NCBI GenBank assembly: GCA_019634795.1
Contig: JAHCAR010000003.1
Span: forward strand, 1-64,000
Direction: 5' to 3'
DNA: 64,000 bases
Origin: Dokdonella sp.
GTDB lineage: Bacteria > Pseudomonadota > Gammaproteobacteria > Xanthomonadales > Rhodanobacteraceae
The position numbers and the translations under genes were made by a program. Below, piece by piece: positions 1-64,000 of the stretch. Each line of letters starts with the position of its first letter. Positions within the stretch are counted from its first letter, which is position 1. Under the pieces are notes generated by a model. It searched no databases and was not told where the DNA came from. It worked only from the letters and a program-made list of their open reading frames with translations.

Positions 1-74
1 GAGACGCCGAGCAGGCGGCACAACACACCCAGAGGATAATGAGCCCGTTCACGTGCGACGAAGGCGTACCTCAC
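1..74 (-). CDS. IS3-family transposase OrfB, N-terminal fragment (runs off left edge)
   Basis: Only the first 24 codons lie in the window. The GTG start overlaps the orfA stop (GTGA), and the reading begins VRYAFVARERAHYPLG, similar to the start of IS3-family OrfB proteins, which carry the DDE integrase domain further downstream. The frame is -1 relative to orfA, as expected for the OrfAB fusion made by programmed frameshifting. The catalytic part is outside the window, so activity cannot be judged. Confidence 0.75.
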   Translation of the reverse strand, partial: MRYAFVARERAHYPLGVLCRLLGV

Positions 75-364
75 TTGGACTCCTTGGCGAAGAACGCCGT
101 CGCTTTTTTTAAGATTTCTCGCTCCATCTTGAGCGTCGCGTTCTCAGCGCGCAGCCGAGCCAGCTCGGCTTCGAGGTCGCTGACCGGCAGACGGGTGGGG
201 GTGCTGAGTGGCTTGCCGGCACGCGATATGCCTAACCAGTTGGCCAACGTCTTGACCGAAACATCCAGCTGACGGGCAGCCTTTGCAGAACCGATGGACT
301 CAGCCAGGGCGACCGCTTGGGCCTTGAAGTCGTCCGTGTATTGACGACGGGGAATACGTTGCAT
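71..364 (-). CDS. IS3-family transposase OrfA (helix-turn-helix subunit)
   Basis: This 97-aa protein is the DNA-binding subunit of an IS3-type transposase. Residues from about 8 to 45 (YTDDFKAQAVALAES, then AARQLDVSVKTLANW) form the helix-turn-helix, and a leucine-zipper-like stretch follows (LEAELARLRAENATLKMEREILKK). I chose the ATG at 364 because GGAGG lies about 5 nt upstream; the frame also offers a TTG at 376. A run of seven A (plus-strand T at 104-110) sits in the codons TTA AAA AAA, the usual -1 slippery site. After a slip the -1 frame is open straight into orfB. Family assignment is secure; the subgroup is not. Confidence 0.9.
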   Translation of the reverse strand: MQRIPRRQYTDDFKAQAVALAESIGSAKAARQLDVSVKTLANWLGISRAGKPLSTPTRLPVSDLEAELARLRAENATLKMEREILKKATAFFAKESK

Positions 365-466
365 AGGAACCTCCAAGAAGCATTGAAGTTAACGCTTCTT
401 GGCGTCCGTTTCAGCGGGGCAGGTTCAAGTCGGGGACCGATCTGATCGTGTGGGTGGGTTGCGCAG

Positions 467-1114
467 CTAGCCCTGCCGCTCGTGATTGCGCATCAGGGGT
501 GGCGTGAAGCTCCTGTCGATGCGGGCCCTTCGCAGGGCCGCGACAGCCGCCAGGATCATCGAGCACGCCAATGCGAGGCGTTCCATAAACGAATCTGTCG
601 GAAGCGGCGAAGCGCCTTCGATGCCAATCGGCGCTTGCGGGTCGGCGGGGCCCTGATGCGGGGTGTTGACGTGGAAGAGCGCATAGCCCCATCCCCCTTG
701 GGTCGCGGCGATGTTCTGCGTTGTCGTGCCGGGAATCGAGGCTAATACGCTATGGCCGATTTGCCCGATCCGGAAGTTGGGGGTTCGCGCGACGCCATTT
801 TCGTCCGTAACGACGGCCAATTCCCGGACGCCTCCGAAATCGCCGTAGGCACTGAGGGGTGGAGCGAGGTCGGGATTCAGATTGTATTGGTAGTCCGGTT
901 GGAAGTAGACGGTCACGCCGCGCAGGGGATTGCCGGCCGGATCGGTCAGCCGCAAGGCGAACGGGTGGGGCACGATGGTGCCGGCGGGTCCCTCGACGAC
1001 ATGGTTTCCGACGAAGGCCATGTCGAGATTCGGGTAGTTCTCTCGGATCGTCGCCCATGACGGTGCGGAGAAGGTCACCGCCATGGCGATGCCAAGAATA
1101 CGTGTCCTTTTCAT
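467..1114 (-). CDS. Exported protein with Ig-like domain and IPTL-like C-terminal anchor
   Basis: A 215-aa protein of unknown function. Residues 1-21 look like a Sec signal peptide ending in SWA. The middle (about 35-130) resembles a bacterial Ig-like (Big-1 type) domain, with phrases such as LRLTDPAGNPLRGVTVYF and VVTDENGVARTPNFRIG. Near the C-terminus LPTD is followed by a hydrophobic stretch and the basic cluster RRARIDR, the three-part plan of IPTL/PEP-CTERM surface-sorting signals, although the protein continues about 15 residues beyond it. It is probably an outer-envelope protein. The adjacent IS end may have affected its downstream context. Confidence 0.6.
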   Translation of the reverse strand: MKRTRILGIAMAVTFSAPSWATIRENYPNLDMAFVGNHVVEGPAGTIVPHPFALRLTDPAGNPLRGVTVYFQPDYQYNLNPDLAPPLSAYGDFGGVRELAVVTDENGVARTPNFRIGQIGHSVLASIPGTTTQNIAATQGGWGYALFHVNTPHQGPADPQAPIGIEGASPLPTDSFMERLALACSMILAAVAALRRARIDRSFTPPLMRNHERQG

Positions 1115-1332
1115 CGATGCGTTTCCCGGAGCCGGGCTGGATAGGGTGTCTCCAAGACGGACGCAGCGCGGCGCATCATCGTCGCACGGTGCGAATGACG
1201 GATATTCCTGAAGTCGCCAACGAAGGGGTCGATCGGCCGTCGAAGCGATTCAGGTCGCGGCGGTCCTCCAGTTGGCAAACATTCCTCGATCGGTCATCTT
1301 TGGCAGCCCGATAGCCGTCCAAGGTTGCTCGA

Positions 1333-2625
1333 ATGTCCGTGCCACTCCCTTCGTCGTCCACCACGATCGTTCCGTTCTGGAATCGCCTGCGCGAGATCAC
1401 GCGCTACCCCGCGCATTCGAGTGCGTTGCTGACGATCGTGATCCTGGCGTTCTGCAACCTGGCCGTGTTCCTGCCGTTCGGCTGGTTCCTGCAACTGCTG
1501 GTGACGGTGGCGATGTACCGGTATGCGTTCGAATGCCTGCAATCGACGGCGAACGGACACATGGAGCCGCCGGAGATGATGCAATCGACCGACGGCAGCC
1601 TCGGCTGGAAGCTGATCTGGTTGATGGTCATCTTCGTAATCTTCATCGCGGTCGGCGTTGCGATGCTGGGGCCGGTCGTCGGTATCGTCCTGATGCTGTT
1701 CCTCGGCTTGAGCCTGCCGGGTGCGGTGATGACGCTTGCCATGGACGAGAGCCTGGCAAGCGCGCTGAGTCCGGCCAAGTGGATCGCGATCCAGGGCCGC
1801 ATCGGCTGGCCGTACCTCGCCGTGGTCGGTTTGTGCGTGGTGATCATGATCAGCCAGGGCTACGCGAACGAGGCGGTCTCCCGTGTTCTGCCGGCGTTCG
1901 TCTCGCTGATCGTGGTCGGCGTGATCGCCAACTACGCACTGGTCATGACCTTCCACCTGATGGGCTATCTGCTCTACCAGTTCCACGATGAAGTTGGATT
2001 CGAGCCGGCCGCGCCGCAGATGGTCAAGGCGCTCAAGAAGCCCGATCCGGACCAGGACGTGCTCGACGAGGCGGCCGAACTTGTTCGGGGCGGCAGTCCC
2101 GAGAACGCGACGGAATTGTTGCGCGGTCATCTGCGCAGTCGCGGGGGTACGCCAGCCGTGCATACGCAATACCGGAAGCTGCTTCGCCTTCAGGACAACC
2201 GCGACGAGCTGCTGCGGCACGGCCAGGAGTACCTCAATGTCCTGATGGCGCAGGAGAAGCCGCGGCATGCGCTGGAACTCCTGCGCGAGTGCCAGGCGAT
2301 CGAGCCGACGTTCAGCCCGACCGATGCTGACCAGATCACCGAGCTCGCGAACCTGGCGGGGCAGGGCGGACAGGCGGACATCGCGCTGCGCCTGCTGTCG
2401 GGGTTCCACAAGCGGTTCCCGAAGAGCAAGGACATTCCGAAGAACTACCTGCTCGTTGCGACCTTGATGCACGAGCGCATGAACCAGGACGAGAAGGCGA
2501 TCGCCCTTTTGAAGCAACTCAAGGCCACCTATCCGGGCGATCCGCTGATGCCTGAGATCGAACAGCGGCTTGGGGTAATCGAGCGCATGGTGGCGACGGC
2601 GAAGAAGCCGGGGGCGCCGGGGTGA
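1333..2625 (+). CDS. Integral membrane protein with C-terminal TPR-like region
   Basis: A 430-aa protein. Residues about 30-230 hold five or six hydrophobic segments (for example LIWLMVIFVIFIAVGVAML and VSLIVVGVIANYALVM). The remainder is soluble, helical and degenerate-repeat in character (AAELVRGGSPENATELLRGHL; ALELLRECQAI; KAIALLKQL), which suggests tetratricopeptide repeats facing the cytoplasm. No catalytic motif is visible. The membrane half has the look of a DUF4013-type domain, but I cannot confirm that. It is a single gene with no obvious operon partner. Confidence 0.7.
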   Translation: MSVPLPSSSTTIVPFWNRLREITRYPAHSSALLTIVILAFCNLAVFLPFGWFLQLLVTVAMYRYAFECLQSTANGHMEPPEMMQSTDGSLGWKLIWLMVIFVIFIAVGVAMLGPVVGIVLMLFLGLSLPGAVMTLAMDESLASALSPAKWIAIQGRIGWPYLAVVGLCVVIMISQGYANEAVSRVLPAFVSLIVVGVIANYALVMTFHLMGYLLYQFHDEVGFEPAAPQMVKALKKPDPDQDVLDEAAELVRGGSPENATELLRGHLRSRGGTPAVHTQYRKLLRLQDNRDELLRHGQEYLNVLMAQEKPRHALELLRECQAIEPTFSPTDADQITELANLAGQGGQADIALRLLSGFHKRFPKSKDIPKNYLLVATLMHERMNQDEKAIALLKQLKATYPGDPLMPEIEQRLGVIERMVATAKKPGAPG

Positions 2626-2762
2626 CGGTGTCGTCCTGCTGTTGGCGGACGGGTGGGGATTGTTGTGCAATGGGATCGGCTTTGATGCGGTGCTCGAATT
2701 GCGTCGGGCAAGCGCTGGGCTTCAGGGCTGACGTATCTCGGATCACGGGTCGCCTGGCTCCA

Positions 2763-3052
2763 TAGGGAGGCTCTGAACAAGTGGCACAACCGTCACGACG
2801 CCTGCCTGCATGCAGATCGCGGCGCGCCGACGCTGACAGACTGGCCGTCTTTCAAGGCGGCGCAACAAAGAGTTGCGCGCAGGCAGGCGTCGCCCAAGCG
2901 ATTGATTCAATGGAACACGGGTGGCGTCCAGAAGGCCCGCCAAAGGCACCGCGCGGCTCGTCAAGGCAACCAGCCTTCACGTCGCCACGCAGCACCTGTG
3001 GCGAGCCTTCTGAACGCCATGACGATCGCGCCACTTGTTCAGAGCCTCCCTA
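2763..3052. mobile_element. MITE-like element with perfect 22-bp terminal inverted repeats
   Basis: Positions 2763-2784 and 3031-3052 are perfect inverted repeats; the core arm reads GGAGGCTCTGAACAAGTGG. The similarity continues imperfectly inward for another 16 bp (12 matches). Inside there is a further inverted pair, GACGCCTGCCTGC at 2797-2809 and its complement at 2879-2891. The 290-bp unit has no convincing ORF. This architecture fits a non-autonomous transposable element or a large structured repeat. I see no second copy in the window and no clear target duplication. Confidence 0.65.
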
Positions 3053-3074
3053 GCTTCGTTGACCACCCTCATCA

Positions 3075-3095
3075 GCCCCGGATCAGGTCCGGGGC
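3075..3095. repeat. REP-like hairpin
   Basis: Arms GCCCCGGA and TCCGGGGC enclose the loop TCAGG. There is no T-run after it, so a terminator is less likely than a dispersed palindromic repeat. Similar CCCGG hairpins occur at 12709-12728 and 16276-16293. Confidence 0.45.
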
Positions 3096-3385
3096 AGGCT
3101 CTGTCGGCAGTTGAACTCGCGCCATCCATGGCGCTCGCCCTTCGGGCAGCATTCGCTGCGCAAAACAGCAATTCTGCCGTTTTGTCACCCGCCAGCGGGA
3201 GAAGCAGGCCCTGATTGGCAGGGGCGAGAATGTGAATCTCTCGCCGTTGGGCCGGTCCGCGTTTGAAGAAGCGGTTCTGGCCCTCGAGTCACGCGCGGCT
3301 TGAGGCGAAACGGTGCGTTCGCGTCGCGCGCTCGGTGGCGCACATCACGGTGAAAGCCGGCGTGGATCCGCGAAGCAGCGACGAC

Positions 3386-4864
3386 TCAGGCGTTTTGTTG
3401 AAGCAGGAACCGCGCCTTCGGTGCGAACTCACTGTGTGCGAAATGTTCGGCGAGATAGGTCAGGCGTTCGCGGCGCTGGGTCGAGGCCTCAGGTGCGCGC
3501 AGGGAGAAGGCGAACCAGGCCGACGCGAGTGCTGGGAGATCCGGCTTGGCCTTACCGATGGCGCGCAGCAATGCATCGACGTCCGCATCGGCGCGGATTC
3601 GCAGCAACGGGTTGACGAGGCGCAGCAGGACCGGGGCTGGGATGCGTGGCAGGCCCGAACAGGCCTTGAGGTAATCGGTCCAGATATCCCTGATCTCGCG
3701 AATGGTGGCCTCATCGGTCGCCGGAAACGTGAGCACGCGCGTGACTGCAGTGTCGATTTGTGCAGGCGTGCCGCCGTATCGCGTGCAACGGTACAGCGCG
3801 ATCAGGATGTGCAGCTGTCCCGGTTCGTCGGCGTCGATCCGCTCGAGCAGGACCCGTGCCTGCGAGATTTCCAGTCGGCCGATGTGTTCGAGTGCCTGCG
3901 TGTACGCAAGGGCGTGGCCGTCGCGCTTTTCCGCGCGCTCGTCTTCTTCGACGAAATTGCCACGGATGCCGTTGTAGCGACGCAGTACCACGGCGAGCCC
4001 GGCGCCGGCGATGATGCCGCCGGCATGGGCGTCGAAACCGATCCCGGCGTCCGGATTGAGCCACAGGTTCAACAGCTGCCAACCGAGCCAGAACGGCAAC
4101 AGCACGAGTGCCGGCACGCGCACGTAGTCGAACACGACGAAGAACCAGTAGAACACGCGAACCCGGCGCAGACCCCAGATCACGCAGTAGGCCCCCATCA
4201 GCGCCGCGATCGCGCCCGATGCGCCGAGCGCGAAGCCTTCATCGCCCCAGTGCCATGCGAGGGTCGTGAACGACGCGCCGAAACCGCCAGCGAGGTAGAG
4301 GCCGAGGAACCACCACGGGCCGAGTGCGCCTTCGACCAGCAGGCCGAGAATCAGCAGGAACACCATGTTGCCGATCAGGTGCTCGAGGCCCCCGTGCATG
4401 AACATGGCCCAGGCCATGCGCCCCGGCTCGACGCCCGAAAAGCGCAGGGCATGCCGTGAGGTAAACGCGCTGTCGCGGATGCGATCGAATTCGACGCGTT
4501 TCGCATGCCAGTCCGCGTAATGCTCACTGCCCGGTTCGATCACGAGCCCCGCGCGCAAGTCGGTGAGGAAGGCTTGATCGGACTCGATCAGGGCCACCTT
4601 GAGTCTCGCCGGCGCGGTCTGCATGGATTGCAGACGCAGGTCGCTGTCCTCATTGTCGGCGTGCTCGAGCAGCCAGTCCTGATAGGCCGGAAATTCGGTT
4701 CGCCCGAGATCGGACTGCGCGTAGTAGTCCAATGCCTGGCCGAGCACGCGGTCGTCGCCCGATTGAAGGGCGAAGTAGACCAGGCAGTTGAGCAGGATCA
4801 GCGTCAGCGTGACCATCGGCGCGTTGGCCAGGGTCATGCGACGGTGGAGCGGCAGGATCAGCAA
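3386..4864 (-). CDS. Rhomboid-family intramembrane serine protease with C-terminal extension
   Basis: A 492-aa inner-membrane protease expected to cleave within or next to transmembrane helices. The rhomboid core spans about 15-295. It has the MHGGLEHLIGN motif (His157, His162, Asn166), the catalytic serine in GASG (Ser216) and the catalytic histidine in HAGG (His280). Two unusual parts are visible: a soluble insert of about 100 residues between the first helix and the core, and a helical C-terminal region of about 190 residues that may be TPR-like. The Ser/His dyad is intact, so it should be active. The substrate is unknown. Confidence 0.9.
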   Translation of the reverse strand: MLILPLHRRMTLANAPMVTLTLILLNCLVYFALQSGDDRVLGQALDYYAQSDLGRTEFPAYQDWLLEHADNEDSDLRLQSMQTAPARLKVALIESDQAFLTDLRAGLVIEPGSEHYADWHAKRVEFDRIRDSAFTSRHALRFSGVEPGRMAWAMFMHGGLEHLIGNMVFLLILGLLVEGALGPWWFLGLYLAGGFGASFTTLAWHWGDEGFALGASGAIAALMGAYCVIWGLRRVRVFYWFFVVFDYVRVPALVLLPFWLGWQLLNLWLNPDAGIGFDAHAGGIIAGAGLAVVLRRYNGIRGNFVEEDERAEKRDGHALAYTQALEHIGRLEISQARVLLERIDADEPGQLHILIALYRCTRYGGTPAQIDTAVTRVLTFPATDEATIREIRDIWTDYLKACSGLPRIPAPVLLRLVNPLLRIRADADVDALLRAIGKAKPDLPALASAWFAFSLRAPEASTQRRERLTYLAEHFAHSEFAPKARFLLQQNA

Positions 4865-5103
4865 GGCGAATCTCCCCGAGGCGCGGCGACTATATCAGCA
4901 CGTCGCTCGGCGCCGATATTCGCGCTCGCCTGCTGACGGGTGAGCCGGCCGGAGCATGGCGAGGGCGGTCCGCGCAGCGGCTCGGTCGCCTCGGAGGATC
5001 GCGCGGTACGCGCATGGCTCGAATCGTCGAAGCCGATCCTGTCCAGTGATCGACCCTTGCTGCCTGCGTGCTGCGAATTTGACCACTTCGTTCGCGACGA
5101 TGA

Positions 5104-5304
5104 CTATGGGTCGAATCCATCCTCGAACAACGTGTCGTCCACAACATGCACGGCGTAGCGACCGGCGGAGGCCTGGTCGCTGCCGTTGAAGTCAGGGTCG
5201 CCGTAGGTCGTTACGCCGATGCAGTAGCGGCCGGATGTCGCCAAGGTGCCGGTTTCGAGGCGTGCGTTGAATTGCTCTCGCAGCCGTTCAATCTGCGCGA
5301 ACAC
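5104..5304 (-). pseudogene. Orphan 3' end of an exported protein gene, ending in an LFEDGFDP tail
   Basis: The open frame is only 66 codons and overlaps the gspE stop by 17 nt. From about residue 24 it reads like the end of a large secreted protein (SGRYCIGVTTYGDPDF, then RYAVHVVDDTLFEDGFDP). The final residues match the GF[DE] tail of five long exported proteins in this window. No signal peptide or upstream domain exists. I read it as a remnant whose 5' part was lost, probably when gspE or its flank was rearranged. A real 66-aa protein cannot be excluded. Confidence 0.6.
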
Positions 5305-6970
5305 GCCAGGCCTCGGTCAACGAGATTGCGCCGCTGCGCGCCAGGGCCACAGCCGCCTGCGTGATCGGGATCATGCCTTCGGCGATAGCCGCTTCATGCA
5401 GGGCATCGGCATCGGCGCCGGGCACGATGAGACGGCGCAATCGCGGCGTCATCACCATCAGTTCGTACACGGCCTGGCGGCGGAATACGCCGAGCCCCTC
5501 GCAGTGATGGCAGCCGCGGCCGATCTGGAATTTCTCATCGGCAGCGATACCCAGCGTTTCGCGGACATGCATGTCCACGGCTTCCTCGACGCGGCAATGC
5601 TGGCAGGTCAGGCGCACCAGTCGCTGCGAGATCACGGCGAGCAGTGAGGTGCGCAGCAGATAGGACTCCACGCCAAGGTCGAGCAGGCGAGTGACGGTTG
5701 TGGCAGCGGTATTCGTGTGCAGGGTGCTCAGCATGAGATGGCCGGTCAGCGCGCTCTCGACGGCGATGTCGGCGGTCTCGCGATCGCGGATTTCCCCGAC
5801 CATGATCACGTCGGGATCGTGACGGAGAAAATTGCGCATTGCGCTGGCGAATGTGAAGCCGGCGGCGCGGTTGACCTGCATCTGCTGGATGTCGGCGATA
5901 TGGAATTCGACCGGATCCTCGATCGTGAGGATGTTGATGCGCTGTTTGCGCAGTTCCATCAGCATGGCGTAGAGGGTCGTGGACTTCCCGCAACCGGTCG
6001 GTCCGGTGGCGAGGAACATGCCGTGGCTGCGTGCCATGACGTCCTCGACGCGTCTTCGGTCGGCTTCGCTGAGGCCGAGTTCGTCGAGATTCCAGAGGCT
6101 TTCGGTCGTATCGAGCAGGCGGATGACGATGCTCTCTCCGAATACCGTTGGAAGCAGCGAGATGCGCAGGTCGACGCTGCGTGCGTCGTCGATGTGGAAT
6201 GTCGTGCGACCGTCCTGCGGCCGCCGGTGCTCAGCGAGATTCATTCCCGCGAGGACCTTGATCCGGCTGACCACGGCCGGATTCAGGGCGCGTGCCAGCC
6301 GGCGCACCGGAACGAGCTCGTCGTCGATCCGGAAAAGTACGTCGGTGGCGTTCTCCCCGGGGCGCAAGTGTATGTCCGATGCGCGTCGGCTGACCGCGTC
6401 GGCAATCAGCGTGTGGACCATGCTCACGACCGGCATTTCCAGGGCGAGACGTTGTGCTTCCTGTTCGCTGGGCGACTGCGCGTCGATGATGTCCGTGTCG
6501 AGGCCGAGTTGCAGGGCCATCGCACGATCTTCGACCTGGTCGTAATGCCGCGCGATGGCCTCGCGGATCTGAATTGGGGATGCGACCAGGGGCAGGACTC
6601 TTTCACGGCTCAGAAAGTCGAGCAGGCGCTGGGCATCCGGCCCGCTGGGGTCTTCCATGGCCACGGCCAGCAATCCCTTGTGCAGGCGCAGTGGGACCGC
6701 GCGGAGGCGGCGGGCGAGATCGGGTGGAATCAGAGCCAGCGCGTCGGATTGAGCCGAAATCCGTTCGAGTCGCACAAGCGGCAGACCGAGGGATTGCGCG
6801 ATCGCGTAGGTCGGTTCGCCAGCGTCTTCCCCGAGTGCCAGCCAGGTCTTCTGGTCGATCGCCGGGTAGCCCCTCTCGGCATAGACGTTCGGAAAGTTGC
6901 GAAGATAGTCGTCCAGGGCGACGGCATCGGCCAGCAAAGGGGGTTTGATGGTCAGGATGTCGCGGGTCAT
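5288..6970 (-). CDS. gspE: GspE/PilB-family secretion ATPase (type II secretion system E-like)
   Basis: A 560-aa cytoplasmic hexameric ATPase of the type that powers type II secretion or type IV pilus assembly. It shows Walker A GPTGCGKST near residue 325, an Asp box (DPDVIMVGEIRDRETA), a His box (LSTLHTNTA), and a zinc tetracysteine region (CQHC, then CHHC about 25 residues on) typical of GspE. I use the ATG at 6970; the frame stays open to 7216, but the extra 82 codons do not resemble a GspE N-terminus. No other gsp or pil gene is near, so the choice between GspE and PilB roles rests on the family features only. Confidence 0.85.
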   Translation of the reverse strand: MTRDILTIKPPLLADAVALDDYLRNFPNVYAERGYPAIDQKTWLALGEDAGEPTYAIAQSLGLPLVRLERISAQSDALALIPPDLARRLRAVPLRLHKGLLAVAMEDPSGPDAQRLLDFLSRERVLPLVASPIQIREAIARHYDQVEDRAMALQLGLDTDIIDAQSPSEQEAQRLALEMPVVSMVHTLIADAVSRRASDIHLRPGENATDVLFRIDDELVPVRRLARALNPAVVSRIKVLAGMNLAEHRRPQDGRTTFHIDDARSVDLRISLLPTVFGESIVIRLLDTTESLWNLDELGLSEADRRRVEDVMARSHGMFLATGPTGCGKSTTLYAMLMELRKQRINILTIEDPVEFHIADIQQMQVNRAAGFTFASAMRNFLRHDPDVIMVGEIRDRETADIAVESALTGHLMLSTLHTNTAATTVTRLLDLGVESYLLRTSLLAVISQRLVRLTCQHCRVEEAVDMHVRETLGIAADEKFQIGRGCHHCEGLGVFRRQAVYELMVMTPRLRRLIVPGADADALHEAAIAEGMIPITQAAVALARSGAISLTEAWRVRAD

Positions 6971-7628
6971 TGAAGGTCCGGTTCGAGTCGTCAGGCTGGC
7001 GGTGCTGCTCGTTCCGATGCAGTGGTCAGTTCCGACCGATTGCGCGCCGAACGGGTTTTTAACTGTGGGGGCATCAGGCAGTTCGAAGCGATTTCCTGGG
7101 CCTCCCTGCCGGATATAGCAAGAACGGGGCCAGACCAGCGATTTGACGGAAGAAGCGGGAGGGATCACGAGGACATCCACCCTATCCAGAGGCCAGAGGC
7201 CAGTGGGCGAGGGCACCGCATGGGCAAGTGCGGCAGTCGAACAGGGTCTCTGGCGTCGGGGACGTGCCAGATTGGGCGTGCAAAGCGCCGCAGTTGACGA
7301 CTAAAGGGGATGCTCGAGCTGCTGGATCGTGCTCGGTTGGCAGTAGACCGATCTTTTGCTATTGCGTCAGTGAATCAGGCTTCTTGTCGTCGCAGCAGGG
7401 ATTGCGCGCTGCCGATGCCCTTGAGCCGGGATTGTCCGATGGCGGCGGCCTTCTCGATCAATGATTGAGCGGTGCCGACGGCTCGCCAGTGGCGAGTCCA
7501 AGAGCCGAGCATTTGCCGGTGTCATTGGCTCACGGTGCGCCGTCGAGCCGGGCCCTCCAGCAACGGAATGACGGCCATTGCTCGAGGGACAAACTGGCGG
7601 TTCCCGAGGGTCTCGAAGGATTCCGAGG
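6971..7628. other. 658-bp interval without a supported gene
   Basis: This lies upstream of gspE and downstream of the propeller gene, both on the minus strand. It should carry the gspE promoter, but I see no convincing -35/-10 pair or terminator hairpin. A 45-codon minus-strand frame at 7375-7512 has plausible composition but no ribosome-binding site. Confidence 0.4.
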
Positions 7629-10478
7629 TTAGTCGAATCCGTTCTTGAAGAGGCTCTGGATGACCTTCGAGCGCGCGAAGTTGTTGATGGTATCGGGTTC
7701 GCTGAGGCTGGTGGGTCCGTAGGTGCCGACGCCGATGTAGTTCGTCTCCGCGCCGTCGATGACACGAGCCTGGCCGTCGATGGTGAGCAAGCCGCCCGGA
7801 AGGATGTCGAAGGTCGCGTTGACGCTGCCGAAGCGGGTATCGACCGAGCAGTTACTCGCACTGACAGGCGTGCAGACGACCGAGCTGATTCCGCCTTGCC
7901 AGGGCAGGTAGCCGAACAGGTGGGCGGAGGTAATGGGCTGGTCGCCGGTGTAGTTCACCGTCATGTGAAAGCCGACATCCTGGCCAGGCGAAGCGGCGGA
8001 GGTGTCGACGGTCAGGCTTGCGGAAAGATCGCCGCTTGCCAGCACGCTGGTATCGATCAAGGCAAGGCCGGTAGTGGCGGGTGAGGGTGCTTCAATTGAC
8101 GTGGAGGTCGCCAGGACCGATCCGTCCGTCGGCCAGGAAAGCGGATACCAGTAGCGTGAAGCGGAGGCGGCGTCGAGCGGCATCGGAGTCACCAGCTGCT
8201 GTCCAAGCACGGTCCCTGTTGTCGGGTCGAACCTGGCGATGTACTGGAAGCTGATCGAGGTGGAAAGGAGGGAACGACGCAGCATCAGTTCGATGTTTCC
8301 CGACGGTGTCAGCAGCGGGGAGTGCGCCGATTGGGACAGGATCGGACTGGCGGGGCTCAGCACCCATTGCTCGACGATTCCGCTGCCGTCGTTGTGGAAT
8401 CGGCGGACAACCGGCGTCGAATTGACCCCGAGCGCCGTCAGGGCGTCGCCGTTCGGGAGCGTGATGAAACCCGATGCGCTGCAGAACGTGCAGCCATAGG
8501 GGGCGCTGGCGACAGTCCATGCTGCCGCGCCGGTGCTGACGTCGATCTTTGCGTTGTTTTGCTCGCTCGAGAAAATCACGTGTTGGGGGTCAACGCGGTA
8601 GAACCCGAAGTAGGAGCCGTCGCCCGAAAACAGCGTGGTCGACCAAAGTTCCGATCCGTCGGCCCCAGAGAGCCGCGCCAGGGTCTTGTTCGAGCCATCC
8701 AGGGGGCCGGCCAGGACCACGTCGTTGCCGAACAGCTCGAACGTTCTCAGCCAGTTGCCCGCGCGATCGGTGTTCCAGAGAATGGCTCCGGACTGCCTTG
8801 AAAACTTGTACATGCGCGTATGCGAGCAGGTACTGCTGCCGCAGGCCAGATCGATATTGACAACAACGTAGACGTTGCCGTCTGCATCGATATCCGGCCC
8901 CACGGTGTACGTGCCGGTCTGGGTCGGCTCGTAGAGGACAGCGCTCCATTGCTTGCTTCCGGTGGTGCGATCGTACAGACCGATCTGGAAGGCGCTGTCC
9001 GCCGGGGCAAGGTTGCCGGGGCGAGTCAAGGTGCTGAGTACCGCGACGAGATCATCTTTGATGGTGAAATCGGCGGGCTGCCAGAATTGGGGCGTGAAGA
9101 ACTGATCCCCAAGTGTAATGTCGTCGACGGTTTCCCACTGGGTTCCGCCGGTGCCTGCGTCGACCGCACGAATGCGCAGTTTCGGACCAGTTGGACTCGG
9201 GTCATGGGCGACACTGATGACCTGGGTTCCGTCGACTTTCGAATTGCCTTGCACGCCTTGGTCAACGAACGGAACCGGATCCAGGGCCAACAGACTTCCG
9301 CTTGGATAGTCGATGGGTTGCACGAACGGAGGTGCAGCCTTGTTGACGTTGTAGGTGGTCGCAAGCCCGAGAATCCGGTTGTTGGCGAGGCCGCCGAATT
9401 GTTGCCAATAAAGCGGGTCTCCGTCTCCATTCACGACAGGCAAGGGCGTCGACCAGGCGATTGCGCCGGTCGTCGCATTGAGCCTGATCAGGGAATTACC
9501 TGCGTTGACCAGAATCGAAGTGTCCACGGACCTGGCGAAGTGGCCATTCGTCAGCGGCTGCGACCACCTCTCCATGCCGGTGTCTGCAGCCAGGCGACGG
9601 ATCGAGTCGTCTCCGACGAGAACCAGCTCCGAAGGTGAATCCTTGGTGGTAATGCCCGAAACATAGTTCCCGGGCTGGATGGTCCAGGCTACGCTGCCAT
9701 CGGTCTGGCGAAATGCGCGAAGGTCGGGCCCGACCCGCACATAGAAATTGGTGTCGTCGATCCCGACCAGGGCGCCGACCTGTCCGCCGAACGTCGATCC
9801 GCCTGTTGTCTGGAAACTCGGGCTGCCATCGACGGCGAACTTCTCGACGTGCAGGACATCGGCCTGGTAGTAGGCGCTGTAGATATTGCCGAGGCCATCG
9901 ACCAACAGGCCGTCCAGGCTGCAGTTGCTGTTCGGCGCCGACCGGCGCTCCCAGAGAACATCGCCGGTGTTTGCATCGAGTACGCTGGTCCTGTTGCAAT
10001 TTCGCGTTGCCAGGCGTCCACCTGGCAGCATGGCCATCCAGACTGCCTGCATTTTGCGCGCCCAGGCAAGCCCACCATTCGGGGCGATGCGTGCGATCAA
10101 GGGATACTGTCCGTCACCCAGCGCGACAATTGCGCTGCCATCATCGTTGGCGATCAGTGCATTCGCCTGGTAGTAGTCCTGGCTGCTGTAGTTGTCCAGG
10201 TTGGCTACCCAGCGCAGGTTGCCGGCGCTGTCGAGACGAGTCACCTGGGCATTGAAGGGCGACGGGTTCACTCCGGCGAACAGGACATCGCCATCGCTGG
10301 AATAGGCGATCGGAGCTGTTGGCCCGTAGAAGGAGAACCCGGACGATACGAAGGGCGTCGACGTGTGGTTCCAGTCGTTTTGCCACAGCGGGCTGGCCAT
10401 CGTGCCTTGGGCCAGGGCGCATGATGCCATCGCGATGGCCATTGCTCGCGCGAACTTGAAGGGTTTGAGGCGATCCAT
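7629..10478 (-). CDS. Exported PQQ-like beta-propeller protein with LFKNGFD C-terminal tail
   Basis: A 949-aa protein. I chose the ATG at 10478 (upstream CGGAG), which gives a clear signal peptide (positively charged start, hydrophobic core, cleavage near MAS). Residues about 40-800 are repeats of the PQQ-like/quinoprotein propeller type, for example GSELWSTTLFSGDGSY and TGSKQWSAVLY, but no cofactor-binding set can be assigned. A domain of about 120 residues resembling DUF11/CARDB follows (SLTVDTSAASPGQDVGF). The last residues, LFKNGFD, match the tail shared by other propeller proteins here. It is probably secreted or surface-attached, with unknown ligand. Confidence 0.8.
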   Translation of the reverse strand: MDRLKPFKFARAMAIAMASCALAQGTMASPLWQNDWNHTSTPFVSSGFSFYGPTAPIAYSSDGDVLFAGVNPSPFNAQVTRLDSAGNLRWVANLDNYSSQDYYQANALIANDDGSAIVALGDGQYPLIARIAPNGGLAWARKMQAVWMAMLPGGRLATRNCNRTSVLDANTGDVLWERRSAPNSNCSLDGLLVDGLGNIYSAYYQADVLHVEKFAVDGSPSFQTTGGSTFGGQVGALVGIDDTNFYVRVGPDLRAFRQTDGSVAWTIQPGNYVSGITTKDSPSELVLVGDDSIRRLAADTGMERWSQPLTNGHFARSVDTSILVNAGNSLIRLNATTGAIAWSTPLPVVNGDGDPLYWQQFGGLANNRILGLATTYNVNKAAPPFVQPIDYPSGSLLALDPVPFVDQGVQGNSKVDGTQVISVAHDPSPTGPKLRIRAVDAGTGGTQWETVDDITLGDQFFTPQFWQPADFTIKDDLVAVLSTLTRPGNLAPADSAFQIGLYDRTTGSKQWSAVLYEPTQTGTYTVGPDIDADGNVYVVVNIDLACGSSTCSHTRMYKFSRQSGAILWNTDRAGNWLRTFELFGNDVVLAGPLDGSNKTLARLSGADGSELWSTTLFSGDGSYFGFYRVDPQHVIFSSEQNNAKIDVSTGAAAWTVASAPYGCTFCSASGFITLPNGDALTALGVNSTPVVRRFHNDGSGIVEQWVLSPASPILSQSAHSPLLTPSGNIELMLRRSLLSTSISFQYIARFDPTTGTVLGQQLVTPMPLDAASASRYWYPLSWPTDGSVLATSTSIEAPSPATTGLALIDTSVLASGDLSASLTVDTSAASPGQDVGFHMTVNYTGDQPITSAHLFGYLPWQGGISSVVCTPVSASNCSVDTRFGSVNATFDILPGGLLTIDGQARVIDGAETNYIGVGTYGPTSLSEPDTINNFARSKVIQSLFKNGFD

Positions 10479-11041
10479 GCGGGAACTCCGAAATGACTGA
10501 AATTGAAAGGAAATTCGTGTGTGCCGCCGAGTCGATGTCGCCGCGAGGGGGCGCCGATTGGTGCCCGGCGGCATGCGAGTTCTCATTCTATACGAGAAGC
10601 ATGATTTCACGCAGTTTTTGACCGAAGGAACTGGCAGGCCCCGCGACCTGGTACGAGAGGCTTGCGTCCGCGCCAGGTTCGATGCCCAGAACGTTCTGGA
10701 TCGTCCAGCGCGATCTGGCGCAATCCGGTCTACGCGCTGAGCAACAAGATCACCGTGCGTGAAGAAGCTGTTCGATTGCGTGGGCTGCTGGGGCGGTGCA
10801 GCAATCGACACCACCTACTGAAGATTCCCGCTGCGCCTGGGACTGGTAGGGTGTTGCGCAAACTCCAAATGCAGATCGCTCCGCGCTGCGGGTTGAACTC
10901 CGATTGCGAGAACTCGCGCCTCAAGCAAAGCGCATCGATTGACGTGCGCGTGGATTGTCTCCGTGCAATACAGCGGGGAGGCATTTCCGCCATCGCCACG
11001 TGAGCGACGTCCTCCCGAAGTGAGGCCGACCTGGCTTGTCC
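10479..11041. other. Divergent intergenic region, nothing specific seen
   Basis: It separates the minus-strand propeller gene from the plus-strand marR operon. Apart from the marR promoter beginning at 11042, I find no hairpin, repeat or supported small gene. Confidence 0.4.
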
Positions 11042-11070
11042 TTGACACGAGCCAGCGTGGCGGCTATATA
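11042..11070 (+). promoter_or_regulatory. Consensus sigma-70 promoter of the marR operon
   Basis: TTGACA at 11042-11047 is a perfect -35 hexamer. After exactly 17 bp, TATATA at 11065-11070 forms a strong -10. Transcription should start about 7 bp further on, inside or at the end of the adjoining palindrome. Confidence 0.8.
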
Positions 11071-11084
11071 TACAACCAGTTGTA
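11071..11084 (+). promoter_or_regulatory. Palindromic operator, probably for the MarR-type regulator
   Basis: TACAACCAGTTGTA consists of perfect 6-bp arms TACAAC/GTTGTA around CA. It abuts the -10 box and covers the expected start site, where a bound repressor would block transcription. The sequence resembles the TTGTA-type half-sites known for MarR-family dimers. Autorepression of the downstream operon is inferred. Confidence 0.7.
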
Positions 11085-11112
11085 CAAGCCATTGGCTAAA
11101 TGGATCGAAGCA

Positions 11113-11643
11113 ATGCAGACACCGCATTTCACAGTAACGCACCCACTCAAGGGGGCATTCGTCGCCAATCGGCTCGGCGCACTTGTCGATTTGATCGCGC
11201 TCCAGGGCGACCTGCTTCTGCAGGATGCGGGCATCTCCATCCCATCTCGCGCGGTTTCCTGTGTGCTGCTGGTCGGTGACGAGGGCCAGGTTTCGGCAGC
11301 GGACATCGCAAAGGCGCTGCAGCAACCGCATCAACTGGCGACGCAGCGGGTCGAGGCGCTGATCAAGCTCGGATTGCTGAAGCGAATCGATGACCCCGAA
11401 GATGGTCGCCGAAAGATCCTCACGCTCTCGAGCAAGGGAAAGGACCAGTATGCGCGCCTGAAGCTGCGCCTTGCCGAAGCGGAACGGGCGTTCCTCGGAC
11501 TCTTCGCCGAAATCGATTGCGACCTGCCCGCTGTCGTGGAGAGAGCTTTGCAGGCACTCCACAGCACACCCTTGCTGCAGCGTATCCAGGCCAGCGCGCC
11601 AGCAGCCGGCAAATCCACTTCCAGAAAGGGCGGCAAATCATGA
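11113..11643 (+). CDS. MarR-family transcriptional regulator
   Basis: A 176-aa regulator with a MarR winged helix at about 55-120: VSAADIAKALQQPHQLATQRVEAL is the recognition region and DDPEDGRRKILTLSSKG the wing. The ATG at 11113 is the first sensible start after the promoter; the frame is open further upstream but would run back through the promoter. The stop overlaps the start of the next gene (ATGA), so it is translationally coupled to the metallo-beta-lactamase lipoprotein. It most likely represses its own operon through the palindrome at 11071. The inducing ligand is unknown. Confidence 0.85.
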   Translation: MQTPHFTVTHPLKGAFVANRLGALVDLIALQGDLLLQDAGISIPSRAVSCVLLVGDEGQVSAADIAKALQQPHQLATQRVEALIKLGLLKRIDDPEDGRRKILTLSSKGKDQYARLKLRLAEAERAFLGLFAEIDCDLPAVVERALQALHSTPLLQRIQASAPAAGKSTSRKGGKS

Positions 11644-12596
11644 AATCATTCGTTTTCGCTACGGGCGCGCTGTTCGCCATTGCAACGCTCGGCGCATGTA
11701 GCTCCGGTCCAAGCGTGGCCGAGACGCCAGCATCCACCCTGTTCCAGGCAAGCTGGAACAGCGGCCAGAACGCCGATGAACCGGCATTCCAGGCACAGAA
11801 GATCGACGAAAACACGATCGCGATCCGGCAGTCCCTGCGTACTTCGTTCGAGGCACCGTTTCTCTATCTCCTGTTCGGCGGCGAGCGTGCGCTCCTGATC
11901 GATACCGGCGTTGAAGGCGTGGACCTGCGATCGGAAATCGACGGCCTGCTGGGCGAATGGGCCGCAGCACATGGCAAGGCCGTACCCACGCTGGTCGTGA
12001 TGCATTCGCATCGGCACAGGGACCATACAGGCGGAGACGCCCAGCTAGCCGACCGGCCCGACACGACAATCGTTGGTCTGGAGTTGGCCGACATCGCAGC
12101 GTTCTTCGGTATCGAGGACTGGCCGAACCAGGTCGGCTCGATCGATCTCGGTGGCCGCAAGCTGCAGATCGTGCCGACGCCTGGCCACGCCGACAGCCAT
12201 GTCATGGTGTTTGATCCGACTACCCGGATCCTGTTCAGCGGAGATGCGATCTATCCGGGCAGGCTCTTCTACCAATGCGAGAGCGCGGCGACATACGAAG
12301 CCAGCATAAACCGGATCGCGAATTACGTGGCCGAAAACCAGGTCAAGTGGCTGCTCGGCGGACACATTGAAATGTCGACGACACCGGGCCAGCCCTTTCC
12401 GCAGGACGAAAAGGTCCGCCACGGCGAGCATCTTCTGGAATTGCCAGCCTCCATCGTCGGCAAGATCCAGACGGCGCTGAAGGCGCAGGCGGGCCAGCCC
12501 AGGGTCCAGCCGTTCGAGGAATTCTGGCTGCTCCCCCACCCGGCCGATCCGACCGGAAAATCACCGCCGGACTGGTGTCTGGCATCGGGGGCGTAG
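11640..12596 (+). CDS. Metallo-beta-lactamase-fold lipoprotein hydrolase
   Basis: A 318-aa MBL-fold enzyme. Residues 1-20 form a lipoprotein signal with lipobox LGAC (Cys20), so it should be anchored to a membrane and face the periplasm. Zinc ligands are visible in HSHRHRDH (HxHxDH: His124, His126, Asp128, His129), PGHADSH (His183) and FSGDAIYPG (Asp202), plus GGHIEMS. The family contains lactonases, beta-lactamases and many other hydrolases, so the substrate cannot be named. Coupling to a MarR gene suggests an inducible detoxification role. A second copy of the C-terminal 125 residues lies at 16619-16997. Confidence 0.85.
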   Translation: MKSFVFATGALFAIATLGACSSGPSVAETPASTLFQASWNSGQNADEPAFQAQKIDENTIAIRQSLRTSFEAPFLYLLFGGERALLIDTGVEGVDLRSEIDGLLGEWAAAHGKAVPTLVVMHSHRHRDHTGGDAQLADRPDTTIVGLELADIAAFFGIEDWPNQVGSIDLGGRKLQIVPTPGHADSHVMVFDPTTRILFSGDAIYPGRLFYQCESAATYEASINRIANYVAENQVKWLLGGHIEMSTTPGQPFPQDEKVRHGEHLLELPASIVGKIQTALKAQAGQPRVQPFEEFWLLPHPADPTGKSPPDWCLASGA

Positions 12597-12935
12597 TTTT
12601 GATTGAACGGAATGCCGAGGACCTTGGTCCGAGACAATCGAGATGTCGACAGGTGCATCGGGCTGGAGGGCGGGCGTCGGCAGAATGGCGCCTACTCCAG
12701 TGCTCGTCATCCCGGCTTTCGCCGGGATTACGAGACGTAAGGATGGTCCTCAAATCAGTGCCGTTCGGGCCCCTGAGCAATTTTGCTCATTACTGGCAGC
12801 AGACCGCGACAGCACCCTGCCAATAGTCATCATGCAAATCGTCACGCGCCAACTATCGTCCCGACGGGCTAGTCTTCTGCCGAAGGCGCCCGTCGACCGT
12901 CTGCTTCTCCACCAAGACAAGATGCGGCGCACACA
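12597..12935. other. Intergenic region with one REP-like hairpin
   Basis: No supported gene. At 12709-12728 the arms ATCCCGGC/GCCGGGAT flank TTTC, with short outer CGT/ACG pairing at about 12706 and 12731. This is the form of dispersed palindromic repeats found in many gammaproteobacteria. There is no T-run, so it is not a typical intrinsic terminator. Confidence 0.5.
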
Positions 12936-13805
12936 ATGAATAAAAGACGAGAAAGCGCAATTACTTTGACCGTCTTTCTGGCTTTGCTGGTCGGATTGTC
13001 GGCCGGGGGTTATTGGTTGATCTTCCGCTTGGAGAGCGCCACACCACTGATGATGTCGGTCGGCCTCGCTGCAATCCTCACCTGTCTGATCCGCGGACAC
13101 GAGCTTGCATCGCTGGGTTGGGCTTGGGGTTCCTGGAAGTACCAGTGGCTGAGCTATGCGCTGCCGCTTGGCATGATTGCCACGGCCTACCTGCTGATTT
13201 GGGGGGGCGGCTTCGGCAATTGGTACGACGCCAGCTTTGTACTGGAGAGGAAACAGGATTACCACCTGGATAGCTGGAGCGACGGGGCCGTAATCGCATT
13301 TCATTTTGCCGTTACCGCCACGCTCAGCTTTCTGCTGTTGCTGCCTTCGGTGCTCGGGGAGGAATTGGGCTGGCGCGGTTTTCTGGTGCCTGAACTGGGC
13401 AAATGGATGGGCTATACCGGCGTCTCGTTGGTCAGTGGGCTGCTATGGGCGGTCTGGCATTGGCCGATGATCTTCATGGGCATATACGGAAACAAGGTTG
13501 CCCCGCTGTCTTTCCAGTTGCTCGCGTTCACGCTGTTCATCGTCGCGAACGGGTTCATCCTGGCCTATCTGCGCTTGAAGTCCAACAGCGTCTGGACCGC
13601 AGTGATTTTCCATATGAGCAGCAATGTGTTCATGCAGAAATTCTTTACACCCATGACTGAAGGAACTGCACCGTCGGCGTGGTTCGTGGATGAGTTTGGG
13701 ATTGTGCCTGCGCTGGTGACATTGCTGGTAGCGGGCTGGTTTTGGCGCAAGGGCAGGGCCGAGCTTTCGCCTGCGATCCGCAACCCGGTCGCGGTTCCAA
13801 CCTGA
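12936..13805 (+). CDS. CPBP (CAAX protease/Abi) family intramembrane metalloprotease
   Basis: A 289-aa protein with about seven membrane segments. The family motifs are in order: EELGWRGFL (paired glutamates and arginine), WAVWHWP (histidine and tryptophan) and FHMSSNVF (HxxxN). Relatives include Rce1-type CAAX proteases and bacterial proteins involved in bacteriocin immunity or maturation. No bacteriocin or prenylated substrate is visible nearby, so its role is open. It appears to be a single transcription unit. Confidence 0.85.
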   Translation: MNKRRESAITLTVFLALLVGLSAGGYWLIFRLESATPLMMSVGLAAILTCLIRGHELASLGWAWGSWKYQWLSYALPLGMIATAYLLIWGGGFGNWYDASFVLERKQDYHLDSWSDGAVIAFHFAVTATLSFLLLLPSVLGEELGWRGFLVPELGKWMGYTGVSLVSGLLWAVWHWPMIFMGIYGNKVAPLSFQLLAFTLFIVANGFILAYLRLKSNSVWTAVIFHMSSNVFMQKFFTPMTEGTAPSAWFVDEFGIVPALVTLLVAGWFWRKGRAELSPAIRNPVAVPT

Positions 13806-14006
13806 TCCAAAGTTCCCCGCTACCCAGGCGAAGGCTGTCCCGGGGTTCCGCCATGAAAGGGCGGGGCCTGAGTAGAGCCTGGTTTGGAGGATTCGGGGAC
13901 TCCTTTTTCCAGCGCGATTGTGGCCGTGATCGTGCGTGCGCGATGGGCTGCAACGTCAGTTCGCAGTACCACCACCTTAATTCGTGAATGAGACGGGGAT
14001 TCGGAA

Positions 14007-15422
14007 ATGTTGAGTCGATTTGGAACCGCGGCGCTGGCGTCGCTGCTGTGCTTGCATTCCAGCGTGGCGATCGGGCAGGTTGCCTTGTCCGAGTTGAAGG
14101 GTGCTTGGTTGGGGACCATGCAGATTCCCGATGGCCCGAGGCTGCGCGTCGGTGTCGAGATTTTCGAGAAGGCCGATGGTCGCTGGGGCGGCAACGTGGC
14201 CAGCCTCGACCAGGGTGTGCGATACATGCTCGTGTCCGGCGTTGAGGTTTCGGGCGATACCGTCACCGTCCAGCTCGCAGGTGCGTCGGTCAGTATCAGT
14301 GGCAGGTTCGACCGCGACGCCAGGACCATCACCGGCATGTTCACCCAGGAAGGCAAGGGCATTCCGCTCGAGCTTGATTCGGTAGCCGAGCTGCCCGAGA
14401 TCGAGCGACCGCAGACGCCGACCGGCGATGTGCCGTATCGGGAATCCGAGGTCCGCATCCACAACACGCTCGATGATGTCTGGCTGGCGGGAACCCTGAC
14501 CGCGCCGGTCGGAGACAAAGCGCATCCGGCGGTGCTCCTGATTGCGGGCTCGGGACCGAACCAGCGCGATTCCTGGTTCGCCGGGCACAGGCCGTTCAAG
14601 GTGCTGGCCGACCATTTCACGCGACGTGGCTATGTCGTGTTGCGAACCGACAAGCGTGGTGTCTACAAGTCGTCGGGCGATTTCCAGAAGGCGACGATCG
14701 CCGACTTCGTCCGCGATGCCCGGGCCGCCGTCGAATTCCTCGAGCATGACGCGCGTGTCGATTCGACCCGGATTGTCCTGGTCGGCCACAGCGAAGGCAG
14801 CATGGTTGCGGCGATGGTCGGTGCGTCGGAGAAGGCGGTGAGCGCCATCGTCTCGATGGCCGGTCCCGGCATGAGCGTGCTCGATACGCTCTTGCTGCAG
14901 GACCAAACCGAGCCGGCCTCCAAGGGCGCCACCAAGGCCGATACGCAGGTGCTGCTCGCCTTCAGCACGAAATTCTACGAGACCGTTCTGGACACGGCCG
15001 ATCCCGCGGAACGCAGGAAGCGCCTGCAGGCGCTGTACGACGCTCTTTCCGGGCAGGACGCGTCGGTGGTGAACAAGTGGAACGATCGCAGCGGAACGCT
15101 CGACGTCGACTATGCGTCCAGCGACAGCTTTTTCCAGCTCCTGCAGGATGACCCGGCCACGTCGTGGCGCAAGGTTTCCGTTCCTGTCCTGGTTTTGCAA
15201 GGTGACAAGGACTCGCAGGTATCGGCAAGAGAGAGTGTCGCCGCGATTCTGAAAGCGCTCGAGCATGATCCCGATCCGGTTCGATCGAAACTGTTTCCGG
15301 GCCTGAACCACCGGTTTCAAACTGCCGAAACTGGGTCGACCGACGAGTATGGAAAAATCGACGAGTCGATAAGCCCGCTGGTTCTCTCGGCGGTGGATCG
15401 ATGGTTGGACACGCTGGATTGA
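14007..15422 (+). CDS. Exported alpha/beta hydrolase (S33-like) with N-terminal beta domain
   Basis: A 471-aa protein. A signal peptide ends near SVAIG. Residues about 28-125 form a small beta-rich domain also seen upstream of serine hydrolases, and an alpha/beta-hydrolase domain follows from about 150. The nucleophile elbow GHSEG, an acidic residue in LQGDKDSQV and the histidine in GLNHRF make a credible Ser-Asp-His triad. It is probably a periplasmic esterase or peptidase; the substrate is unknown. The next gene follows after about 120 bp on the same strand. Confidence 0.85.
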   Translation: MLSRFGTAALASLLCLHSSVAIGQVALSELKGAWLGTMQIPDGPRLRVGVEIFEKADGRWGGNVASLDQGVRYMLVSGVEVSGDTVTVQLAGASVSISGRFDRDARTITGMFTQEGKGIPLELDSVAELPEIERPQTPTGDVPYRESEVRIHNTLDDVWLAGTLTAPVGDKAHPAVLLIAGSGPNQRDSWFAGHRPFKVLADHFTRRGYVVLRTDKRGVYKSSGDFQKATIADFVRDARAAVEFLEHDARVDSTRIVLVGHSEGSMVAAMVGASEKAVSAIVSMAGPGMSVLDTLLLQDQTEPASKGATKADTQVLLAFSTKFYETVLDTADPAERRKRLQALYDALSGQDASVVNKWNDRSGTLDVDYASSDSFFQLLQDDPATSWRKVSVPVLVLQGDKDSQVSARESVAAILKALEHDPDPVRSKLFPGLNHRFQTAETGSTDEYGKIDESISPLVLSAVDRWLDTLD

Positions 15423-15541
15423 GGTGGGGCGATCCGGATCACAATCACCCGACGGGTCGAATCCGGATATGTCGGTCCTGGTCCCGATCAACTACTTGCG
15501 TCAATTCGGGCGCTGCCCGCCGCTGCAACAGGGGGAACGCC

Positions 15542-16267
15542 ATGAAAAAGGTTTGCATCATCGGTGCATCGGGAAAGCTCGGCCAGTACATGGTGCAGCA
15601 CGCGCTCGACCGCGGTTACGAGGTGGTCGGTGTATGTCGGCAACGCAGCGTCGCCAAGCTCGACAAGTTCAAGGAGCGAATCACCCTCGTTCCCGGAGCG
15701 ACGAATGATCGATCCGTGGTCCGCAAGGCCGTCGCGGGCTGTGATGGCGTACTCACCGTGCTGGCGCCCTGGGGCGTGCAGCAATACGCGTCGGGTACGG
15801 CCCAGGCAGTGCTGGATTTTTCCGAGCCCGACGCACGCCTCGTATTCTCCTGTGGCTGGCACATCAGCCGGGACGGCAAGGATGTGTACTCCTGGAGACT
15901 CAAGGCCCTGGTGAGCATTGCCGGTCGCATCGCGCGGCTCTTTCGCCTGGTCGAGCTGGACGACCAGGTGGAGGCCTGCCGACGGATATTCTCAAGCGAC
16001 AGGCAATGGACGGTCGTGCGCGGCAGCGATCTCGAAGAGGGCGAAAGCCAGGGGCTGCCGGTATGGAGCCGACACGTGGGCGACCGCATCCTCGAGAGCA
16101 ATATCACGCGCCGCGTGGACTTTGCCCTGTTCATGGTGGCGGCGCTCGAAAACGATGGGCTGATTCGCGAAGCGCCCGCGATCGTCGGCTGCCGGACGCG
16201 GTCCGCGCTTGCCAGCAGGTCGAAGGCTCAGGATTCATCCGTGCATCCTGGACCACGTGGCCCCTGA
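15542..16267 (+). CDS. NAD(P)-binding Rossmann-fold protein (NmrA/atypical SDR-like)
   Basis: A 241-aa protein beginning with the dinucleotide-binding motif IGASGKLGQYMV. An AGGGGGA-type ribosome-binding site lies 8 nt before the ATG, which fixes the start. It lacks the classical YxxxK catalytic motif, as in NmrA-like and NAD-dependent epimerase-like proteins. The last 25 residues have low-complexity composition and run into the rearranged segment that follows at 16268, so the true C-terminus may have been replaced. Confidence 0.75.
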   Translation: MKKVCIIGASGKLGQYMVQHALDRGYEVVGVCRQRSVAKLDKFKERITLVPGATNDRSVVRKAVAGCDGVLTVLAPWGVQQYASGTAQAVLDFSEPDARLVFSCGWHISRDGKDVYSWRLKALVSIAGRIARLFRLVELDDQVEACRRIFSSDRQWTVVRGSDLEEGESQGLPVWSRHVGDRILESNITRRVDFALFMVAALENDGLIREAPAIVGCRTRSALASRSKAQDSSVHPGPRGP

Positions 16268-16275
16268 CATCTTGT

Positions 16276-16293
16276 CCCGGATCGGTATCCGGG
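16276..16293. repeat. REP-like hairpin at the edge of the rearranged segment
   Basis: Arms CCCGGAT/ATCCGGG flank CGGT. It sits within 5 bp of the point where similarity to the XRE gene begins, so it may mark a recombination boundary. Confidence 0.4.
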
Positions 16294-16297
16294 GGAA

Positions 16298-16545
16298 CAT
16301 CCTGGCGCGACAGTCCTTCGATCAGACGTATCAAGTGTTCACGATGACGCGAATTGACCCGTCTGAACGCGGTCAGCAGGCGCTCTTCGTCGGCATCGCG
16401 CGCGAAGACCTCTTCGACCAGCACCGGTTGTCACTCTTTGTTCGGCAACGCCGTCAATCCGCGACCGGTCGCAATCCATTCGAATGCCACGCCGTGCGTG
16501 AGGTGGCTGTCCACCTGCATGATCTGCTGAAGGCGGTGCAGTAGT
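16298..16545 (-). pseudogene. Decayed copy of the XRE regulator (3' part only)
   Basis: The minus strand is closely similar to the C-terminal two thirds of the intact XRE gene at 18666-19055: GVAFEWIATGRGLTALPN, then VLVEEVFARDADEERLL. An in-frame TGA interrupts it after ALPNKE, the intact gene's stop codon is lost, and the N-terminal helix-turn-helix part is missing beyond about 16545. It is a paralogue fragment, not an independent gene. Confidence 0.8.
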
Positions 16546-16618
16546 CGACTCCGCTTTCAGAAGACCATCCGCTTCGGCTGGGGCAAGGTGGGGTGTCGCG
16601 CAAGGGGCACACCATAGG

Positions 16619-16997
16619 CTTTGATCCGACCACCCGGATCCTGTTCAGTGGAGATGCGATCCATCCGGGCAGGCTCTTCCAGCAATGTGAGAGCTCGGCG
16701 ACCTACGAAGCCAGCATCGACCGCATTGCCAATTACGTGGCCGAAAACCGGGTCAGCTGGCTGCTCGGCGGGCACACCGAAATGTCGACTGGAGCGGGTC
16801 AGCCCTTTGCGCAGGACGCGAGGGTCCGGCACGGCGAGCATCTGCTGGAATTGCCAGCCTCCATCGTCGGCAAGATCCAGACGGCGCTGAAGGCGCAAGC
16901 GGGCCAGCCCAGGGTCCGGCCGTTCGAGGAGTTCTGGCTGCTCCCGCACTCAGCCGATCCGACTGGCAAGTCACCTCCGGACTGGTGTCTGGCATGG
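16619..16997 (+). pseudogene. Decayed copy of the metallo-beta-lactamase gene (3' part only)
   Basis: From FDPTTRILFSGDAI to PPDWCLA this matches residues 191-315 of the intact lipoprotein at 11640-12596, with about nine residues in ten identical by eye. The signal peptide and the HxHxDH zinc site are absent, and the frame reads past the original stop. It starts only about 70 bp from the XRE fragment, on the opposite strand, suggesting one deletion removed the 5' ends of a divergent regulator/enzyme pair. Confidence 0.85.
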
Positions 16998-17459
16998 GCG
17001 ACGCAGCGTGATCGCAGGTCATGCCGATGGTCTTGTTCGGGGCCGATGACAGGGCGATTTCCTGATACGCCTGCCTATCCGCGACTTGCTGTGCAACAAT
17101 TTGCGGCGGCGATGGCCTGGCTGGTCGGATTGCTGTCCGTCGTGGTCAATCGCGTGTCGGTCTTCCCGCTTGTGCAGGTACAGGCTGTCGGTTCCTTGAT
17201 TGCGATGGAGCGCCGTCTGTTCCACACCTGGCCGCAGCGCGAGTTGCGTCTCACGGACTTGCATGGGGATTCCATTGAAGACACCGCATGCTCCAGCCAT
17301 TGCGCCTCGACCGCTTGCGTCCGGATTTCCCTGCTTGGCGCCGGTCACTCGGAGGGCAGGGTTACGCGTGTGGCGAATCCTGACCGCCGCGCTTGAGCGG
17401 CGCGGGGCAGCCTTGTCGATAGGCGGGTATTGCGTCCTGCCGGGAAAGGAAGCGCATCG
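16998..17459. other. 462-bp interval without a supported gene
   Basis: Several frames are open across this stretch, including a hydrophobic one (AMAWLVGLLSVVVNRVSVF). None has a start signal or recognisable family, and the region directly follows decayed genes. It may hold further remnants. Confidence 0.35.
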
Positions 17460-18557
17460 ATGCCGGAGGGACCGACGATTCGCATGATACTCACCGTGCA
17501 ATACCTCAGGGCGATCGCTGCGATCGGCGTCGTACTGTCGCACCTCGCGTTCAAGAGCGCGTTGGTCGGCGCCGACCTGTTCGATGGGGCCCGGATCGGC
17601 GCCGCGGGCGTCGATGTGTTCTTCGTCATCTCCGGCTTCGTGATGGCCATGATCCACGGCAGGACGGCGCATGGATTCGGACCGGCGCTGGAGTTCTGGA
17701 AGAAGCGTGTCATCCGCATCGTTCCGATGTACTGGTTCGTCACGACTGCAGCGCTGGTGCTGTATTTGTTCAATCCAGCGCTGGTCAACTCGAACAGCGG
17801 GCCGACCAGCCTCTGGCGTTCGTACACCCTGATCCCGACGCTTCATCACAGTGATGTGCAGTTTTTGATCGGCCCGGGCTGGACCCTGAGCTTCGAGCTC
17901 TTCTTCTACATGATCTTCACGCTGATGTTCCTGATCCGAGGCCGCTCGACGGGCCTGCTCGTTGCCAGCGGATTGCTCACCGCGCTTGCCTGCGGCTCGC
18001 TGTCCGGCGTGGCGACGACCTACCTGCTGACCAGTCCGCTGCTGATCGAGTTTGCATTCGGAATCGCCGTGTTCGCATGGTTCGAGCGCGGCGGCGGTCG
18101 ATTACCGTTGCTGCCCGGAGCGCTCTGCCTGGCAGCGGCAGTCGCCGGATTCGCCATGCTCGACCCGGTGCACGATTTCGTTTTCGATGTGCGCTGGTGG
18201 CGGGTGGGTATTCCTGCGGCGCTCCTGGTCATCGGCGCGCTCGCGCTGGAGCCGTGGTTATCGGCCCGGCCCTCGCGACTCTGGCGGAAGATCGGCGATT
18301 CTTCGTATTCGCTCTATCTGACCCACATCTTCGTGGTCGGTGCGGCGTCTCGCGGCTTCGCGCTCATGGGCTTCAAGCGCCACGGCGCCGCATTCGAGGT
18401 CGGATACTGGCTGCTGACCCTCGTCGTAGCGATTGCCGCGGGCTATGTCGCCTATCGCTGCATCGAGCGGCCGTTGACGCAATGGGCGGCAAGGATGTGG
18501 TTGCGCGGCCGCCATCCGGAGTCGGAAGGACGCGCGGTTGAGCCTGCCAATGCGTGA
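17460..18557 (+). CDS. Acyltransferase 3 (OafA/YrhL-like) membrane protein
   Basis: A 365-aa polytopic membrane acyltransferase, expected to move acyl groups onto a surface sugar or lipid. Family features are LRAIAAIGVVLSHLAF (the catalytic-type histidine of acyltransferase 3), AAGVDVFFVISGFVM, FWKKRVIRIVPMYWF and a late SSYSLYLTHIFVV. About ten hydrophobic segments are present. I prefer the ATG at 17460 because AAAGGAAG lies 6-12 nt before it. It is convergent with the XRE regulator and has no sugar-synthesis neighbours. Confidence 0.9.
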   Translation: MPEGPTIRMILTVQYLRAIAAIGVVLSHLAFKSALVGADLFDGARIGAAGVDVFFVISGFVMAMIHGRTAHGFGPALEFWKKRVIRIVPMYWFVTTAALVLYLFNPALVNSNSGPTSLWRSYTLIPTLHHSDVQFLIGPGWTLSFELFFYMIFTLMFLIRGRSTGLLVASGLLTALACGSLSGVATTYLLTSPLLIEFAFGIAVFAWFERGGGRLPLLPGALCLAAAVAGFAMLDPVHDFVFDVRWWRVGIPAALLVIGALALEPWLSARPSRLWRKIGDSSYSLYLTHIFVVGAASRGFALMGFKRHGAAFEVGYWLLTLVVAIAAGYVAYRCIERPLTQWAARMWLRGRHPESEGRAVEPANA

Positions 18558-18665
18558 TGTCGTGTCCGGCGGCCAGGGAAGCGCCGGTGAGGCCAGCGGG
18601 CACAGTCGGAACACGCCCAAATCCCGGGGTTGCGCGAATATCCAGGTCGGCTCCAGGGCAGCTAC

Positions 18666-19055
18666 CTAGCGCGACAGTCCTTCGATCAGACGTATCAAGT
18701 GTTCACGATGGCGCGCATTGACTCGTCTGAACGCAATCAGCAGGCGCTCTTCATCGGCGTCGCGTGCGAAGACCTCTTCGACCAGCACCGGTTGCTCCTC
18801 GCTGTTCGGCAGGGCCATCAGTCCGCGACCGGTCGCAATCCATTCGAATGCCACGCCGGTGACGGCTGCGATGCTGGCAAGATGTTCGATGCGCGGGGTC
18901 GTTGCGCCGCGGCTTTCCCACTGACGTGCAGCACTGGGTCCGACGCCGACACGTCTGCCCAGATCCGCTCGCGTGAGTCCCGCGCGATCACGCGCAATTC
19001 GGATGCGATCGCGGATCGATCCATGCGGTAAACCATGGCTGCCAGGAGCTTTCAT
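18666..19055 (-). CDS. XRE-family helix-turn-helix regulator
   Basis: A 129-aa protein with an N-terminal HTH_XRE domain (about 15-70: IRIARDRAGLTRADLGRRVG, then SAARQWESRG) and a C-terminal region containing EEVFARDADEERLL. The ATG at 19055 is preceded by GAGGAAG with good spacing. A decayed paralogue at 16298-16545 lies beside a fragment of the MarR-linked hydrolase. By analogy this intact copy may once have controlled such a gene, but its present neighbours are an acyltransferase and an exported protein, so the target is unclear. Confidence 0.85.
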   Translation of the reverse strand: MKAPGSHGLPHGSIRDRIRIARDRAGLTRADLGRRVGVGPSAARQWESRGATTPRIEHLASIAAVTGVAFEWIATGRGLMALPNSEEQPVLVEEVFARDADEERLLIAFRRVNARHREHLIRLIEGLSR

Positions 19056-19606
19056 GGCCGTGCTTCCTCGTGTCCGTTCGAGAGCTGCCATCCGACAGCG
19101 CCAGTGGCGGAGACAGCAACATTATTGTGGCGCACGTCTGCATCGCTGTCGCGGCGCTTGCAGGGCTTTTGCAACCTGATACACATTTCCTGCCGGCAGT
19201 GGGGCTTGCGCCGCATGTGCGCCGCATGCATGAAGCGGCCTGTTGCAGGCCTTGTAAAAAGGGCGAACAATCAGCGTGCAGTTGGCAATAACGCCATAGG
19301 GAACAGGTGTAGTTGTCCAGACTAGAGCGCATGGAGTTGGGGAGTTTCGGAGATGGTCAGGGATTCTGCCGAGCGGTCATTGTCCAGTATCGCCGTTCCA
19401 CCGAGGATCGACTGCGCGCACAGCGTAGGGCCCCCGTGCGCCAAAGTATCGTCGGGCAGCGCTGTTTGCGTCCTGCCCTGCAGATTTGCCGCTTGATTGC
19501 GCGTCGGCTGCCTGCCCGGAGGTAGTCCTCCGGCAGCGATCGGCGCAAATGGACCAACTCCCGGTGCAGATGATGGATGCACCCAAGGCCATCCGAAGAG
19601 GCCAGC
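19056..19606. other. 551-bp divergent intergenic region, nothing specific seen
   Basis: This separates the minus-strand XRE regulator and the plus-strand exported protein. I see no paired promoter boxes, hairpin or supported small ORF, though it should carry the promoters of both genes. Confidence 0.4.
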
Positions 19607-20158
19607 ATGAACGCAGCAACTCAAGGACTGTTTAGAGGCGTTTTTGGTCATGCCCCGATGGCTTGGTGGATCGTTGTTGGGGTCGTGCTCGCGACGATTC
19701 CCAGCCGGACCTTCGCCATAGGTTGCGAAATCGGCACTACGGACGGGTCTGCAAGCTGTTACCTGACCGGTACCTTTGAGCAACGCGAGGGGTCGCGCAC
19801 CTGGCTCGAGATCATCAATCCGACCGGTCATGATCTGCTGGTCTATGCGTACTTCTTCGATGCCAATGAGCGTCCGCTGCGGTGCGTGTTCACGTCGATG
19901 AGCGCCAACGATCTCTGGGAGATTGCGGTCGATCGGCTCGACCTGAATGCCGACCACGGGGTTGCCAAGCTCGTGTCGTTTGCCAAGCCACGCGAACCGA
20001 CGATCGGCATCGTGGGCAACCAGCGCATCTGGTACAGGAAGCGCCAGGGAATCAGCGAGACCGGGCTGCGGCCCATCCAGAGCCGGATTCTGGAGGAGGA
20101 CCTGGCCAGGATGATCGAACCGAATTTCAAGGAATGCAGAAAGGTTTCACAGGAGTAG
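19607..20158 (+). CDS. Exported protein made of an uncharacterised domain of about 145 residues
   Basis: A 183-aa protein with a signal peptide (WWIVVGVVLATIPSRTFA) followed by one domain. The domain holds paired cysteines (GCE, SCYL, RCVF, KECR) that could form disulfides, and the motif WLEIINPTGHDLLVYAYFFD. By hand alignment it matches the last 145 residues of the 1391-aa protein at 20982-25157 without gaps, about 110 of 145 residues identical. GAAGAGG precedes the ATG at 19607. I do not recognise the family. Confidence 0.8.
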   Translation: MNAATQGLFRGVFGHAPMAWWIVVGVVLATIPSRTFAIGCEIGTTDGSASCYLTGTFEQREGSRTWLEIINPTGHDLLVYAYFFDANERPLRCVFTSMSANDLWEIAVDRLDLNADHGVAKLVSFAKPREPTIGIVGNQRIWYRKRQGISETGLRPIQSRILEEDLARMIEPNFKECRKVSQE

Positions 20159-20163
20159 GCCGG

Positions 20164-20179
20164 ACAAGCTTCGGCTTGT
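20164..20179 (+). terminator. UUCG-loop hairpin after the single-domain gene
   Basis: ACAAGC-TTCG-GCTTGT is a 6-bp stem with a stable UUCG tetraloop, 5 bp after the stop codon. A second hairpin, GCCGGAA/TTCCGGC, follows at about 20190-20210. Neither has a strong T-run, so termination is possible but not certain. Confidence 0.45.
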
Positions 20180-20302
20180 GTCACTACTGCCGGAATGAGT
20201 TTTCCGGCTAATCGCGGAAAACCCGCTTTCCATCCGCCATTGGCGGCGGCGTAAGATTTGCAGCATTCGGCACGGTAGCGCGCAAAGCGCATGGAGGTAC
20301 AC

Positions 20303-20938
20303 GTGAAGTCATTCGCAGCAGCACTAGCCGCCTGTTTGCTCGGTCTATCGGCTTGCGTCGTGCCTTCCTCGGCCGCCGAGAAACCCGTTCCGCCAACGCC
20401 GGCGCCGATAAAGGGAGTCGTCGCCGCGCGCCCGTTCAGACTCGAAGTTCCATTTGCGTACACATGGTCGAAGGACCGCGTCATGGTCTCGGCAGGCACG
20501 CTCGTTGTTCTGGATGTGGACCCGGCCCTCGTCGTCCCGCGCGACACGCTCGAGCCGGTCCTTTATGCCGGTGATGTGCCGGTGCAGCGGCTCAATCATG
20601 GCAACAAGTCGGGTCGCGTGATCGGTCTCGTACCGGGTGACGTCGATGTGACATCCGTGCCGATCTGGTTCGGCACGCCTGAGCTGCCTGGGCGAGTCAC
20701 GGCAGCGATGGCGAGAGAGGAGCGCGCACGCGCGGAGAAGGCGGGCGTGGCGAACACGTTCGCGCGCGCCGGTATCAAGGACATCGACGGTCCGCCCGCG
20801 ACGTCGAAGGACCTGGCGGCGTTGTTGCGCACGGTCGCCGCCGATCTGGTGCTCGAGTACTCGCCGCAGGACAAGGATCTCGCCGAGTCCTGGCGATTGC
20901 CGGTGGCGAGGGCGGGCGACAAGAAGCGGTCCGACTGA
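20303..20938 (+). CDS. Putative lipoprotein of unknown function
   Basis: A 211-aa protein. I use the GTG at 20303 because GGAGGT lies 4 nt before it; an ATG at 20291 would overlap that site. The signal sequence ends in a lipobox (GLSAC), so it should be lipidated. The mature part starts with a Pro-rich linker and has no recognised domain. It is transcribed with the large exported protein 43 bp downstream, and its preceding neighbour carries the same C-terminal domain as that protein, so the three may function together. Confidence 0.65.
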   Translation: MKSFAAALAACLLGLSACVVPSSAAEKPVPPTPAPIKGVVAARPFRLEVPFAYTWSKDRVMVSAGTLVVLDVDPALVVPRDTLEPVLYAGDVPVQRLNHGNKSGRVIGLVPGDVDVTSVPIWFGTPELPGRVTAAMAREERARAEKAGVANTFARAGIKDIDGPPATSKDLAALLRTVAADLVLEYSPQDKDLAESWRLPVARAGDKKRSD

Positions 20939-20981
20939 CGGCCGAATCGAGGATTGACTCACGGACGGGGAGGGTGGAGAA

Positions 20982-23900
20982 ATGAACAGGTTCGGGACGA
21001 ATCTCGGCAAGCGGCTTGCACGGCTCTGCCTGCTGCTGCCTCTTGTGGCGCACGCTGCGGCCACCAAGACGGAGCTGGCCGGCAACCCGCTCGCGCAGTA
21101 CCCGTTCTTCGAGTACGTGCGCGCATTCAACGTCAACGCGGCGGTGAACGTCGCGATCGACCCGACGCGGTTCCCGGCGATCGTCGGGCAAACCTGCGAC
21201 ATCTACGTCGTCGGCCACAAGAGTGCCTCGGAGTGGGCGAGCAATCCCGCGCTGAGCGATGTCACTCCGGGCGGCGCGCTGACCCACGCCTTCGTCGCGG
21301 GTACGGTGCAGGCGAACACGGTGGAAGTGGCCGCGGCCTCGACATTGAACGCCGACGCGGGCGCCGGCCTCGGCGTGCCATACGACGTCGTTCTCGACTG
21401 CGACCGCAACGGCAGCCTGAACGACGATGACTTCATCGACGGGCTGTCCGGCGAAGCCGGCCTTTACATGGTCGCCGACACGACGGCGCCTGGCCCGCAC
21501 GCGGTGACCGAGCAAATCTACAATCTTGACTCAGGCGTGGCCTCAGGTTTCGGGATTCCCGGTGCCAAGCTCGGCGAGGATCTCTACTTTCCGACCAATA
21601 TCGCGACGATGGGGCGCTTGCCGCTGGTGATCATCAGCCGCGGAAACGGCCACGACTTCCGCTGGTACGACCACATCGGCAATCACCTGGCGTCCTACGG
21701 CTATGTCGTGATGAGCCATGACAACAACACGGAGCCGGGCCCGGATTTTGCCGCGACCACGACCCTCGGCCACACCGATGCATTCATCGACCAGGCCGAA
21801 GCCGGTGCCATCGCAGGCGGAGCACTCGTCGGCCACCTCGATTCGCACCGTATCGCATGGATAGGGCACAGCCGCGGCGCCGAAGGCGTCGCCATCGCCT
21901 ACGATCGCCTGGTCGACGGCACGGCCACACCTGCCCACTTCTCTCGCAGTGATGTGCGGCTCGTGAGCAGCATGCTGCCGACCGATTTCAACGGTACCAA
22001 TGTCGCCAATCCGCATGACGCCAACTACCACTTGTGGACGGCCTCGGGCGATGCGGACGTCGACGGTTCGGCCAACTGCGATCTGTGCCAGACCTTTCAC
22101 CTCGTCGATCGCGCCACGGGCTACAAGCAGTCGACCATCGTCCAGGGTACCGGGCACGGGGAGTTCCATGACGAGCCCGCAGCGGGCGATGTCTTCGACG
22201 GTCCGTGCCCGATCGGACGCGCGAACACGCACCTGATCCAGCTCGGCTACCTGCTTCCGCTGGTCAAGCACTACATCGAGGGCAATGTTCCGGCACTCGA
22301 CTTCCTGACCCGGCAGTACGAGTCGTTCCGTCCGATCGGCGTGCCGACGGGCGATCCCTGCATCGTGGTCACGAACGAGTACCGCAACGGCGCCGCCGCC
22401 GGCAATTTCGTGATCGACGACTTCCAGACCGAGTCGGCCACGAATACGAGCAGCTCCGGCGGCAGCGTCAGCTTCAACGTCGAGAACCTGACGGAAGGCC
22501 GTCTCGACGACAACAACTCGAATTTCTCGTGGACTGCGTCGGATCCCTTCAACGGAGCCACGCAGGGGAGTGCCACGGATTCGACCCGTGGCGTGGTGTT
22601 CGACTGGACCGATGCCGACCGTTTCATCGAGTGGCAGGTGGTCGCCGGCGCCAATGACTTCACCCGATTCAGGTATTTCTCCTTCCGCGGTGCCCAGGGT
22701 ACGCAGCACCCGAACACCACGGCCGTGCTCGGCGACCTGACATTCGCCGTGACCCTGCGCGATGGCAGCGGAGTCGTCAGCCAGATCAATGTCGGAGCCT
22801 ATGGCGGCGGCATCGAGGAGCCGTACCAGCGTGGCGGCGGTTGGCACAACGAGATGGAAACGGTACGCATGCGCGTCGCGGATTTCGCCAACAACGGCGT
22901 CGGCATCGACCTTACCAATATCGTCGCCGTGCGATTCGACGTCGGGCCGTCCTTCGGCTCGAGCAAGGGCCGGGTCGTCGTCGACGACCTGATGCTCACG
23001 AGTGACCTCTCCCCGAATTCCTTCGCCATTCTCGAGCCGACCCAGGCGCGACCGTCGTTCGCCGGCAGCACGGTTGTCGGCAGCCGGGTCCTCGTGCGCC
23101 TGTACGGAGGGGGCGGACTGGATCTTTCACCGGGCAACCTGACGATTTCCGTGGCGGGAACGCCGCTGACCGCTGCACAGATTCCGACACCGGCCACGCA
23201 GGTGGGCGGCGAGACCTGGGTCATCATCGCGCCGGGACCGAAGCCCGACGGCTGCTACGACCTGTCAGCTTCGCTCGTTACCCCATCCGGTATCAGCGCG
23301 ACCGAGCCGCAGAGCCTGTGCTATTCGGATACGGCGTCGCATGCGTTCGATCGTGTCCTCGCGATCGACCAGACCAACAGCATGAACTACGACGGCACGA
23401 CCGGCCTTGCGAGCACGGCTAAGATGGACGCCGCGAAGGCGGCGGCGAAGTTCTTCGTCGATCTGTCCAATCCGGTCGACAGGATCGGCGTGATCAGTTT
23501 CCAGCGTCGCGATCAGGATGGCAACGGTACGGTCGTCGATCCCGATGAACTCGCCGAACCCAAGTTCAGCATGGTCACCGCGGGGGAGGGCGGCAGCGAT
23601 CAGCATCCGGCGGCCCGGGCGGCCGTGGACAGCATCTCGCCTGACACCTCACCCGGCTTCACTGGACCGGAAACCTCGATAGGCGCCGGCCTCGTCGAAG
23701 CGCGCGACATGCTCACGAGTGGCGGTGTGGCAGGGCATACGCCGAATATCGTGCTGCTTACCGACGGACTCGAAAACTATGCGCCGTACTGGTCGAAAGC
23801 CGGGCCCGGAGGTCCGTTGCGCCCGAGTTTCGAAACGGGCAGCGTGCGCGTGGATACGGTAGGCGTCGGACAGGATGCCGACGACCTGTTGCTGCAGGAC

Positions 23901-25157
23901 GTCGCGGACATCACCGGAGGTGAATTCCGGCATCTGAATGAAGGCTCGGGCTCGTTCTTCCTGCTGAGCCGGCTCGCCGACTACTACAAGGCCGTCGACG
24001 AGGAAGTCCGTGGCGAGCAGCGCTTCTTCTACGCGGAAGGTATCCCGACGGCGACCATTCCAATCCACGACAAGCCGCGGCACGTGGGCTACATCGACGT
24101 CGAGCCCTCGCTCGACTGGATGACCGTCGCCTTCCACTCCAACGAGGACAATGCGGTATCGGTGGAACTCTGGCCACCGGGCGCCAGCGCACCGATCCCC
24201 ATCACGCCGCCCACCGTGACCTTGCGCACCGACCCCAAGCATTCGGTCTACCGGATTCGCACACCGGCTGCCGGGCGCTGGTTGTACCTGGTTACGGTGA
24301 ACAAGCCGTCGGCCGAGTTCTTCGCGGTCGCCTCGGCATTGACTTCGGTCACCGCGAAGGTCGGCCCCAGGCAATTGACGCGGCGCCCGGGCGACTACCT
24401 GATGCCGTTGCGTGTCTGGATCGCGGATCGGCGCTCGGTACGCGGTGCAACGGTTACCGGCTATGTGCGGCGCCCGGACGGGGTAAAGACACCGGTTGCC
24501 TTGCGTGACGACGGACTTTCGATGGACGGCGCGGCCAACGACGGTGTCTACGGACTGGGTTACCCGGCAACGATTCCGGGTGGCTACTTCGTGCATCTCG
24601 AAGCAGCCGGAACGTCGAACAAGGGTGTGCCGTTCACGCGCTACCTCTCGACATCGTTCGTGCTGCCGGGTGAACGCAAGCGACCGGAGCAGCCGGGTGA
24701 AGGCGGGCATAGCCCGAAAGGCTGCGAGATGGCCCTGGCCAACGGTTCGGCGAGCTGCTACCTGACCGGTACGTACGACCTTCGCGAGGGCGCACGTACC
24801 TGGCTCGAGATCATCAACCCGACCGGCCACGATCTGCTCGTGTACGCCTACTTCTTCGATGCCAACGAACGGCCGCAGCAATGCGTATACACGCCGATGA
24901 GCGCGAACGATCTGTGGGAGATCTCGGTGAGTGACCTCGACCTGCGTGCTGACCACGGGGTCGCCAAGATCATATCGTTCGCCAAGTCGCGCGATCCGGC
25001 GCTCGGAGTCGTCGGAAACCAGCGAATCTGGTTCAGAAAGCTGCAGGGCACCAGCGAGACCGGATTGCATCCGATCCAAAGCCGTTTGCTCACGGAGGAC
25101 CTGGCAAGGATGATCGAACCGAACTTCCGGGAATGCAAAAAGGTCGATCAAAGGTAG
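20982..25157 (+). CDS. Giant exported protein: alpha/beta hydrolase, CBM-like, VWA and shared C-terminal domain
   Basis: A 1391-aa mosaic. A signal peptide (LARLCLLLPLVAHA) is followed by an alpha/beta-hydrolase region like chlorophyllase/PET-hydrolase relatives, with the nucleophile motif GHSRG near 295. Residues about 470-680 look like a jelly-roll carbohydrate-binding or CIA30-like module. A von Willebrand A domain begins near 790 with DQTNSM (a DxTxS variant of the MIDAS motif) and contains LLTDGLENY, resembling the VWA part of CLCA-type proteins. A beta domain (GATVTGYVRRPDG) precedes the last 145 residues, which duplicate the protein at 19607-20158. The composition suggests a secreted adhesin-enzyme. 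No GF[DE] tail is present. Confidence 0.8.
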   Translation: MNRFGTNLGKRLARLCLLLPLVAHAAATKTELAGNPLAQYPFFEYVRAFNVNAAVNVAIDPTRFPAIVGQTCDIYVVGHKSASEWASNPALSDVTPGGALTHAFVAGTVQANTVEVAAASTLNADAGAGLGVPYDVVLDCDRNGSLNDDDFIDGLSGEAGLYMVADTTAPGPHAVTEQIYNLDSGVASGFGIPGAKLGEDLYFPTNIATMGRLPLVIISRGNGHDFRWYDHIGNHLASYGYVVMSHDNNTEPGPDFAATTTLGHTDAFIDQAEAGAIAGGALVGHLDSHRIAWIGHSRGAEGVAIAYDRLVDGTATPAHFSRSDVRLVSSMLPTDFNGTNVANPHDANYHLWTASGDADVDGSANCDLCQTFHLVDRATGYKQSTIVQGTGHGEFHDEPAAGDVFDGPCPIGRANTHLIQLGYLLPLVKHYIEGNVPALDFLTRQYESFRPIGVPTGDPCIVVTNEYRNGAAAGNFVIDDFQTESATNTSSSGGSVSFNVENLTEGRLDDNNSNFSWTASDPFNGATQGSATDSTRGVVFDWTDADRFIEWQVVAGANDFTRFRYFSFRGAQGTQHPNTTAVLGDLTFAVTLRDGSGVVSQINVGAYGGGIEEPYQRGGGWHNEMETVRMRVADFANNGVGIDLTNIVAVRFDVGPSFGSSKGRVVVDDLMLTSDLSPNSFAILEPTQARPSFAGSTVVGSRVLVRLYGGGGLDLSPGNLTISVAGTPLTAAQIPTPATQVGGETWVIIAPGPKPDGCYDLSASLVTPSGISATEPQSLCYSDTASHAFDRVLAIDQTNSMNYDGTTGLASTAKMDAAKAAAKFFVDLSNPVDRIGVISFQRRDQDGNGTVVDPDELAEPKFSMVTAGEGGSDQHPAARAAVDSISPDTSPGFTGPETSIGAGLVEARDMLTSGGVAGHTPNIVLLTDGLENYAPYWSKAGPGGPLRPSFETGSVRVDTVGVGQDADDLLLQDVADITGGEFRHLNEGSGSFFLLSRLADYYKAVDEEVRGEQRFFYAEGIPTATIPIHDKPRHVGYIDVEPSLDWMTVAFHSNEDNAVSVELWPPGASAPIPITPPTVTLRTDPKHSVYRIRTPAAGRWLYLVTVNKPSAEFFAVASALTSVTAKVGPRQLTRRPGDYLMPLRVWIADRRSVRGATVTGYVRRPDGVKTPVALRDDGLSMDGAANDGVYGLGYPATIPGGYFVHLEAAGTSNKGVPFTRYLSTSFVLPGERKRPEQPGEGGHSPKGCEMALANGSASCYLTGTYDLREGARTWLEIINPTGHDLLVYAYFFDANERPQQCVYTPMSANDLWEISVSDLDLRADHGVAKIISFAKSRDPALGVVGNQRIWFRKLQGTSETGLHPIQSRLLTEDLARMIEPNFRECKKVDQR

Positions 25158-25174
25158 TCCGGAGAGCTGCCATC

Positions 25175-25210
25175 GTCTCACGCGCGGCGCGAAAACAGCC
25201 CGCGTGAGAC
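25175..25210 (+). terminator. Terminator-like hairpin after the giant exported protein
   Basis: Perfect 10-bp arms GTCTCACGCG and CGCGTGAGAC are separated by 16 nt and followed by TTT. It starts 18 bp after the stop codon. The short T-run makes it a moderate intrinsic-terminator candidate. Confidence 0.55.
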
Positions 25211-25563
25211 TTTCCGGGCAGGACAGTGGGGGCGGTTCCCCGGTATTGCGATTGCTCAGCCGTTGTCACAGCTTGCCTGCGCTCAAAGGCTTGCTGCGAG
25301 CTGCTGCCATCGTCGATACCCGCGCGTGCGGCATGGACGTGCCCAGGCGCCGTCGGGCCTGGAACCTTCCAGAGCGTTTCCCAATGCTGGTCGCGCGAAA
25401 GCCGGACGGCATGGTGGGTACCTGCATGCCTTGATCCAGAAATGATTGGAACTCGTCCAGATCATGGTTTTCGAGTTTCGCAATCTGCGCAGCCATCGCA
25501 AAGGTTGATGGAAGGGGCCGGCGCCTCCATGTCGTGTTCTCCTTCAAGCATCAGGAGGTTGCC
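25211..25563. other. 353-bp interval without a supported gene
   Basis: Between the hairpin and the SDR gene no coding sequence has a start signal. A minus-strand frame containing AAQIAKLENHDLDEFQ has plausible composition but no ribosome-binding site. Confidence 0.35.
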
Positions 25564-26235
25564 TTGTCCACCGTTCTTGTTACCGGAGCAAATCGCGGAA
25601 TTGGTCTGGCGCTCGCGAAGCACTACGCGTCGCGCGGCGATGACGTGGTTGGCGTGTGTCGTGAAGGCAGCGATGCGTTGGCCGCGACCGGCGCGCGTGT
25701 CGAGGCCGGTGTCGACGTGACCGACGGTACCGCCCTTGCGGCATTGGCGAAGCGCCTCGGCGATACGCGGATCGACGTCCTGATCTGCAATGCCGGCATC
25801 CTCTCGAAGGAATCGCTCGGCGACATCGACGAGGATGGTTTCGAGCGGATGCGTCGCCAGTTCGAGGTCAACTCGCTCGGACCGCTGCGCACCGTACAGG
25901 CCTTGTCCGGACATCTCGCAAAGGGCGCGAAGGTCGGCATCGTGACCAGCCGCATGGGTTCGGTGGCGGACAACAGCTCGGGCGGGTTCTACGGTTACCG
26001 GGCGTCGAAGGCGGCCGTCAATGCGATCGGCAAGTCGCTGGCACTCGATCTGAAGGACCGCGGCATCGCCCTGATGCTGCTGCACCCGGGCTACGTCGCG
26101 ACCGAGATGGTCGGCGGTGGTGGCGACATCAGTCCCGATGCGGCGGCTGCGCAGCTGGTCGAACGCCTCGACGCGCTGACGCTCGCCGAGACCGGCAGCT
26201 TCCGCCATGCCAAGGGCGATGTGCTGCCCTGGTAG
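25564..26235 (+). CDS. Short-chain dehydrogenase/reductase
   Basis: A 223-aa classical-type SDR. It has the cofactor motif TGANRGIG, NAG in LICNAGIL, and the catalytic YRASK (YxxxK) with a preceding serine-containing strand (IVTSRMGS). AGGAGG lies 5 nt before a TTG at 25564, which I take as the start because the motif TVLVTGANRG begins right after it. The substrate is unknown. It is convergent with the diguanylate cyclase and followed by a small hairpin at 26304. Confidence 0.85.
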   Translation: MSTVLVTGANRGIGLALAKHYASRGDDVVGVCREGSDALAATGARVEAGVDVTDGTALAALAKRLGDTRIDVLICNAGILSKESLGDIDEDGFERMRRQFEVNSLGPLRTVQALSGHLAKGAKVGIVTSRMGSVADNSSGGFYGYRASKAAVNAIGKSLALDLKDRGIALMLLHPGYVATEMVGGGGDISPDAAAAQLVERLDALTLAETGSFRHAKGDVLPW

Positions 26236-26303
26236 TCGGGGCTCGCTGCGGATCGTTGCCGCATCGGGCGTCCAGATGGGCGCCAGCGCCTGCCGGAGCA
26301 CTC

Positions 26304-26321
26304 GAGTCGCCTCGGCGACTC
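26304..26321. terminator. Short hairpin between convergent genes
   Basis: GAGTCGCC-TC-GGCGACTC sits between the ends of the SDR and diguanylate cyclase genes and could act in either direction. It has no T-run, so confidence is low. Confidence 0.3.
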
Positions 26322-26361
26322 ATGCACGTCATGCGGCGGGCGTGGGTTGATGCGATTCAGC

Positions 26362-27594
26362 CTAGCAGACCAGGCGATCGGGTCCGATGGATACGGATTT
26401 GTCGATGGTCGAATCGCCGGCGGAATGGGCCGATGGCATGCCGGTCGGGGATGAGTAGGGGTGGTTCTCAGGCGCGGACGCGCCATCGATGATCAAACGA
26501 TTGCGACCCTCGCGCTTGGCGCGGTACATGGCGGCATCGGCACGTTCGCGCCACTGGCGCTCGCTCTCGTTTGCGCCCAGGACACTGCCGCCGAATGATG
26601 CCGTTATCGGAGTCTGCCCACACTGGATCTCGCGCATCAGGCTTTCGCGGACCTTTTCGGCGATCTCCCGGAGTGCGGACGCGTCGGCATCCGGGATGAG
26701 CAGGGCGAATTCCTCGCCGCCCAGCCGGAACAGCCTGTCGTTTCGCCGTGTGATGCGGCGAACCACGCTGGCGACCTGGACCAGCACATGGTCACCGGCC
26801 TCGTGGCCGAAGCGGTCGTTGACCTGCTTGAAATGGTCAAGGTCGAAGGTGATCAGTCCGAGCGGTCTGCGGCTGCGGGCGCTGGCCGCGATCGCGACAT
26901 CGATTTGCGCTGCCATGGCGCGGCGGTTTCCGGCACCGGTCAGCGGATCCAGCGTAGCCAGGTTTTCGAGTTGCTGGCGCTGGAGGTCGGTGCGCCAGGC
27001 AAACGCGAAGGCGAACAGGCTGACGACCACGCTCGAGCCGACGAAGGCCGCCTTGTGGGCCAGCTCAGGCAGCGCCATCGGACTCGCAGCGACCGCAGCG
27101 ATGGCGCATGCGGAGATCAGGGCTGCGCGCCTGCGTTCGATCAGGAGGAAATTCGACAGCAGCACGGCATACGTCCACAAGGGGCCCGCGGCGCCGGCCA
27201 CATAGGCGATCGCGACGCACCCGATCGAGTAGGTCACGGCGAGGAACAGCGAGGCGCCCCGCGTGCGTCGGCTGACATAGGCATGGACCGCCCCGAGCGT
27301 GATGCAGGCGACGATCAGCAGGTCGATCAGTGCGGCAAGGTTCTGGCCGCTCAGGAAGCGATAGGCCGCGAACGGGAGAATCATCACGTTGGTGATCACT
27401 CCGAACGTCACGACGAGGGCGAGATTGAAGTCCTGGCGAATCCGGTTCAGCCACATATAGGTCGTCTGCTCGAGGAGCCCTCGATCGGTTTGGGCTTGCC
27501 TGATTCGTGCATCATCCGGGCCATCCGAGGGCAGCAGAATGTGCGCTGCTCCACAGGCTGCGAACAAACACGAACGCGATGTGCTGCCTGGCAT
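26362..27594 (-). CDS. Membrane-bound diguanylate cyclase (GGDEF domain)
   Basis: A 410-aa protein with about six hydrophobic segments between residues 50 and 200, then a GGDEF domain. The catalytic signature is intact as RLGGEEFALL near residue 289, and the substrate-site region LITFDLDHFKQVNDRFGH is conserved, so it should make cyclic di-GMP. No RxxD inhibitory site is obvious before the motif. A C-terminal extension of about 35 residues is low in complexity. The start is uncertain: an internal ATG at residue 47 would also keep all membrane segments. Confidence 0.85.
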   Translation of the reverse strand: MPGSTSRSCLFAACGAAHILLPSDGPDDARIRQAQTDRGLLEQTTYMWLNRIRQDFNLALVVTFGVITNVMILPFAAYRFLSGQNLAALIDLLIVACITLGAVHAYVSRRTRGASLFLAVTYSIGCVAIAYVAGAAGPLWTYAVLLSNFLLIERRRAALISACAIAAVAASPMALPELAHKAAFVGSSVVVSLFAFAFAWRTDLQRQQLENLATLDPLTGAGNRRAMAAQIDVAIAASARSRRPLGLITFDLDHFKQVNDRFGHEAGDHVLVQVASVVRRITRRNDRLFRLGGEEFALLIPDADASALREIAEKVRESLMREIQCGQTPITASFGGSVLGANESERQWRERADAAMYRAKREGRNRLIIDGASAPENHPYSSPTGMPSAHSAGDSTIDKSVSIGPDRLVC

Positions 27595-27757
27595 CCATTT
27601 TCCGCTATCGGATCGCGCCCGATCTGCCCGCCCGCACCGAGGTCAGCTTGATGCTTCGCAGCCAACCACGGGCTGAACGCGCGGCCCGGGCGCCGTTCGC
27701 TGCCGCAGTTCCCGGCCGCCGGGAGCGGTCAGGGTTCAGGAAGCGGATCGGGACGAT

Positions 27758-27884
27758 TCAGTCGAACCCATCCGCGAAGATCGTGTCATCGAACTGAAGT
27801 TCGATCGCGCCGAGAAAGACCGGGCCATGGACATTGGCTAGCGCAGGCTGGTCGACGAGGGTGTGGGTTGCCACGAAAATCGCT
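27758..27884 (-). pseudogene. Orphan 3' end of an exported protein gene, ending in an IFADGFD tail
   Basis: The minus strand reads AIFVATHTLVDQPALANVHG, then GPVFLGAIELQFDDTIFADGFD and a TGA. No start codon or signal peptide belongs to it, and upstream of about 27884 the reading loses protein character. The tail is almost identical in form to those of the five long propeller proteins. It overlaps the beginning of the plus-strand AhpD-like ORF, so both lie at a rearrangement junction. Confidence 0.6.
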
Positions 27885-28185
27885 GACCGGGGCCGACATC
27901 GATACACGGACATCGAGCGCCGGGGAGGTGATCCGGGGAGAGAGGGTTTCGAAAAAGACCAAGGTGCTGATCGCCTTCGCGATCGCCATCACCGTGCGCT
28001 GCGACGGTTGTCTCGCACATCATGCGCTGGCGGTGCACAATGCCGGTACGAGCCGCGAGGAAGTCGCCGAAATGATCGGCGCCGCCCTGCTGATGGGTGG
28101 CGGGCCATCGTCGGTGTACGGCGTCGAGGCCATGCGGGCCAATGATGGGTTCGCCGCCGACCCATCCCCGGCGGCCATGGGCTGA
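27868..28185 (+). CDS. AhpD/carboxymuconolactone decarboxylase-like protein, possibly 5'-truncated
   Basis: A 105-aa frame starting at a TTG. From SKKTKVLIAFAIAITVRCDG it follows the CMD/AhpD core, with the redox motif CDGCLAHH (CxxCxxxH) and MGGGPSSVYG. Typical small members have another 20-30 family residues before KTKxLIA; here that part (MPRKSLTGADIDTRTSS) does not resemble the family and overlaps an orphan gene tail on the other strand. The cysteine pair is intact, so a peroxidase-type function is possible if it is expressed. It may be a truncated gene. Confidence 0.55.
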   Translation: MPRKSLTGADIDTRTSSAGEVIRGERVSKKTKVLIAFAIAITVRCDGCLAHHALAVHNAGTSREEVAEMIGAALLMGGGPSSVYGVEAMRANDGFAADPSPAAMG

Positions 28186-28249
28186 CGCAGACGCCGTGAA
28201 TGGTCCGCAATCACACAAACCTCCATTGCAACCACGGGAAAGACGAGCC

Positions 28250-28645
28250 ATGTCGAATCCAGCCAGGCCTTCACCGCATCCCGAGCTTGATGCGTCCTTT
28301 GTCGAGCGGCAGCGCACCCGGCTGGAGGCCTTGCGCGATGAGCTGCTCGGTGGCGAGCAGCGCATCATCGCCGAGCAACGCGCCGACCGCGAGCTGCATG
28401 GCAACGAAGCGCGCGAGTACGAGGACGAGGCGCAGAGCATGGCCCAGCGCGAGGTCGACCAGGCGACCCGCAACCTCAATGATCGGCGCATCGGTGACAT
28501 CGAGCGTGCATTGCAGAAAATCGAGCAAGGTAGCTATGGGCTCTCCGACGCCAGCGGCAAGCCGATATCGCGGGCCCGGCTCGAGTCGACGCCCGAGGCG
28601 ATCTACACGATCGAAGAGGAGCGCGCGCGCGAGGCGGGCGCCTGA
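28250..28645 (+). CDS. TraR/DksA-family protein lacking the zinc-finger cysteines
   Basis: A 131-aa protein with the DksA layout: a long charged coiled coil (about 15-90) and a globular C-terminus. Where DksA has its four zinc cysteines, this protein reads YGLSDASGKPISRARL and EAIYTIEEE, so all four are replaced. DksA proteins bind the RNA polymerase secondary channel and act with ppGpp. Cys-reduced paralogues are known and can work independently of zinc. The acidic coiled-coil tip would need structural comparison to predict function. Confidence 0.8.
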   Translation: MSNPARPSPHPELDASFVERQRTRLEALRDELLGGEQRIIAEQRADRELHGNEAREYEDEAQSMAQREVDQATRNLNDRRIGDIERALQKIEQGSYGLSDASGKPISRARLESTPEAIYTIEEERAREAGA

Positions 28646-28776
28646 CGCGCAACGAGGGATCGTTGCGGGCCAAGCCGGACACTGATCCGGTCGTGGGTCC
28701 GCATGCCTTCCGGAGCATAGGCGCGGGCGGCAGGTTCAGGCAGACTCGAACGCTGCAGCCACTCCGGGAGCGATCA

Positions 28777-31233
28777 ATGAGGCCATTCATCCAGGTGCCG
28801 GGCGCGGTGCTTGCCGTGCTGCTCGGCATGAGCGCACTGGCGGCGAAGCCCGATGACGCCAAACCGCCGGCGCCGAAGGACATCGCCACCGCGACGCACG
28901 ACATGCAGCACGTGGCCGGATTCTTCGATGTCCATCGCGATACGGCGCGGGCTCGCGTGCTGCTCGGCCTCAGCGAATTCAATCAGCCGTTCCTGCTGAT
29001 CAGCTCCTTGCCCTGGGCGATCGGCTCGAACGACATAGGCCTCGATCGCGGCCAGAGCAGCGGTTCGCATCTGGTCGAGTTCCGTCGGGCCGGCCAGCGC
29101 GTGTTGCTGGTCGAGGACAACACGCGCTTTCGCGCGGTCTCGGAGAATCCGGACGAAGCACTGAGCGTGCGCCAGGCGTTCGCCGAATCGGTGCTCTGGG
29201 CCGGCGATATCGTCGGCGAGGATGCCAAAGGGGGGCGCGTCGTCGTCGACATCGGTTCCCTGCTGCTCTCCGACCGGCACGGCATCGCGCGCCAGCTGAA
29301 CCAGACCGGACAGGGCAAGTACGAACTCGACGACAAGCGCAGCGCGGTTTCCGCCGCGGATGCGAAGAGCTTTCCGGACAACACCGAACTCGAGGCCTTG
29401 CTGACCTTCAAGGGCCCAGGCGAGGCCGATTACGTGCGCGACGTCGCGCCCGATCCGGAAAGCCTGACCGTGCGCCAGCACCTGAGCTTCGTGCGACTGC
29501 CGGCCCCGGGCTACTCACCACGTGCCTATCACCCGGCTTCCGGCGGCATGAGTGTCGGCTACTACGATTTCGCCAAGCCGCTCGCGTCGAGCATCGAGGT
29601 GCGCGTGCAGCCGCGCTTCCGTCTCGAAAAGATCGACCCTGCGGCGGCCTCGAGTGCGGTGCGCAAGCCGATCGTGTTCTATGTCGATCGCGGTGCGCCG
29701 GAACCGGTGCGCTCGGCCCTCTTGGAAGGTGCCAACTGGTGGCAGAGCGCGTTCGAGAAGGCCGGTTTCAAGAATGCCTATCGGGTCGAGTTGCTGCCCG
29801 AAGGCGTCGATCCGATGGACGTGCGTTACAACCTGATCACCTGGGCGCACCGACTGACCCGGGGCTGGTCGTACGGCCAGCCGATCGTCGATCCGCGCAC
29901 CGGCGAGATCATCAAGGGTTCGGTCACCCTTGGTTCGCAGCGTGTGCGCCAGGACATCATGATCGCGGAAAGCCTGCTCGCGCCTTACGACAAGAGCAAC
30001 GCGAACGCGCTCGCGACCGAGGCCGAACAGATGGCCCTCGCGCGCCTGCGCCAGCTGGCCGCACACGAGGTCGGCCACGCGCTCGGCTTCAACCACAATT
30101 TCGCCGCGAGCCGGCTCGGCAACGGTTCGGTCATGGACTATCCGCATCCCTTGCTGAAGATCGGCGAGGACGGTGGCATCCATCTCGACAAGGCCTATGG
30201 CATCGGTGTCGGACCGTGGGACGATTTCCTCGTCGCGCACGCCTATGCGCAGTTCACCCCGGGCACCGAAGCGGCCGCGCTGGCGGCCTTGCGCGCCAAT
30301 ATCGCCAAGGCCGGCTTTCGCTACCTCAGCGATCCCGACTCGCGCTCGCCGGGCGATGCCGAAGTGGACGGCCTGCTCTGGGACTACGGCGAGGATTCAC
30401 TGGCGACCTACGACTCCCTGATGGCCGTGCGACGCAAGGCGCTCGATGCCTTCTCGATCGGCGTGCTGCCGCCGGAGCGACAGGTCGGTGAGCTCGAGGC
30501 GCGCCTGGTTCCCGTCTACCTGCTGCATCGCTACCAGCTCGAAGCGGTCGCGCGCCTGCTCGGTGGCGTCCGCTATGCCTATTCCGAAGCGCTCGACCGC
30601 CAGGCCGGGACACAAGGCGTGCCGGCGGACCGCCAGCGCGCGGCGCTGGACCGGCTGGTGGCTTCGCTCGGCGCCGAGCAGCTCGCGTTGCCGGCCCATG
30701 TGCTCGACCTGGTCACCCCTCCCGGCAACGAGTATTCGCGGACGCGTGAGTATTTCGCGACCGAAAGCGGACCGGTGTTCGATCCGTTTGCCGTGGTCGG
30801 CGCTGCAGCAGCGCAGACGACGAGTTATCTGTTCGCGCCCGAGCGTCTGAACCGCCTGGCCTGGCAGCACGCACGCGATCCCCGATCGCCCGGCATCGAC
30901 GAGGTGCTCGAGGCGACGTTCCGCGGGACCTGGCAGCGCAAGTCGGTCGGTACCGGCGTGCCTGCAGGCGAGGCCGTGCAGGCCGCCGCAGACTGGGTGG
31001 TGCTCGATGCGCTTCTGGCCACGCTGGAGACCGGCAAGCTGCATGCGCAGGTTGCCGCGGACCTGCGCGATGCGCTGCAGGGCTGGCAGGGTTGGCTTGC
31101 CGAGAATGCAGGGCGCGGCAACCAGGCGGCCAATCGCCGACAGGCAGCGTCACTGATCGGCAAGTACCTGGCCGATCCGAAGTCGGTCACCCTGCGCAAA
31201 CTGCCGCCGATTCCGCCGGGGGCACCGATCTGA
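28777..31233 (+). CDS. Exported zinc-dependent metalloprotease (DUF5117/DUF4953 type)
   Basis: An 818-aa protein with signal peptide (VPGAVLAVLLGMSALAA). Residue 430 begins the extended zinc motif HEVGHALGFNHNF (HExxHxxGxxH), as in metzincin-like peptidases of this family, and NGSVMDYPHPL follows as a Met-turn-like segment. The N-terminal half (about 60-330) fits the DUF5117 region and the C-terminal half the helical DUF4953 region. It should be periplasmic or secreted; the substrate is unknown. The ATG at 28777, preceded by GGGAG, gives the signal peptide. Confidence 0.85.
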   Translation: MRPFIQVPGAVLAVLLGMSALAAKPDDAKPPAPKDIATATHDMQHVAGFFDVHRDTARARVLLGLSEFNQPFLLISSLPWAIGSNDIGLDRGQSSGSHLVEFRRAGQRVLLVEDNTRFRAVSENPDEALSVRQAFAESVLWAGDIVGEDAKGGRVVVDIGSLLLSDRHGIARQLNQTGQGKYELDDKRSAVSAADAKSFPDNTELEALLTFKGPGEADYVRDVAPDPESLTVRQHLSFVRLPAPGYSPRAYHPASGGMSVGYYDFAKPLASSIEVRVQPRFRLEKIDPAAASSAVRKPIVFYVDRGAPEPVRSALLEGANWWQSAFEKAGFKNAYRVELLPEGVDPMDVRYNLITWAHRLTRGWSYGQPIVDPRTGEIIKGSVTLGSQRVRQDIMIAESLLAPYDKSNANALATEAEQMALARLRQLAAHEVGHALGFNHNFAASRLGNGSVMDYPHPLLKIGEDGGIHLDKAYGIGVGPWDDFLVAHAYAQFTPGTEAAALAALRANIAKAGFRYLSDPDSRSPGDAEVDGLLWDYGEDSLATYDSLMAVRRKALDAFSIGVLPPERQVGELEARLVPVYLLHRYQLEAVARLLGGVRYAYSEALDRQAGTQGVPADRQRAALDRLVASLGAEQLALPAHVLDLVTPPGNEYSRTREYFATESGPVFDPFAVVGAAAAQTTSYLFAPERLNRLAWQHARDPRSPGIDEVLEATFRGTWQRKSVGTGVPAGEAVQAAADWVVLDALLATLETGKLHAQVAADLRDALQGWQGWLAENAGRGNQAANRRQAASLIGKYLADPKSVTLRKLPPIPPGAPI

Positions 31234-31428
31234 GCGGTGGGTTCTCGAGGCTTGGCGAATTCGGGCAGCAGCGGGTCCGGCTTGTTCCGGCAGCCTGCGG
31301 TCGCGGGCACTCCCGCCGCGCCTGCGTGATTGACGCGGTCTCCGGTCGATGGCCCTTGCCGGCGTTACCTTCCGTTTGAGAGAACAGGCCGCAATGGTGC
31401 GGCCCGTCGAAAACGCGAGGTCGAGTGC

Positions 31429-31971
31429 ATGCGAATACTGCCCTGCTTGCTCCTGCTTGGCCTGACCCAACTGGGCCAGGCAGCTTCCGTCGATGGCTAC
31501 TGCGAGCGCGATGGCAAGCGCCTCGTGTTCAGCGACGGCATCGCGTTCGCCGACGCACGCGACGCCGAGGGCGTCGTCACCACCACGATCTACCTCACCA
31601 GCAAACCAATCGATCGCAAGGCCCTGGCGGCCTGTGTCGAATGCGCGGCTGCCCCTGGCGAGAACACATTCTCGAGTCCGCGCGGCGATCGAATCGAGGC
31701 GCAGCGGTCGGCGACCGCAGACGGCTGGATCGAGATTCAGCATGTCGGAGGCGAACTCGACATGACGACCATCGTGAATCTCATGTACGTGGCCAAGGAC
31801 GGCACGCTGACCGGCCTCGATGGTGGCAACGGCAGGGTCCTGTTGCAGACGCATTCGCCGTCACGGATCGTAGGTCAGGTAAGCACCGAGGCCCATGAGC
31901 CTCCGATGGACGACACCGACATGGACTGCGCGATCAAGTTTGATGTGGCAGTCGGCTGGCCGAAGCCCTGA
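31429..31971 (+). CDS. Small exported protein of unknown function
   Basis: A 180-aa protein with a signal peptide (LPCLLLLGLTQLGQA). The mature part has four cysteines (GYC, ACVEC, MDC) and no family I recognise. A GAGGT site precedes the ATG at 31429. It follows the metalloprotease on the same strand after 195 bp, so joint transcription is possible but not shown. Confidence 0.65.
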   Translation: MRILPCLLLLGLTQLGQAASVDGYCERDGKRLVFSDGIAFADARDAEGVVTTTIYLTSKPIDRKALAACVECAAAPGENTFSSPRGDRIEAQRSATADGWIEIQHVGGELDMTTIVNLMYVAKDGTLTGLDGGNGRVLLQTHSPSRIVGQVSTEAHEPPMDDTDMDCAIKFDVAVGWPKP

Positions 31972-32276
31972 AGCAATCCGTGCCGTGGCGATCGGGCTCG
32001 CTGCAACAGAACGACCTGGTTGTTCGGTTCGCAAGCCTGAGGTGTGTGCTGCGCTTTCGGTCGCTGACTCTGGATGCGGACTTGCGCAGGGGCGGCGTAA
32101 CGGCATGGCCGTGAGAGGCATCGCCTGTGCGCGCGGAAAGCGGTGCTGGCGGGTCCAGAGCTTTCACAAGTTCGACGCTTGCTCCGAATGGGGCTTGCAC
32201 TCAAGATGACGCGCCTTTCCCGGCGATGGCGGCGGAGCCACCGCGAACGAAGGCGAGTGCAAACCCGGAGCGATTC
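31972..32276. other. 305-bp interval, nothing specific seen
   Basis: Two frames are open across part of it, but neither has a start signal or protein-like composition. No hairpin or repeat stands out. Confidence 0.35.
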
Positions 32277-32909
32277 ATGTCGAAGACCCTAGCTATTTTG
32301 GTCGGCCTGCTGCTGTGTTCGAGCACGATGGCCGGCGAAATCCCCCTGAAGAATGCCGATTTCGAACTGCCGATGGCCGGCAAGCGCATTCCGGGCTGGT
32401 CGCGGACCCAGCATGCCGGCGTGCGCGCCTACGAGATCGAGCGCGATGCCGAGAGCTTCGCCCATGGAAAGCAGAGCATCCGCATGCGGCGCACGACCGA
32501 GCAGGCCTACGGCATGATCTCGCAGGTCGTCGAGGCGGCCGACCTGGCCGGCAAGCAGGTCGAGCTGACGGCGAAGCTGAAGACCGCCGAGGTCGGAGAG
32601 CAGGGTTGGGTGCTCAAGATGACCTTTCTTCGCTACAGCGCGATCATCGACCAGGTGCGCGCGATGCCGATGACCGGCGACACCGACTGGACCGAGATCG
32701 CAATCACGAAGGAAGCGCCGGCCGGCACGACCGCCATCGAGGTCGGTTTTCTGTTGCTCGACGGCGGTACCGGCTGGGCCGACGACGTGCACCTGCGCAC
32801 GCGCGCCGACAATGAAGATGAAGCCGAAGCGGCTTCGGCGAAGTCATCATCGGCGCCAGAGGACTCGAAGCCAGACAAGTCGCGCCAGCGGACCGCGAAG
32901 TCGATGTGA
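32277..32909 (+). CDS. Exported jelly-roll-like protein of unknown function
   Basis: A 210-aa protein with a signal peptide (LAILVGLLLCSSTMA). Residues about 22-180 resemble a carbohydrate-binding-type beta sandwich: it opens with EIPLKNADFELP and includes GWSRTQHAGVRAYEIE and DGGTGWADDVHL, phrases common in CBM-like modules. The last 30 residues are a charged, disordered tail. GGAG precedes the ATG at 32277. No catalytic residues are recognisable. Confidence 0.65.
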   Translation: MSKTLAILVGLLLCSSTMAGEIPLKNADFELPMAGKRIPGWSRTQHAGVRAYEIERDAESFAHGKQSIRMRRTTEQAYGMISQVVEAADLAGKQVELTAKLKTAEVGEQGWVLKMTFLRYSAIIDQVRAMPMTGDTDWTEIAITKEAPAGTTAIEVGFLLLDGGTGWADDVHLRTRADNEDEAEAASAKSSSAPEDSKPDKSRQRTAKSM

Positions 32910-32957
32910 TGTCATGCCGAAGCGGCCGTCGGGCCGCAACTCCGCGACTCCCGGTTT

Positions 32958-34469
32958 TCAGTCCAGAAGCGCTTCGCGGTCGAGTATCTCGACCGTTTCA
33001 CCGAACATCGCCTGGGCGTCGGCGACGGTCTCGGCGATGCAGACCACCCCGAGCTTGCCGAATTCGGAGAGCGCGCCGAGAAGATTGAAGACGATGCCCT
33101 GCTGGCGCGTGTCGTCGAAGTGCAACTGGCGGGCGACGACGATGTCGATCAGGTCCTCGGGGATGAAGCGCCGGTAGTGCGGACGCAACAGCGTGTCGGT
33201 GGCGTAATAGCAGCGGTGCGTGCCCATCGGTGTCACGTAGTTCGCTGTTTCGGTGTCGTAGCGTCCCGAGGTCAGGAACTGCAGCATGTGGAAGGGCAGG
33301 GTGGTGCCGCCCTTGCGCAGGTTGATTTCGATGGCGACGTGGCGCCAGCCGGTGGCCGAACGGTATGAGACGAAGTCGATGCCGAAACGCCCGACCACGC
33401 CCTTGCTGCGCAGGACCTCGCCGATTCGCCAGCCGGCATCGTGCAGGTCGCGCCGGTACTCCTGGTTGGCCGGAAACGTGCTGCCGAGGAAGATTTGCCC
33501 CGAGGCGCCGCCGAGGCGCTGGTCGTGGGTCGAGATCAGCTCGAGCTGGTCGAGCGGATTGACCCGCATCTGTACCGAGGGCGAACACTTGTCGGGACCG
33601 TCGATCCACGACTCGACGATGCCGCCGAGGCTGCGAAACTTTTCTGCATAGTGCTCGTAGCTCTCGTTGTCCGCTTCGCAGCGCAGGCGATCCGGCAGTT
33701 CACGGCGAACCCGGTCCAGCGATACCGGCCCCGCCATGTCGTCGAAATCGAAAACCGCGTTGCCCTCGCCCGAGAAGCCTTCGTTGTGCTTGACCACGCA
33801 GCGACGCAGCGTGTGGTTGCGCTGCCTTAGCGCGACGATGGCCTCGGCCACGTCGTCCATGTCGCGCAGGTCTTCGGCGCCATCAGCCAGTTCCACGCCG
33901 GCGGCCCGAAACGCCTCGCGGCTGCCGCTCTTGCTGCCCCAGCGGGCCAGGCCCGGGTCACAGGCGTAGAGCGGTATGCCGAGTTGCACGGCCAGCGCCG
34001 CCTCGAGGGCGGTGGCGTTGAAAACCGACAGGTGTGCATGCGAGGGATCGCCGATCGCGGCGCGGATGCGTGCGACCAGACGCGGACGTTCGAGGATCTT
34101 CCGGGTCAGCGTGACGGGCGATGAATCATAGGCCGAGAGCAGGGTCAGGCGAGCGCGTGCATGTGCATTGGGCACGCCCTGCACGAGGCTCAGGTAGTAG
34201 TCGATAATGACCGGGTCGAGCGGCTCGCTGGTGACGAAGACGATGCGCGTGTTCGGCAGGCGCAGCCACATGAGCATGCTGAGCTGGCGTTCCTCGTAGT
34301 GACGGACACCGTCGATCTTGGCCAGGGTGTCGGGATCGAGGCTGAGTCCGGGAACGACGACGATCGTGCGTGGCGCAAGGCGCTCCGTGAGGAAGCGTTC
34401 GAACATCGGTCGCAGCCGCGTCTGCAGGCTGGCCAGTGCAGCGTGGTCGTAGTCGTGCGGATCTGGCAT
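32958..34469 (-). CDS. ATP-grasp ligase related to the peptide ligase PGM1
   Basis: A 503-aa protein. The C-terminal half has ATP-grasp features: CVVKHNEGFSGEGNAVF as the glycine-rich nucleotide loop, VGRFGIDFV, and the metal-binding segment VAIEINLRKGGTTLPF. The family includes the pheganomycin peptide ligase PGM1, which joins a carboxylate and an amine using ATP. The N-terminal half has phosphate-anchored Rossmann-like character. It is transcribed divergently from an N-formylglutamate amidohydrolase family gene 154 bp away, so the pair may make or process an amide-linked small molecule. The product cannot be named. Confidence 0.75.
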   Translation of the reverse strand: MPDPHDYDHAALASLQTRLRPMFERFLTERLAPRTIVVVPGLSLDPDTLAKIDGVRHYEERQLSMLMWLRLPNTRIVFVTSEPLDPVIIDYYLSLVQGVPNAHARARLTLLSAYDSSPVTLTRKILERPRLVARIRAAIGDPSHAHLSVFNATALEAALAVQLGIPLYACDPGLARWGSKSGSREAFRAAGVELADGAEDLRDMDDVAEAIVALRQRNHTLRRCVVKHNEGFSGEGNAVFDFDDMAGPVSLDRVRRELPDRLRCEADNESYEHYAEKFRSLGGIVESWIDGPDKCSPSVQMRVNPLDQLELISTHDQRLGGASGQIFLGSTFPANQEYRRDLHDAGWRIGEVLRSKGVVGRFGIDFVSYRSATGWRHVAIEINLRKGGTTLPFHMLQFLTSGRYDTETANYVTPMGTHRCYYATDTLLRPHYRRFIPEDLIDIVVARQLHFDDTRQQGIVFNLLGALSEFGKLGVVCIAETVADAQAMFGETVEILDREALLD

Positions 34470-34623
34470 TGGACCGGGCCCCTCCGTCTGGCCCGTGCCG
34501 GCGCCACTTCGATGTCACCCCCGACAGGGTGCGGATCGCGTTCGCGTTCGAGTATATCGCCAGCTCCCGGCCGGATCGCAGCAGCAGCTTTGCGACCGCA
34601 TGCGCATGCGGCACACTGCAGTC

Positions 34624-35376
34624 ATGAACGTCGACACTTATAGCGCGCCTGTTCAATTCCATCCGGGTGCGAATTCCGCCTTTCTCGTCGTCTGCGACCA
34701 TGCTTCCAACGCAGTGCCGGAGGAATATCACGGACTCGGCCTGACTGCGCATGAACTCGAGCAGCACATCGCCTGGGATCCCGGTGCGCGCGGCGTCAGC
34801 CTGGCCCTGGCCGAGCGACTCGGCTGTCCGGCGATCCTTGGTGGAAGCTCGCGATTGCTGATCGACCTCAATCGCGACATCGACGATGCCACCTCGATCA
34901 GCGCCGAGATCGACAGCACCTTCGTGCCGGGCAATCGCGCAATCAGCGACGACGAGCGGGCCGAACGGGTGCGCCGTTTCTTCGCTCCGTACCACGCCCG
35001 GATCGACGCCTGGCTCGACGAACAACTGGCCCGACGCATCAAGCCGGTGCTGATATCGGTGCACAGTTTCACGCCACGCTTCGGCAGCATCGAGCGACCG
35101 TGGCCGATAGCCGTGCTCTGGAAGAAGTCGCGCGATCCGGTCGCGCCGCTGATCGACTGGTTCGCTGCACAGGGCTACCAGGTCGGTGACAACCGTCCCT
35201 ACGATGCCCGCGTGCTCGGTGGACATACCCTCGAGTGCCATGCCCTGCGGCGCAATCTTGCGCACGTCCTGTTCGAGGTGCGCAACAACGAGATCGGCAC
35301 TGCACGGCAACAGCAGGAATGGGGCGAGCGCCTGCATCGGGCGATCGTCGAGACGCGTTTCGGCATGCACGATTGA
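34624..35376 (+). CDS. N-formylglutamate amidohydrolase family protein
   Basis: A 250-aa zinc hydrolase-like protein. Family motifs are visible: LVVCDHASNAVPEEY near the start, LLIDLNRDIDD, LISVHSFTPRF, and the late LAHVLFEVRNNEIGT. Characterised members hydrolyse N-formylglutamate in histidine breakdown, but no hut genes are nearby. Many relatives sit beside carboxylate-amine ligases, as here, where it is divergent from an ATP-grasp ligase. A role with that ligase is therefore more likely than histidine catabolism. Confidence 0.85.
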   Translation: MNVDTYSAPVQFHPGANSAFLVVCDHASNAVPEEYHGLGLTAHELEQHIAWDPGARGVSLALAERLGCPAILGGSSRLLIDLNRDIDDATSISAEIDSTFVPGNRAISDDERAERVRRFFAPYHARIDAWLDEQLARRIKPVLISVHSFTPRFGSIERPWPIAVLWKKSRDPVAPLIDWFAAQGYQVGDNRPYDARVLGGHTLECHALRRNLAHVLFEVRNNEIGTARQQQEWGERLHRAIVETRFGMHD

Positions 35377-35448
35377 GTGGTAGTCGGTACCCGGATGCGG
35401 CGCACGCAAGACTGCTGCGCAAAATGACTGCTTTGTGTTGCGTCGGGC

Positions 35449-36291
35449 TCAGGCCTCGGGCCAGGTCGAGGCGTCTATGGTTTCGCGATAGGCGTGGTAG
35501 GTGGCATAGGCCAGCCAGGGCATGACCACGCCGAGACCAACCAGGGCACTGGCGAATCCGATGGCGGTAAGCACGCAGATGATCAGCGCCCACTCGAGCA
35601 TGACCAGCTTGTTGCGCAGCACGGCGTTGATGCTCGACAGGCAGGCCGTGACCATGTCGACCTCGCGGTCGGCGATCATCGGCAGCGAGAACGCAGAGGC
35701 CGCGAAGGTCAGCGCCGCGAATACCGACCCGATCGCCGAACCGATCAGCAGGAATTCGACGAGTGCGCGCGTGTCGCCTTCCGGCGCCGGGAAGAAGGCC
35801 GTGAGCATCATTCCCGAGCGTGACCAGACCAGCACGATGACGAACTGGATCAAGGCAAAGATGCCGGCGTTGCCGAGCACCCGCCGCGCCATTGCGAATG
35901 AGTCGGAGAGGCGTGGCTGGTGGCCGCGCAAGAGACCGCGACTGACCGAATAGAGACCGACGCCGATCAGCGGAGCGAAGTAGACGAAGCCCGAGAGCAA
36001 GGCTGCGAGCAGGGCAAAACGACCGAGAAACCAGGCGAAGCCGGAAATGAGGGCGCTGACCAGCACGATGATGGTGCCGAACAGGGCGCTCAGGGCCGGC
36101 GCCCGGCACAGATCGGACCAGCCGAGCCGAAGCCAGCGCAACGGGGCGCTTCGTTCCAGCGGCCGGCACGGCACCACAAACGGCCGTGGCAATTCGCCGG
36201 GGTCGCGGCCTTCGTTGGCGGGCGGATGGTCCACCAGTGGCACTCCGTTGGCTGCGATCAGCCGTTCCGGGGACAGGAACCGTACAACCAT
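35449..36291 (-). CDS. DUF2189-type integral membrane protein
   Basis: A 280-aa protein with about six hydrophobic segments, in order near LSALFGTIIVLVSALISGF, FALLAALLSGFVYFAPLIG, IFALIQFVIVLVW, FLLIGSAIGSVFAALTFA, and a final pair. PRPFVVPCRPLERSAPLRWL and the DREVDMVTAC region fit DUF2189 membrane proteins, which have no known function. No clear ribosome-binding site supports the start, so it could be shorter. It is convergent with the amidohydrolase gene. Confidence 0.7.
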   Translation of the reverse strand: MVVRFLSPERLIAANGVPLVDHPPANEGRDPGELPRPFVVPCRPLERSAPLRWLRLGWSDLCRAPALSALFGTIIVLVSALISGFAWFLGRFALLAALLSGFVYFAPLIGVGLYSVSRGLLRGHQPRLSDSFAMARRVLGNAGIFALIQFVIVLVWSRSGMMLTAFFPAPEGDTRALVEFLLIGSAIGSVFAALTFAASAFSLPMIADREVDMVTACLSSINAVLRNKLVMLEWALIICVLTAIGFASALVGLGVVMPWLAYATYHAYRETIDASTWPEA

Positions 36292-36652
36292 GGCCCAGGC
36301 GAGACAAGCGATGCTGCCGCCCTGGTTGGCGGCCTTGCCGGCCTGTCTTCAGAGCGATTGCCAGGCTGCAACCTGGCTGCAACCTGCCTGCGATCGGGCC
36401 GGGCCAGGCCCGGACCGGCGGGCAGGCTTGGGCGCGCCAAATCGGATTCCACCCATCGATTCGGTCGCCTTTGCGAATCCTGGCCCGATGGCCAGCATGG
36501 CCGCGGTTCGTCACCGGCATCCTCCCTGCAACGGATGCCGGGGAGCGAACAGGCGGGGGGAGTTGCGTCCAGGGACCTAGTCAGGAGCCCATGAAGTCGG
36601 TTACCTTTGGTGTCGGCTTGTCTCCATGCCGGAGACGTCAGGGGATACAGTT
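36292..36652. other. 361-bp divergent intergenic region with a short direct repeat
   Basis: A tandem GGCTGCAACCT unit (two copies, about 36363-36385) is the only structure I see. The region should carry promoters for the DUF2189 protein and the BNR-repeat gene, but no consensus boxes are evident. Confidence 0.4.
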
Positions 36653-39451
36653 TTGAACCGATATCCATTCTTGAGGGGTGGATTCGTCCGCGTGCACGCG
36701 GCGATCCTGATCAGTGTCCTGGCCATCGGCGCACATGCCGCCGACCCGGCCGGAGATGCAGCAGCGACGGCCTACAAGGCGACCCTGCGGGCATCGCCCT
36801 ATGTCACAGCGGAAACCTGTGCCGCGCTCGACGATCCGAAGAAGGCCAATCTGATGGACGGCCTGCTGTTCTTCCTGGCCAGGGCCTGCGGCCGCCAGGC
36901 GGAATTCATCGGACAGGTCGAGAGTGTCGACGCCGGCTTCCTGCCGCCGTACCTCGAACCGAATACCGATCTCAACGTCAGCAACCCGGCGAGCGATACC
37001 GGCAGCACGCGTACCCAGAGCGAAACCTCGATCGAGCGCGATCCGGTTACCGGCACGCTCTGCGCTGCGTACAACGATTCCTTTCATGGGGTTACCCAGA
37101 ACGTCGGCTTCTCCGGTTTCTCGCGTTCGACCGATGGCGGCAACACCTGGGTCGATCGCGGCGCGGTGAGCGCCGACGACAGTGGCGACCCGAGCCTGGT
37201 CTGGCGTCGGCAGGATGGCAAGTTCTATTACGCCGCGTTGCGCAACGGTGGTCTCGCGCTGTTCCGTTCGGATGACGACTGCCAGAGCTTCGTGCTGGTC
37301 AGCCAGTTCGCGACGAACAACGACGACAAGGAAATCATGGCCATCGACAACGAGCCGACGAGCCCGTTCTATGGTCGCATCTATATCGTCTGGACCGACT
37401 TCGGCAGCGGCTCGCGGATCTACAGCATCTTTTCCGCCGACGCCGGCGCGACCTGGTCGACCCAGCTCGCGATCAGTCCGGCGGGCGAGAGCAACCAGGG
37501 TGCCTGGCCGACCATCGCCCCGAACGGCGACATCTATGTCACCTGGCTGAAATGGTTGCCGCCGAACGGCTATCCGACCGGCAACATCGAAATTCCGATC
37601 CTGCGTTCGACGAATGGCGGCGTCAGCTACACAACCCTGACGCCGGCCACGACCAACAAGATCAATCCTCGCGAATCCGCGGCAACCAGCAGCTGCGGGC
37701 GCCCGGCGATCAAGGGCAACGTGCGCCTGCTGCCATCGCCGCAGATCACGTTCCGCAATGGCTACCTGCATACGGTTTACAGCTACGATCCGGACGGTCT
37801 GAACACCGGCGACGTCATCGACGTGTTCTATCGCCGCTACAACCCGACCACCTCGACCTGGGATCCGGAAGTCCGCATCAACGACGATGCGACCACGACC
37901 GACCAGTACCAGCCGACCATCTCGGTCGGATCGGCCGGACAGGTCACGGTCGGTTACTACAGCCGACAGCTCGATCCGAACAATCTGCAGATCGACTACT
38001 ACTCGCGTACGTCCTTCGACAATGGCGCGACCTGGTCCCAGCCGAGCGTCCGCCTGTCCGATGCTTCGAGCGCGATCGTGCTCGATACCTCGCTGGCGAC
38101 CTGCTACCACGGCGACTACGACCAGCAACTGCAGGATGACAACGGCCGCGCCCACTACCTCTGGTCGGATGATCGGGCCAGCACGCCCGACGTCTACACC
38201 GATCGGACCCTGGTCGGCACCAACTATCTGCTCGTGCCGGTGACCAGCAGTGTCGCCGTGTGCTCGCCCGCCGATGCCAACTACACGGTCAACGTCAACC
38301 AGTTCCTCGGCTTCAGCGAGCCGGTGACCCTGTCCGCCTCGGGCAATCCGGCCAACTCGACGGTCAGCTTCGGCACCAATCCTGTGGCGCCGGGCGGTTC
38401 GAGCACGGTGACCATCACGACGGCGGGCGTTGCCGCCGGAAACTCGATCATCGACATTTCCGGACTTTCGAGTCCCGGAGCGGTTGTCCAGACCACCGCC
38501 CTCGGGCTCAGCGTCTCGACGGCAGCACCCGCTGCGCCGGTGCTGAATGCGCCGGCGAACAACGCGACGGTGGTTCCGGTCCGCCCGACCTTCAGCTGGG
38601 CGGCTGCTCCGCAGGGTACGAACTACGTGCTCGAAGTGGACAATGAGCCGACGTTCGCGGCGCCGCTGACCTATACCGCCACCGTCACCGGGACCAGCCA
38701 CGTACCAACCTCGGATCTGCCGTCGAATACCGTGCTCTACTGGCGCGTGCGTTCGGACAACATCTGCGGTACCGGACCGAATGCTGCGACCTTCACCTTC
38801 ACGACGGTTCCCCTGCCGGGCGACTGCCCGATCGGCGCTGCGGCGAACAACGTCTATTCGACGGATTTCGAGGGCGACAACTCGGCCTGGACGCTTGGGG
38901 CGGGCAGTGTCGGCTCGAGCAACTGGGCGATTTCGACCGCGCGTCCGCATGGCGGCACCAACGCCTTCCTCGCGCAGGATCTGGCATCGCTCTCCGACCA
39001 GCGCCTGATTTCGCCGGCGATCGCGCTGCCGACCGGGCAGGACCCGCTGGCGCTGATTTTCTGGAGCGACCAGACCATCGAGCAGAACGGAGCGACGGCC
39101 TGCTATGACGGCGCGATCCTCGAGATTTCGACGGATGGCGGCGCCAACTTCACCCAGGTGCCGGGCGCGTCGGCCCTGACCGATCCGTACGAAGGCCCGG
39201 TCAGCGGATCGTTCCAGAATCCGCTGGCGGGATTGAATGCATGGTGTGGGGATCCGCAGGCCTATGTGCGCTCGGTGATCGATCTGACCAGCTATGCCGG
39301 GCAGACCGTGCAGTTCCGTTTCCGGCTTGGTAGCGACATCTCGGTGGGCCGCGCTCCGCAGGGCTGGTACATCGATGATGTCGCCGTGCAGTCTTGCCAG
39401 TCGGCCGTTTCCGATGTCATCTACGTCGACGGATTCGATCCGCCGATCTGA
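36653..39451 (+). CDS. Exported BNR/sialidase-like propeller protein with IYVDGFDPPI tail
   Basis: A 932-aa protein. I prefer the TTG at 36653 because AGGGGA lies about 8 nt upstream; an ATG at 36626 in the same frame lacks such a site. A signal peptide ends near IGAHA. Residues about 90-530 form a six-bladed-type propeller with Asp-box (BNR) signatures such as SRSTDGGNTWVDRG, SADAGATWSTQLA and SFDNGATWSQP. A fibronectin-III-like module (about 620-710) and a MAM/jelly-roll domain (about 745-915) follow. The tail IYVDGFDPPI matches the other exported propeller proteins. Sialidase activity is not implied, because no catalytic residues can be assigned. Confidence 0.8.
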   Translation: MNRYPFLRGGFVRVHAAILISVLAIGAHAADPAGDAAATAYKATLRASPYVTAETCAALDDPKKANLMDGLLFFLARACGRQAEFIGQVESVDAGFLPPYLEPNTDLNVSNPASDTGSTRTQSETSIERDPVTGTLCAAYNDSFHGVTQNVGFSGFSRSTDGGNTWVDRGAVSADDSGDPSLVWRRQDGKFYYAALRNGGLALFRSDDDCQSFVLVSQFATNNDDKEIMAIDNEPTSPFYGRIYIVWTDFGSGSRIYSIFSADAGATWSTQLAISPAGESNQGAWPTIAPNGDIYVTWLKWLPPNGYPTGNIEIPILRSTNGGVSYTTLTPATTNKINPRESAATSSCGRPAIKGNVRLLPSPQITFRNGYLHTVYSYDPDGLNTGDVIDVFYRRYNPTTSTWDPEVRINDDATTTDQYQPTISVGSAGQVTVGYYSRQLDPNNLQIDYYSRTSFDNGATWSQPSVRLSDASSAIVLDTSLATCYHGDYDQQLQDDNGRAHYLWSDDRASTPDVYTDRTLVGTNYLLVPVTSSVAVCSPADANYTVNVNQFLGFSEPVTLSASGNPANSTVSFGTNPVAPGGSSTVTITTAGVAAGNSIIDISGLSSPGAVVQTTALGLSVSTAAPAAPVLNAPANNATVVPVRPTFSWAAAPQGTNYVLEVDNEPTFAAPLTYTATVTGTSHVPTSDLPSNTVLYWRVRSDNICGTGPNAATFTFTTVPLPGDCPIGAAANNVYSTDFEGDNSAWTLGAGSVGSSNWAISTARPHGGTNAFLAQDLASLSDQRLISPAIALPTGQDPLALIFWSDQTIEQNGATACYDGAILEISTDGGANFTQVPGASALTDPYEGPVSGSFQNPLAGLNAWCGDPQAYVRSVIDLTSYAGQTVQFRFRLGSDISVGRAPQGWYIDDVAVQSCQSAVSDVIYVDGFDPPI

Positions 39452-39466
39452 TCCGTGTGACCTGAG

Positions 39467-39502
39467 GGATGCGGGACAGGGCGCAAGCCCTGTTCCGCAT
39501 CC
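39467..39502. terminator. Strong hairpin between convergent genes
   Basis: A 16-bp stem (GGATGCGGGACAGGGC with a single G-T pair to the other arm) is closed by a GCAA tetraloop. It starts 15 bp after the BNR protein stop codon and lies between convergent genes, so it could terminate from both sides. No T-run follows. Confidence 0.6.
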
Positions 39503-39616
39503 GCTATCCGCAGGTCGGCCTGCGGGCCTGGGCCGGTTCCGCCCGGATCGAGCGCGTCTCGACTAGCGGTTGCCGCAGGGTAGTAGCAGTGTCACTGCTG
39601 GCGCCTGGCGGAGCTT

Positions 39617-40525
39617 TCAGTTCTCCGCAATGAATCGCGCCAGCACGCGGGCGAGTTCCTCGCCAACGTCTTCCTGCAGAAAGTGGCCGCCTCCAGACAG
39701 GGTCTGGTGGGCCTGGTTGCGGGCACCCGGAACAAGCTTCTGCAGCACGGCGTCGGCACCCCGCGTAATCGGATCCTGATCACTGAATGCGGTCAGGAAC
39801 GGCTTCTGCCATTGCATGAGCGATTTCCACGCTTGGCGGTTCGGTTCGGCAGCCGGGTCATCCGGCGTGATCGGAACGAGCAATGGAAATGCGCGCGCGC
39901 CCGCCTTGTACGATTCGTCGGGAAACGGCGCGTCATAGGCAGCGATCTCGCTGTCCGTCAGGCGCTGGGCGCAGCCACGCGAAACGATCTGGCCGACCGG
40001 GAAAACGGGTGTGCTTCGCGCATACTCGCGCCATTCGCGGAATGCGCTTCCGGGGTCGTGATCGCCGGTCGGAAGAAAGGTATTGGCGGCCAGCACGCGG
40101 GCAAATCGATCGCCGTGCGCGGCGACCAGCCGCAGTCCGATCAGTCCGCCCCAGTCCTGGCAGCACAGCGTGGTTTCCCGCAAGTCCATCGCTTCGAGGA
40201 ATGCCGACATCCAGTCCACATGGCGCTGGTAGCTGTAGTCGGCCATCGATGCCGGTTTGTCGGAACGTCCGAAGCCGATCAGATCCGGTGCGACGACGCG
40301 ATGCCCGGCATCGAGAAGGATGGGAATCATCTTCCGGTACAGATACGACCACGACGGCTCGCCATGCATGAGCAGAACCGGTGCCGAAGTGCGCGGGCCT
40401 TCATCGAGGTAATGCAGTCGCAAGGCCTGCAGGCCATTCTTGTCGCCCAGTTCGACATAGCGGGGTGCGTAGTCAAAACCGGAAAGCGCTTCGAAACGTT
40501 CGTCGGGGGTGCGCAGGACCTGCAT
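39617..40525 (-). CDS. Haloalkane dehalogenase (HLD-I, DhlA/DhmA-like)
   Basis: A 302-aa alpha/beta hydrolase predicted to replace a carbon-bound halogen by hydroxyl. It has HGEPSWSYLYRK, the nucleophile motif CQDWGG (Asp, with Trp for halide binding), an acid in TAFSDQDPIT and the histidine in SGGGHFLQED. The overall pattern, opening with VLRTPDERFEAL and containing APFPDESYKAGARAFP, follows subfamily I closely. AAGGAG is 7 nt before the second ATG (40525) and only 1 nt before the first (40531), so I use the second. The natural substrate is unknown. Confidence 0.85.
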   Translation of the reverse strand: MQVLRTPDERFEALSGFDYAPRYVELGDKNGLQALRLHYLDEGPRTSAPVLLMHGEPSWSYLYRKMIPILLDAGHRVVAPDLIGFGRSDKPASMADYSYQRHVDWMSAFLEAMDLRETTLCCQDWGGLIGLRLVAAHGDRFARVLAANTFLPTGDHDPGSAFREWREYARSTPVFPVGQIVSRGCAQRLTDSEIAAYDAPFPDESYKAGARAFPLLVPITPDDPAAEPNRQAWKSLMQWQKPFLTAFSDQDPITRGADAVLQKLVPGARNQAHQTLSGGGHFLQEDVGEELARVLARFIAEN

Positions 40526-40632
40526 TGCCATGCTCCTTCGTGAAAGTGAATCCGACGGTAGCAGACGCGTCGCGTGAGGTCAGTCCTCGGCGGCCCCTGG
40601 AAGTCTTATGCTGTCGCCGTTATCTCGATGCG

Positions 40633-40666
40633 TCGAATGTCGCCCCCCGGGGGGCGACATTCGACA
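40633..40666. promoter_or_regulatory. 34-bp perfect palindrome upstream of a membrane protein gene
   Basis: GTCGAATGTCGCCCCCC is followed directly, with no spacer, by its exact reverse complement. It ends 21 bp before the ATG at 40688, just ahead of the GGAGG ribosome-binding site. As RNA it would form a very stable hairpin that could limit access to the translation start; as DNA it could be a protein-binding site or a cruciform. There is no T-run, so it is not a normal terminator. Confidence 0.75.
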
Positions 40667-40687
40667 AGCTGCCTCGGAGGCGATGAG

Positions 40688-41365
40688 ATGGGCGATTCGC
40701 TGATCAAGTCATTGCGTGAGGTTTCGCCGAATACGGCACTGCGTGTCGGGATATCCCATGCGTTTCTGCTCGTGGCCGCGCTGGTCGGCAGCTTGCCTTT
40801 CGTGTTCGTGCAGGCACTGCTCGCCGTCGAGTTGATTTTGGTCAGCCTGGCGACGATACCGTTCTACCCGGAACGCGGGCTGCAGAAGCACCTCCTGGAC
40901 ATGCTGAAACTTGGTGCCGCATCGGCGTTCGTGCTTTTCTTTTCGGTGGTCTCCTATGGCGTCGCTGCCGAAGGGGACAGCGGCAACGCACTGGAATTCG
41001 GCATGTCCGCCTTCGCTCGCCTGGACTGGACCGACATTGCGTGGGCGCTGGCCTACCTCGTGCTGCATGTCGCGATTTCGCTGCGCACGGCCATGACCTC
41101 GGCCGATCCCCGCGCGACATGGGCGCAGAACAAGCTCGCCGAAGGCGGCGCCACGTTTCTTGCACTGTTCTTCATGGTCTTCGTGGCGTTCTTCGTCGGC
41201 CGACCGATCGTCGTCGGATTGGCCGTGCTCGGCTCGCATGTCGATGTCGATGCCTTGCTCTCGGGCCTGATGGTGCTGGTGCGCTACGTGCTGATGCTGA
41301 TCGTCTCGCTGATTCCGGAGAGCGAAATGAAATCCATCGCGCGCAATCCATACTCGAAGCGTTGA
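40688..41365 (+). CDS. Polytopic membrane protein of unknown function
   Basis: A 225-aa protein with five or six hydrophobic segments, including FLLVAALVGSLPFVFVQALL, SAFVLFFSVVSYGVA, FLALFFMVFVAFFVG and VLVRYVLMLIVSLIPE. GGAGG lies about 9 nt before the ATG. No family is recognised. The distinctive point is its leader, which contains a perfect 34-bp palindrome, so expression may be controlled post-transcriptionally or by a palindrome-binding protein. Confidence 0.65.
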   Translation: MGDSLIKSLREVSPNTALRVGISHAFLLVAALVGSLPFVFVQALLAVELILVSLATIPFYPERGLQKHLLDMLKLGAASAFVLFFSVVSYGVAAEGDSGNALEFGMSAFARLDWTDIAWALAYLVLHVAISLRTAMTSADPRATWAQNKLAEGGATFLALFFMVFVAFFVGRPIVVGLAVLGSHVDVDALLSGLMVLVRYVLMLIVSLIPESEMKSIARNPYSKR

Positions 41366-41455
41366 GGCTGGAAGTCGCGTGCGGGATGCCACGCATTCCA
41401 TTGCGAGTCGATCGGAGGGGCAGCGCGCCGTTTGACGGTCTCGGCGTCAGCCCGG

Positions 41456-42151
41456 CTAGAACACGACAGGCTGGTTGACTGGATGCAGCAGGACTTCATC
41501 GATACGAACATGCGCTGCGGCGTTCAGTACGTGCAGCACTGCCTGTGCCACGTCGACCGGGTGCAGGTCACCGCTGCGTTCCGCACGACCCGGGACGTTG
41601 CCGTTGAAGAAGGTATCGGTCATGCCGGGTCGGATTTCGCTGACCCGCAGGCCGTACTCCTGGCCTTCGAAAGCCAGGGCCTGGGTCAGCGCGCGCTGCG
41701 CGTACTTGCTGGCCGAGTACAGCCCGCCGCCGGCGAATGTCCGGGCGCTGACATCGCTGGTGATGTTGACCACCTGGCTGGACTTGCCGGCCTCGTGGCG
41801 CTTGCGGAAATGCGGCACGAAATGCCGGGTGGTCAGAAGCAGCCCCAGCACGTTGGTGTCGAATACCCGGCGATAGGCCTCGACCGAAACCGCCTCGAGC
41901 GAGGAAAACACGCCGATGCCGGCATTGTTGACCAGGGTGTCGACATCCGCTGCGACGGCAGCACGGGCGAATGCTGCGACGCTCGCCTCGTCGGTCACGT
42001 CGAGTGGCAGATGGGTCACGCCGGCGATCTCAGGTTCGGGCGGATGTCGCGAGCCGGCGATGACGTGCGCGCCCTTTGCCGCAAGGAACTCGGCAATGGC
42101 AAGTCCGATGCCGCGACTCGCACCGGTCACAGCCACGACCCGACCGTTCAA
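41456..42151 (-). CDS. Short-chain dehydrogenase/reductase
   Basis: A 231-aa SDR with TGASRGIG for cofactor binding, NNAG (TLVNNAGIG) and the catalytic YSASK, preceded by the serine of [13 protein letters not shown] lies 9 nt before a TTG at 42151, which places the cofactor motif at the expected distance from the N-terminus. The frame is open further upstream but that part is not SDR-like. The substrate is unknown. It lies downstream of the CadC-like regulator on the same strand, with a gap of about 250 bp. Confidence 0.85.
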
Positions 42152-42398
42152 GATCGGTCGCCTCCGTCGAGGTTCGGTACTGCCAGATTCCGCACGATCA
42201 TTCTCCGGTCTGTGACCATGGACGCTGGCTGATGCTAGTCGATTCCATGCAGGTACGGAATCGTGCCTTTCGGCTGCAGCGCGCGAAGCACGATGAGCGA
42301 CGGGGTCCGCGTCGGCAGCCTCCGCGTGATGCCGGTGTCGGCCGCATCGGCCGGACTGCAGGAGCAATGCCGGCAACTGCGGCAGGCGCTGCAGCGAG

Positions 42399-44492
42399 TC
42401 AGGGCATCGTGGGGGCGGAGATCATCAAATCCATGTTCAGCGAAGTCAGGGTGACCGTCGCCAGGGCCCCGTTGGCCGAGATCGCGATGCTGGGGCCCGC
42501 GCCATTCGGAACGTGTTCATCGGAAATCGCTTCCGGCTCGCCATCGGGCAGTTGCAAGGACCACAGGCGGCCCTTGTCGCGATAGGAAAGCGTGCTGCCG
42601 CTCAAGGCAAAGGCCTCGGCCATGGCATCGCCGGCCAGGTTCAACTCACGGATTGCCCGGGGTTCGTTCACGGGCGCAAACCTGAGCACATTCGACCCTA
42701 CCGCGCGCCACACCAGCCAGTCGCCGGATGCGCGATAGGCCGCGACCGGTCCCAGTTCCAGGCTCTCGGGGTTCGCCTCGCCGGCGCGCAGTTGCATGAG
42801 CGTGCTCTGGGCGGTGCCGTGGCCAACCAGATAGAGCAGGCGATCGCGCAACTCGATGCCCTGGAACGCGCCCGGCTCGACATCGGGCAGCAAGGCAAGA
42901 ATGTCGCCGTCGAGTTGGTAGCGGTACAAGCGGGTTTGTCGATCTTCGTAGGCCGTGATGATCAGTGAGGAGTCGCGCGCGGACCAGGTCGGTCTGACCC
43001 AGCGAAAACCCGGATCGAGTGCGAGCTGCCGTGTATTGCCGGTAAGCGTGTCGTGGACGAAGATCGATTCGGCGCCGTTGCGGTTGCTGGCCAGGGCAAT
43101 GCGGTTTCCGTCGGCGGAGAAATCCGGTTGTGCCTCATAGCGCAGCGAGCGCGCGATGACGGTCCACGCGCCGCCAGGTTTGCTGCGCAGCCAGATGTCG
43201 GCATCGTAGTCGGCTTCCGACCAGACCGCGGCGCCGTTCGAGGCGATATCGATGGAACGCGCGCCGCGACCGCCGATCAGTTCGGGTCGGCCGCCCGGGC
43301 GCAAGCGGTGCAGCGCGCGATAGAGGGTCAGGTCGCCCGCCACCCAGAGGTTGCGCCCAGCCGGTTCGAAGGCATGGTCGTAGACCGGTTCGGGTCGCTG
43401 CAGCAGCGCAACGGAGGGTGCGATCTGCGGCCAGGGCGCGCGCCAGAGCTGCTGGTCGTCGCCATCGACGCTTGCGTAGACGATTTCCTTGCTGTCGGGG
43501 GACAGCCTCGGATCGACGTGGGCGCCGTCGCTCAGCATGGGTGCGGTCAGCCGGCGCAGCTCCCCGCTGCGTCGATCGAGCTGCGCCAGGCCGGGGGCAT
43601 GCAAGGCATCGACCGCGGCTCCGGTGTACACCAGCGAAGCCCCGGCATCGACCCATTCGACGCCACCCGATACTGAGTCGGCGCATTCGCCCAGCCGGGT
43701 GCGATGAGCGTCGACCACGGCCACGCTCCATAATTCGCAGCCGGTCGGCGTATGCCGGGTCAGGGCGATCTCGCGACCATCGGGCGAGGGCGCGGGATGG
43801 CGCAGCGCATGCGCGTCCTGCCAGAGCAGCCGCTCGGAGCGGCTGGCCGGATCGACCATGATCAGTTCGCTCGCCTCGCTGCCCAACGCAGAGCGGATAT
43901 AGACCACGCGCCCCAGCGGATCAAAACGTGCGTCGTATTCGAGACGCGGATCGGCAGTCAGCGGCTGGGCACTGAGCAGGTCGACGGCGAGCGTGGCCTG
44001 ATGCCTGACCCGACCAGCGTTGCCGGCCAATCCTTGCCAGGCGAACCAGAACACGGCAATGGCGGCGAGCGCCGGCACGACAAGGCGCGCGATCCGGAGG
44101 CCTTTGCCGGATGTCGGACTGTTCGTAATGCGCGTCGGTTTGGCAGTGTCGGGCGAGTGGTCCAGTTCAAGCGGGGCTATCCAGCGATAGCCGCCCTTGG
44201 GCAGGGTCTCGATGAAGCGTGGCTCGCGGGCGTCGTCACCGAGGATTGCGCGAAGTTCGGCAATCGCACGCGAGAGCACCTCATCATTGACCTGGGGTCG
44301 GGTCCAGACCTGTTCGATCAGGCACTCGCGCGTGAGCACGGTGCCCGGCTCGTCGAGAAGCCGCCGCAGCAGGCGATCGAGCAGGGGCTTCAGTCGAACT
44401 TCGCGTCCGCGCCCTGCCAGCAGGCGCTGCCCGGACACGTAGTGCCAATGCAGGAAATGATAGTGGCCTGTCGGCCCGGTCTGCTCGCCCAT
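42399..44492 (-). CDS. CadC/ToxR-like membrane regulator with TolB-like sensor domain
   Basis: A 697-aa single-pass regulator. The N-terminal OmpR/PhoB-type winged helix (about 10-110) shows [21 protein letters not shown] and [17 protein letters not shown] transmembrane helix follows at about 133-153 ([16 protein letters not shown]), and the remaining 540 residues are TolB/WD40-type propeller repeats ([42 protein letters not shown]). The layout suggests an extracytoplasmic propeller sensing a signal and DNA binding by the membrane-tethered head. It is divergent from the small propeller protein at 44750, a possible target. Confidence 0.85.
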
Positions 44493-44749
44493 GCGCGAAT
44501 GCTAGCAAGTCGCTGTCGACTTGCCCCAGTGCCCTTGTCCGCTCCGCGGCCAGGGTCTGTAAACCGGGGCAAGGCCGTTTGTCCCGCATATTCAGGATCT
44601 TGGGCACGCGTACTCCGGGGAGCCAAAGGCGCATGCGCTCGTATCGGGCGAACGAAAGGAGAAAAAAAGGAGGTCGCGGGAAGGCAGCGCAAAGGACACC
44701 GGGCGACAGCGCTTGCACGCTATGGCATCCCCGTCCCGGAGTCTTGCCA

Positions 44750-45673
44750 ATGCCCTTCAGATTCGCATTCGTGGCACTTTCGCTGATCGTCGCGAGCACG
44801 GCGGCCTGCGCCCAGCCCTGCAGCCACCATCTGCTGGTCAGTGGCTATTTCTCCAACAATGTCGCGATTTATGACGCCTGCAACGGCACATTCCTGCGCC
44901 AGCTCGAACAGGCCGGCCGTATCCAGGGTGCGCAAGCCGTGCGATGGAACCCGGCGGACGACCTGATCTATGTGGTCAGCGAGGGCAACGACCAGATCCA
45001 GCGCTACCGCCGCAACGCCAGCTACGACTTCGTCGACGTGTTCGCGCAACTGGCCAGCAACTTCGACCCGACCGGTATCGAATTCGGCCTCGACGACGAG
45101 GTCTATGTGGCCAGCTACGGGCTCAGCAAAGTGATCGAACTGGATCCGGTCAGCGGTCTGGAGACAGGCGTGCTGCTGCCATCCGGCAGCGGCCTGCAGG
45201 GAGCCGACAATGGCCTGATGGCCAGCGTGATCGGACTTGTCTACGTGCCGGGATACGACTCGAGCAGCGTGGCCATGATCAACCCGGACAATGGTCAGGT
45301 CCAGGCGCAATTCGTGCCGCCCGGCACAGCCGGACTGTTCGAGACCCGCGGCATCGTCGACGAAGGGGCGACGATCCTGGTTGGCGGTGAGGGCAGCGGT
45401 GCGATCTACCGCTTCAATGCCATTAGCGGCGCCTACGTCGGCACGCTGGTCAGCGGGCTCAGCCGTCCGACCGGAATGGCTCTCGGCGTGGATGGTTCAT
45501 TGCTCGTGCTCACGGGCAATCGCGTACGCCGTTACGACCGCAGCACCGGTGCCGACCTCGGCGTGCTGGCGAACGGTGTCACGGGCGGAATTTCCGGAGG
45601 CACCTTCGTTGCGCTGGTGCCGATCACGGACTTCGACCCGATCTACAGCGACGGATTCGAGCTGCCCGAGTAA
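44750..45673 (+). CDS. Exported NHL/SMP-30-like propeller protein with IYSDGFELPE tail
   Basis: A 307-aa protein, almost entirely one six- or seven-bladed propeller: NPADDLIYVVSEGNDQIQRY, IEFGLDDEVYVASYGLSKVI, VDGSLLVLTGNRVRRYD. A signal peptide ends near TAACA; the ACAQPC stretch could even allow lipidation, but the lipobox is poor. The tail IYSDGFELPE belongs to the GF[DE] group. GGAG precedes the ATG at 44750. It lies divergent from the CadC-like regulator, so it may be under that regulator's control. Confidence 0.75.
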   Translation: MPFRFAFVALSLIVASTAACAQPCSHHLLVSGYFSNNVAIYDACNGTFLRQLEQAGRIQGAQAVRWNPADDLIYVVSEGNDQIQRYRRNASYDFVDVFAQLASNFDPTGIEFGLDDEVYVASYGLSKVIELDPVSGLETGVLLPSGSGLQGADNGLMASVIGLVYVPGYDSSSVAMINPDNGQVQAQFVPPGTAGLFETRGIVDEGATILVGGEGSGAIYRFNAISGAYVGTLVSGLSRPTGMALGVDGSLLVLTGNRVRRYDRSTGADLGVLANGVTGGISGGTFVALVPITDFDPIYSDGFELPE

Positions 45674-45751
45674 GCGAGTGCAGACTGGACCTTTCGCCGC
45701 AATGGCGTGCATGCCGTCCGCGAGCGTTACCCTGCGTGCCAATCGCGACGT

Positions 45752-46060
45752 TCAGACGTAGCGCGGAATCGGTCCGTCCTGCGGCGTGGTGTCGCCGTCG
45801 AGATCGAAGAAGCATTCGTCGAGGTAGCACCAAGCCCAGCCCTCGGGTGGATCGTAGCCCTCGATGATGGGGTGGCGGGTGGCATGGAAGTGGGCGGTCG
45901 CATGGCGCCCGGGTGACTGGTCGCAACAGCCGACGTGACCGCAGGTCCGGCAGATGCGCAGATGCACCCAGCGCGTCCCGTTTTTCAGGCATTCCTCGCA
46001 ACCGCGGGCGCTCGGCGTCACGGAGCGGATCGTATCGAGGTGGGAACAGGCGCTGGCCAT
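45752..46060 (-). CDS. UBP-type zinc-finger protein
   Basis: A 102-aa protein made of one UBP-type zinc finger. Ligands are arranged as CSHLD, CEEC, CRTCGHVGCCD and HATAHFHATRHP. In eukaryotes this finger binds the C-terminus of ubiquitin; bacterial stand-alone versions are common but of unknown function. No other domain is present. It is convergent with the preceding propeller gene. Confidence 0.85.
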   Translation of the reverse strand: MASACSHLDTIRSVTPSARGCEECLKNGTRWVHLRICRTCGHVGCCDQSPGRHATAHFHATRHPIIEGYDPPEGWAWCYLDECFFDLDGDTTPQDGPIPRYV

Positions 46061-46234
46061 CCATCTCTCCCGGTTGTCGCATCATTGGACAACCATGGCG
46101 CGTTGCATGCAAGCCGGTGCGCGGGTGGCCTGTGATCTCCGTTCCAGCTCCGGATCGGTACTTTCGGCGGTTTCCGCTGGCAAGGCCGGTCTGCAAGGAT
46201 GTGCCGTCCCGCCCATTGCCGTTGCAGGTTGCGC

Positions 46235-46681
46235 ATGAGCCTTTCCTTCGATCCGAGCAGTCTCTCCGACGTCGTCGATACCATGTACGCGATGGTTTCC
46301 GGACCCGCGGGTCCGCGTGACTGGGCGCTGCAGGAACAGGTCTTCCACCCCGACGCGCGGCAGATGCGTACCGGCGTCGATGCCGATGGCAAGGCCTGGA
46401 TCCGGATCATGACCCTGGCCGACTACGCGGCCGACACCACGCCATTCTTCGCCGCCAACGATTTCTTCGAGGTCGAGGTCGGCAGGCGCGTCCAGCAGTT
46501 CGGCAACATGGCGCATGTCTGGAGCGTCTATGAAGCACGCAAGGCGCCTGACGACGACGTGCCCGAGCGTCGCGGCATCAACTCGATCCAGTTGTTCCGC
46601 AACGCCGTCGGCCATTGGCAGATCACTTCGATGATCTGGGACAACGAAAGACCCGGTGTGGCGGTGGATTGGTCACTCTAG
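46235..46681 (+). CDS. NTF2-like (SnoaL/DUF4440-type) protein
   Basis: A 148-aa protein with the cone-shaped NTF2-like pattern: an N-terminal helix (DVVDTMYAMVSGP), then FHPDARQM, and beta strands ending in QLFRNAVGHWQITSMIWD. It is probably cytoplasmic and may bind or convert a small hydrophobic molecule. No catalytic residues can be assigned. I use the ATG at 46235, which starts a normal-length family member. Confidence 0.7.
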   Translation: MSLSFDPSSLSDVVDTMYAMVSGPAGPRDWALQEQVFHPDARQMRTGVDADGKAWIRIMTLADYAADTTPFFAANDFFEVEVGRRVQQFGNMAHVWSVYEARKAPDDDVPERRGINSIQLFRNAVGHWQITSMIWDNERPGVAVDWSL

Positions 46682-46837
46682 GGACCGTACCCGGCTTCTG
46701 TCGAGCCAACGACGGGGGGATGGCCCCCGGATCGGTCATTTTCCGTTGTTAGAGGCAACACGGAAATCCGGGTGCATGCCATGTTGTCAGTGCTGGTTCT
46801 GTCATCGCGGGAATGGCTCTGGTCGCCATCGCGAATC

Positions 46838-49159
46838 ATGCCTTCGCGCATTCTATTCATCGCCATGATCCTCATGTGCGTGAGTACCGTGCACGCCGGA
46901 GCCCTGAACCTGCGTCAGACCCTCGGCGCGGTCCCTTCCGGCGAGGGCGTGGCGAACGGTCTGTTCGGCAACTCCGTCGCCATCGATGGCGATCTGGCCG
47001 TGGCCAGCAACCTGGGTGACACGCCGATCCCGGGCATCATTCGCACCTATGCCCGCAACGGCAGCAACTGGTCCTATCTGCCGGGCCAGGATATCGAGAT
47101 CCCGGGCGATTCGAGTGCCACGCTGGCCTTCAAGGAAGGCACGCTTGCGCTCAGCGCCTATGACAGCACGCGCAGCCGCAGCTACCTGCAGATCTATCGG
47201 CGCAGCGGGTCGGCCTGGGTCCAGGAATATTCCTCGTCGACGACCGCCAGAGTCTATGAAGCTGTCGCGGCGACCCAGAACATCGTGGTCATTGGAATTC
47301 CGAGCTATAGCGGTGTGGCCGGTGCCAGCCAGGGCAGGGCCATGGTCGCCCGGCGCGGTGGCACCGGAATCTGGTCGACCGTATTCCTCGATCCGCTCAC
47401 GCCGGAGGCCAACGCCCGATTCGGCACCTCGGTCGCGATCGAGGCCGGCACCGTCGTCGTCGGTGCGCCCGCGGAAACGGCCGGACAGGCCCAGGCCGGC
47501 GCCGCCTATGTCTTCGAGTTGACCATCGACACCTGGAGCCAGGTTGCCCGGCTGGTCGAGAACACCGCCGGCGATCATACGCAGAACCGGTTCGGCACCG
47601 CAGTTGCGATCAGCGGGACCGACCCCGCGGTGCCCGATCACATCGTCGTCACCACGCTCTCGAATCCAGCGACCTCGCGCGTCGGGCGTTTGTTCAGCAT
47701 CACCCGCAGCGGGGGCACCTGGTCGCAGTTCGGACCGCCGATCGTTGCCGGAACCGCCTCGGATGGTTACGGCTGCGCGGTCGCGATGGATGGCGTCTGG
47801 GCCATCGTCGGCATGTGCTCGCGCACGGGCCAGGCCTCGGGTTCCGGCGCGGTGGTTCTGATCCAGTACGCGGCCGATTTCAGCACTGGAAGCGGCGTCA
47901 TAGCCTCCGACCCGCAGGGCGGACCGAATGAATACCTCGGCAGTCGCATCGATATCGACCGCAATGGCCCGAACCTCATCGTCGGCAACCCCAACGCCGC
48001 GCGATTCAACAATCCGGCCCAGGGCGTGTTGCTTTTCGCCAGCGTGCAGTCGCTGGTCTCGTTCGCGCTGACCCGCCAGGCCGACCTTGGCCAGGGGCTG
48101 ACCGGCGCCTATGCATCGGTCGTTGCGGTGGATGGCGATACCCTGATGATCGGTGCACGGCAGGAGGATGTCGGCGCACAGCTGCAGCGCGGGGCGGTCT
48201 ATGTCTACCAGCGTGGCGCAGACGGAAACTACGTCTACCAGAGCCGACTGCTGGCGCCTGACGGCATGACCGATGACCATTTCGGCTCGGTGATCGCCCT
48301 GCAGGGCGATATCGCCCTGATCAGTGCCACGGGCAGGTCCTTCAACGGCGAGCCCCAAGGCGGGGCTGTCTACGTGTTCCATCGGGATGCCGGCGCGTGG
48401 TCGCTCGAGGCGCAACTGTTCCCGGCCGCGTCGGGCTACGAGATCACTTTTGGCTACAGCCTGGCGTTCGACGGGGACACCGCAGTGATCGGCGAATTCG
48501 GCGTGAATACGACCGTCTACCAGCGCAGCGGCGGCGGCATCTGGACGCCGATGCAGAGCATCCCGCACCGGGCCTGGGCGGCCCAGCTCAGCGGCGATCT
48601 GATGATGCTCGGCGACTCCAATGTCGACTTCGGTTCCAACAATGTCGGGGAAGTCGCCGTGTATGCGCGCAACGGCGGGATCTGGCAGGCCGAGCCTTCC
48701 TTGCCCGGAACGGTGGCCGATCAGGGCTTCGGTCGCGGCATCAGCTTCGACGGCACGCTGTTGGCGGTCGCAAGCCTGCAGGCCATGCGACCGGTCGCGC
48801 TCTATCGGCGCACGGCCAATGGCTGGTTGCCGGACGGCAACGTCCTGCCCGACGACGCCAGCGCCGACATGAGCTGCCCGCAGGTGTCCTTGCGCAACGG
48901 CGTGCTGGTTCTGGGCTGCTCGAAGCCGGCCTACCAGGGCGCGGCCTACGTCTTCAGGAAAATCGGCGGCGTCTGGGCGCAGACCCAGAAGCTGCAGCTC
49001 GCCGACGCGCGTGCGAACGACCTGTTCGGCTTCGACCTTGCCCAGTCCGCCGACGGATCGCCGTTCATCGGCGCACTCGCGCGCGACATCGAGTTCGTCG
49101 ACCAGGGCGCGGTCTACTACTACGCGGACGATACATTGTTTGCCAGCGGATTCGAGTGA
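46838..49159 (+). CDS. Exported FG-GAP repeat propeller protein with LFASGFE tail
   Basis: A 773-aa protein with signal peptide (ILFIAMILMCVSTVHA). About twelve FG-GAP-like repeats follow, each opening with a phrase such as LFGNSVAIDGDLAVAS, RFGTSVAIEAGTVVVGAP or HFGSVIALQGDIALIS, the blade pattern of integrin-alpha-type propellers. It ends DDTLFASGFE. No enzymatic motif is seen, so surface binding is the likeliest role. The ATG at 46838 gives the signal peptide; another in-frame ATG at 46772 would add 22 residues. Confidence 0.8.
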   Translation: MPSRILFIAMILMCVSTVHAGALNLRQTLGAVPSGEGVANGLFGNSVAIDGDLAVASNLGDTPIPGIIRTYARNGSNWSYLPGQDIEIPGDSSATLAFKEGTLALSAYDSTRSRSYLQIYRRSGSAWVQEYSSSTTARVYEAVAATQNIVVIGIPSYSGVAGASQGRAMVARRGGTGIWSTVFLDPLTPEANARFGTSVAIEAGTVVVGAPAETAGQAQAGAAYVFELTIDTWSQVARLVENTAGDHTQNRFGTAVAISGTDPAVPDHIVVTTLSNPATSRVGRLFSITRSGGTWSQFGPPIVAGTASDGYGCAVAMDGVWAIVGMCSRTGQASGSGAVVLIQYAADFSTGSGVIASDPQGGPNEYLGSRIDIDRNGPNLIVGNPNAARFNNPAQGVLLFASVQSLVSFALTRQADLGQGLTGAYASVVAVDGDTLMIGARQEDVGAQLQRGAVYVYQRGADGNYVYQSRLLAPDGMTDDHFGSVIALQGDIALISATGRSFNGEPQGGAVYVFHRDAGAWSLEAQLFPAASGYEITFGYSLAFDGDTAVIGEFGVNTTVYQRSGGGIWTPMQSIPHRAWAAQLSGDLMMLGDSNVDFGSNNVGEVAVYARNGGIWQAEPSLPGTVADQGFGRGISFDGTLLAVASLQAMRPVALYRRTANGWLPDGNVLPDDASADMSCPQVSLRNGVLVLGCSKPAYQGAAYVFRKIGGVWAQTQKLQLADARANDLFGFDLAQSADGSPFIGALARDIEFVDQGAVYYYADDTLFASGFE

Positions 49160-49483
49160 TCGACAGACACGACGGCAAGGATCCGCTGCTGCAGGCGGCA
49201 GTCCGCTGACAGCGCGCGCCAGCGCGACTCGGTGCCAGTTCCGGCGCCACGGCGTGAGCGACGAATTTCTTGCTGCACTCGGCTGGCCCAAGGATCGGCA
49301 GTCACGACACGTGGTGTCACGGCAGGTCGAGGCTATGACACGCGCAATGCACCAGTGCGCTCTGGGTGTTTTTCCCCCTCATCGATGAAGCACATCGGGC
49401 AGTGACCCTGCCTCCCGCCTCGTGCAGCATGGCTGCATCGACCCCGAAAATCGGTCCGGGGCGCGCGTAGAGGAGCAATCAAC
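49160..49483. other. 324-bp interval between two propeller genes, nothing specific seen
   Basis: No hairpin or supported ORF stands out. The kelch-like gene downstream has its own good ribosome-binding site, so this region may contain its promoter. Confidence 0.35.
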
Positions 49484-52183
49484 ATGAAACGACAGCTTGC
49501 TATCCTGCTGGCCGGGCTGATTCCGGCCGCCGGCGCAATGGCGAGCGGGTCGCTGAGCGAAGCGGCCCGAGCGGACTGTCATCGGGAAGTGGCCCAGGTC
49601 TACTGGCAGGCGCGCATCTGGCCCGAGTCCAATCCGCGAGCGAAACCGGCATTTTCCGAGCGGCTCGGCAGCGCCGCCATAGCGGCGATCGCCGACCAGG
49701 TCGTGGCCCGGTCGGTGGCACTCGAGACCTACTGGAACGTGCCGATAACCGGACCGATGCTGCAGGCCGAGCTCGAGCGGATGGCGCGATCGAGCAGACG
49801 CCCGCAGCTGCTTCGGCAGTTGTTCGATGCGCTGGAAAACGATCCCCTGCGGCTGGCCGAGTGTCTGGCCCGCCCGTCCCTGGCCGAACGCCTGTTGCGT
49901 CAGCGCTTCGATTCCGATCCTTCTCTTGCAGCTCAGCCGTTCAGTGAGTGGTGGGCAGCGAATCGCCCGTCCACGCAGCGATTCGTGGCTCCTGCCTGGG
50001 ACTACACCGTTCCGGCAATCCGTGTTGCATCGGGTTCCGCCGGACAGTGGTTCGATACGGCGTCCGCGCCACTGCGCAACAGTAACGGCAATGTCCGGGG
50101 CACGGCGGTCTGGACAGGCACCGAGATGGTCTATTTCAACGACTTCGCCCGTGAAGCCTATCGCTATGACCCGGCCCTCGATGTCTGGCAGACGACTTCG
50201 ACGCTCGGCGGTCCGCTCGGCCTGCGCGACACGACTGCGGTCTGGACCGGCGAGCATGTCATCGCATCGCACGGATGCACCGCCAACAATCACAATTGCA
50301 CGACCGGGGCAGCCTGGCGCTACGACCCCCAGCTCGATCGCTGGGAATCGTTGCCGAGCGCTCCGATCAGCCGCACCGACCAGGGCGCGGTCTGGACCGG
50401 CACCGAGATGCTGGTCTGGGGCGGATGCACCTACGCCCAGGACGCCTGTCAGGTCTTTTCTTCCACGGGCGCCCGGTTCAACCCTTCGACCAACCAATGG
50501 CAACTCATGAGCAGTGACGGTGCTCCGCCTGGCCGGTCGTTCCTGAACCTCCTATGGACCGGCAGCGAAATGATCGTCTGGGGCGGACTGGCCGGAAATC
50601 CTTCCGGCGGCCGCTACGATCCGACGACGGACACATGGCAGGGCATGAGCCAGGCCGGCGCGCCGGCCGGCGCGATCGGCAGCGCGGTCTGGAGCGGCAG
50701 CGAAATGCTTGCCTGGGGCGGCTGCACCGGCTCGCCACAGTGCAACATCCCGTCCGCGACGGGTGCGCGCTATCGGCCTGATACCGATACCTGGTCCGCG
50801 ATGAGTACCGACAATGCGCCAGCGGCGCGCTTTTTCCACACGGCCGTTTGGGCCGGCTCCGAAATGATCGTATGGGGTGGCTACGACGGAACGGCCTACC
50901 TCAATTCCGGCGCGCGCTACGATCCTGCGGGCGATCGCTGGACCGGCATGAGCACGTCCAATGCACCGGTTGGGCGACGCGATCACCAGTTCCTGTGGAC
51001 GGGCTCCAAGGTCCTGGTCTGGGGTGGATTTGGCGGACCAGGGGACATGCGCAGCGGTGCCCGCTACGATGTCGCCAGCGATACCTGGGCCCCGATCGAC
51101 ACTAGCGATCCCGATACGCTGCGAACCAATCATTCTGCGGTCTGGACCGGTGCTGAAATGATCGTCTGGGGTGGCGCGGGTGACAACTCGGCCAGCACCG
51201 GAATGAACACGGGCCGCCGATACGATCCGGCTACCGACAGCTGGTCGGCCACGAGCACGGTCGCTGCCCCGCCTGGGGCATGGGATGCCAGTGCGGTCTG
51301 GACGGGCAGCGAAGTGATCGTATGGGGCGGGCAGTCGGGCAGCCAGGTGCGCGATACCGGAGCCCGTTACGACCCGGTCAGCGACAGCTGGACCCCAATG
51401 GCTACGAATGAGGGCCGAACGGACAACGCCTATGTCTGGAGCGGTACCGAGATGCTGGTCTGGGGTGGTTCGACCCCGAACAGCCCGTGGACCGACACGG
51501 GTGCCCGATACGATCCCGTGTCGAACAGCTGGGCGCCGATGTCGACGATCGGCGCGCCATCGCCTCGCACCAGCCATGGCCGCGCCGCGTGGTCGGGAAG
51601 TGAAATGCTGGTCTGGGGTGGTTTCGGGCCGACCGGGGAAGTGGCCGGCGGCGGCCGCTACGATCCGCAAATGGATGCCTGGTCCACGATCAGCAGCAGC
51701 GGCGCGCCGTCGCCCCGCTACGGGCATGCGCTGGTCTGGGACGGTCAGCACATGATCGTCTGGGGCGGCGCCGAGTACTCGCCCGAGGTATTGCTCGCCA
51801 GCGGTGGCCGCTACGACCCATCGAAGGACAGCTGGAGCGCGATCAGCCTCGACAATGCTCCGATGCCCGCGCGTTTCGCCAGCACGGTCTGGACCGGTAC
51901 CGAGATGATCGTCTGGGGCGGCATCTGTAACCAGCCGACGCAGCCCACTTGCCATACCGACAGTTACGAGGGCGGTCGCTACGACCCCGGATCCGACCAG
52001 TGGACAGCCACTTCGCTGGACGGCGTGCCGGAAGCGCGAAGCTTCCATTCCGCAGTCTGGACCGGCGACGCGATGATCGTCTGGGGTGGAATCGGGACCT
52101 GGAGCGGATACCGGAATACCGGCGGCGTCTACCGTCCGCAAGGGCCTTTGCCGGACATGATCTTCGCTGGTGGATTCGAATGA
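49484..52183 (+). CDS. Exported kelch-like propeller protein with 14 blades and IFAGGFE tail
   Basis: An 899-aa protein. A signal peptide ends near AGAMA. Residues about 22-165 are helical and unrecognised. From about 205 there are 14 repeats of roughly 50 residues built on AVWTGTEMIVWGG followed by ARYDPxxDxW, a kelch-like motif. Fourteen blades would make two seven-bladed propellers. The repeats are also close at DNA level, around the coding words for VWTGTEM and VWGG. The tail is IFAGGFE. GGAG precedes the ATG at 49484. Confidence 0.8.
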   Translation: MKRQLAILLAGLIPAAGAMASGSLSEAARADCHREVAQVYWQARIWPESNPRAKPAFSERLGSAAIAAIADQVVARSVALETYWNVPITGPMLQAELERMARSSRRPQLLRQLFDALENDPLRLAECLARPSLAERLLRQRFDSDPSLAAQPFSEWWAANRPSTQRFVAPAWDYTVPAIRVASGSAGQWFDTASAPLRNSNGNVRGTAVWTGTEMVYFNDFAREAYRYDPALDVWQTTSTLGGPLGLRDTTAVWTGEHVIASHGCTANNHNCTTGAAWRYDPQLDRWESLPSAPISRTDQGAVWTGTEMLVWGGCTYAQDACQVFSSTGARFNPSTNQWQLMSSDGAPPGRSFLNLLWTGSEMIVWGGLAGNPSGGRYDPTTDTWQGMSQAGAPAGAIGSAVWSGSEMLAWGGCTGSPQCNIPSATGARYRPDTDTWSAMSTDNAPAARFFHTAVWAGSEMIVWGGYDGTAYLNSGARYDPAGDRWTGMSTSNAPVGRRDHQFLWTGSKVLVWGGFGGPGDMRSGARYDVASDTWAPIDTSDPDTLRTNHSAVWTGAEMIVWGGAGDNSASTGMNTGRRYDPATDSWSATSTVAAPPGAWDASAVWTGSEVIVWGGQSGSQVRDTGARYDPVSDSWTPMATNEGRTDNAYVWSGTEMLVWGGSTPNSPWTDTGARYDPVSNSWAPMSTIGAPSPRTSHGRAAWSGSEMLVWGGFGPTGEVAGGGRYDPQMDAWSTISSSGAPSPRYGHALVWDGQHMIVWGGAEYSPEVLLASGGRYDPSKDSWSAISLDNAPMPARFASTVWTGTEMIVWGGICNQPTQPTCHTDSYEGGRYDPGSDQWTATSLDGVPEARSFHSAVWTGDAMIVWGGIGTWSGYRNTGGVYRPQGPLPDMIFAGGFE

Positions 52184-52219
52184 GTTACGGCCACCCGCCT
52201 TCAGGTCGCCCGCGGTTCA

Positions 52220-53077
52220 CTAACCGACAATGGTCGGCTCGCGCGACAGCGCGGACTGTGCGCGCCGCGACTTGAAGAGCGGGTAGAGCAACTGCACCCA
52301 CCAGCGCTCCGGGCCGTTTTCGAGATCGTCCCGGAGGCCGACGGCCGGCGGGTAGCGGCGGGTGATCAGTGCCGTGCCGAACAGCACGTCCCAGAAGAAC
52401 AGCAGGTTCCCGTAGTTGCCCTTGTAGTGGCCGATGCCATCGTCTGCGCTGATCGCGTGATGGGCGAAATGCGTGGCCGGTGTCGAGATCGTGCGCTCGA
52501 CGATCCAGGCCAGCGGATGCAGCCAGCGGTGGCGATAAAGGAATTCGTCCCAGCGCAGTTCGCTGTGCGCGCCGAAAATCACGAGCATCTTGAACAGCAG
52601 GTACCACGGGTAGACGGGTCCGAGGCCGAGGAAGACCAGATAGGCGCTGATCCAGATCCCCGGCATCATTGCGTAGTAGAAGAAGTTGTTGCGATAGACC
52701 ACGCGGATGCCCATGTGCGGCGCCGAGTGGTGGGCCCGATGCAGCGGCCACAGCAAGGGCGAGTGTGACGCCCGATGCCAGGCGTACTGGGTCAGGTCGT
52801 CGCCGACCAGCAGCAGCGCAATCATGGCCCAGGTCGGCAGACCGGCCAGCGACCCGGCCAGGCCGGGGGTGTAGTGCGTGGCAAGGAAACCGACCACGAG
52901 CACGATGCCCGGATAGATCAGCGCAGCGAACAGCAGCGTGATCGAGACTTCCAGCGGCGCATCCTCGCTGCTCGCCTGCGCGCTGCGAAATCGTCCGCGC
53001 AGGAATTCCAGAACGGCGAAGCCGACGAACATGGCGAAAATGGCGGCAGCGGGGTGATGGGCGATCCATTCGAGCAT
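52220..53077 (-). CDS. Fatty acid hydroxylase/sterol desaturase family membrane protein
   Basis: A 285-aa di-iron membrane oxygenase. Histidine clusters are present in order: HRASH, HRAHHSAPH, then HFAHH with the following HAISADDG segment, as in the ERG3/ScS7 superfamily. Four membrane segments flank them. It should hydroxylate or desaturate a lipid. It is divergent from an AraC regulator 99 bp away, which may control it. Nothing here identifies the lipid. Confidence 0.9.
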   Translation of the reverse strand: MLEWIAHHPAAAIFAMFVGFAVLEFLRGRFRSAQASSEDAPLEVSITLLFAALIYPGIVLVVGFLATHYTPGLAGSLAGLPTWAMIALLLVGDDLTQYAWHRASHSPLLWPLHRAHHSAPHMGIRVVYRNNFFYYAMMPGIWISAYLVFLGLGPVYPWYLLFKMLVIFGAHSELRWDEFLYRHRWLHPLAWIVERTISTPATHFAHHAISADDGIGHYKGNYGNLLFFWDVLFGTALITRRYPPAVGLRDDLENGPERWWVQLLYPLFKSRRAQSALSREPTIVG

Positions 53078-53176
53078 GGGGGCGATCCCGAGTGACTGGA
53101 TGGGGTCAGTGTGGACAATCGGGGCAGTGCTGACGATGATCCGAGTGCCGTCATGGGTGATCCGGGATACCGAGGC

Positions 53177-54175
53177 ATGAGCCGCTGGACAACCACCTCG
53201 ATCGCGTCACGCCACCTGGTCGCCCTGCTCGATGAGGCTGGCCAGCCCGTGGACGACCTGCTGGTGCAGGCCGGCGTTTCGCGCGAGTCGCTGGCCGAGC
53301 CCGAGATCCGGATGCCTTTGGCGTCCTTTGCGGAGCTCTGGGCTCGCGCTGCGTCGGTTCATCCCGATATCGGAATTTCCCTGGTCGAACGCTTCCCACC
53401 GGGCCAGATGCACATGCTCGCTCATCTGGCCATGCGCTCGGCAACCGTTGAAGGAGCGATCAGCGATGCCTGTCGTTATGCCGGGCTGACCAGTGCCGCC
53501 GATCGACTCGATTTCGAGCAGGACGGCCGGATCGCCTGTTTTCGCTACACGTCGCTTGCGCCGGAAATTCACAATCCGTGGATGGCCGAGCACTACTTGT
53601 CGATGAGCACGGTGTTCCTGGCCCAGGCGAGTGGTCGATCACTACCGCTGCGCGAAGTGGCCTTCGCGGCCGATGCCCAGGCCCCGATGTCGGCCTATGT
53701 CGATCGCTTCGGTCTTGAGCCGCACTTCAACTCGGGACGCAACCAGTTGGTGTTCGATGCGGCCGCACTGGAATGGCCGTTGCTGACCCAGGACGACTAC
53801 CTTCACGCGATCCTCGAGCGCGTCGCCCTGTCGCGTCGCACGGAACCGGTGGATGACTTGCTCGAAACCGTCCGCGAAGCGCTGGCCAAATCGATCCTCG
53901 CCGGAACCACGCCGACCATCGACGCGATCGCCATCTCCTGTCGATCCAGCCCGCGCGCCCTGCGCCAGCGCCTGGTCCAGCGCGAAACGACGTTTCGCCG
54001 CCTGCTCGACGAGACGCGTCGCGACATTGCCGGCGAACATCTTGGGCGCGGCCTGTCGGTCGCGGAAATTGCCTATCTGCTCGGGTTTTCCGAGCCGGCG
54101 GCGTTCCAGCACGCCTGCAAGCGCTGGTACGGCAAATCGGTCGGCGAGCTGAGGCGCGAATTGACCGGGCGGTGA
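53177..54175 (+). CDS. AraC-family transcriptional regulator
   Basis: A 332-aa regulator. The N-terminal 200 residues fit the arabinose-binding-like (PF12625-type) ligand domain and the last 100 the AraC helix-turn-helix pair: SCRSSPRALRQRLVQRETTF, then SVAEIAYLLGFSEPAAFQHACKRW. The start is uncertain between ATG at 53153 and 53177, neither with a strong ribosome-binding site. Divergence from the fatty-acid hydroxylase gene suggests it responds to a lipid or related effector and regulates that gene. Confidence 0.8.
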   Translation: MSRWTTTSIASRHLVALLDEAGQPVDDLLVQAGVSRESLAEPEIRMPLASFAELWARAASVHPDIGISLVERFPPGQMHMLAHLAMRSATVEGAISDACRYAGLTSAADRLDFEQDGRIACFRYTSLAPEIHNPWMAEHYLSMSTVFLAQASGRSLPLREVAFAADAQAPMSAYVDRFGLEPHFNSGRNQLVFDAAALEWPLLTQDDYLHAILERVALSRRTEPVDDLLETVREALAKSILAGTTPTIDAIAISCRSSPRALRQRLVQRETTFRRLLDETRRDIAGEHLGRGLSVAEIAYLLGFSEPAAFQHACKRWYGKSVGELRRELTGR

Positions 54176-54298
54176 GTACGGGCGCCGGAATCGCTGCCGG
54201 TGCCGGGGTCTATTCCGGCAGTCGACCGGGCAGCAGAGCCGTTGGCAAGCCACGGTCCACTGCCCGATCACGCACGCTGCCGCCCAGTCAGCGGGCGG

Positions 54299-55111
54299 TC
54301 AATCGCCGTACAAGCGCACCCCGTAGAAGACGTTGGCGCTGTCGACATAGGTCATTGATCCACTCAGGTTGAGGCGGATCGTGATCGGCCTCTTGAAGAA
54401 CCTGTCGACGATGTTGCCTGGCAGGCCATACGTCTCGGTCAGCGATCGTTTGCTGACCAGGCCGCCGATGCAGGTGCGCGAGGTGATCGTGCGCTTGAGG
54501 TCGGACTCGCCCGGCTGCAGGGTGACGTACTCGAGGACGGGACTGCCGAGCGGCAGCTCAATGGCGCCGTTGTATGGCAGGCCGGTCGTCGGGTCGATCA
54601 GCGCCGGGTCGTCGAGCAGTTCGTTCTCGATCGTGAACCCGTTGAGGAAGCGGAAGCGGCCGGTCACCGCCGACGGCCCCGGGTTGAAGTAGTTCCACAA
54701 CGGGAATGAAGTGACGCCGAAACAGATCAACGATTTCGTTGCATTCCTCGGCAAGGAAATGCGGCCGATATCGCGCTCATCGAACGTCGTCGTGGTGCCG
54801 CTTGCGCCGAGCGTGATGCAGCGATCGTCAGGGCCTGGCGGCGGATCACCCGGCAACGGCGTGCAGTCGCTCTGGAAGTTGACGTTTCCGGACTGTGCAA
54901 GGCCGATGTAGGTGACGTTGCGACCGAACGAGTCGGCATCGCCGACGTCATCGACGCTGACCGATTTGGCCAGGGCCGCCTGTTCGGCCCGGGCCTGCTG
55001 CAGGGCCTCGCTGGACGAAGCACCTGCGTCAGTGTTGGCGGCAATGGCGAGTGGCGAGACGACCATCGCAATCGCCAGGGCGATGCGATTGCAAACCAGC
55101 CTGATGTTCAT
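54299..55111 (-). CDS. Exported protein of unknown function
   Basis: A 270-aa protein with a signal peptide (LALAMVV-type core ending in IAA). The mature part has a short helical lead (LQQARAEQAALAKS) and a long beta-rich region with cysteines in FQSDCTPL, DRCITLG, LICFGVT and SRTCIGG. No family is recognised. GGAGAG lies 8 nt before the ATG at 55111, which fixes the start. It ends GVRLYGD, without the GF[DE] tail. Confidence 0.65.
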   Translation of the reverse strand: MNIRLVCNRIALAIAMVVSPLAIAANTDAGASSSEALQQARAEQAALAKSVSVDDVGDADSFGRNVTYIGLAQSGNVNFQSDCTPLPGDPPPGPDDRCITLGASGTTTTFDERDIGRISLPRNATKSLICFGVTSFPLWNYFNPGPSAVTGRFRFLNGFTIENELLDDPALIDPTTGLPYNGAIELPLGSPVLEYVTLQPGESDLKRTITSRTCIGGLVSKRSLTETYGLPGNIVDRFFKRPITIRLNLSGSMTYVDSANVFYGVRLYGD

Positions 55112-55368
55112 TTGGACTCTCCAGGGGACCAGGAGAAAGCTCCGCATCCGGAAACACTTCCGTTTCTCCTGGCTGCTGCGAAGGGGTTGCGGAGCATCCG
55201 CAACGTTGCGCCCGGCGGACGCCAAGGTCAAGTGTGGACAAGGCAAGGGCGGCACTTGTGGTCAGGCTGGCCCGGGATGCTTCGGGACGGACTCCAGGAG
55301 TCTGTCCTGATCGGGGCGGTCCCGCATCGCAGGGCGTCAGGACGAGGGTGACGAAACGCCTGTGGTTG

Positions 55369-56028
55369 CTAGTCCGCCACCGAGCGCGATGGATCGGCGA
55401 TCTCCAGGGATCGCAGAAGCACGCTGGCTTGGGTGCGGTTGCGCACGTCGAGGCGCTCGAACACGGCGCTCATGTGCGCCTTGACCGTGCGTTCCTGGAT
55501 GTCGAGGCGATCGGCGATCTGCTTGTTGAGCAGGCCTTCGGCGACCAGGCCCAGTACGCGCAGTTGCTGCGGACTCAGCGAGGCGAGGCGGGCCGCCAGT
55601 TGCTGGTCCTGTTCGGCGGCGGAATCGGCGCCGTCATCGAGCGGCAAGGGCAGAGGTGCCTCGCAGTCGATCACGGCGCGCAGCATGGCCTGGATGTCCG
55701 AAAAGCTGCTGCGTTTGGGAATGAATCCGGCAGCGCCATAGGTCAGGGCGCGGCGCATGACATGCGGATCGTCGTTGGCCGAAATCATGACCACGGCGAC
55801 CGAGGGGAACTCGCTGCGCAGGGCGACCAGGCCCATCAGCCCATGGCAGCCCGGCATATGCAGGTCGAGCAGGACCAGGTCGATGCCCGGCTGTGCGGCG
55901 AGCGCCGTGCGGGCCGACTCGAGTCCGTCCGCCTCGACGATTTCGATGTCGCCGCCGAGGTGGCCGACCGCCTGGACCAGGGCCAGGCGGAACAGCGGGT
56001 GGTCGTCGGCTATCAGGATCCGGGTCAT
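55369..56028 (-). CDS. NarL/LuxR-family response regulator
   Basis: A 219-aa two-component regulator. The receiver domain has ADDHPLFR (Asp8, Asp9), the phosphorylatable aspartate in LLDLHMPG (Asp55) and the lysine in GFIPKRSS. The LuxR helix-turn-helix near 150-210 reads LSPQQLRVLGLVAEGLLNKQIADRL, then RTVKAHMSAVFERL. No sensor kinase is nearby, so its signal is unknown. It follows gltD on the same strand after about 30 bp and might be co-transcribed with gltBD. Confidence 0.9.
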   Translation of the reverse strand: MTRILIADDHPLFRLALVQAVGHLGGDIEIVEADGLESARTALAAQPGIDLVLLDLHMPGCHGLMGLVALRSEFPSVAVVMISANDDPHVMRRALTYGAAGFIPKRSSFSDIQAMLRAVIDCEAPLPLPLDDGADSAAEQDQQLAARLASLSPQQLRVLGLVAEGLLNKQIADRLDIQERTVKAHMSAVFERLDVRNRTQASVLLRSLEIADPSRSVAD

Positions 56029-56057
56029 TCCCCAACTTTAACCTGTCGCAGCCGCGA

Positions 56058-57467
56058 TCAGGCAACCACGTTGAGCTGGCTCAGGATCGAGCGCGCTGCT
56101 TCGCGGCCATCGAGGACCGCGCGCACGACCAGATCGGCGCCGCGGACGTTGTCGCCGCCGGCGAAAACCTTCGGGTGCGCGGTCTGCAGCGGCAGGCGGC
56201 CGTCGCCACCGACCCTGAGTCGGCCATTGCTCTCGGTTTCGATCGCCGAGCGTGCGCACCACTCTGGCGGGCTGGCCAGAAATCCGAACGAGAGGATCAC
56301 GATATCGGCCGGGATCGTGTGCCGGCTGCCGGCCACGGCTTCGATCCGGGCGCGATCGTCGTCGCTGGCGAGCAGACGGGTTTCCTCGATCTCGACGCCA
56401 TCGACGAAGCCATCGCCGACGATGGCCAACGGTTGGGCGAGGAAGCGGAAGATCACGCCTTCGTCGCGCGCGTTCTTCACCTCCTTGCGCGAGCCCGGCA
56501 TGTTCGCTTCGTCGCGCCGGTAGACGCAGGTGACCCGCGCCGCGCCGAGGCGCACCGAACTGCGCACGCAGTCCATCGCGGTATCGCCACCGCCGAGCAC
56601 GACCACGCGCTTGCCCTCGAGATCGGGCAGAACATCGGCAGCGGTTGCCGTGCCGAGCTGGTGTCGGGCATTGGCGATCAGGAAGGGCAGGGCGACGATC
56701 ACGCCGTCGAGGTCCTGGCCGGGCAGCTGCGCGTCGACCGCGGTGTAGGCACCGGTCGCCATGAACACCGCATCGTAGTCGTCGACCAGCGCCTCGAAGG
56801 CAACGTCGCGCCCGACTTCGACGCCGAGGTGGAAGCGCACGCCCTGGTCTTCGAGCACGCGTCGGCGGGTACGTACGATGTCCTTTTCGAGCTTGAAGGC
56901 GGGAATGCCGAAGGTCAGCAGGCCGCCGATTTCCTCGTGGCGATCGTAGACATCGGCGCCGACGCCGGCACGCACGAGACGGTCGGCCGCGGCCAGGCCG
57001 GCCGGACCGGCACCGATGATGGCGACGCGCTTGTCGGTGCTCGTGGTCGCCTCGGGCGGGCGCCAGCCGAGCCGGATCGCCTCGTCGGTGATCGAGCGTT
57101 CGATGGCGCCGATGGTAACCGCGCCGAAGCCTTCCTCGAGCGTGCAGATGCCTTCGCACAGCCGATCCTGCGGACAGACCCGGCCGCAGATTTCCGGCAG
57201 CGGATTGGTTTCGTGCATGAGAGTCGCGGCGTCCAGGACGCGACCCTCCCTGACCAGCTTGAGCCATTGCGGGATACGATTGCCGAGCGGGCAGCCCCAG
57301 GAACAATAGGGGTTGCCGCAATCGATGCAGCGCGAGGCCTGGTCGACCGCCTCGCTGCCGACGAAGTCGGCATTGATCTCGTGGAAGTCGAGCACGCGGA
57401 TCGGAATCGACACCTCGGCCGGCAGCGCGCGTGGAAACTTGAGGAACGGGAACGGCCGGTCACTCAT
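56058..57467 (-). CDS. gltD: Glutamate synthase small subunit (GltD)
   Basis: A 469-aa NADPH-dependent electron-input subunit of glutamate synthase. The N-terminal cysteines that bind [4Fe-4S] clusters appear in CIDCGNPYCSWGCPLGN and CGRVCPQDRLCEGIC. IIGAGPAGLAAADRL binds FAD and VLGGGDTAMDCVRSS binds NADPH. It overlaps the gltB stop by 4 bp (ATGA), so the two are translationally coupled. Together they convert glutamine and 2-oxoglutarate to two glutamates in the cytoplasm. Length is normal. Confidence 0.97.
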   Translation of the reverse strand: MSDRPFPFLKFPRALPAEVSIPIRVLDFHEINADFVGSEAVDQASRCIDCGNPYCSWGCPLGNRIPQWLKLVREGRVLDAATLMHETNPLPEICGRVCPQDRLCEGICTLEEGFGAVTIGAIERSITDEAIRLGWRPPEATTSTDKRVAIIGAGPAGLAAADRLVRAGVGADVYDRHEEIGGLLTFGIPAFKLEKDIVRTRRRVLEDQGVRFHLGVEVGRDVAFEALVDDYDAVFMATGAYTAVDAQLPGQDLDGVIVALPFLIANARHQLGTATAADVLPDLEGKRVVVLGGGDTAMDCVRSSVRLGAARVTCVYRRDEANMPGSRKEVKNARDEGVIFRFLAQPLAIVGDGFVDGVEIEETRLLASDDDRARIEAVAGSRHTIPADIVILSFGFLASPPEWCARSAIETESNGRLRVGGDGRLPLQTAHPKVFAGGDNVRGADLVVRAVLDGREAARSILSQLNVVA

Positions 57468-60400
57468 GCCGCTTCCCTCAGCTCGCTGTTCAGCGCAGCG
57501 AGGCTGGCGGCCTTCGGCTTGACCAGCCAGACCTTGTGCAGGACATCGCGGAAATCACTGAACAGCTGCTTCGCCCAGGCGCTGTCGGTCGCATCGATGT
57601 GGGCCTGCATCAGCGCGCGCAGGTGCTGCAGGTGATTCTCCATGCCCTCGAGCGAGATGCGGTTGATGTCGACCAGTTCGTGGTTGTAGCGGTCGAAAAA
57701 ATTGCGCTCGAGGTCGAGCACGTAGGCGAAGCCGCCGGTCATGCCGGCGCCGAAGTTGAGCCCGCTGCGGCCGAGCACGACGACGGTGCCGCCGGTCATG
57801 TATTCGCAGCCATGGTCGCCGACCCCTTCGACCACGGCGATCGCGCCGGAATTGCGCACGGCGAAGCGTTCGCCCGCCCGGCCGGCGGCATACAGCTCTC
57901 CGCCAGTCGCGCCATACAGGCAGGTGTTGCCGATGATGCTGGCCTCCTGCGAGGCGTAGCGGATGCCGGCAGGCGGGCGCACGACGATGCGGCCGCCGGC
58001 CATGCCCTTGCCGACGCCGTCATTGGCCTCGCCAGTCAGCACGAGCTCGAGGCCGCCGACGTTCCACGCACCGAAACTCTGCCCCGCGGCCCCGTCGAAT
58101 TCGAGGGTGATCGGCGCGTCGGCCATGCCGCGGTCGCCCCAGCTGCGGGCGATCTCGCCGGACAGGCGGCCGCCGATCGCCCGGTCCACGTTGCGGATCG
58201 GATAGCGGAAGCAGCCACCGGTCTTTCCGGCAACCGCCTCGCGGGTATCGCGAACGGTGGCCAGGGCCAGGTCGGTCGGTCCCGGCGCGAGTGGGCCGGC
58301 GCCGCAAAGGTCGAGTGTCGAGGTCCGCGCTTCGGCCCTGGCCAGGATCAGAGAGAGATCGAGCTTGCCCTGCTTGGCCGTGATGCCGGCCAGCGGCCGC
58401 AGCAGGTCGGTGCGTCCGACCAGGTCGTGCAGGCTCGGAACGCCGAGCCGGGCGAGCAGGGTGCGCACGTCGTCGGCGATGAACTGGAAGAAGTGCTGGA
58501 CCATCTCCGGCGCGCCGACGAAATGCTGGCGACGCAGGATGTCGTTCTGCGTGGCGACGCCAGTGGCGCAGGAGTTGAGGTGGCAGATGCGCAGGTACTT
58601 GCAGCCCAGTGCGACCATCGGTCCGGTGCCGAAGCCGAACGAGTCGGCGCCGAGAATGGCCGCCTTGACCACGTCGAGCCCGGTCTTTAGGCCGCCGTCG
58701 GTCTGCACGATCACGCGATCGCGCAGGCCATTGCGGACCAGGGTCTGGTGGGTTTCGGCGAGACCGAGTTCCCATGGCGTTCCGGCATAGCGGATCGAGG
58801 TGATCGGACTCGCCCCGGTGCCGCCATCGTGGCCCGAGATCGTGACGAGGTCGGCGCCGGCCTTGACCACGCCGGCGGCGATCGTGCCGACCCCGGCGTG
58901 CGAGACCAGCTTGACCGACACCAGGGCCTGCGGATTGACCTCACGCAGGTCGTGGATCAGCTCGGTCAGGTCCTCGATCGAATAGATGTCGTGGTGCGGA
59001 GGCGGCGAAATCAGGCCGATGCCGGGTTTGGCATAGCGCAGGCGCGCGATCAGCGCGTTGACCTTGTCGCCTGGCAACTGGCCACCTTCCCCGGGTTTGG
59101 CACCTTGTGCGATCTTGATCTGCAGCACCTCGGCATTGACCAGGTATTCGGCGGTGACGCCGAAGCGGCCCGAGGCGACCTGCTTGATCTTGGACGTGCG
59201 TTCGGTGCCGTAGCGGGCCGGGTCCTCGCCGCCTTCGCCCGAATTGGAGCGTCCGCCAAGCCGGTTCATGCCGATCGCAAGCGCCTCGTGGGCTTCGGGT
59301 GAAAGCGCACCGAGCGACATGCCGGCCGAATCGAAACGCTTGAGGATGTTCTCGCGCGCTTCGACCGCGTCGAGTGCGATCGCGGTCGTGTCCTCGCGCA
59401 GGGCGAGCAGGTCGCGCAGGGTCGACGGCGGCCGTGAATTCACCGCGTCGGCGTACTTGCGATAGTGGCGGAATTCGCCGGTGCGCACCGCGGTTTGCAG
59501 GTGGCCGACCACGCCGGGGTTGTACATGTGGTATTCGCCGTCGGGAATGGCCTTGAGCAGGCCGCCGGCCGGCAGCGTGTAGTTCGGGTTGCGCGAACGC
59601 GCGAGCTGGGCGCGGTATTCGTTCTCGATGTCGACGAAGCCGGCGCCGCCGATGCGCGAGGGCGTGCCGGGAAAGCACATGTCGACGATTTCGCGATCGA
59701 GGCCGATGATCTCGAACAGCTGGGCACCACGGTAGCCGGCGATCGTCGAGATGCCCATCTTCGAAAGGATCTTGAGCAGCCCCTTGCGGATGCCGTGCCG
59801 GTAGCTGCGTCCGATCTCGTGCACGGTCTCGTCTTCGCGGCCGCGGATCTCGCCGCGCTGGTTCATGTCGAACAGGGTCTGGTAGGACAGGAACGGATAG
59901 ACGGCGGTGGCACCGAAGCCGATCAGGCAGGCGAAATGATGGGCGTCGCGCGCGGTGCCGGTCTCGACCAGCAGGTTGCAGTCGCAGCGCAGCTGCTTGC
60001 GGGTCAGGTGGGCGTGGATCGCGCCGGTCGCGAGCAGGGCGTGGATCTGGGTCAGGCCCGGCTGCGGAAAGCGATCCGACAGCAGGACGATGGCAGCGCC
60101 ATGGGCGACCGCGGTTTCGGCCTCGGCGCAGATCGCTTCGAGCGCGGCCTTGAGGCCGATTTCCTCGTCGTAGTAGAGATCGATACGGACCTGGCGGTCG
60201 ACCAGGTGCGGGGATGCGAGCAGCTGGCGCAACTTGCGCTGTGAAAGCACCGGCGAGCTCAGCAGCACCTGGCGCGCGCCATCTGCGGACAGGTCGAACA
60301 GGTTGCCTTCGAGGCCGATCTGCGAAACCAGCGACATCACCAGGCGCTCGCGCAGCGGGTCGATCGGCGGATTGGTGACCTGGGCAAAGGCCTGGCGGAA

Positions 60401-61927
60401 ATAGTCGTAGAGCGAGCGCGACTGCTGCGAAAGCACCGCGATCGGGGTGTCGTCGCCCATCGAGCCGGTTGCCTCGGCACCGGTCTCGGCCAGCGTCTTG
60501 AGCACGATGTCGCGCTCCTCGCGGGTCAGGGCGAACTGCTTCTGGAAGCGCGCGAGCACATCGGGCGGCATCGGCTCGGCGGCCAGCGCCGGATCGATCA
60601 GGTGCGATTCGAGATAGATCACCCCTTCGCGCAGCCATTCGCGGTACGGCGCACGCGCGGCATTGATGCGGTCGATCGCCGCGCTGTCGAGCAGGCGGTG
60701 TTCGACGAGGTCGACCGCCAGCATCTGCCCGGGGCCGAGCCGGCCCTTGGCCAGGATGCGCTGCTCGGGCACGTCCCAGAGTCCGGTTTCCGAGGCGACG
60801 ATCAGGTGGCCGTCGTCGCTGCGCGACCAGCGCGCCGGTCGCAGGCCGTTGCGATCGAGCGCACAGACCGCATAGCGGGCGTCGCACATGACCAGCCCGG
60901 CCGGACCGTCCCAGGGCTCGGTATGCAGGGCGTAGTACTGGTAGAAGGCTTCGAGGTCCTGGTCGAGGTTTTCATCGGCACTCCAGGCCGGCGGCACGAG
61001 GATGCGCGTGGTCGCGAGCAGGTCGATGCCGCCTTCGACGAGCAGTTCGAACATGTTGTCGAGGCTCTGCGAATCCGAGCCCCCGCGGCTGACGTGGTCG
61101 CCGATGTCGGATAGGTCGAGCAGCGGCGAATGCAGCTTCGGCTGCCGCGCCAGCGCCCAGTTGCGGTTGGCCCGAATCGTGTTGATCTCGCCGTTGTGGG
61201 CGAGCATGCGGAACGGCTGGGCGAGGCGCCAGTTCGGCAGGGTGTTGGTCGAGAAGCGCTGATGGAAGGTGACCGCGCTGCTGGCCAGTTGCGCGTGCTG
61301 CAGATCGGGATAGACCTCGCGCAGGTGACCCGGGGCGGCCATGGCCTTGTAACCGATGGTGGCGGCCGAGAGGCTGACCACGTAGAACGACGGATCATCG
61401 GCGAGCGCGACTTCGGCGCGACGCCGGGCCCGGAACAGGGCGCGTTCGAAAGCCGGCTCGTCGAGGCCGTCCGGTGCATCGACGAACACCTGTCGGATCA
61501 TCGGTCGGCTCGAGAGACCGAGCGGTCCGCAAGGCGCATCGTTGACCGGCACGTCGCGCCAGCCCGCTGCGCACAGGCCTTCCTCGATCAGCCTTGCATC
61601 GAGGATGCCTTGCGCCGCGGCGGCCAGGGCCGGATCACGATCGAGGAATACCAGGCCGGCGGCGAACCGCGCCTGCAACGTGATGCCGGCGTCGCCGGCC
61701 AGCGTGCGCAGCCAGTCCTCGGCGCGATAGATGAGTACGCCGCAGCCGTCGCCGGTGACGCCATCGGCGTTGACGCCGCCGCGATGGGACATCCTGGCCA
61801 GTGCCGAAAACGCCTGGTCGACCAGCCAGGTGCTGGCCTTGCCGTCGATATTGGCGATCAGCCCGAAGCCGCAGCTGTCGTGCTCGAATTCGGGATCGTA
61901 GAGTCCGCGCGTCTGGTCTGGCGTCAT
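57464..61927 (-). CDS. gltB: Glutamate synthase large subunit (GltB)
   Basis: A 1487-aa subunit carrying the amidotransferase and synthase sites. The first 18 residues are a propeptide; cleavage exposes Cys19 in EHDSCGFGLIANIDG, the glutamine-hydrolysing nucleophile. The central domain and the FMN-binding synthase domain follow, the latter with a [3Fe-4S] site in CKYLRICHLNSCATGVATQ near residue 1110, then the C-terminal GXGXG beta-helix domain. All key residues are present. Upstream at 62013 and 62077 there are palindromes that may bind regulators. Confidence 0.97.
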   Translation of the reverse strand: MTPDQTRGLYDPEFEHDSCGFGLIANIDGKASTWLVDQAFSALARMSHRGGVNADGVTGDGCGVLIYRAEDWLRTLAGDAGITLQARFAAGLVFLDRDPALAAAAQGILDARLIEEGLCAAGWRDVPVNDAPCGPLGLSSRPMIRQVFVDAPDGLDEPAFERALFRARRRAEVALADDPSFYVVSLSAATIGYKAMAAPGHLREVYPDLQHAQLASSAVTFHQRFSTNTLPNWRLAQPFRMLAHNGEINTIRANRNWALARQPKLHSPLLDLSDIGDHVSRGGSDSQSLDNMFELLVEGGIDLLATTRILVPPAWSADENLDQDLEAFYQYYALHTEPWDGPAGLVMCDARYAVCALDRNGLRPARWSRSDDGHLIVASETGLWDVPEQRILAKGRLGPGQMLAVDLVEHRLLDSAAIDRINAARAPYREWLREGVIYLESHLIDPALAAEPMPPDVLARFQKQFALTREERDIVLKTLAETGAEATGSMGDDTPIAVLSQQSRSLYDYFRQAFAQVTNPPIDPLRERLVMSLVSQIGLEGNLFDLSADGARQVLLSSPVLSQRKLRQLLASPHLVDRQVRIDLYYDEEIGLKAALEAICAEAETAVAHGAAIVLLSDRFPQPGLTQIHALLATGAIHAHLTRKQLRCDCNLLVETGTARDAHHFACLIGFGATAVYPFLSYQTLFDMNQRGEIRGREDETVHEIGRSYRHGIRKGLLKILSKMGISTIAGYRGAQLFEIIGLDREIVDMCFPGTPSRIGGAGFVDIENEYRAQLARSRNPNYTLPAGGLLKAIPDGEYHMYNPGVVGHLQTAVRTGEFRHYRKYADAVNSRPPSTLRDLLALREDTTAIALDAVEARENILKRFDSAGMSLGALSPEAHEALAIGMNRLGGRSNSGEGGEDPARYGTERTSKIKQVASGRFGVTAEYLVNAEVLQIKIAQGAKPGEGGQLPGDKVNALIARLRYAKPGIGLISPPPHHDIYSIEDLTELIHDLREVNPQALVSVKLVSHAGVGTIAAGVVKAGADLVTISGHDGGTGASPITSIRYAGTPWELGLAETHQTLVRNGLRDRVIVQTDGGLKTGLDVVKAAILGADSFGFGTGPMVALGCKYLRICHLNSCATGVATQNDILRRQHFVGAPEMVQHFFQFIADDVRTLLARLGVPSLHDLVGRTDLLRPLAGITAKQGKLDLSLILARAEARTSTLDLCGAGPLAPGPTDLALATVRDTREAVAGKTGGCFRYPIRNVDRAIGGRLSGEIARSWGDRGMADAPITLEFDGAAGQSFGAWNVGGLELVLTGEANDGVGKGMAGGRIVVRPPAGIRYASQEASIIGNTCLYGATGGELYAAGRAGERFAVRNSGAIAVVEGVGDHGCEYMTGGTVVVLGRSGLNFGAGMTGGFAYVLDLERNFFDRYNHELVDINRISLEGMENHLQHLRALMQAHIDATDSAWAKQLFSDFRDVLHKVWLVKPKAASLAALNSELREAA

Positions 61928-62012
61928 TGTTGCGTCCTGCGCAATCGGGCCGAGCGCACCGATCCATTGAGGATGCGCTCGCAGAGGTCATCAATGCGGG
62001 TCCGTCTCGCAG

Positions 62013-62031
62013 TGCCAACGATCGGCGATCG
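62013..62031. promoter_or_regulatory. Inverted repeat upstream of gltB
   Basis: CAACGATCG and its exact complement CGATCGTTG flank a single G. It lies about 85 bp before the gltB start and about 95 bp past the DUF349 stop, so it could be a gltB regulator site or part of a terminator for the upstream gene. No T-run favours the former. Confidence 0.45.
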
Positions 62032-62042
62032 TTGCGCCTCCA

Positions 62043-62088
62043 ATCAATCACAAATTGGTGCTATGCGTCAAACTAATTGGACGTCCAA
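62043..62088 (-). promoter_or_regulatory. Possible gltB promoter with adjoining palindrome
   Basis: On the minus strand TTGACG (62071-62066) and the weak ATTGAT (62048-62043) are separated by 17 bp. The 12-bp palindrome TTGGACGTCCAA at 62077-62088 sits just upstream of the -35, a place suited to an activator. The -10 is poor, so this is tentative. Confidence 0.35.
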
Positions 62089-62125
62089 ATGGTTCCACTG
62101 GAAACCAATGGATCGTCGGGTTCGA

Positions 62126-64000
62126 CTAGCCGAGAGTCTCGAGCGCGGCGTCCAGGGCACGCTTGAAGCGCGTTTCGAGCGCGGCGTCCCCGGTCGCGAT
62201 GGGACCGAGCTGCAGCCACTCGCCGAGCAGGTTCTGCAAGGCGACATCGGGCGCCGGCGCATGCACGCCACGCATGCGCGCGGAGAGCTTTTCGAGTTGC
62301 AGGTCCATGCGCCGCTGGCGATCTTCGGCAGGCGGTTCGAGCCCCGCCAATTGCTCGATTTCGAGCACGCAGTCGCGCAACAGCTCGCGGTCGCCGAACT
62401 CGGCTTCGTGGCCCTCGAGCACCTGTTCGACGCGCGCGCGCAATTCGTCTGCGGCGAGGGTCAACGTGGGCAATCCGGACTCGGCTGCGCGGTATCCGTC
62501 GCCGTCGATGGCCGAGCGTTCGAGCTGGCGGCAGAGCTCGTAATGCGAGAGCCAGATGTCGAACTGGGCGCGATGGCGCTGCTTCTCGATGCGCCGGCCG
62601 AGCTCGGCGAGTTTGGCCTGGGCGGACTGGAATCTTTGCCGCAGTGCGGCATCCGCAGTCGACAGTTCGCGCCAGGCGCTCTCGATGCGCTGCACGGCGG
62701 CGCGCTCCGGCGGCGCGTCGCCCGCGGCGAGCGTTTCGAGCTCGGCGCAAAGGCCCGCGGCCGTTTCGAGTGCCTTGCGCTCCTGCGCCGAACGTTCGGC
62801 GCGTTCGTTGTCGGCACGTCCGAACACGGCATCGACCGCGGCGCGGAAGGTCTTCCATTGGGCCTGGTCGCGTGAACGCTTGCCGTTGCCGGCTTTCTGC
62901 CAGAGCTTCTGCAGGTCGCGCGCCTGGCTGATCGCGGTTCGCGTATCGGCCACTTCGCCCAGCGCCGAGGCGCGTTCGATCAGCGCGTTCTTCGCCGTTT
63001 CGACTTCGGTGTTCTGCGCCGAGACGCGTTCGTCGACCAGAGCCAGGGCCGCCTTGATTTCGGCGGCGAGGTTCTTGCGCTCGCGCGGGTCGACGCGATC
63101 AAGGCTGCGCAGGGCATCGGCCAGTTGCCGGCGCAGGGTCGACAGTGCGCGCAGGTCCGGTTCCTCGGCCGCCGCCGCGGTCCTGGCTGCGGAAATCAGC
63201 TCGCTGGTTTCCTTCGTTCCCTGCTTGCGCAATTCATCGCGCTTCTCGAAATAGGGCTTGGCCGGTTCGATGGCCTTGCGGCAGAGCGCACGAAAATGCC
63301 GGGCCATGCCTTCGGTGGCATGGACCGAGCGCGCCTCGATCTGGTCGAGATGCGTCCACTCGGCCTGGATCTCGCGCACGCGCGTTGCCAGCGCGTCCGG
63401 GTGCAGGCCGGCCTGGGGCAGCAGTTCGAGTTCGTCGCAGAGTTGGCGGCGGCGCGCATTGTCGCTCCATCGCTGCCACTCGGCGATCTTGGCGTACTCG
63501 CTTTCGACATCGGCGAGACGCTCGCGCAGCGAAGCCGGGACGGAGCCGATCTGTCGGCGCAGGCGGCCGATGCTGGCGTGATGGATATGCGCTTCGGCGG
63601 TCTTGCCGGTCTGCATGGCGCTCGCGGTCGCTTCGATGGCGGCCTGCAGTTCGTCGGTCAAGGCCTCGATCTGCTGCTGGCGGGCGGCCTTTGCCGCCTT
63701 TGCGCGGGCGGTGCGCTCGGCTTCTGCGGCAAGGCGGTCGCTGTCCTCGGCATTTGTCGCGGATGCGATGGTCGGCTCGTCGCGAGGCAGCGGCTCGAGC
63801 GCGGCGATCTGTGCGCCCAGGCGGGCAAAGCGGACTGAGAGGCCGGCGCTCGAATCATCGACGTCCTCGGCATAGGCCGCGTGCAGCTCGGCCAGCTCGT
63901 CGTAGCGCTGCATCAGTTCGTCGCGCTGCTGGCCGCCCTGGTGGTCGGTCAGCAGGCGCTCCAGCGCGCCGATCTGCTCCTCGATGCGCACTCGGTCTTC
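62126..64000 (-). CDS. DUF349 domain-containing protein, N-terminus beyond right edge
   Basis: At least 624 residues of a long helical protein; the frame is open to the window edge (reading EDRVRIEEQ), so the true start lies outside. Repeated three-helix units such as QAEWTHLDQIEARSVHATEG and QKLWQKAGNGKRSRDQAQWKTF are typical DUF349 repeats. Full-length relatives in this order are roughly 850-900 aa. Function is unknown; it is probably cytoplasmic. It is followed by the gltB promoter region, with gltB on the same strand. Confidence 0.85.
   Translation of the reverse strand, partial: EDRVRIEEQIGALERLLTDHQGGQQRDELMQRYDELAELHAAYAEDVDDSSAGLSVRFARLGAQIAALEPLPRDEPTIASATNAEDSDRLAAEAERTARAKAAKAARQQQIEALTDELQAAIEATASAMQTGKTAEAHIHHASIGRLRRQIGSVPASLRERLADVESEYAKIAEWQRWSDNARRRQLCDELELLPQAGLHPDALATRVREIQAEWTHLDQIEARSVHATEGMARHFRALCRKAIEPAKPYFEKRDELRKQGTKETSELISAARTAAAAEEPDLRALSTLRRQLADALRSLDRVDPRERKNLAAEIKAALALVDERVSAQNTEVETAKNALIERASALGEVADTRTAISQARDLQKLWQKAGNGKRSRDQAQWKTFRAAVDAVFGRADNERAERSAQERKALETAAGLCAELETLAAGDAPPERAAVQRIESAWRELSTADAALRQRFQSAQAKLAELGRRIEKQRHRAQFDIWLSHYELCRQLERSAIDGDGYRAAESGLPTLTLAADELRARVEQVLEGHEAEFGDRELLRDCVLEIEQLAGLEPPAEDRQRRMDLQLEKLSARMRGVHAPAPDVALQNLLGEWLQLGPIATGDAALETRFKRALDAALETLG

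Follow-up and report, generated by a model that had tools for sequence, protein, structure and literature searches.

Why should exported proteins of different fold end in the same few residues? The question arises from a 64,000-nucleotide stretch of a Dokdonella sp. genome (the window), in which the initial annotation pointed to one short C-terminal tail on five complete exported proteins and two gene remnants. The tail is considered here in the window, in the whole genome and across the order.

Tagged proteins of the window

All seven tails were found where they had been reported. A PQQ-like propeller protein on the reverse strand (ORF 7629-10814, likely start near 10478) ends in LFKNGFD (7632-7652, stop at 7629). 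On the forward strand, a BNR or choice-of-anchor J-like protein (ORF 36626-39451) carries IYVDGFD followed by PPI (39419-39448), a ScyF-like propeller protein (likely start 44750, stop 45673) IYSDGFE followed by LPE (45641-45670), an FG-GAP protein (ORF 46772-49159) LFASGFE (49136-49156) and a kelch protein (ORF 49484-52183) IFAGGFE (52160-52180). The two orphan tags lie on the reverse strand. LFEDGFD plus P (5107-5130, stop at 5104) ends a 66-codon gene remnant overlapping the 3' end of a GspE-like gene, and IFADGFD (27761-27781, stop at 27758) ends a short remnant that resembles the end of L033, a tagged protein of the same genome (64% over 25 residues, E 5e-5). Judged by eye, this second remnant has a choice-of-anchor-Q-like ending. 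Asp stands two residues before the motif in six of the seven tails.

The five complete proteins, for which signal peptides had been proposed, all have signal-peptide-like starts according to a crude score that takes the best of the possible starts. Of the five fold families assigned to them, PQQ_2 (P0001), FG-GAP_2 (P0004) and kelch (P0005) give matches over the Pfam cut-off. In the supposed BNR protein (P0002), BNR_2 falls just below the cut-off and an InhA-like MAM domain lies above it; the protein described as NHL-like (P0003) gives at best a weak PQQ_2 or ScyF-like match. Among the listed NCBIfam and Pfam matches of the window proteins, none extends into the tails, for which the initial annotation knew of no named domain.

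Consensus, position and cargo of the tag

The pattern [hydrophobic][FY]xxGF[DE] occurs at 106 sites in the genome, compared to 7 for its reversed form, and with an immediate stop at 21 sites compared to 0. The motif is far above chance, and the original observation is real and larger than first noted. Examination covered 99 of the 106 sites, leaving out C3:61549 and six outside the listed matches. Among the 79 C-terminal copies, 65 have Asp two residues before the motif, a position outside the search pattern, which gives the nine-residue consensus D-x-[IL]-F-x-[DNS]-G-F-[DE]. Between 0 and 15 residues follow the tag before the protein ends; the stop comes within 0-3 residues in 67 of the 79 tails.

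Across these tails, no conservation was found upstream of position -2 and no shared C-terminal domain; a conserved transmembrane helix and a conserved basic end are lacking too, which bears out the distinction from PEP-CTERM tails drawn in the initial annotation. The 84 tagged sequences matched 73 different Pfam families. Given this diversity, the missing upstream conservation and the reversed-pattern controls, an origin by chance or by homology through a common C-terminal domain is scarcely credible, and nothing was found in its favour. The Phe codon is near-invariant (TTC in 76 of 79 tails). The Gly codon (GGC 37, GGA 24, GGT 10, GGG 8) and the last codon of the tag (GAC 33, GAG 18, GAT 15, GAA 13) vary, which points to constraint at the protein level; a mobile DNA repeat was rejected as the origin of the tag because of this variation.

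A strictly C-terminal signal, as first proposed, is not supported. Five of the 99 sites lie directly after a signal peptide, a few are internal, and two proteins from other genomes carry tandem copies, all of which suggests a movable docking tag rather than a strictly C-terminal processing signal. The proposed link to export did hold. Proteins with a signal-peptide-like start are ended by the tag at 77 of the 99 sites, and a stricter, still crude test found such starts in 45 of 51 tag-ended ORFs compared to 64 of 154 other ORFs of the same stretches.

The family choice_anch_Q accounts for 16 of the 84 tagged sequences, while choice_anch_I, MXAN_5453 (MYXO-CTERM) and rhombotarget A have a single member each. 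Judged by these matches, the cargo is of kinds carried by other sorting systems too. GlyGly-CTERM/rhombosortase, PEP-CTERM/exosortase and MYXO-CTERM/myxosortase likewise place a short tail on many unrelated exported proteins from overlapping families, and their partner genes were discovered through matched distribution. The present tag differs from all three by its lack of a conserved transmembrane helix or basic end and by its N-terminal, internal and tandem copies. MYXO-CTERM features an invariant cysteine in the motif, a hydrophobic helix, a basic end and myxosortase (in part after PMC11980579); neither a conserved cysteine nor a helix was found in the 79 tails. In the literature searched, no published description of the tag was found, and the string-search matches, among those listed, were all unrelated.

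Since some cargo relatives use the PEP-CTERM/exosortase or GlyGly-CTERM/rhombosortase route, the tag might belong to one of them. The form of the 79 tails argues against this, as does the distribution of the enzymes. Exosortase was found in half of the 20 tag-positive genomes (10) and in 4 of the 20 tag-negative ones, and was rejected as partner because the other 10 tag-positive genomes gave no match. Rhombosortase was rejected as well; of 44 genomes, just two have it over the cut-off, and these belong to the tag-negative set. Membership in a known route is therefore extremely improbable. Weak rhomboid matches occur in all 44 genomes; the rhomboid gene at 3386-4864, beside an orphan tag of the window, was dropped as a rhombosortase lead with 20 of the 84 bits.

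Co-distribution of the tag with a secretin lineage

As far as sampled, the tag is confined to parts of one order (Xanthomonadales/Lysobacterales). The comparison set comprised 250 genomes of this order, 175 of them at least 95% complete, of which 7 with 3-4 sites were set aside. The check on co-occurring gene families proposed initially showed that the tag is tracked by a gspC-gspD-gspE operon, here called system C. Its GspC (GspC-C) was present in 44 of 45 genomes with at least five sites (absent in 1) and in 15 of 123 with 0-2 sites (absent in 108), with both cut-offs (E < 1e-35; at least five versus 0-2 sites) chosen after the tables had been seen. A Fisher test on these counts ignores kinship, and only about four separate matched losses were counted on the secretin tree. 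The families profiled as partners were secretins, GspC-C, exosortase and rhombosortase; another gene could have the same profile.

GspC match scores leave the interval from 1e-30 to 1e-37 empty; a distant match over the full length (1e-23 to 1e-30) was found in five f2 genomes with 0-2 sites. The exceptions are G443 (97% complete, 5 sites), which is without GspC-C; G025, G444 and G459, which have GspC-C and 1-2 sites each; and G465, which has GspC-C and neither the GF nor the RF pattern (see below), its sole choice_anch_Q protein ending in a transmembrane tail.

The secretin tree was built from 12 of 14 tag-positive genomes (without G391 and G433) and 10 of 13 negatives (without G010, G126 and G405), leaving out one 549-residue match in G017. 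Clade C (support 100/99) contains a single secretin from every one of the 12 tag-positive genomes and occurs in 2 of the 10 GF-tag-negative genomes, both of genus g249, which uses a variant tag. Clade B, with an xps-like operon, is represented in all 22 genomes of the tree. Within genus g8, two tagged genomes have clade C and two untagged genomes lack it.

By its NCBIfam scores, system C appears to be a type II secretion system (T2SS) of a third secretin lineage. In the present genome, GspC scores 104 bits (cut-off 101.6), GspD 574 (351) and GspE 678 (630). Like the Xps-like T2SS of Xanthomonadales it is thus assigned to type II secretion, but it falls in a separate secretin clade and has the operon order gspC-gspD-gspE. 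Clade-C GspE copies share 52-83% identity with the one in this genome; at 5288-7216, the window has a GspE-like gene that was rejected as the GspE of system C (44% over 353 residues). In loci of up to 14 kb, gspF adjoins the operon in 6 of 14, and among the loci examined pseudopilin genes were identified in a clade-B operon only. Pseudopilins and platform proteins (GspF-M) may be shared. GspC-C ends in a PDZ-like domain: T2SSC plus PDZ_2/PDZ_6 were matched in 14 of 14 sequences at E 0.01 or better, and for L122, the member with a complete list of matches, the PDZ scores of 25 and 22 bits lie just below the Pfam cut-off of 27.

Genus g249 contributes 11 of the 15 tag-poor genomes with GspC-C (at least 95% complete). 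It has the system C machine, with the GF tag at chance level. As predicted for a machine-bearing genus that seemed tagless, it carries a variant, ...FxDRFE, again on choice_anch_Q proteins. This RF ending was found in 11 of 16 closed choice_anch_Q ORFs of g249 compared to 0 of 5 in system-negative genomes, counts that exclude nine ORFs running off the locus or from genus g255. L209 (G421), counted as lacking a terminal tag, has an in-frame RF match just past its domain. At least three RF patterns occur in 23 of 30 g249 genomes; of the 220 other genomes, only two reach this number, and both belong to the same family, f173. RF users form one clade.

Alternatively, an enzyme or receptor of the periplasm or outer membrane could read the tag as a signal for surface anchoring or processing, with system C only co-inherited or carrying this cargo independently of the tag. 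Elsewhere, the same families comprise anchored proteins, and the choice_anch_Q proteins L191 (G008) and L193 (G405), from system-negative genomes, end in transmembrane-plus-basic tails instead. However, a single C-terminal cut fits the N-terminal, internal and tandem copies poorly, and the co-distribution with one T2SS lineage is tight, so that we regard this reading as unlikely. Less probable still, and distinctly doubtful, is that the tag acts as glue: once exported, tagged proteins would stick to one another or to a common surface scaffold by way of small beta-hairpins, with system C only their exporter. Tandem copies, the many cargo proteins per genome and the x-[DN]-G turn between aromatic residues, from which a hairpin might form, would suit this role, but it leaves unexplained why one secretin lineage, not any T2SS, tracks the tag.

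A candidate address signal for type II secretion

The occurrence of the tag almost only where system C is present suggests that it is a ticket out of the cell. We consider it probable, at roughly 70%, that system C is a dedicated T2SS and the tag its short linear address signal. The initial proposal named a recognition tag for type II secretion or an outer-membrane attachment step; its type II part is supported by the co-occurrence with a specific GspC-GspD-GspE set and by the variant tag in a machine-bearing genus. The motif, its bias to exported proteins, its occurrence on different folds, the co-distribution and the matched variant are observations; physical recognition, secretion and the identity of the binding component are what we infer.

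According to the proposed mechanism, tagged proteins would pass the inner membrane via Sec or Tat and then fold in the periplasm, leaving the tag free, mostly at the C-terminus, sometimes at the mature N-terminus and rarely within a linker. A periplasmic part of system C (GspC-C, GspD-C, GspE-C and in some genomes a neighbouring GspF) would bind the tag, and the folded cargo would then leave by way of the GspD-C secretin. As docking site, the PDZ-like end of GspC-C is the most probable candidate, with the N-domains of GspD-C or the pseudopilus tip as alternatives. A classical PDZ ligand requires a free C-terminus; the tag differs from it in the 0-15 trailing residues and in its N-terminal and internal copies. 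Binding in an internal beta-finger mode is possible. In type IX secretion, too, many unrelated proteins, surface-bound or secreted, carry their address at a terminus; there, it consists of a folded C-terminal domain some 80 residues long, served by other machinery, compared to nine residues here.

For cargo reading by a GspC PDZ end there is a precedent in V. cholerae, where some of the T2SS cargo, VesB included, depends on that of EpsC, which appears to bind it; the same paper cites PelI and OutC as a further case (PMC12369372). In that system, a folded Ig or Fn3 domain holds the information, and the authors note the lack of a linear universal signal. By comparison, the signal here would consist of nine residues in linear form, shared by unrelated folds. 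With somewhat less assurance than for the address function itself, we favour a T2SS whose tag would be linear, transplantable and position-independent, carried by a dozen to about 100 proteins per genome and co-evolving with the machine, as the GF-to-RF switch in one genus suggests.

How T2SS choose their folded cargo is a long-standing open question, and the recent paper referred to above (PMC12369372) describes a linear universal signal as lacking. With a short tag whose candidate partner is genetically defined, the question becomes open to direct tests. If the proposed reading is true, the tag would be a linear secretion signal of the kind that this work calls lacking, would provide a small tag for the export of folded proteins and would allow the secretome to be predicted from sequence for many environmental Xanthomonadales.

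Tails of the window and anatomy of the tag

All seven tails that the initial annotation had placed in the window were found where it had placed them. The starts of the five complete proteins were signal-peptide-like by a crude score, as had been claimed, and the proteins fall into distinct propeller or propeller-like families, although the assignment of P0003 (the 'NHL-like' protein) is weak. The initial annotation knew of no named domain for the tail, and the NCBIfam and Pfam matches listed for the window proteins all stop short of it. The best matching named loci share 66–81% identity with genes of the window's organism over stretches of 257–2338 bases.

A rhomboid-family protease gene (3386–4864, minus strand; PF01694, 76 bits) with weak likeness to rhombosortase (20 of 84 bits) adjoins the orphan tag at 5104. 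The gene at 5288–7216 (minus strand) codes for a GspE/PilB-like ATPase with an MshEN domain. Its scores for GspE and PilB fall under the NCBIfam cut-offs, and at the 3' end the gene runs into the remnant bearing the orphan tag. At 42399–44492 (minus strand), WD40-like propeller repeats are fused to a transcription-regulator domain.

The DNA pattern [hydrophobic][FY]xxGF[DE] occurs at 106 sites in the 3.87-Mb assembly that contains the window, compared to 7 for the reversed pattern, which places the motif above chance; with an immediate stop codon, the counts are 21 and 0. Of the 106 sites, 99 were read in fetched stretches, and 77 were found to be the C-terminus of ORFs with a signal-peptide-like start, judged by a crude score that took the best of many possible starts. 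Two further sites are C-termini of ORFs lacking such a start, six lie close to the N-terminal end of ORFs that look signal-peptide-bearing (the site at C4:102515 is probably antisense noise), six are internal in such ORFs and eight are of other kinds. Two starts (C12:202932 and C34:41774) appeared Tat-like (RR) by eye. A stricter but still crude score combined with a size and codon-bias filter was passed by 45/51 tag-ended ORFs and 64/154 other ORFs of the same stretches, a bias towards exported proteins.

The consensus of the 79 C-terminal copies is D(65)-x-I(61)/L(17)-F(75)-A(40)-D(42)/N(18)/S(9)-G-F-D(48)/E(31). The leading aspartate (position −2) lies outside the search pattern, and no conservation was observed upstream of it across these copies. 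The stop follows within three residues of the tag in 67 of the 79. The initial view of a C-terminal tail holds for most sites, but copies also occur internally and, in five cases, directly after the signal peptide (e.g. SP-ADRLYSDGFDPP at C1:111483, SP-GDHVFDAGFD at C1:277679 and SP-AQLYVDGFDPP at C49:3792). In loci L113 and L118 from genomes of genus g8, the tag is mid-chain in proteins that are S8-peptidase-like by eye, apparently between pro-region and catalytic domain. Among all ORFs fetched, tandem tags end two proteins from distant genomes, DAIFADGFEVLDRIFANGFEP in G075 and DGLFWDRFEKPADELFWDRFEQ in G473. The tag is a self-contained, movable unit of nine residues, whose x-[DN]-G stretch, flanked by phenylalanines, may form a tight hairpin.

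Distribution of the tag and of a T2SS lineage

Among 117 genomes sampled from the family, the tag followed by a stop is abundant in the strain's own genus (8/8), in genera g14, g16 and g26 and in part of g8, and the remaining genomes have 0 or 1 site. Among 275 genomes sampled from the class, a set with just three further members of the order, the highest raw pattern counts outside the family were 6 (G225, reversed 1) and 5 (G265, reversed 2), with several genomes at 4 (e.g. G120, reversed 0), compared to 21 versus 0 in the genome holding the window. The narrower pattern FA[DN]GF[DE] was used for an order sample of 250 genomes, where the tag is widespread yet patchy: families f166–f169 and f175 have 4–46 sites per genome, f172 1–22, f170 and f174 4, and f171 0–5, while f1, f2 and f173 are divided by genus. 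Matches to an exact 24-base form came from 23 stretches in the named-genome collection; 22 of them carry the label Dokdonella, Lysobacteraceae, Rhodanobacteraceae, Lysobacterales or Xanthomonadales, and the last is labelled only 'Gammaproteobacteria bacterium'.

Because of this patchiness, a gene with a matching pattern was sought, beginning with the secretins (PF00263) of 27 genomes. A tree of 60 sequences from 12 tag-positive and 10 genomes negative for the usual (GF) form resolved PilQ as clade A, an xps-like T2SS GspD as clade B and a third clade, C (100/99), besides a few sequences on long branches. Each of the 12 tag-positive genomes has exactly one clade C member, as do two of the ten negatives, both of genus g249. 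Within g8, clade C is present in two tag-positive genomes and absent from two tag-negative ones. The negatives without clade C belong to roughly four groups, f1 (G005, G013, G017), g8 (G061, G008), f171 (G396) and f2 (G271, G416), which would correspond to about four losses (or gains) that match the tag.

Clade C secretins are encoded in an operon of the order gspC-gspD-gspE, located in the window's genome on contig C19 (locus L122: 4103–5044, 5242–7293 and 7293–8783, respectively). The three products score as T2SS and are termed GspC-C, GspD-C and GspE-C (system C). GspC-C yielded T2SSC and PDZ_2/PDZ_6 matches with E values of 0.01 or better in 14/14 loci, the PDZ scores of L122 being slightly below the Pfam cut-off. 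By eye, a gene that we take to be a DEAD-box helicase adjoins the operon in several f1 and f2 genomes (L122, L128, L150 and others), and in some of these loci a neighbour is presumably thioredoxin-like. The window's ATPase (5288–7216) was rejected as the GspE of system C by sequence comparison.

GspC-C was then searched in the 250 order-sample genomes, and its scores form two groups separated by a gap from 1e-30 to 1e-37. The table of tag counts crossed with it agrees with the 146-of-250 tally from the pattern search. Among 175 genomes at least 95% complete, of which 7 with 3–4 sites were set aside, GspC-C is present in 44 and absent from 1 with at least five tags, and present in 15 and absent from 108 with 0–2 tags, with genomes counted singly, kinship ignored and cut-offs chosen post hoc from tables already seen. 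Of the 53 f2 genomes, just two are tag-rich, and these alone have GspC-C below 1e-35; in five more, a distant match (1e-23 to 1e-30) goes with 0–2 sites. At any completeness, six tag-rich genomes lack GspC-C: G443 (97%) and G430, G440, G488, G537 and G540 (77–94%). The fifteen GspC-C-positive, tag-poor genomes comprise eleven of g249 and one of g255 (both f173), plus G025, G444 and G459.

As rival partners, sorting enzymes do not follow the tag: exosortase was found in 10/20 tag-positive, 4/20 tag-negative and 2/4 g249 genomes, and rhombosortase scored above the cut-off in 2/44 genomes, both tag-negative. Among the families profiled (secretins, GspC-C, exosortase and rhombosortase), a functional link of the tag with system C is suggested by evidence that is comparative throughout.

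The variant of genus g249 and the cargo families

Were the tag read by system C, g249 would be expected to bear some tag, a prediction open to failure. Choice-of-anchor Q proteins were fetched by family membership, ignoring the tag, and their ends were then read, with a check of the frames. In g249, a variant with G replaced by R (RF; IFSDRFEQP, VFQDRFEQP, IFRDRFEEP, IFGSRFD and the like; one copy also with Q for E) ends 11/16 closed ORFs; two others are transmembrane-tailed and three neither, one of these with an in-frame RF match just past the domain. The tag was found on 0/5 closed ORFs of the system-negative genomes G008, G405 and G416, in which transmembrane-plus-basic tails occur once each in G008 and G405. 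Three closed ORFs of G407 (g255) end in a GF tag (ILFEDGFES), a looser DTIFIDSYE and a transmembrane tail, and the occurrence of DTIFIDSYE beside a normal ILFEDGFES (L208 and L203) suggests that looser variants may be in use in this genus.

The pattern F-[STRCW]-DRFE has at least three sites in 23/30 g249 genomes and more than two elsewhere (220 genomes) only in G505 (6) and G525 (4), both f173. Eleven GspC-C-positive, tag-poor genomes belong to g249; nine of them have at least three such sites, G427 has 2 and G465 none. In GspD-C, the position of L122 residue 269 is acidic in 12/12 RF users and 0/18 GF users; since the RF users form a single clade, residue changes in GspC or GspD are candidates only and give no evidence.

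An alignment of 84 tagged sequences, in which N-terminal and internal cases joined the C-terminal copies and open-ended ORFs were excluded, contained choice-of-anchor Q (16/84), CSLREA (7/84) and delta-60 (5/84) proteins, and single members of choice-of-anchor I, a MYXO-CTERM-anchored family and rhombotarget A. The matched families are bearers of sorting tails in other settings. Choice-of-anchor Q proteins with transmembrane-plus-basic tails were observed in L191 (G008), L193 (G405), L189 (G407), L210 (G398) and L187 (G465), and G398 has both tagged and transmembrane-tailed ones.

A probable route through system C

No description of the tag was found in the open-access paper listings searched. 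Judged from sequence comparison, the tag probably serves the following route: cargo would be exported by Sec or Tat and fold, the exposed tag would dock on system C, and the docked cargo would pass through GspD-C. The classical carboxylate-binding PDZ mode is unlikely given the tag extensions and N-terminal copies; beta-finger binding, a mode from eukaryotic PDZ work, is possible. The PDZ end of GspC-C is favoured as the reader by analogy, because VesB secretion requires the EpsC PDZ and a VesB-domain fusion was retained on PDZ-bound beads (PMC12369372). The GlyGly-CTERM tail serves membrane association, a separate secretion signal still being needed (PMC13393428). The T2SS papers considered assign cargo information to folded parts (PMC12369372; PMC7949064), whereas the candidate signal here is a nine-residue tag.
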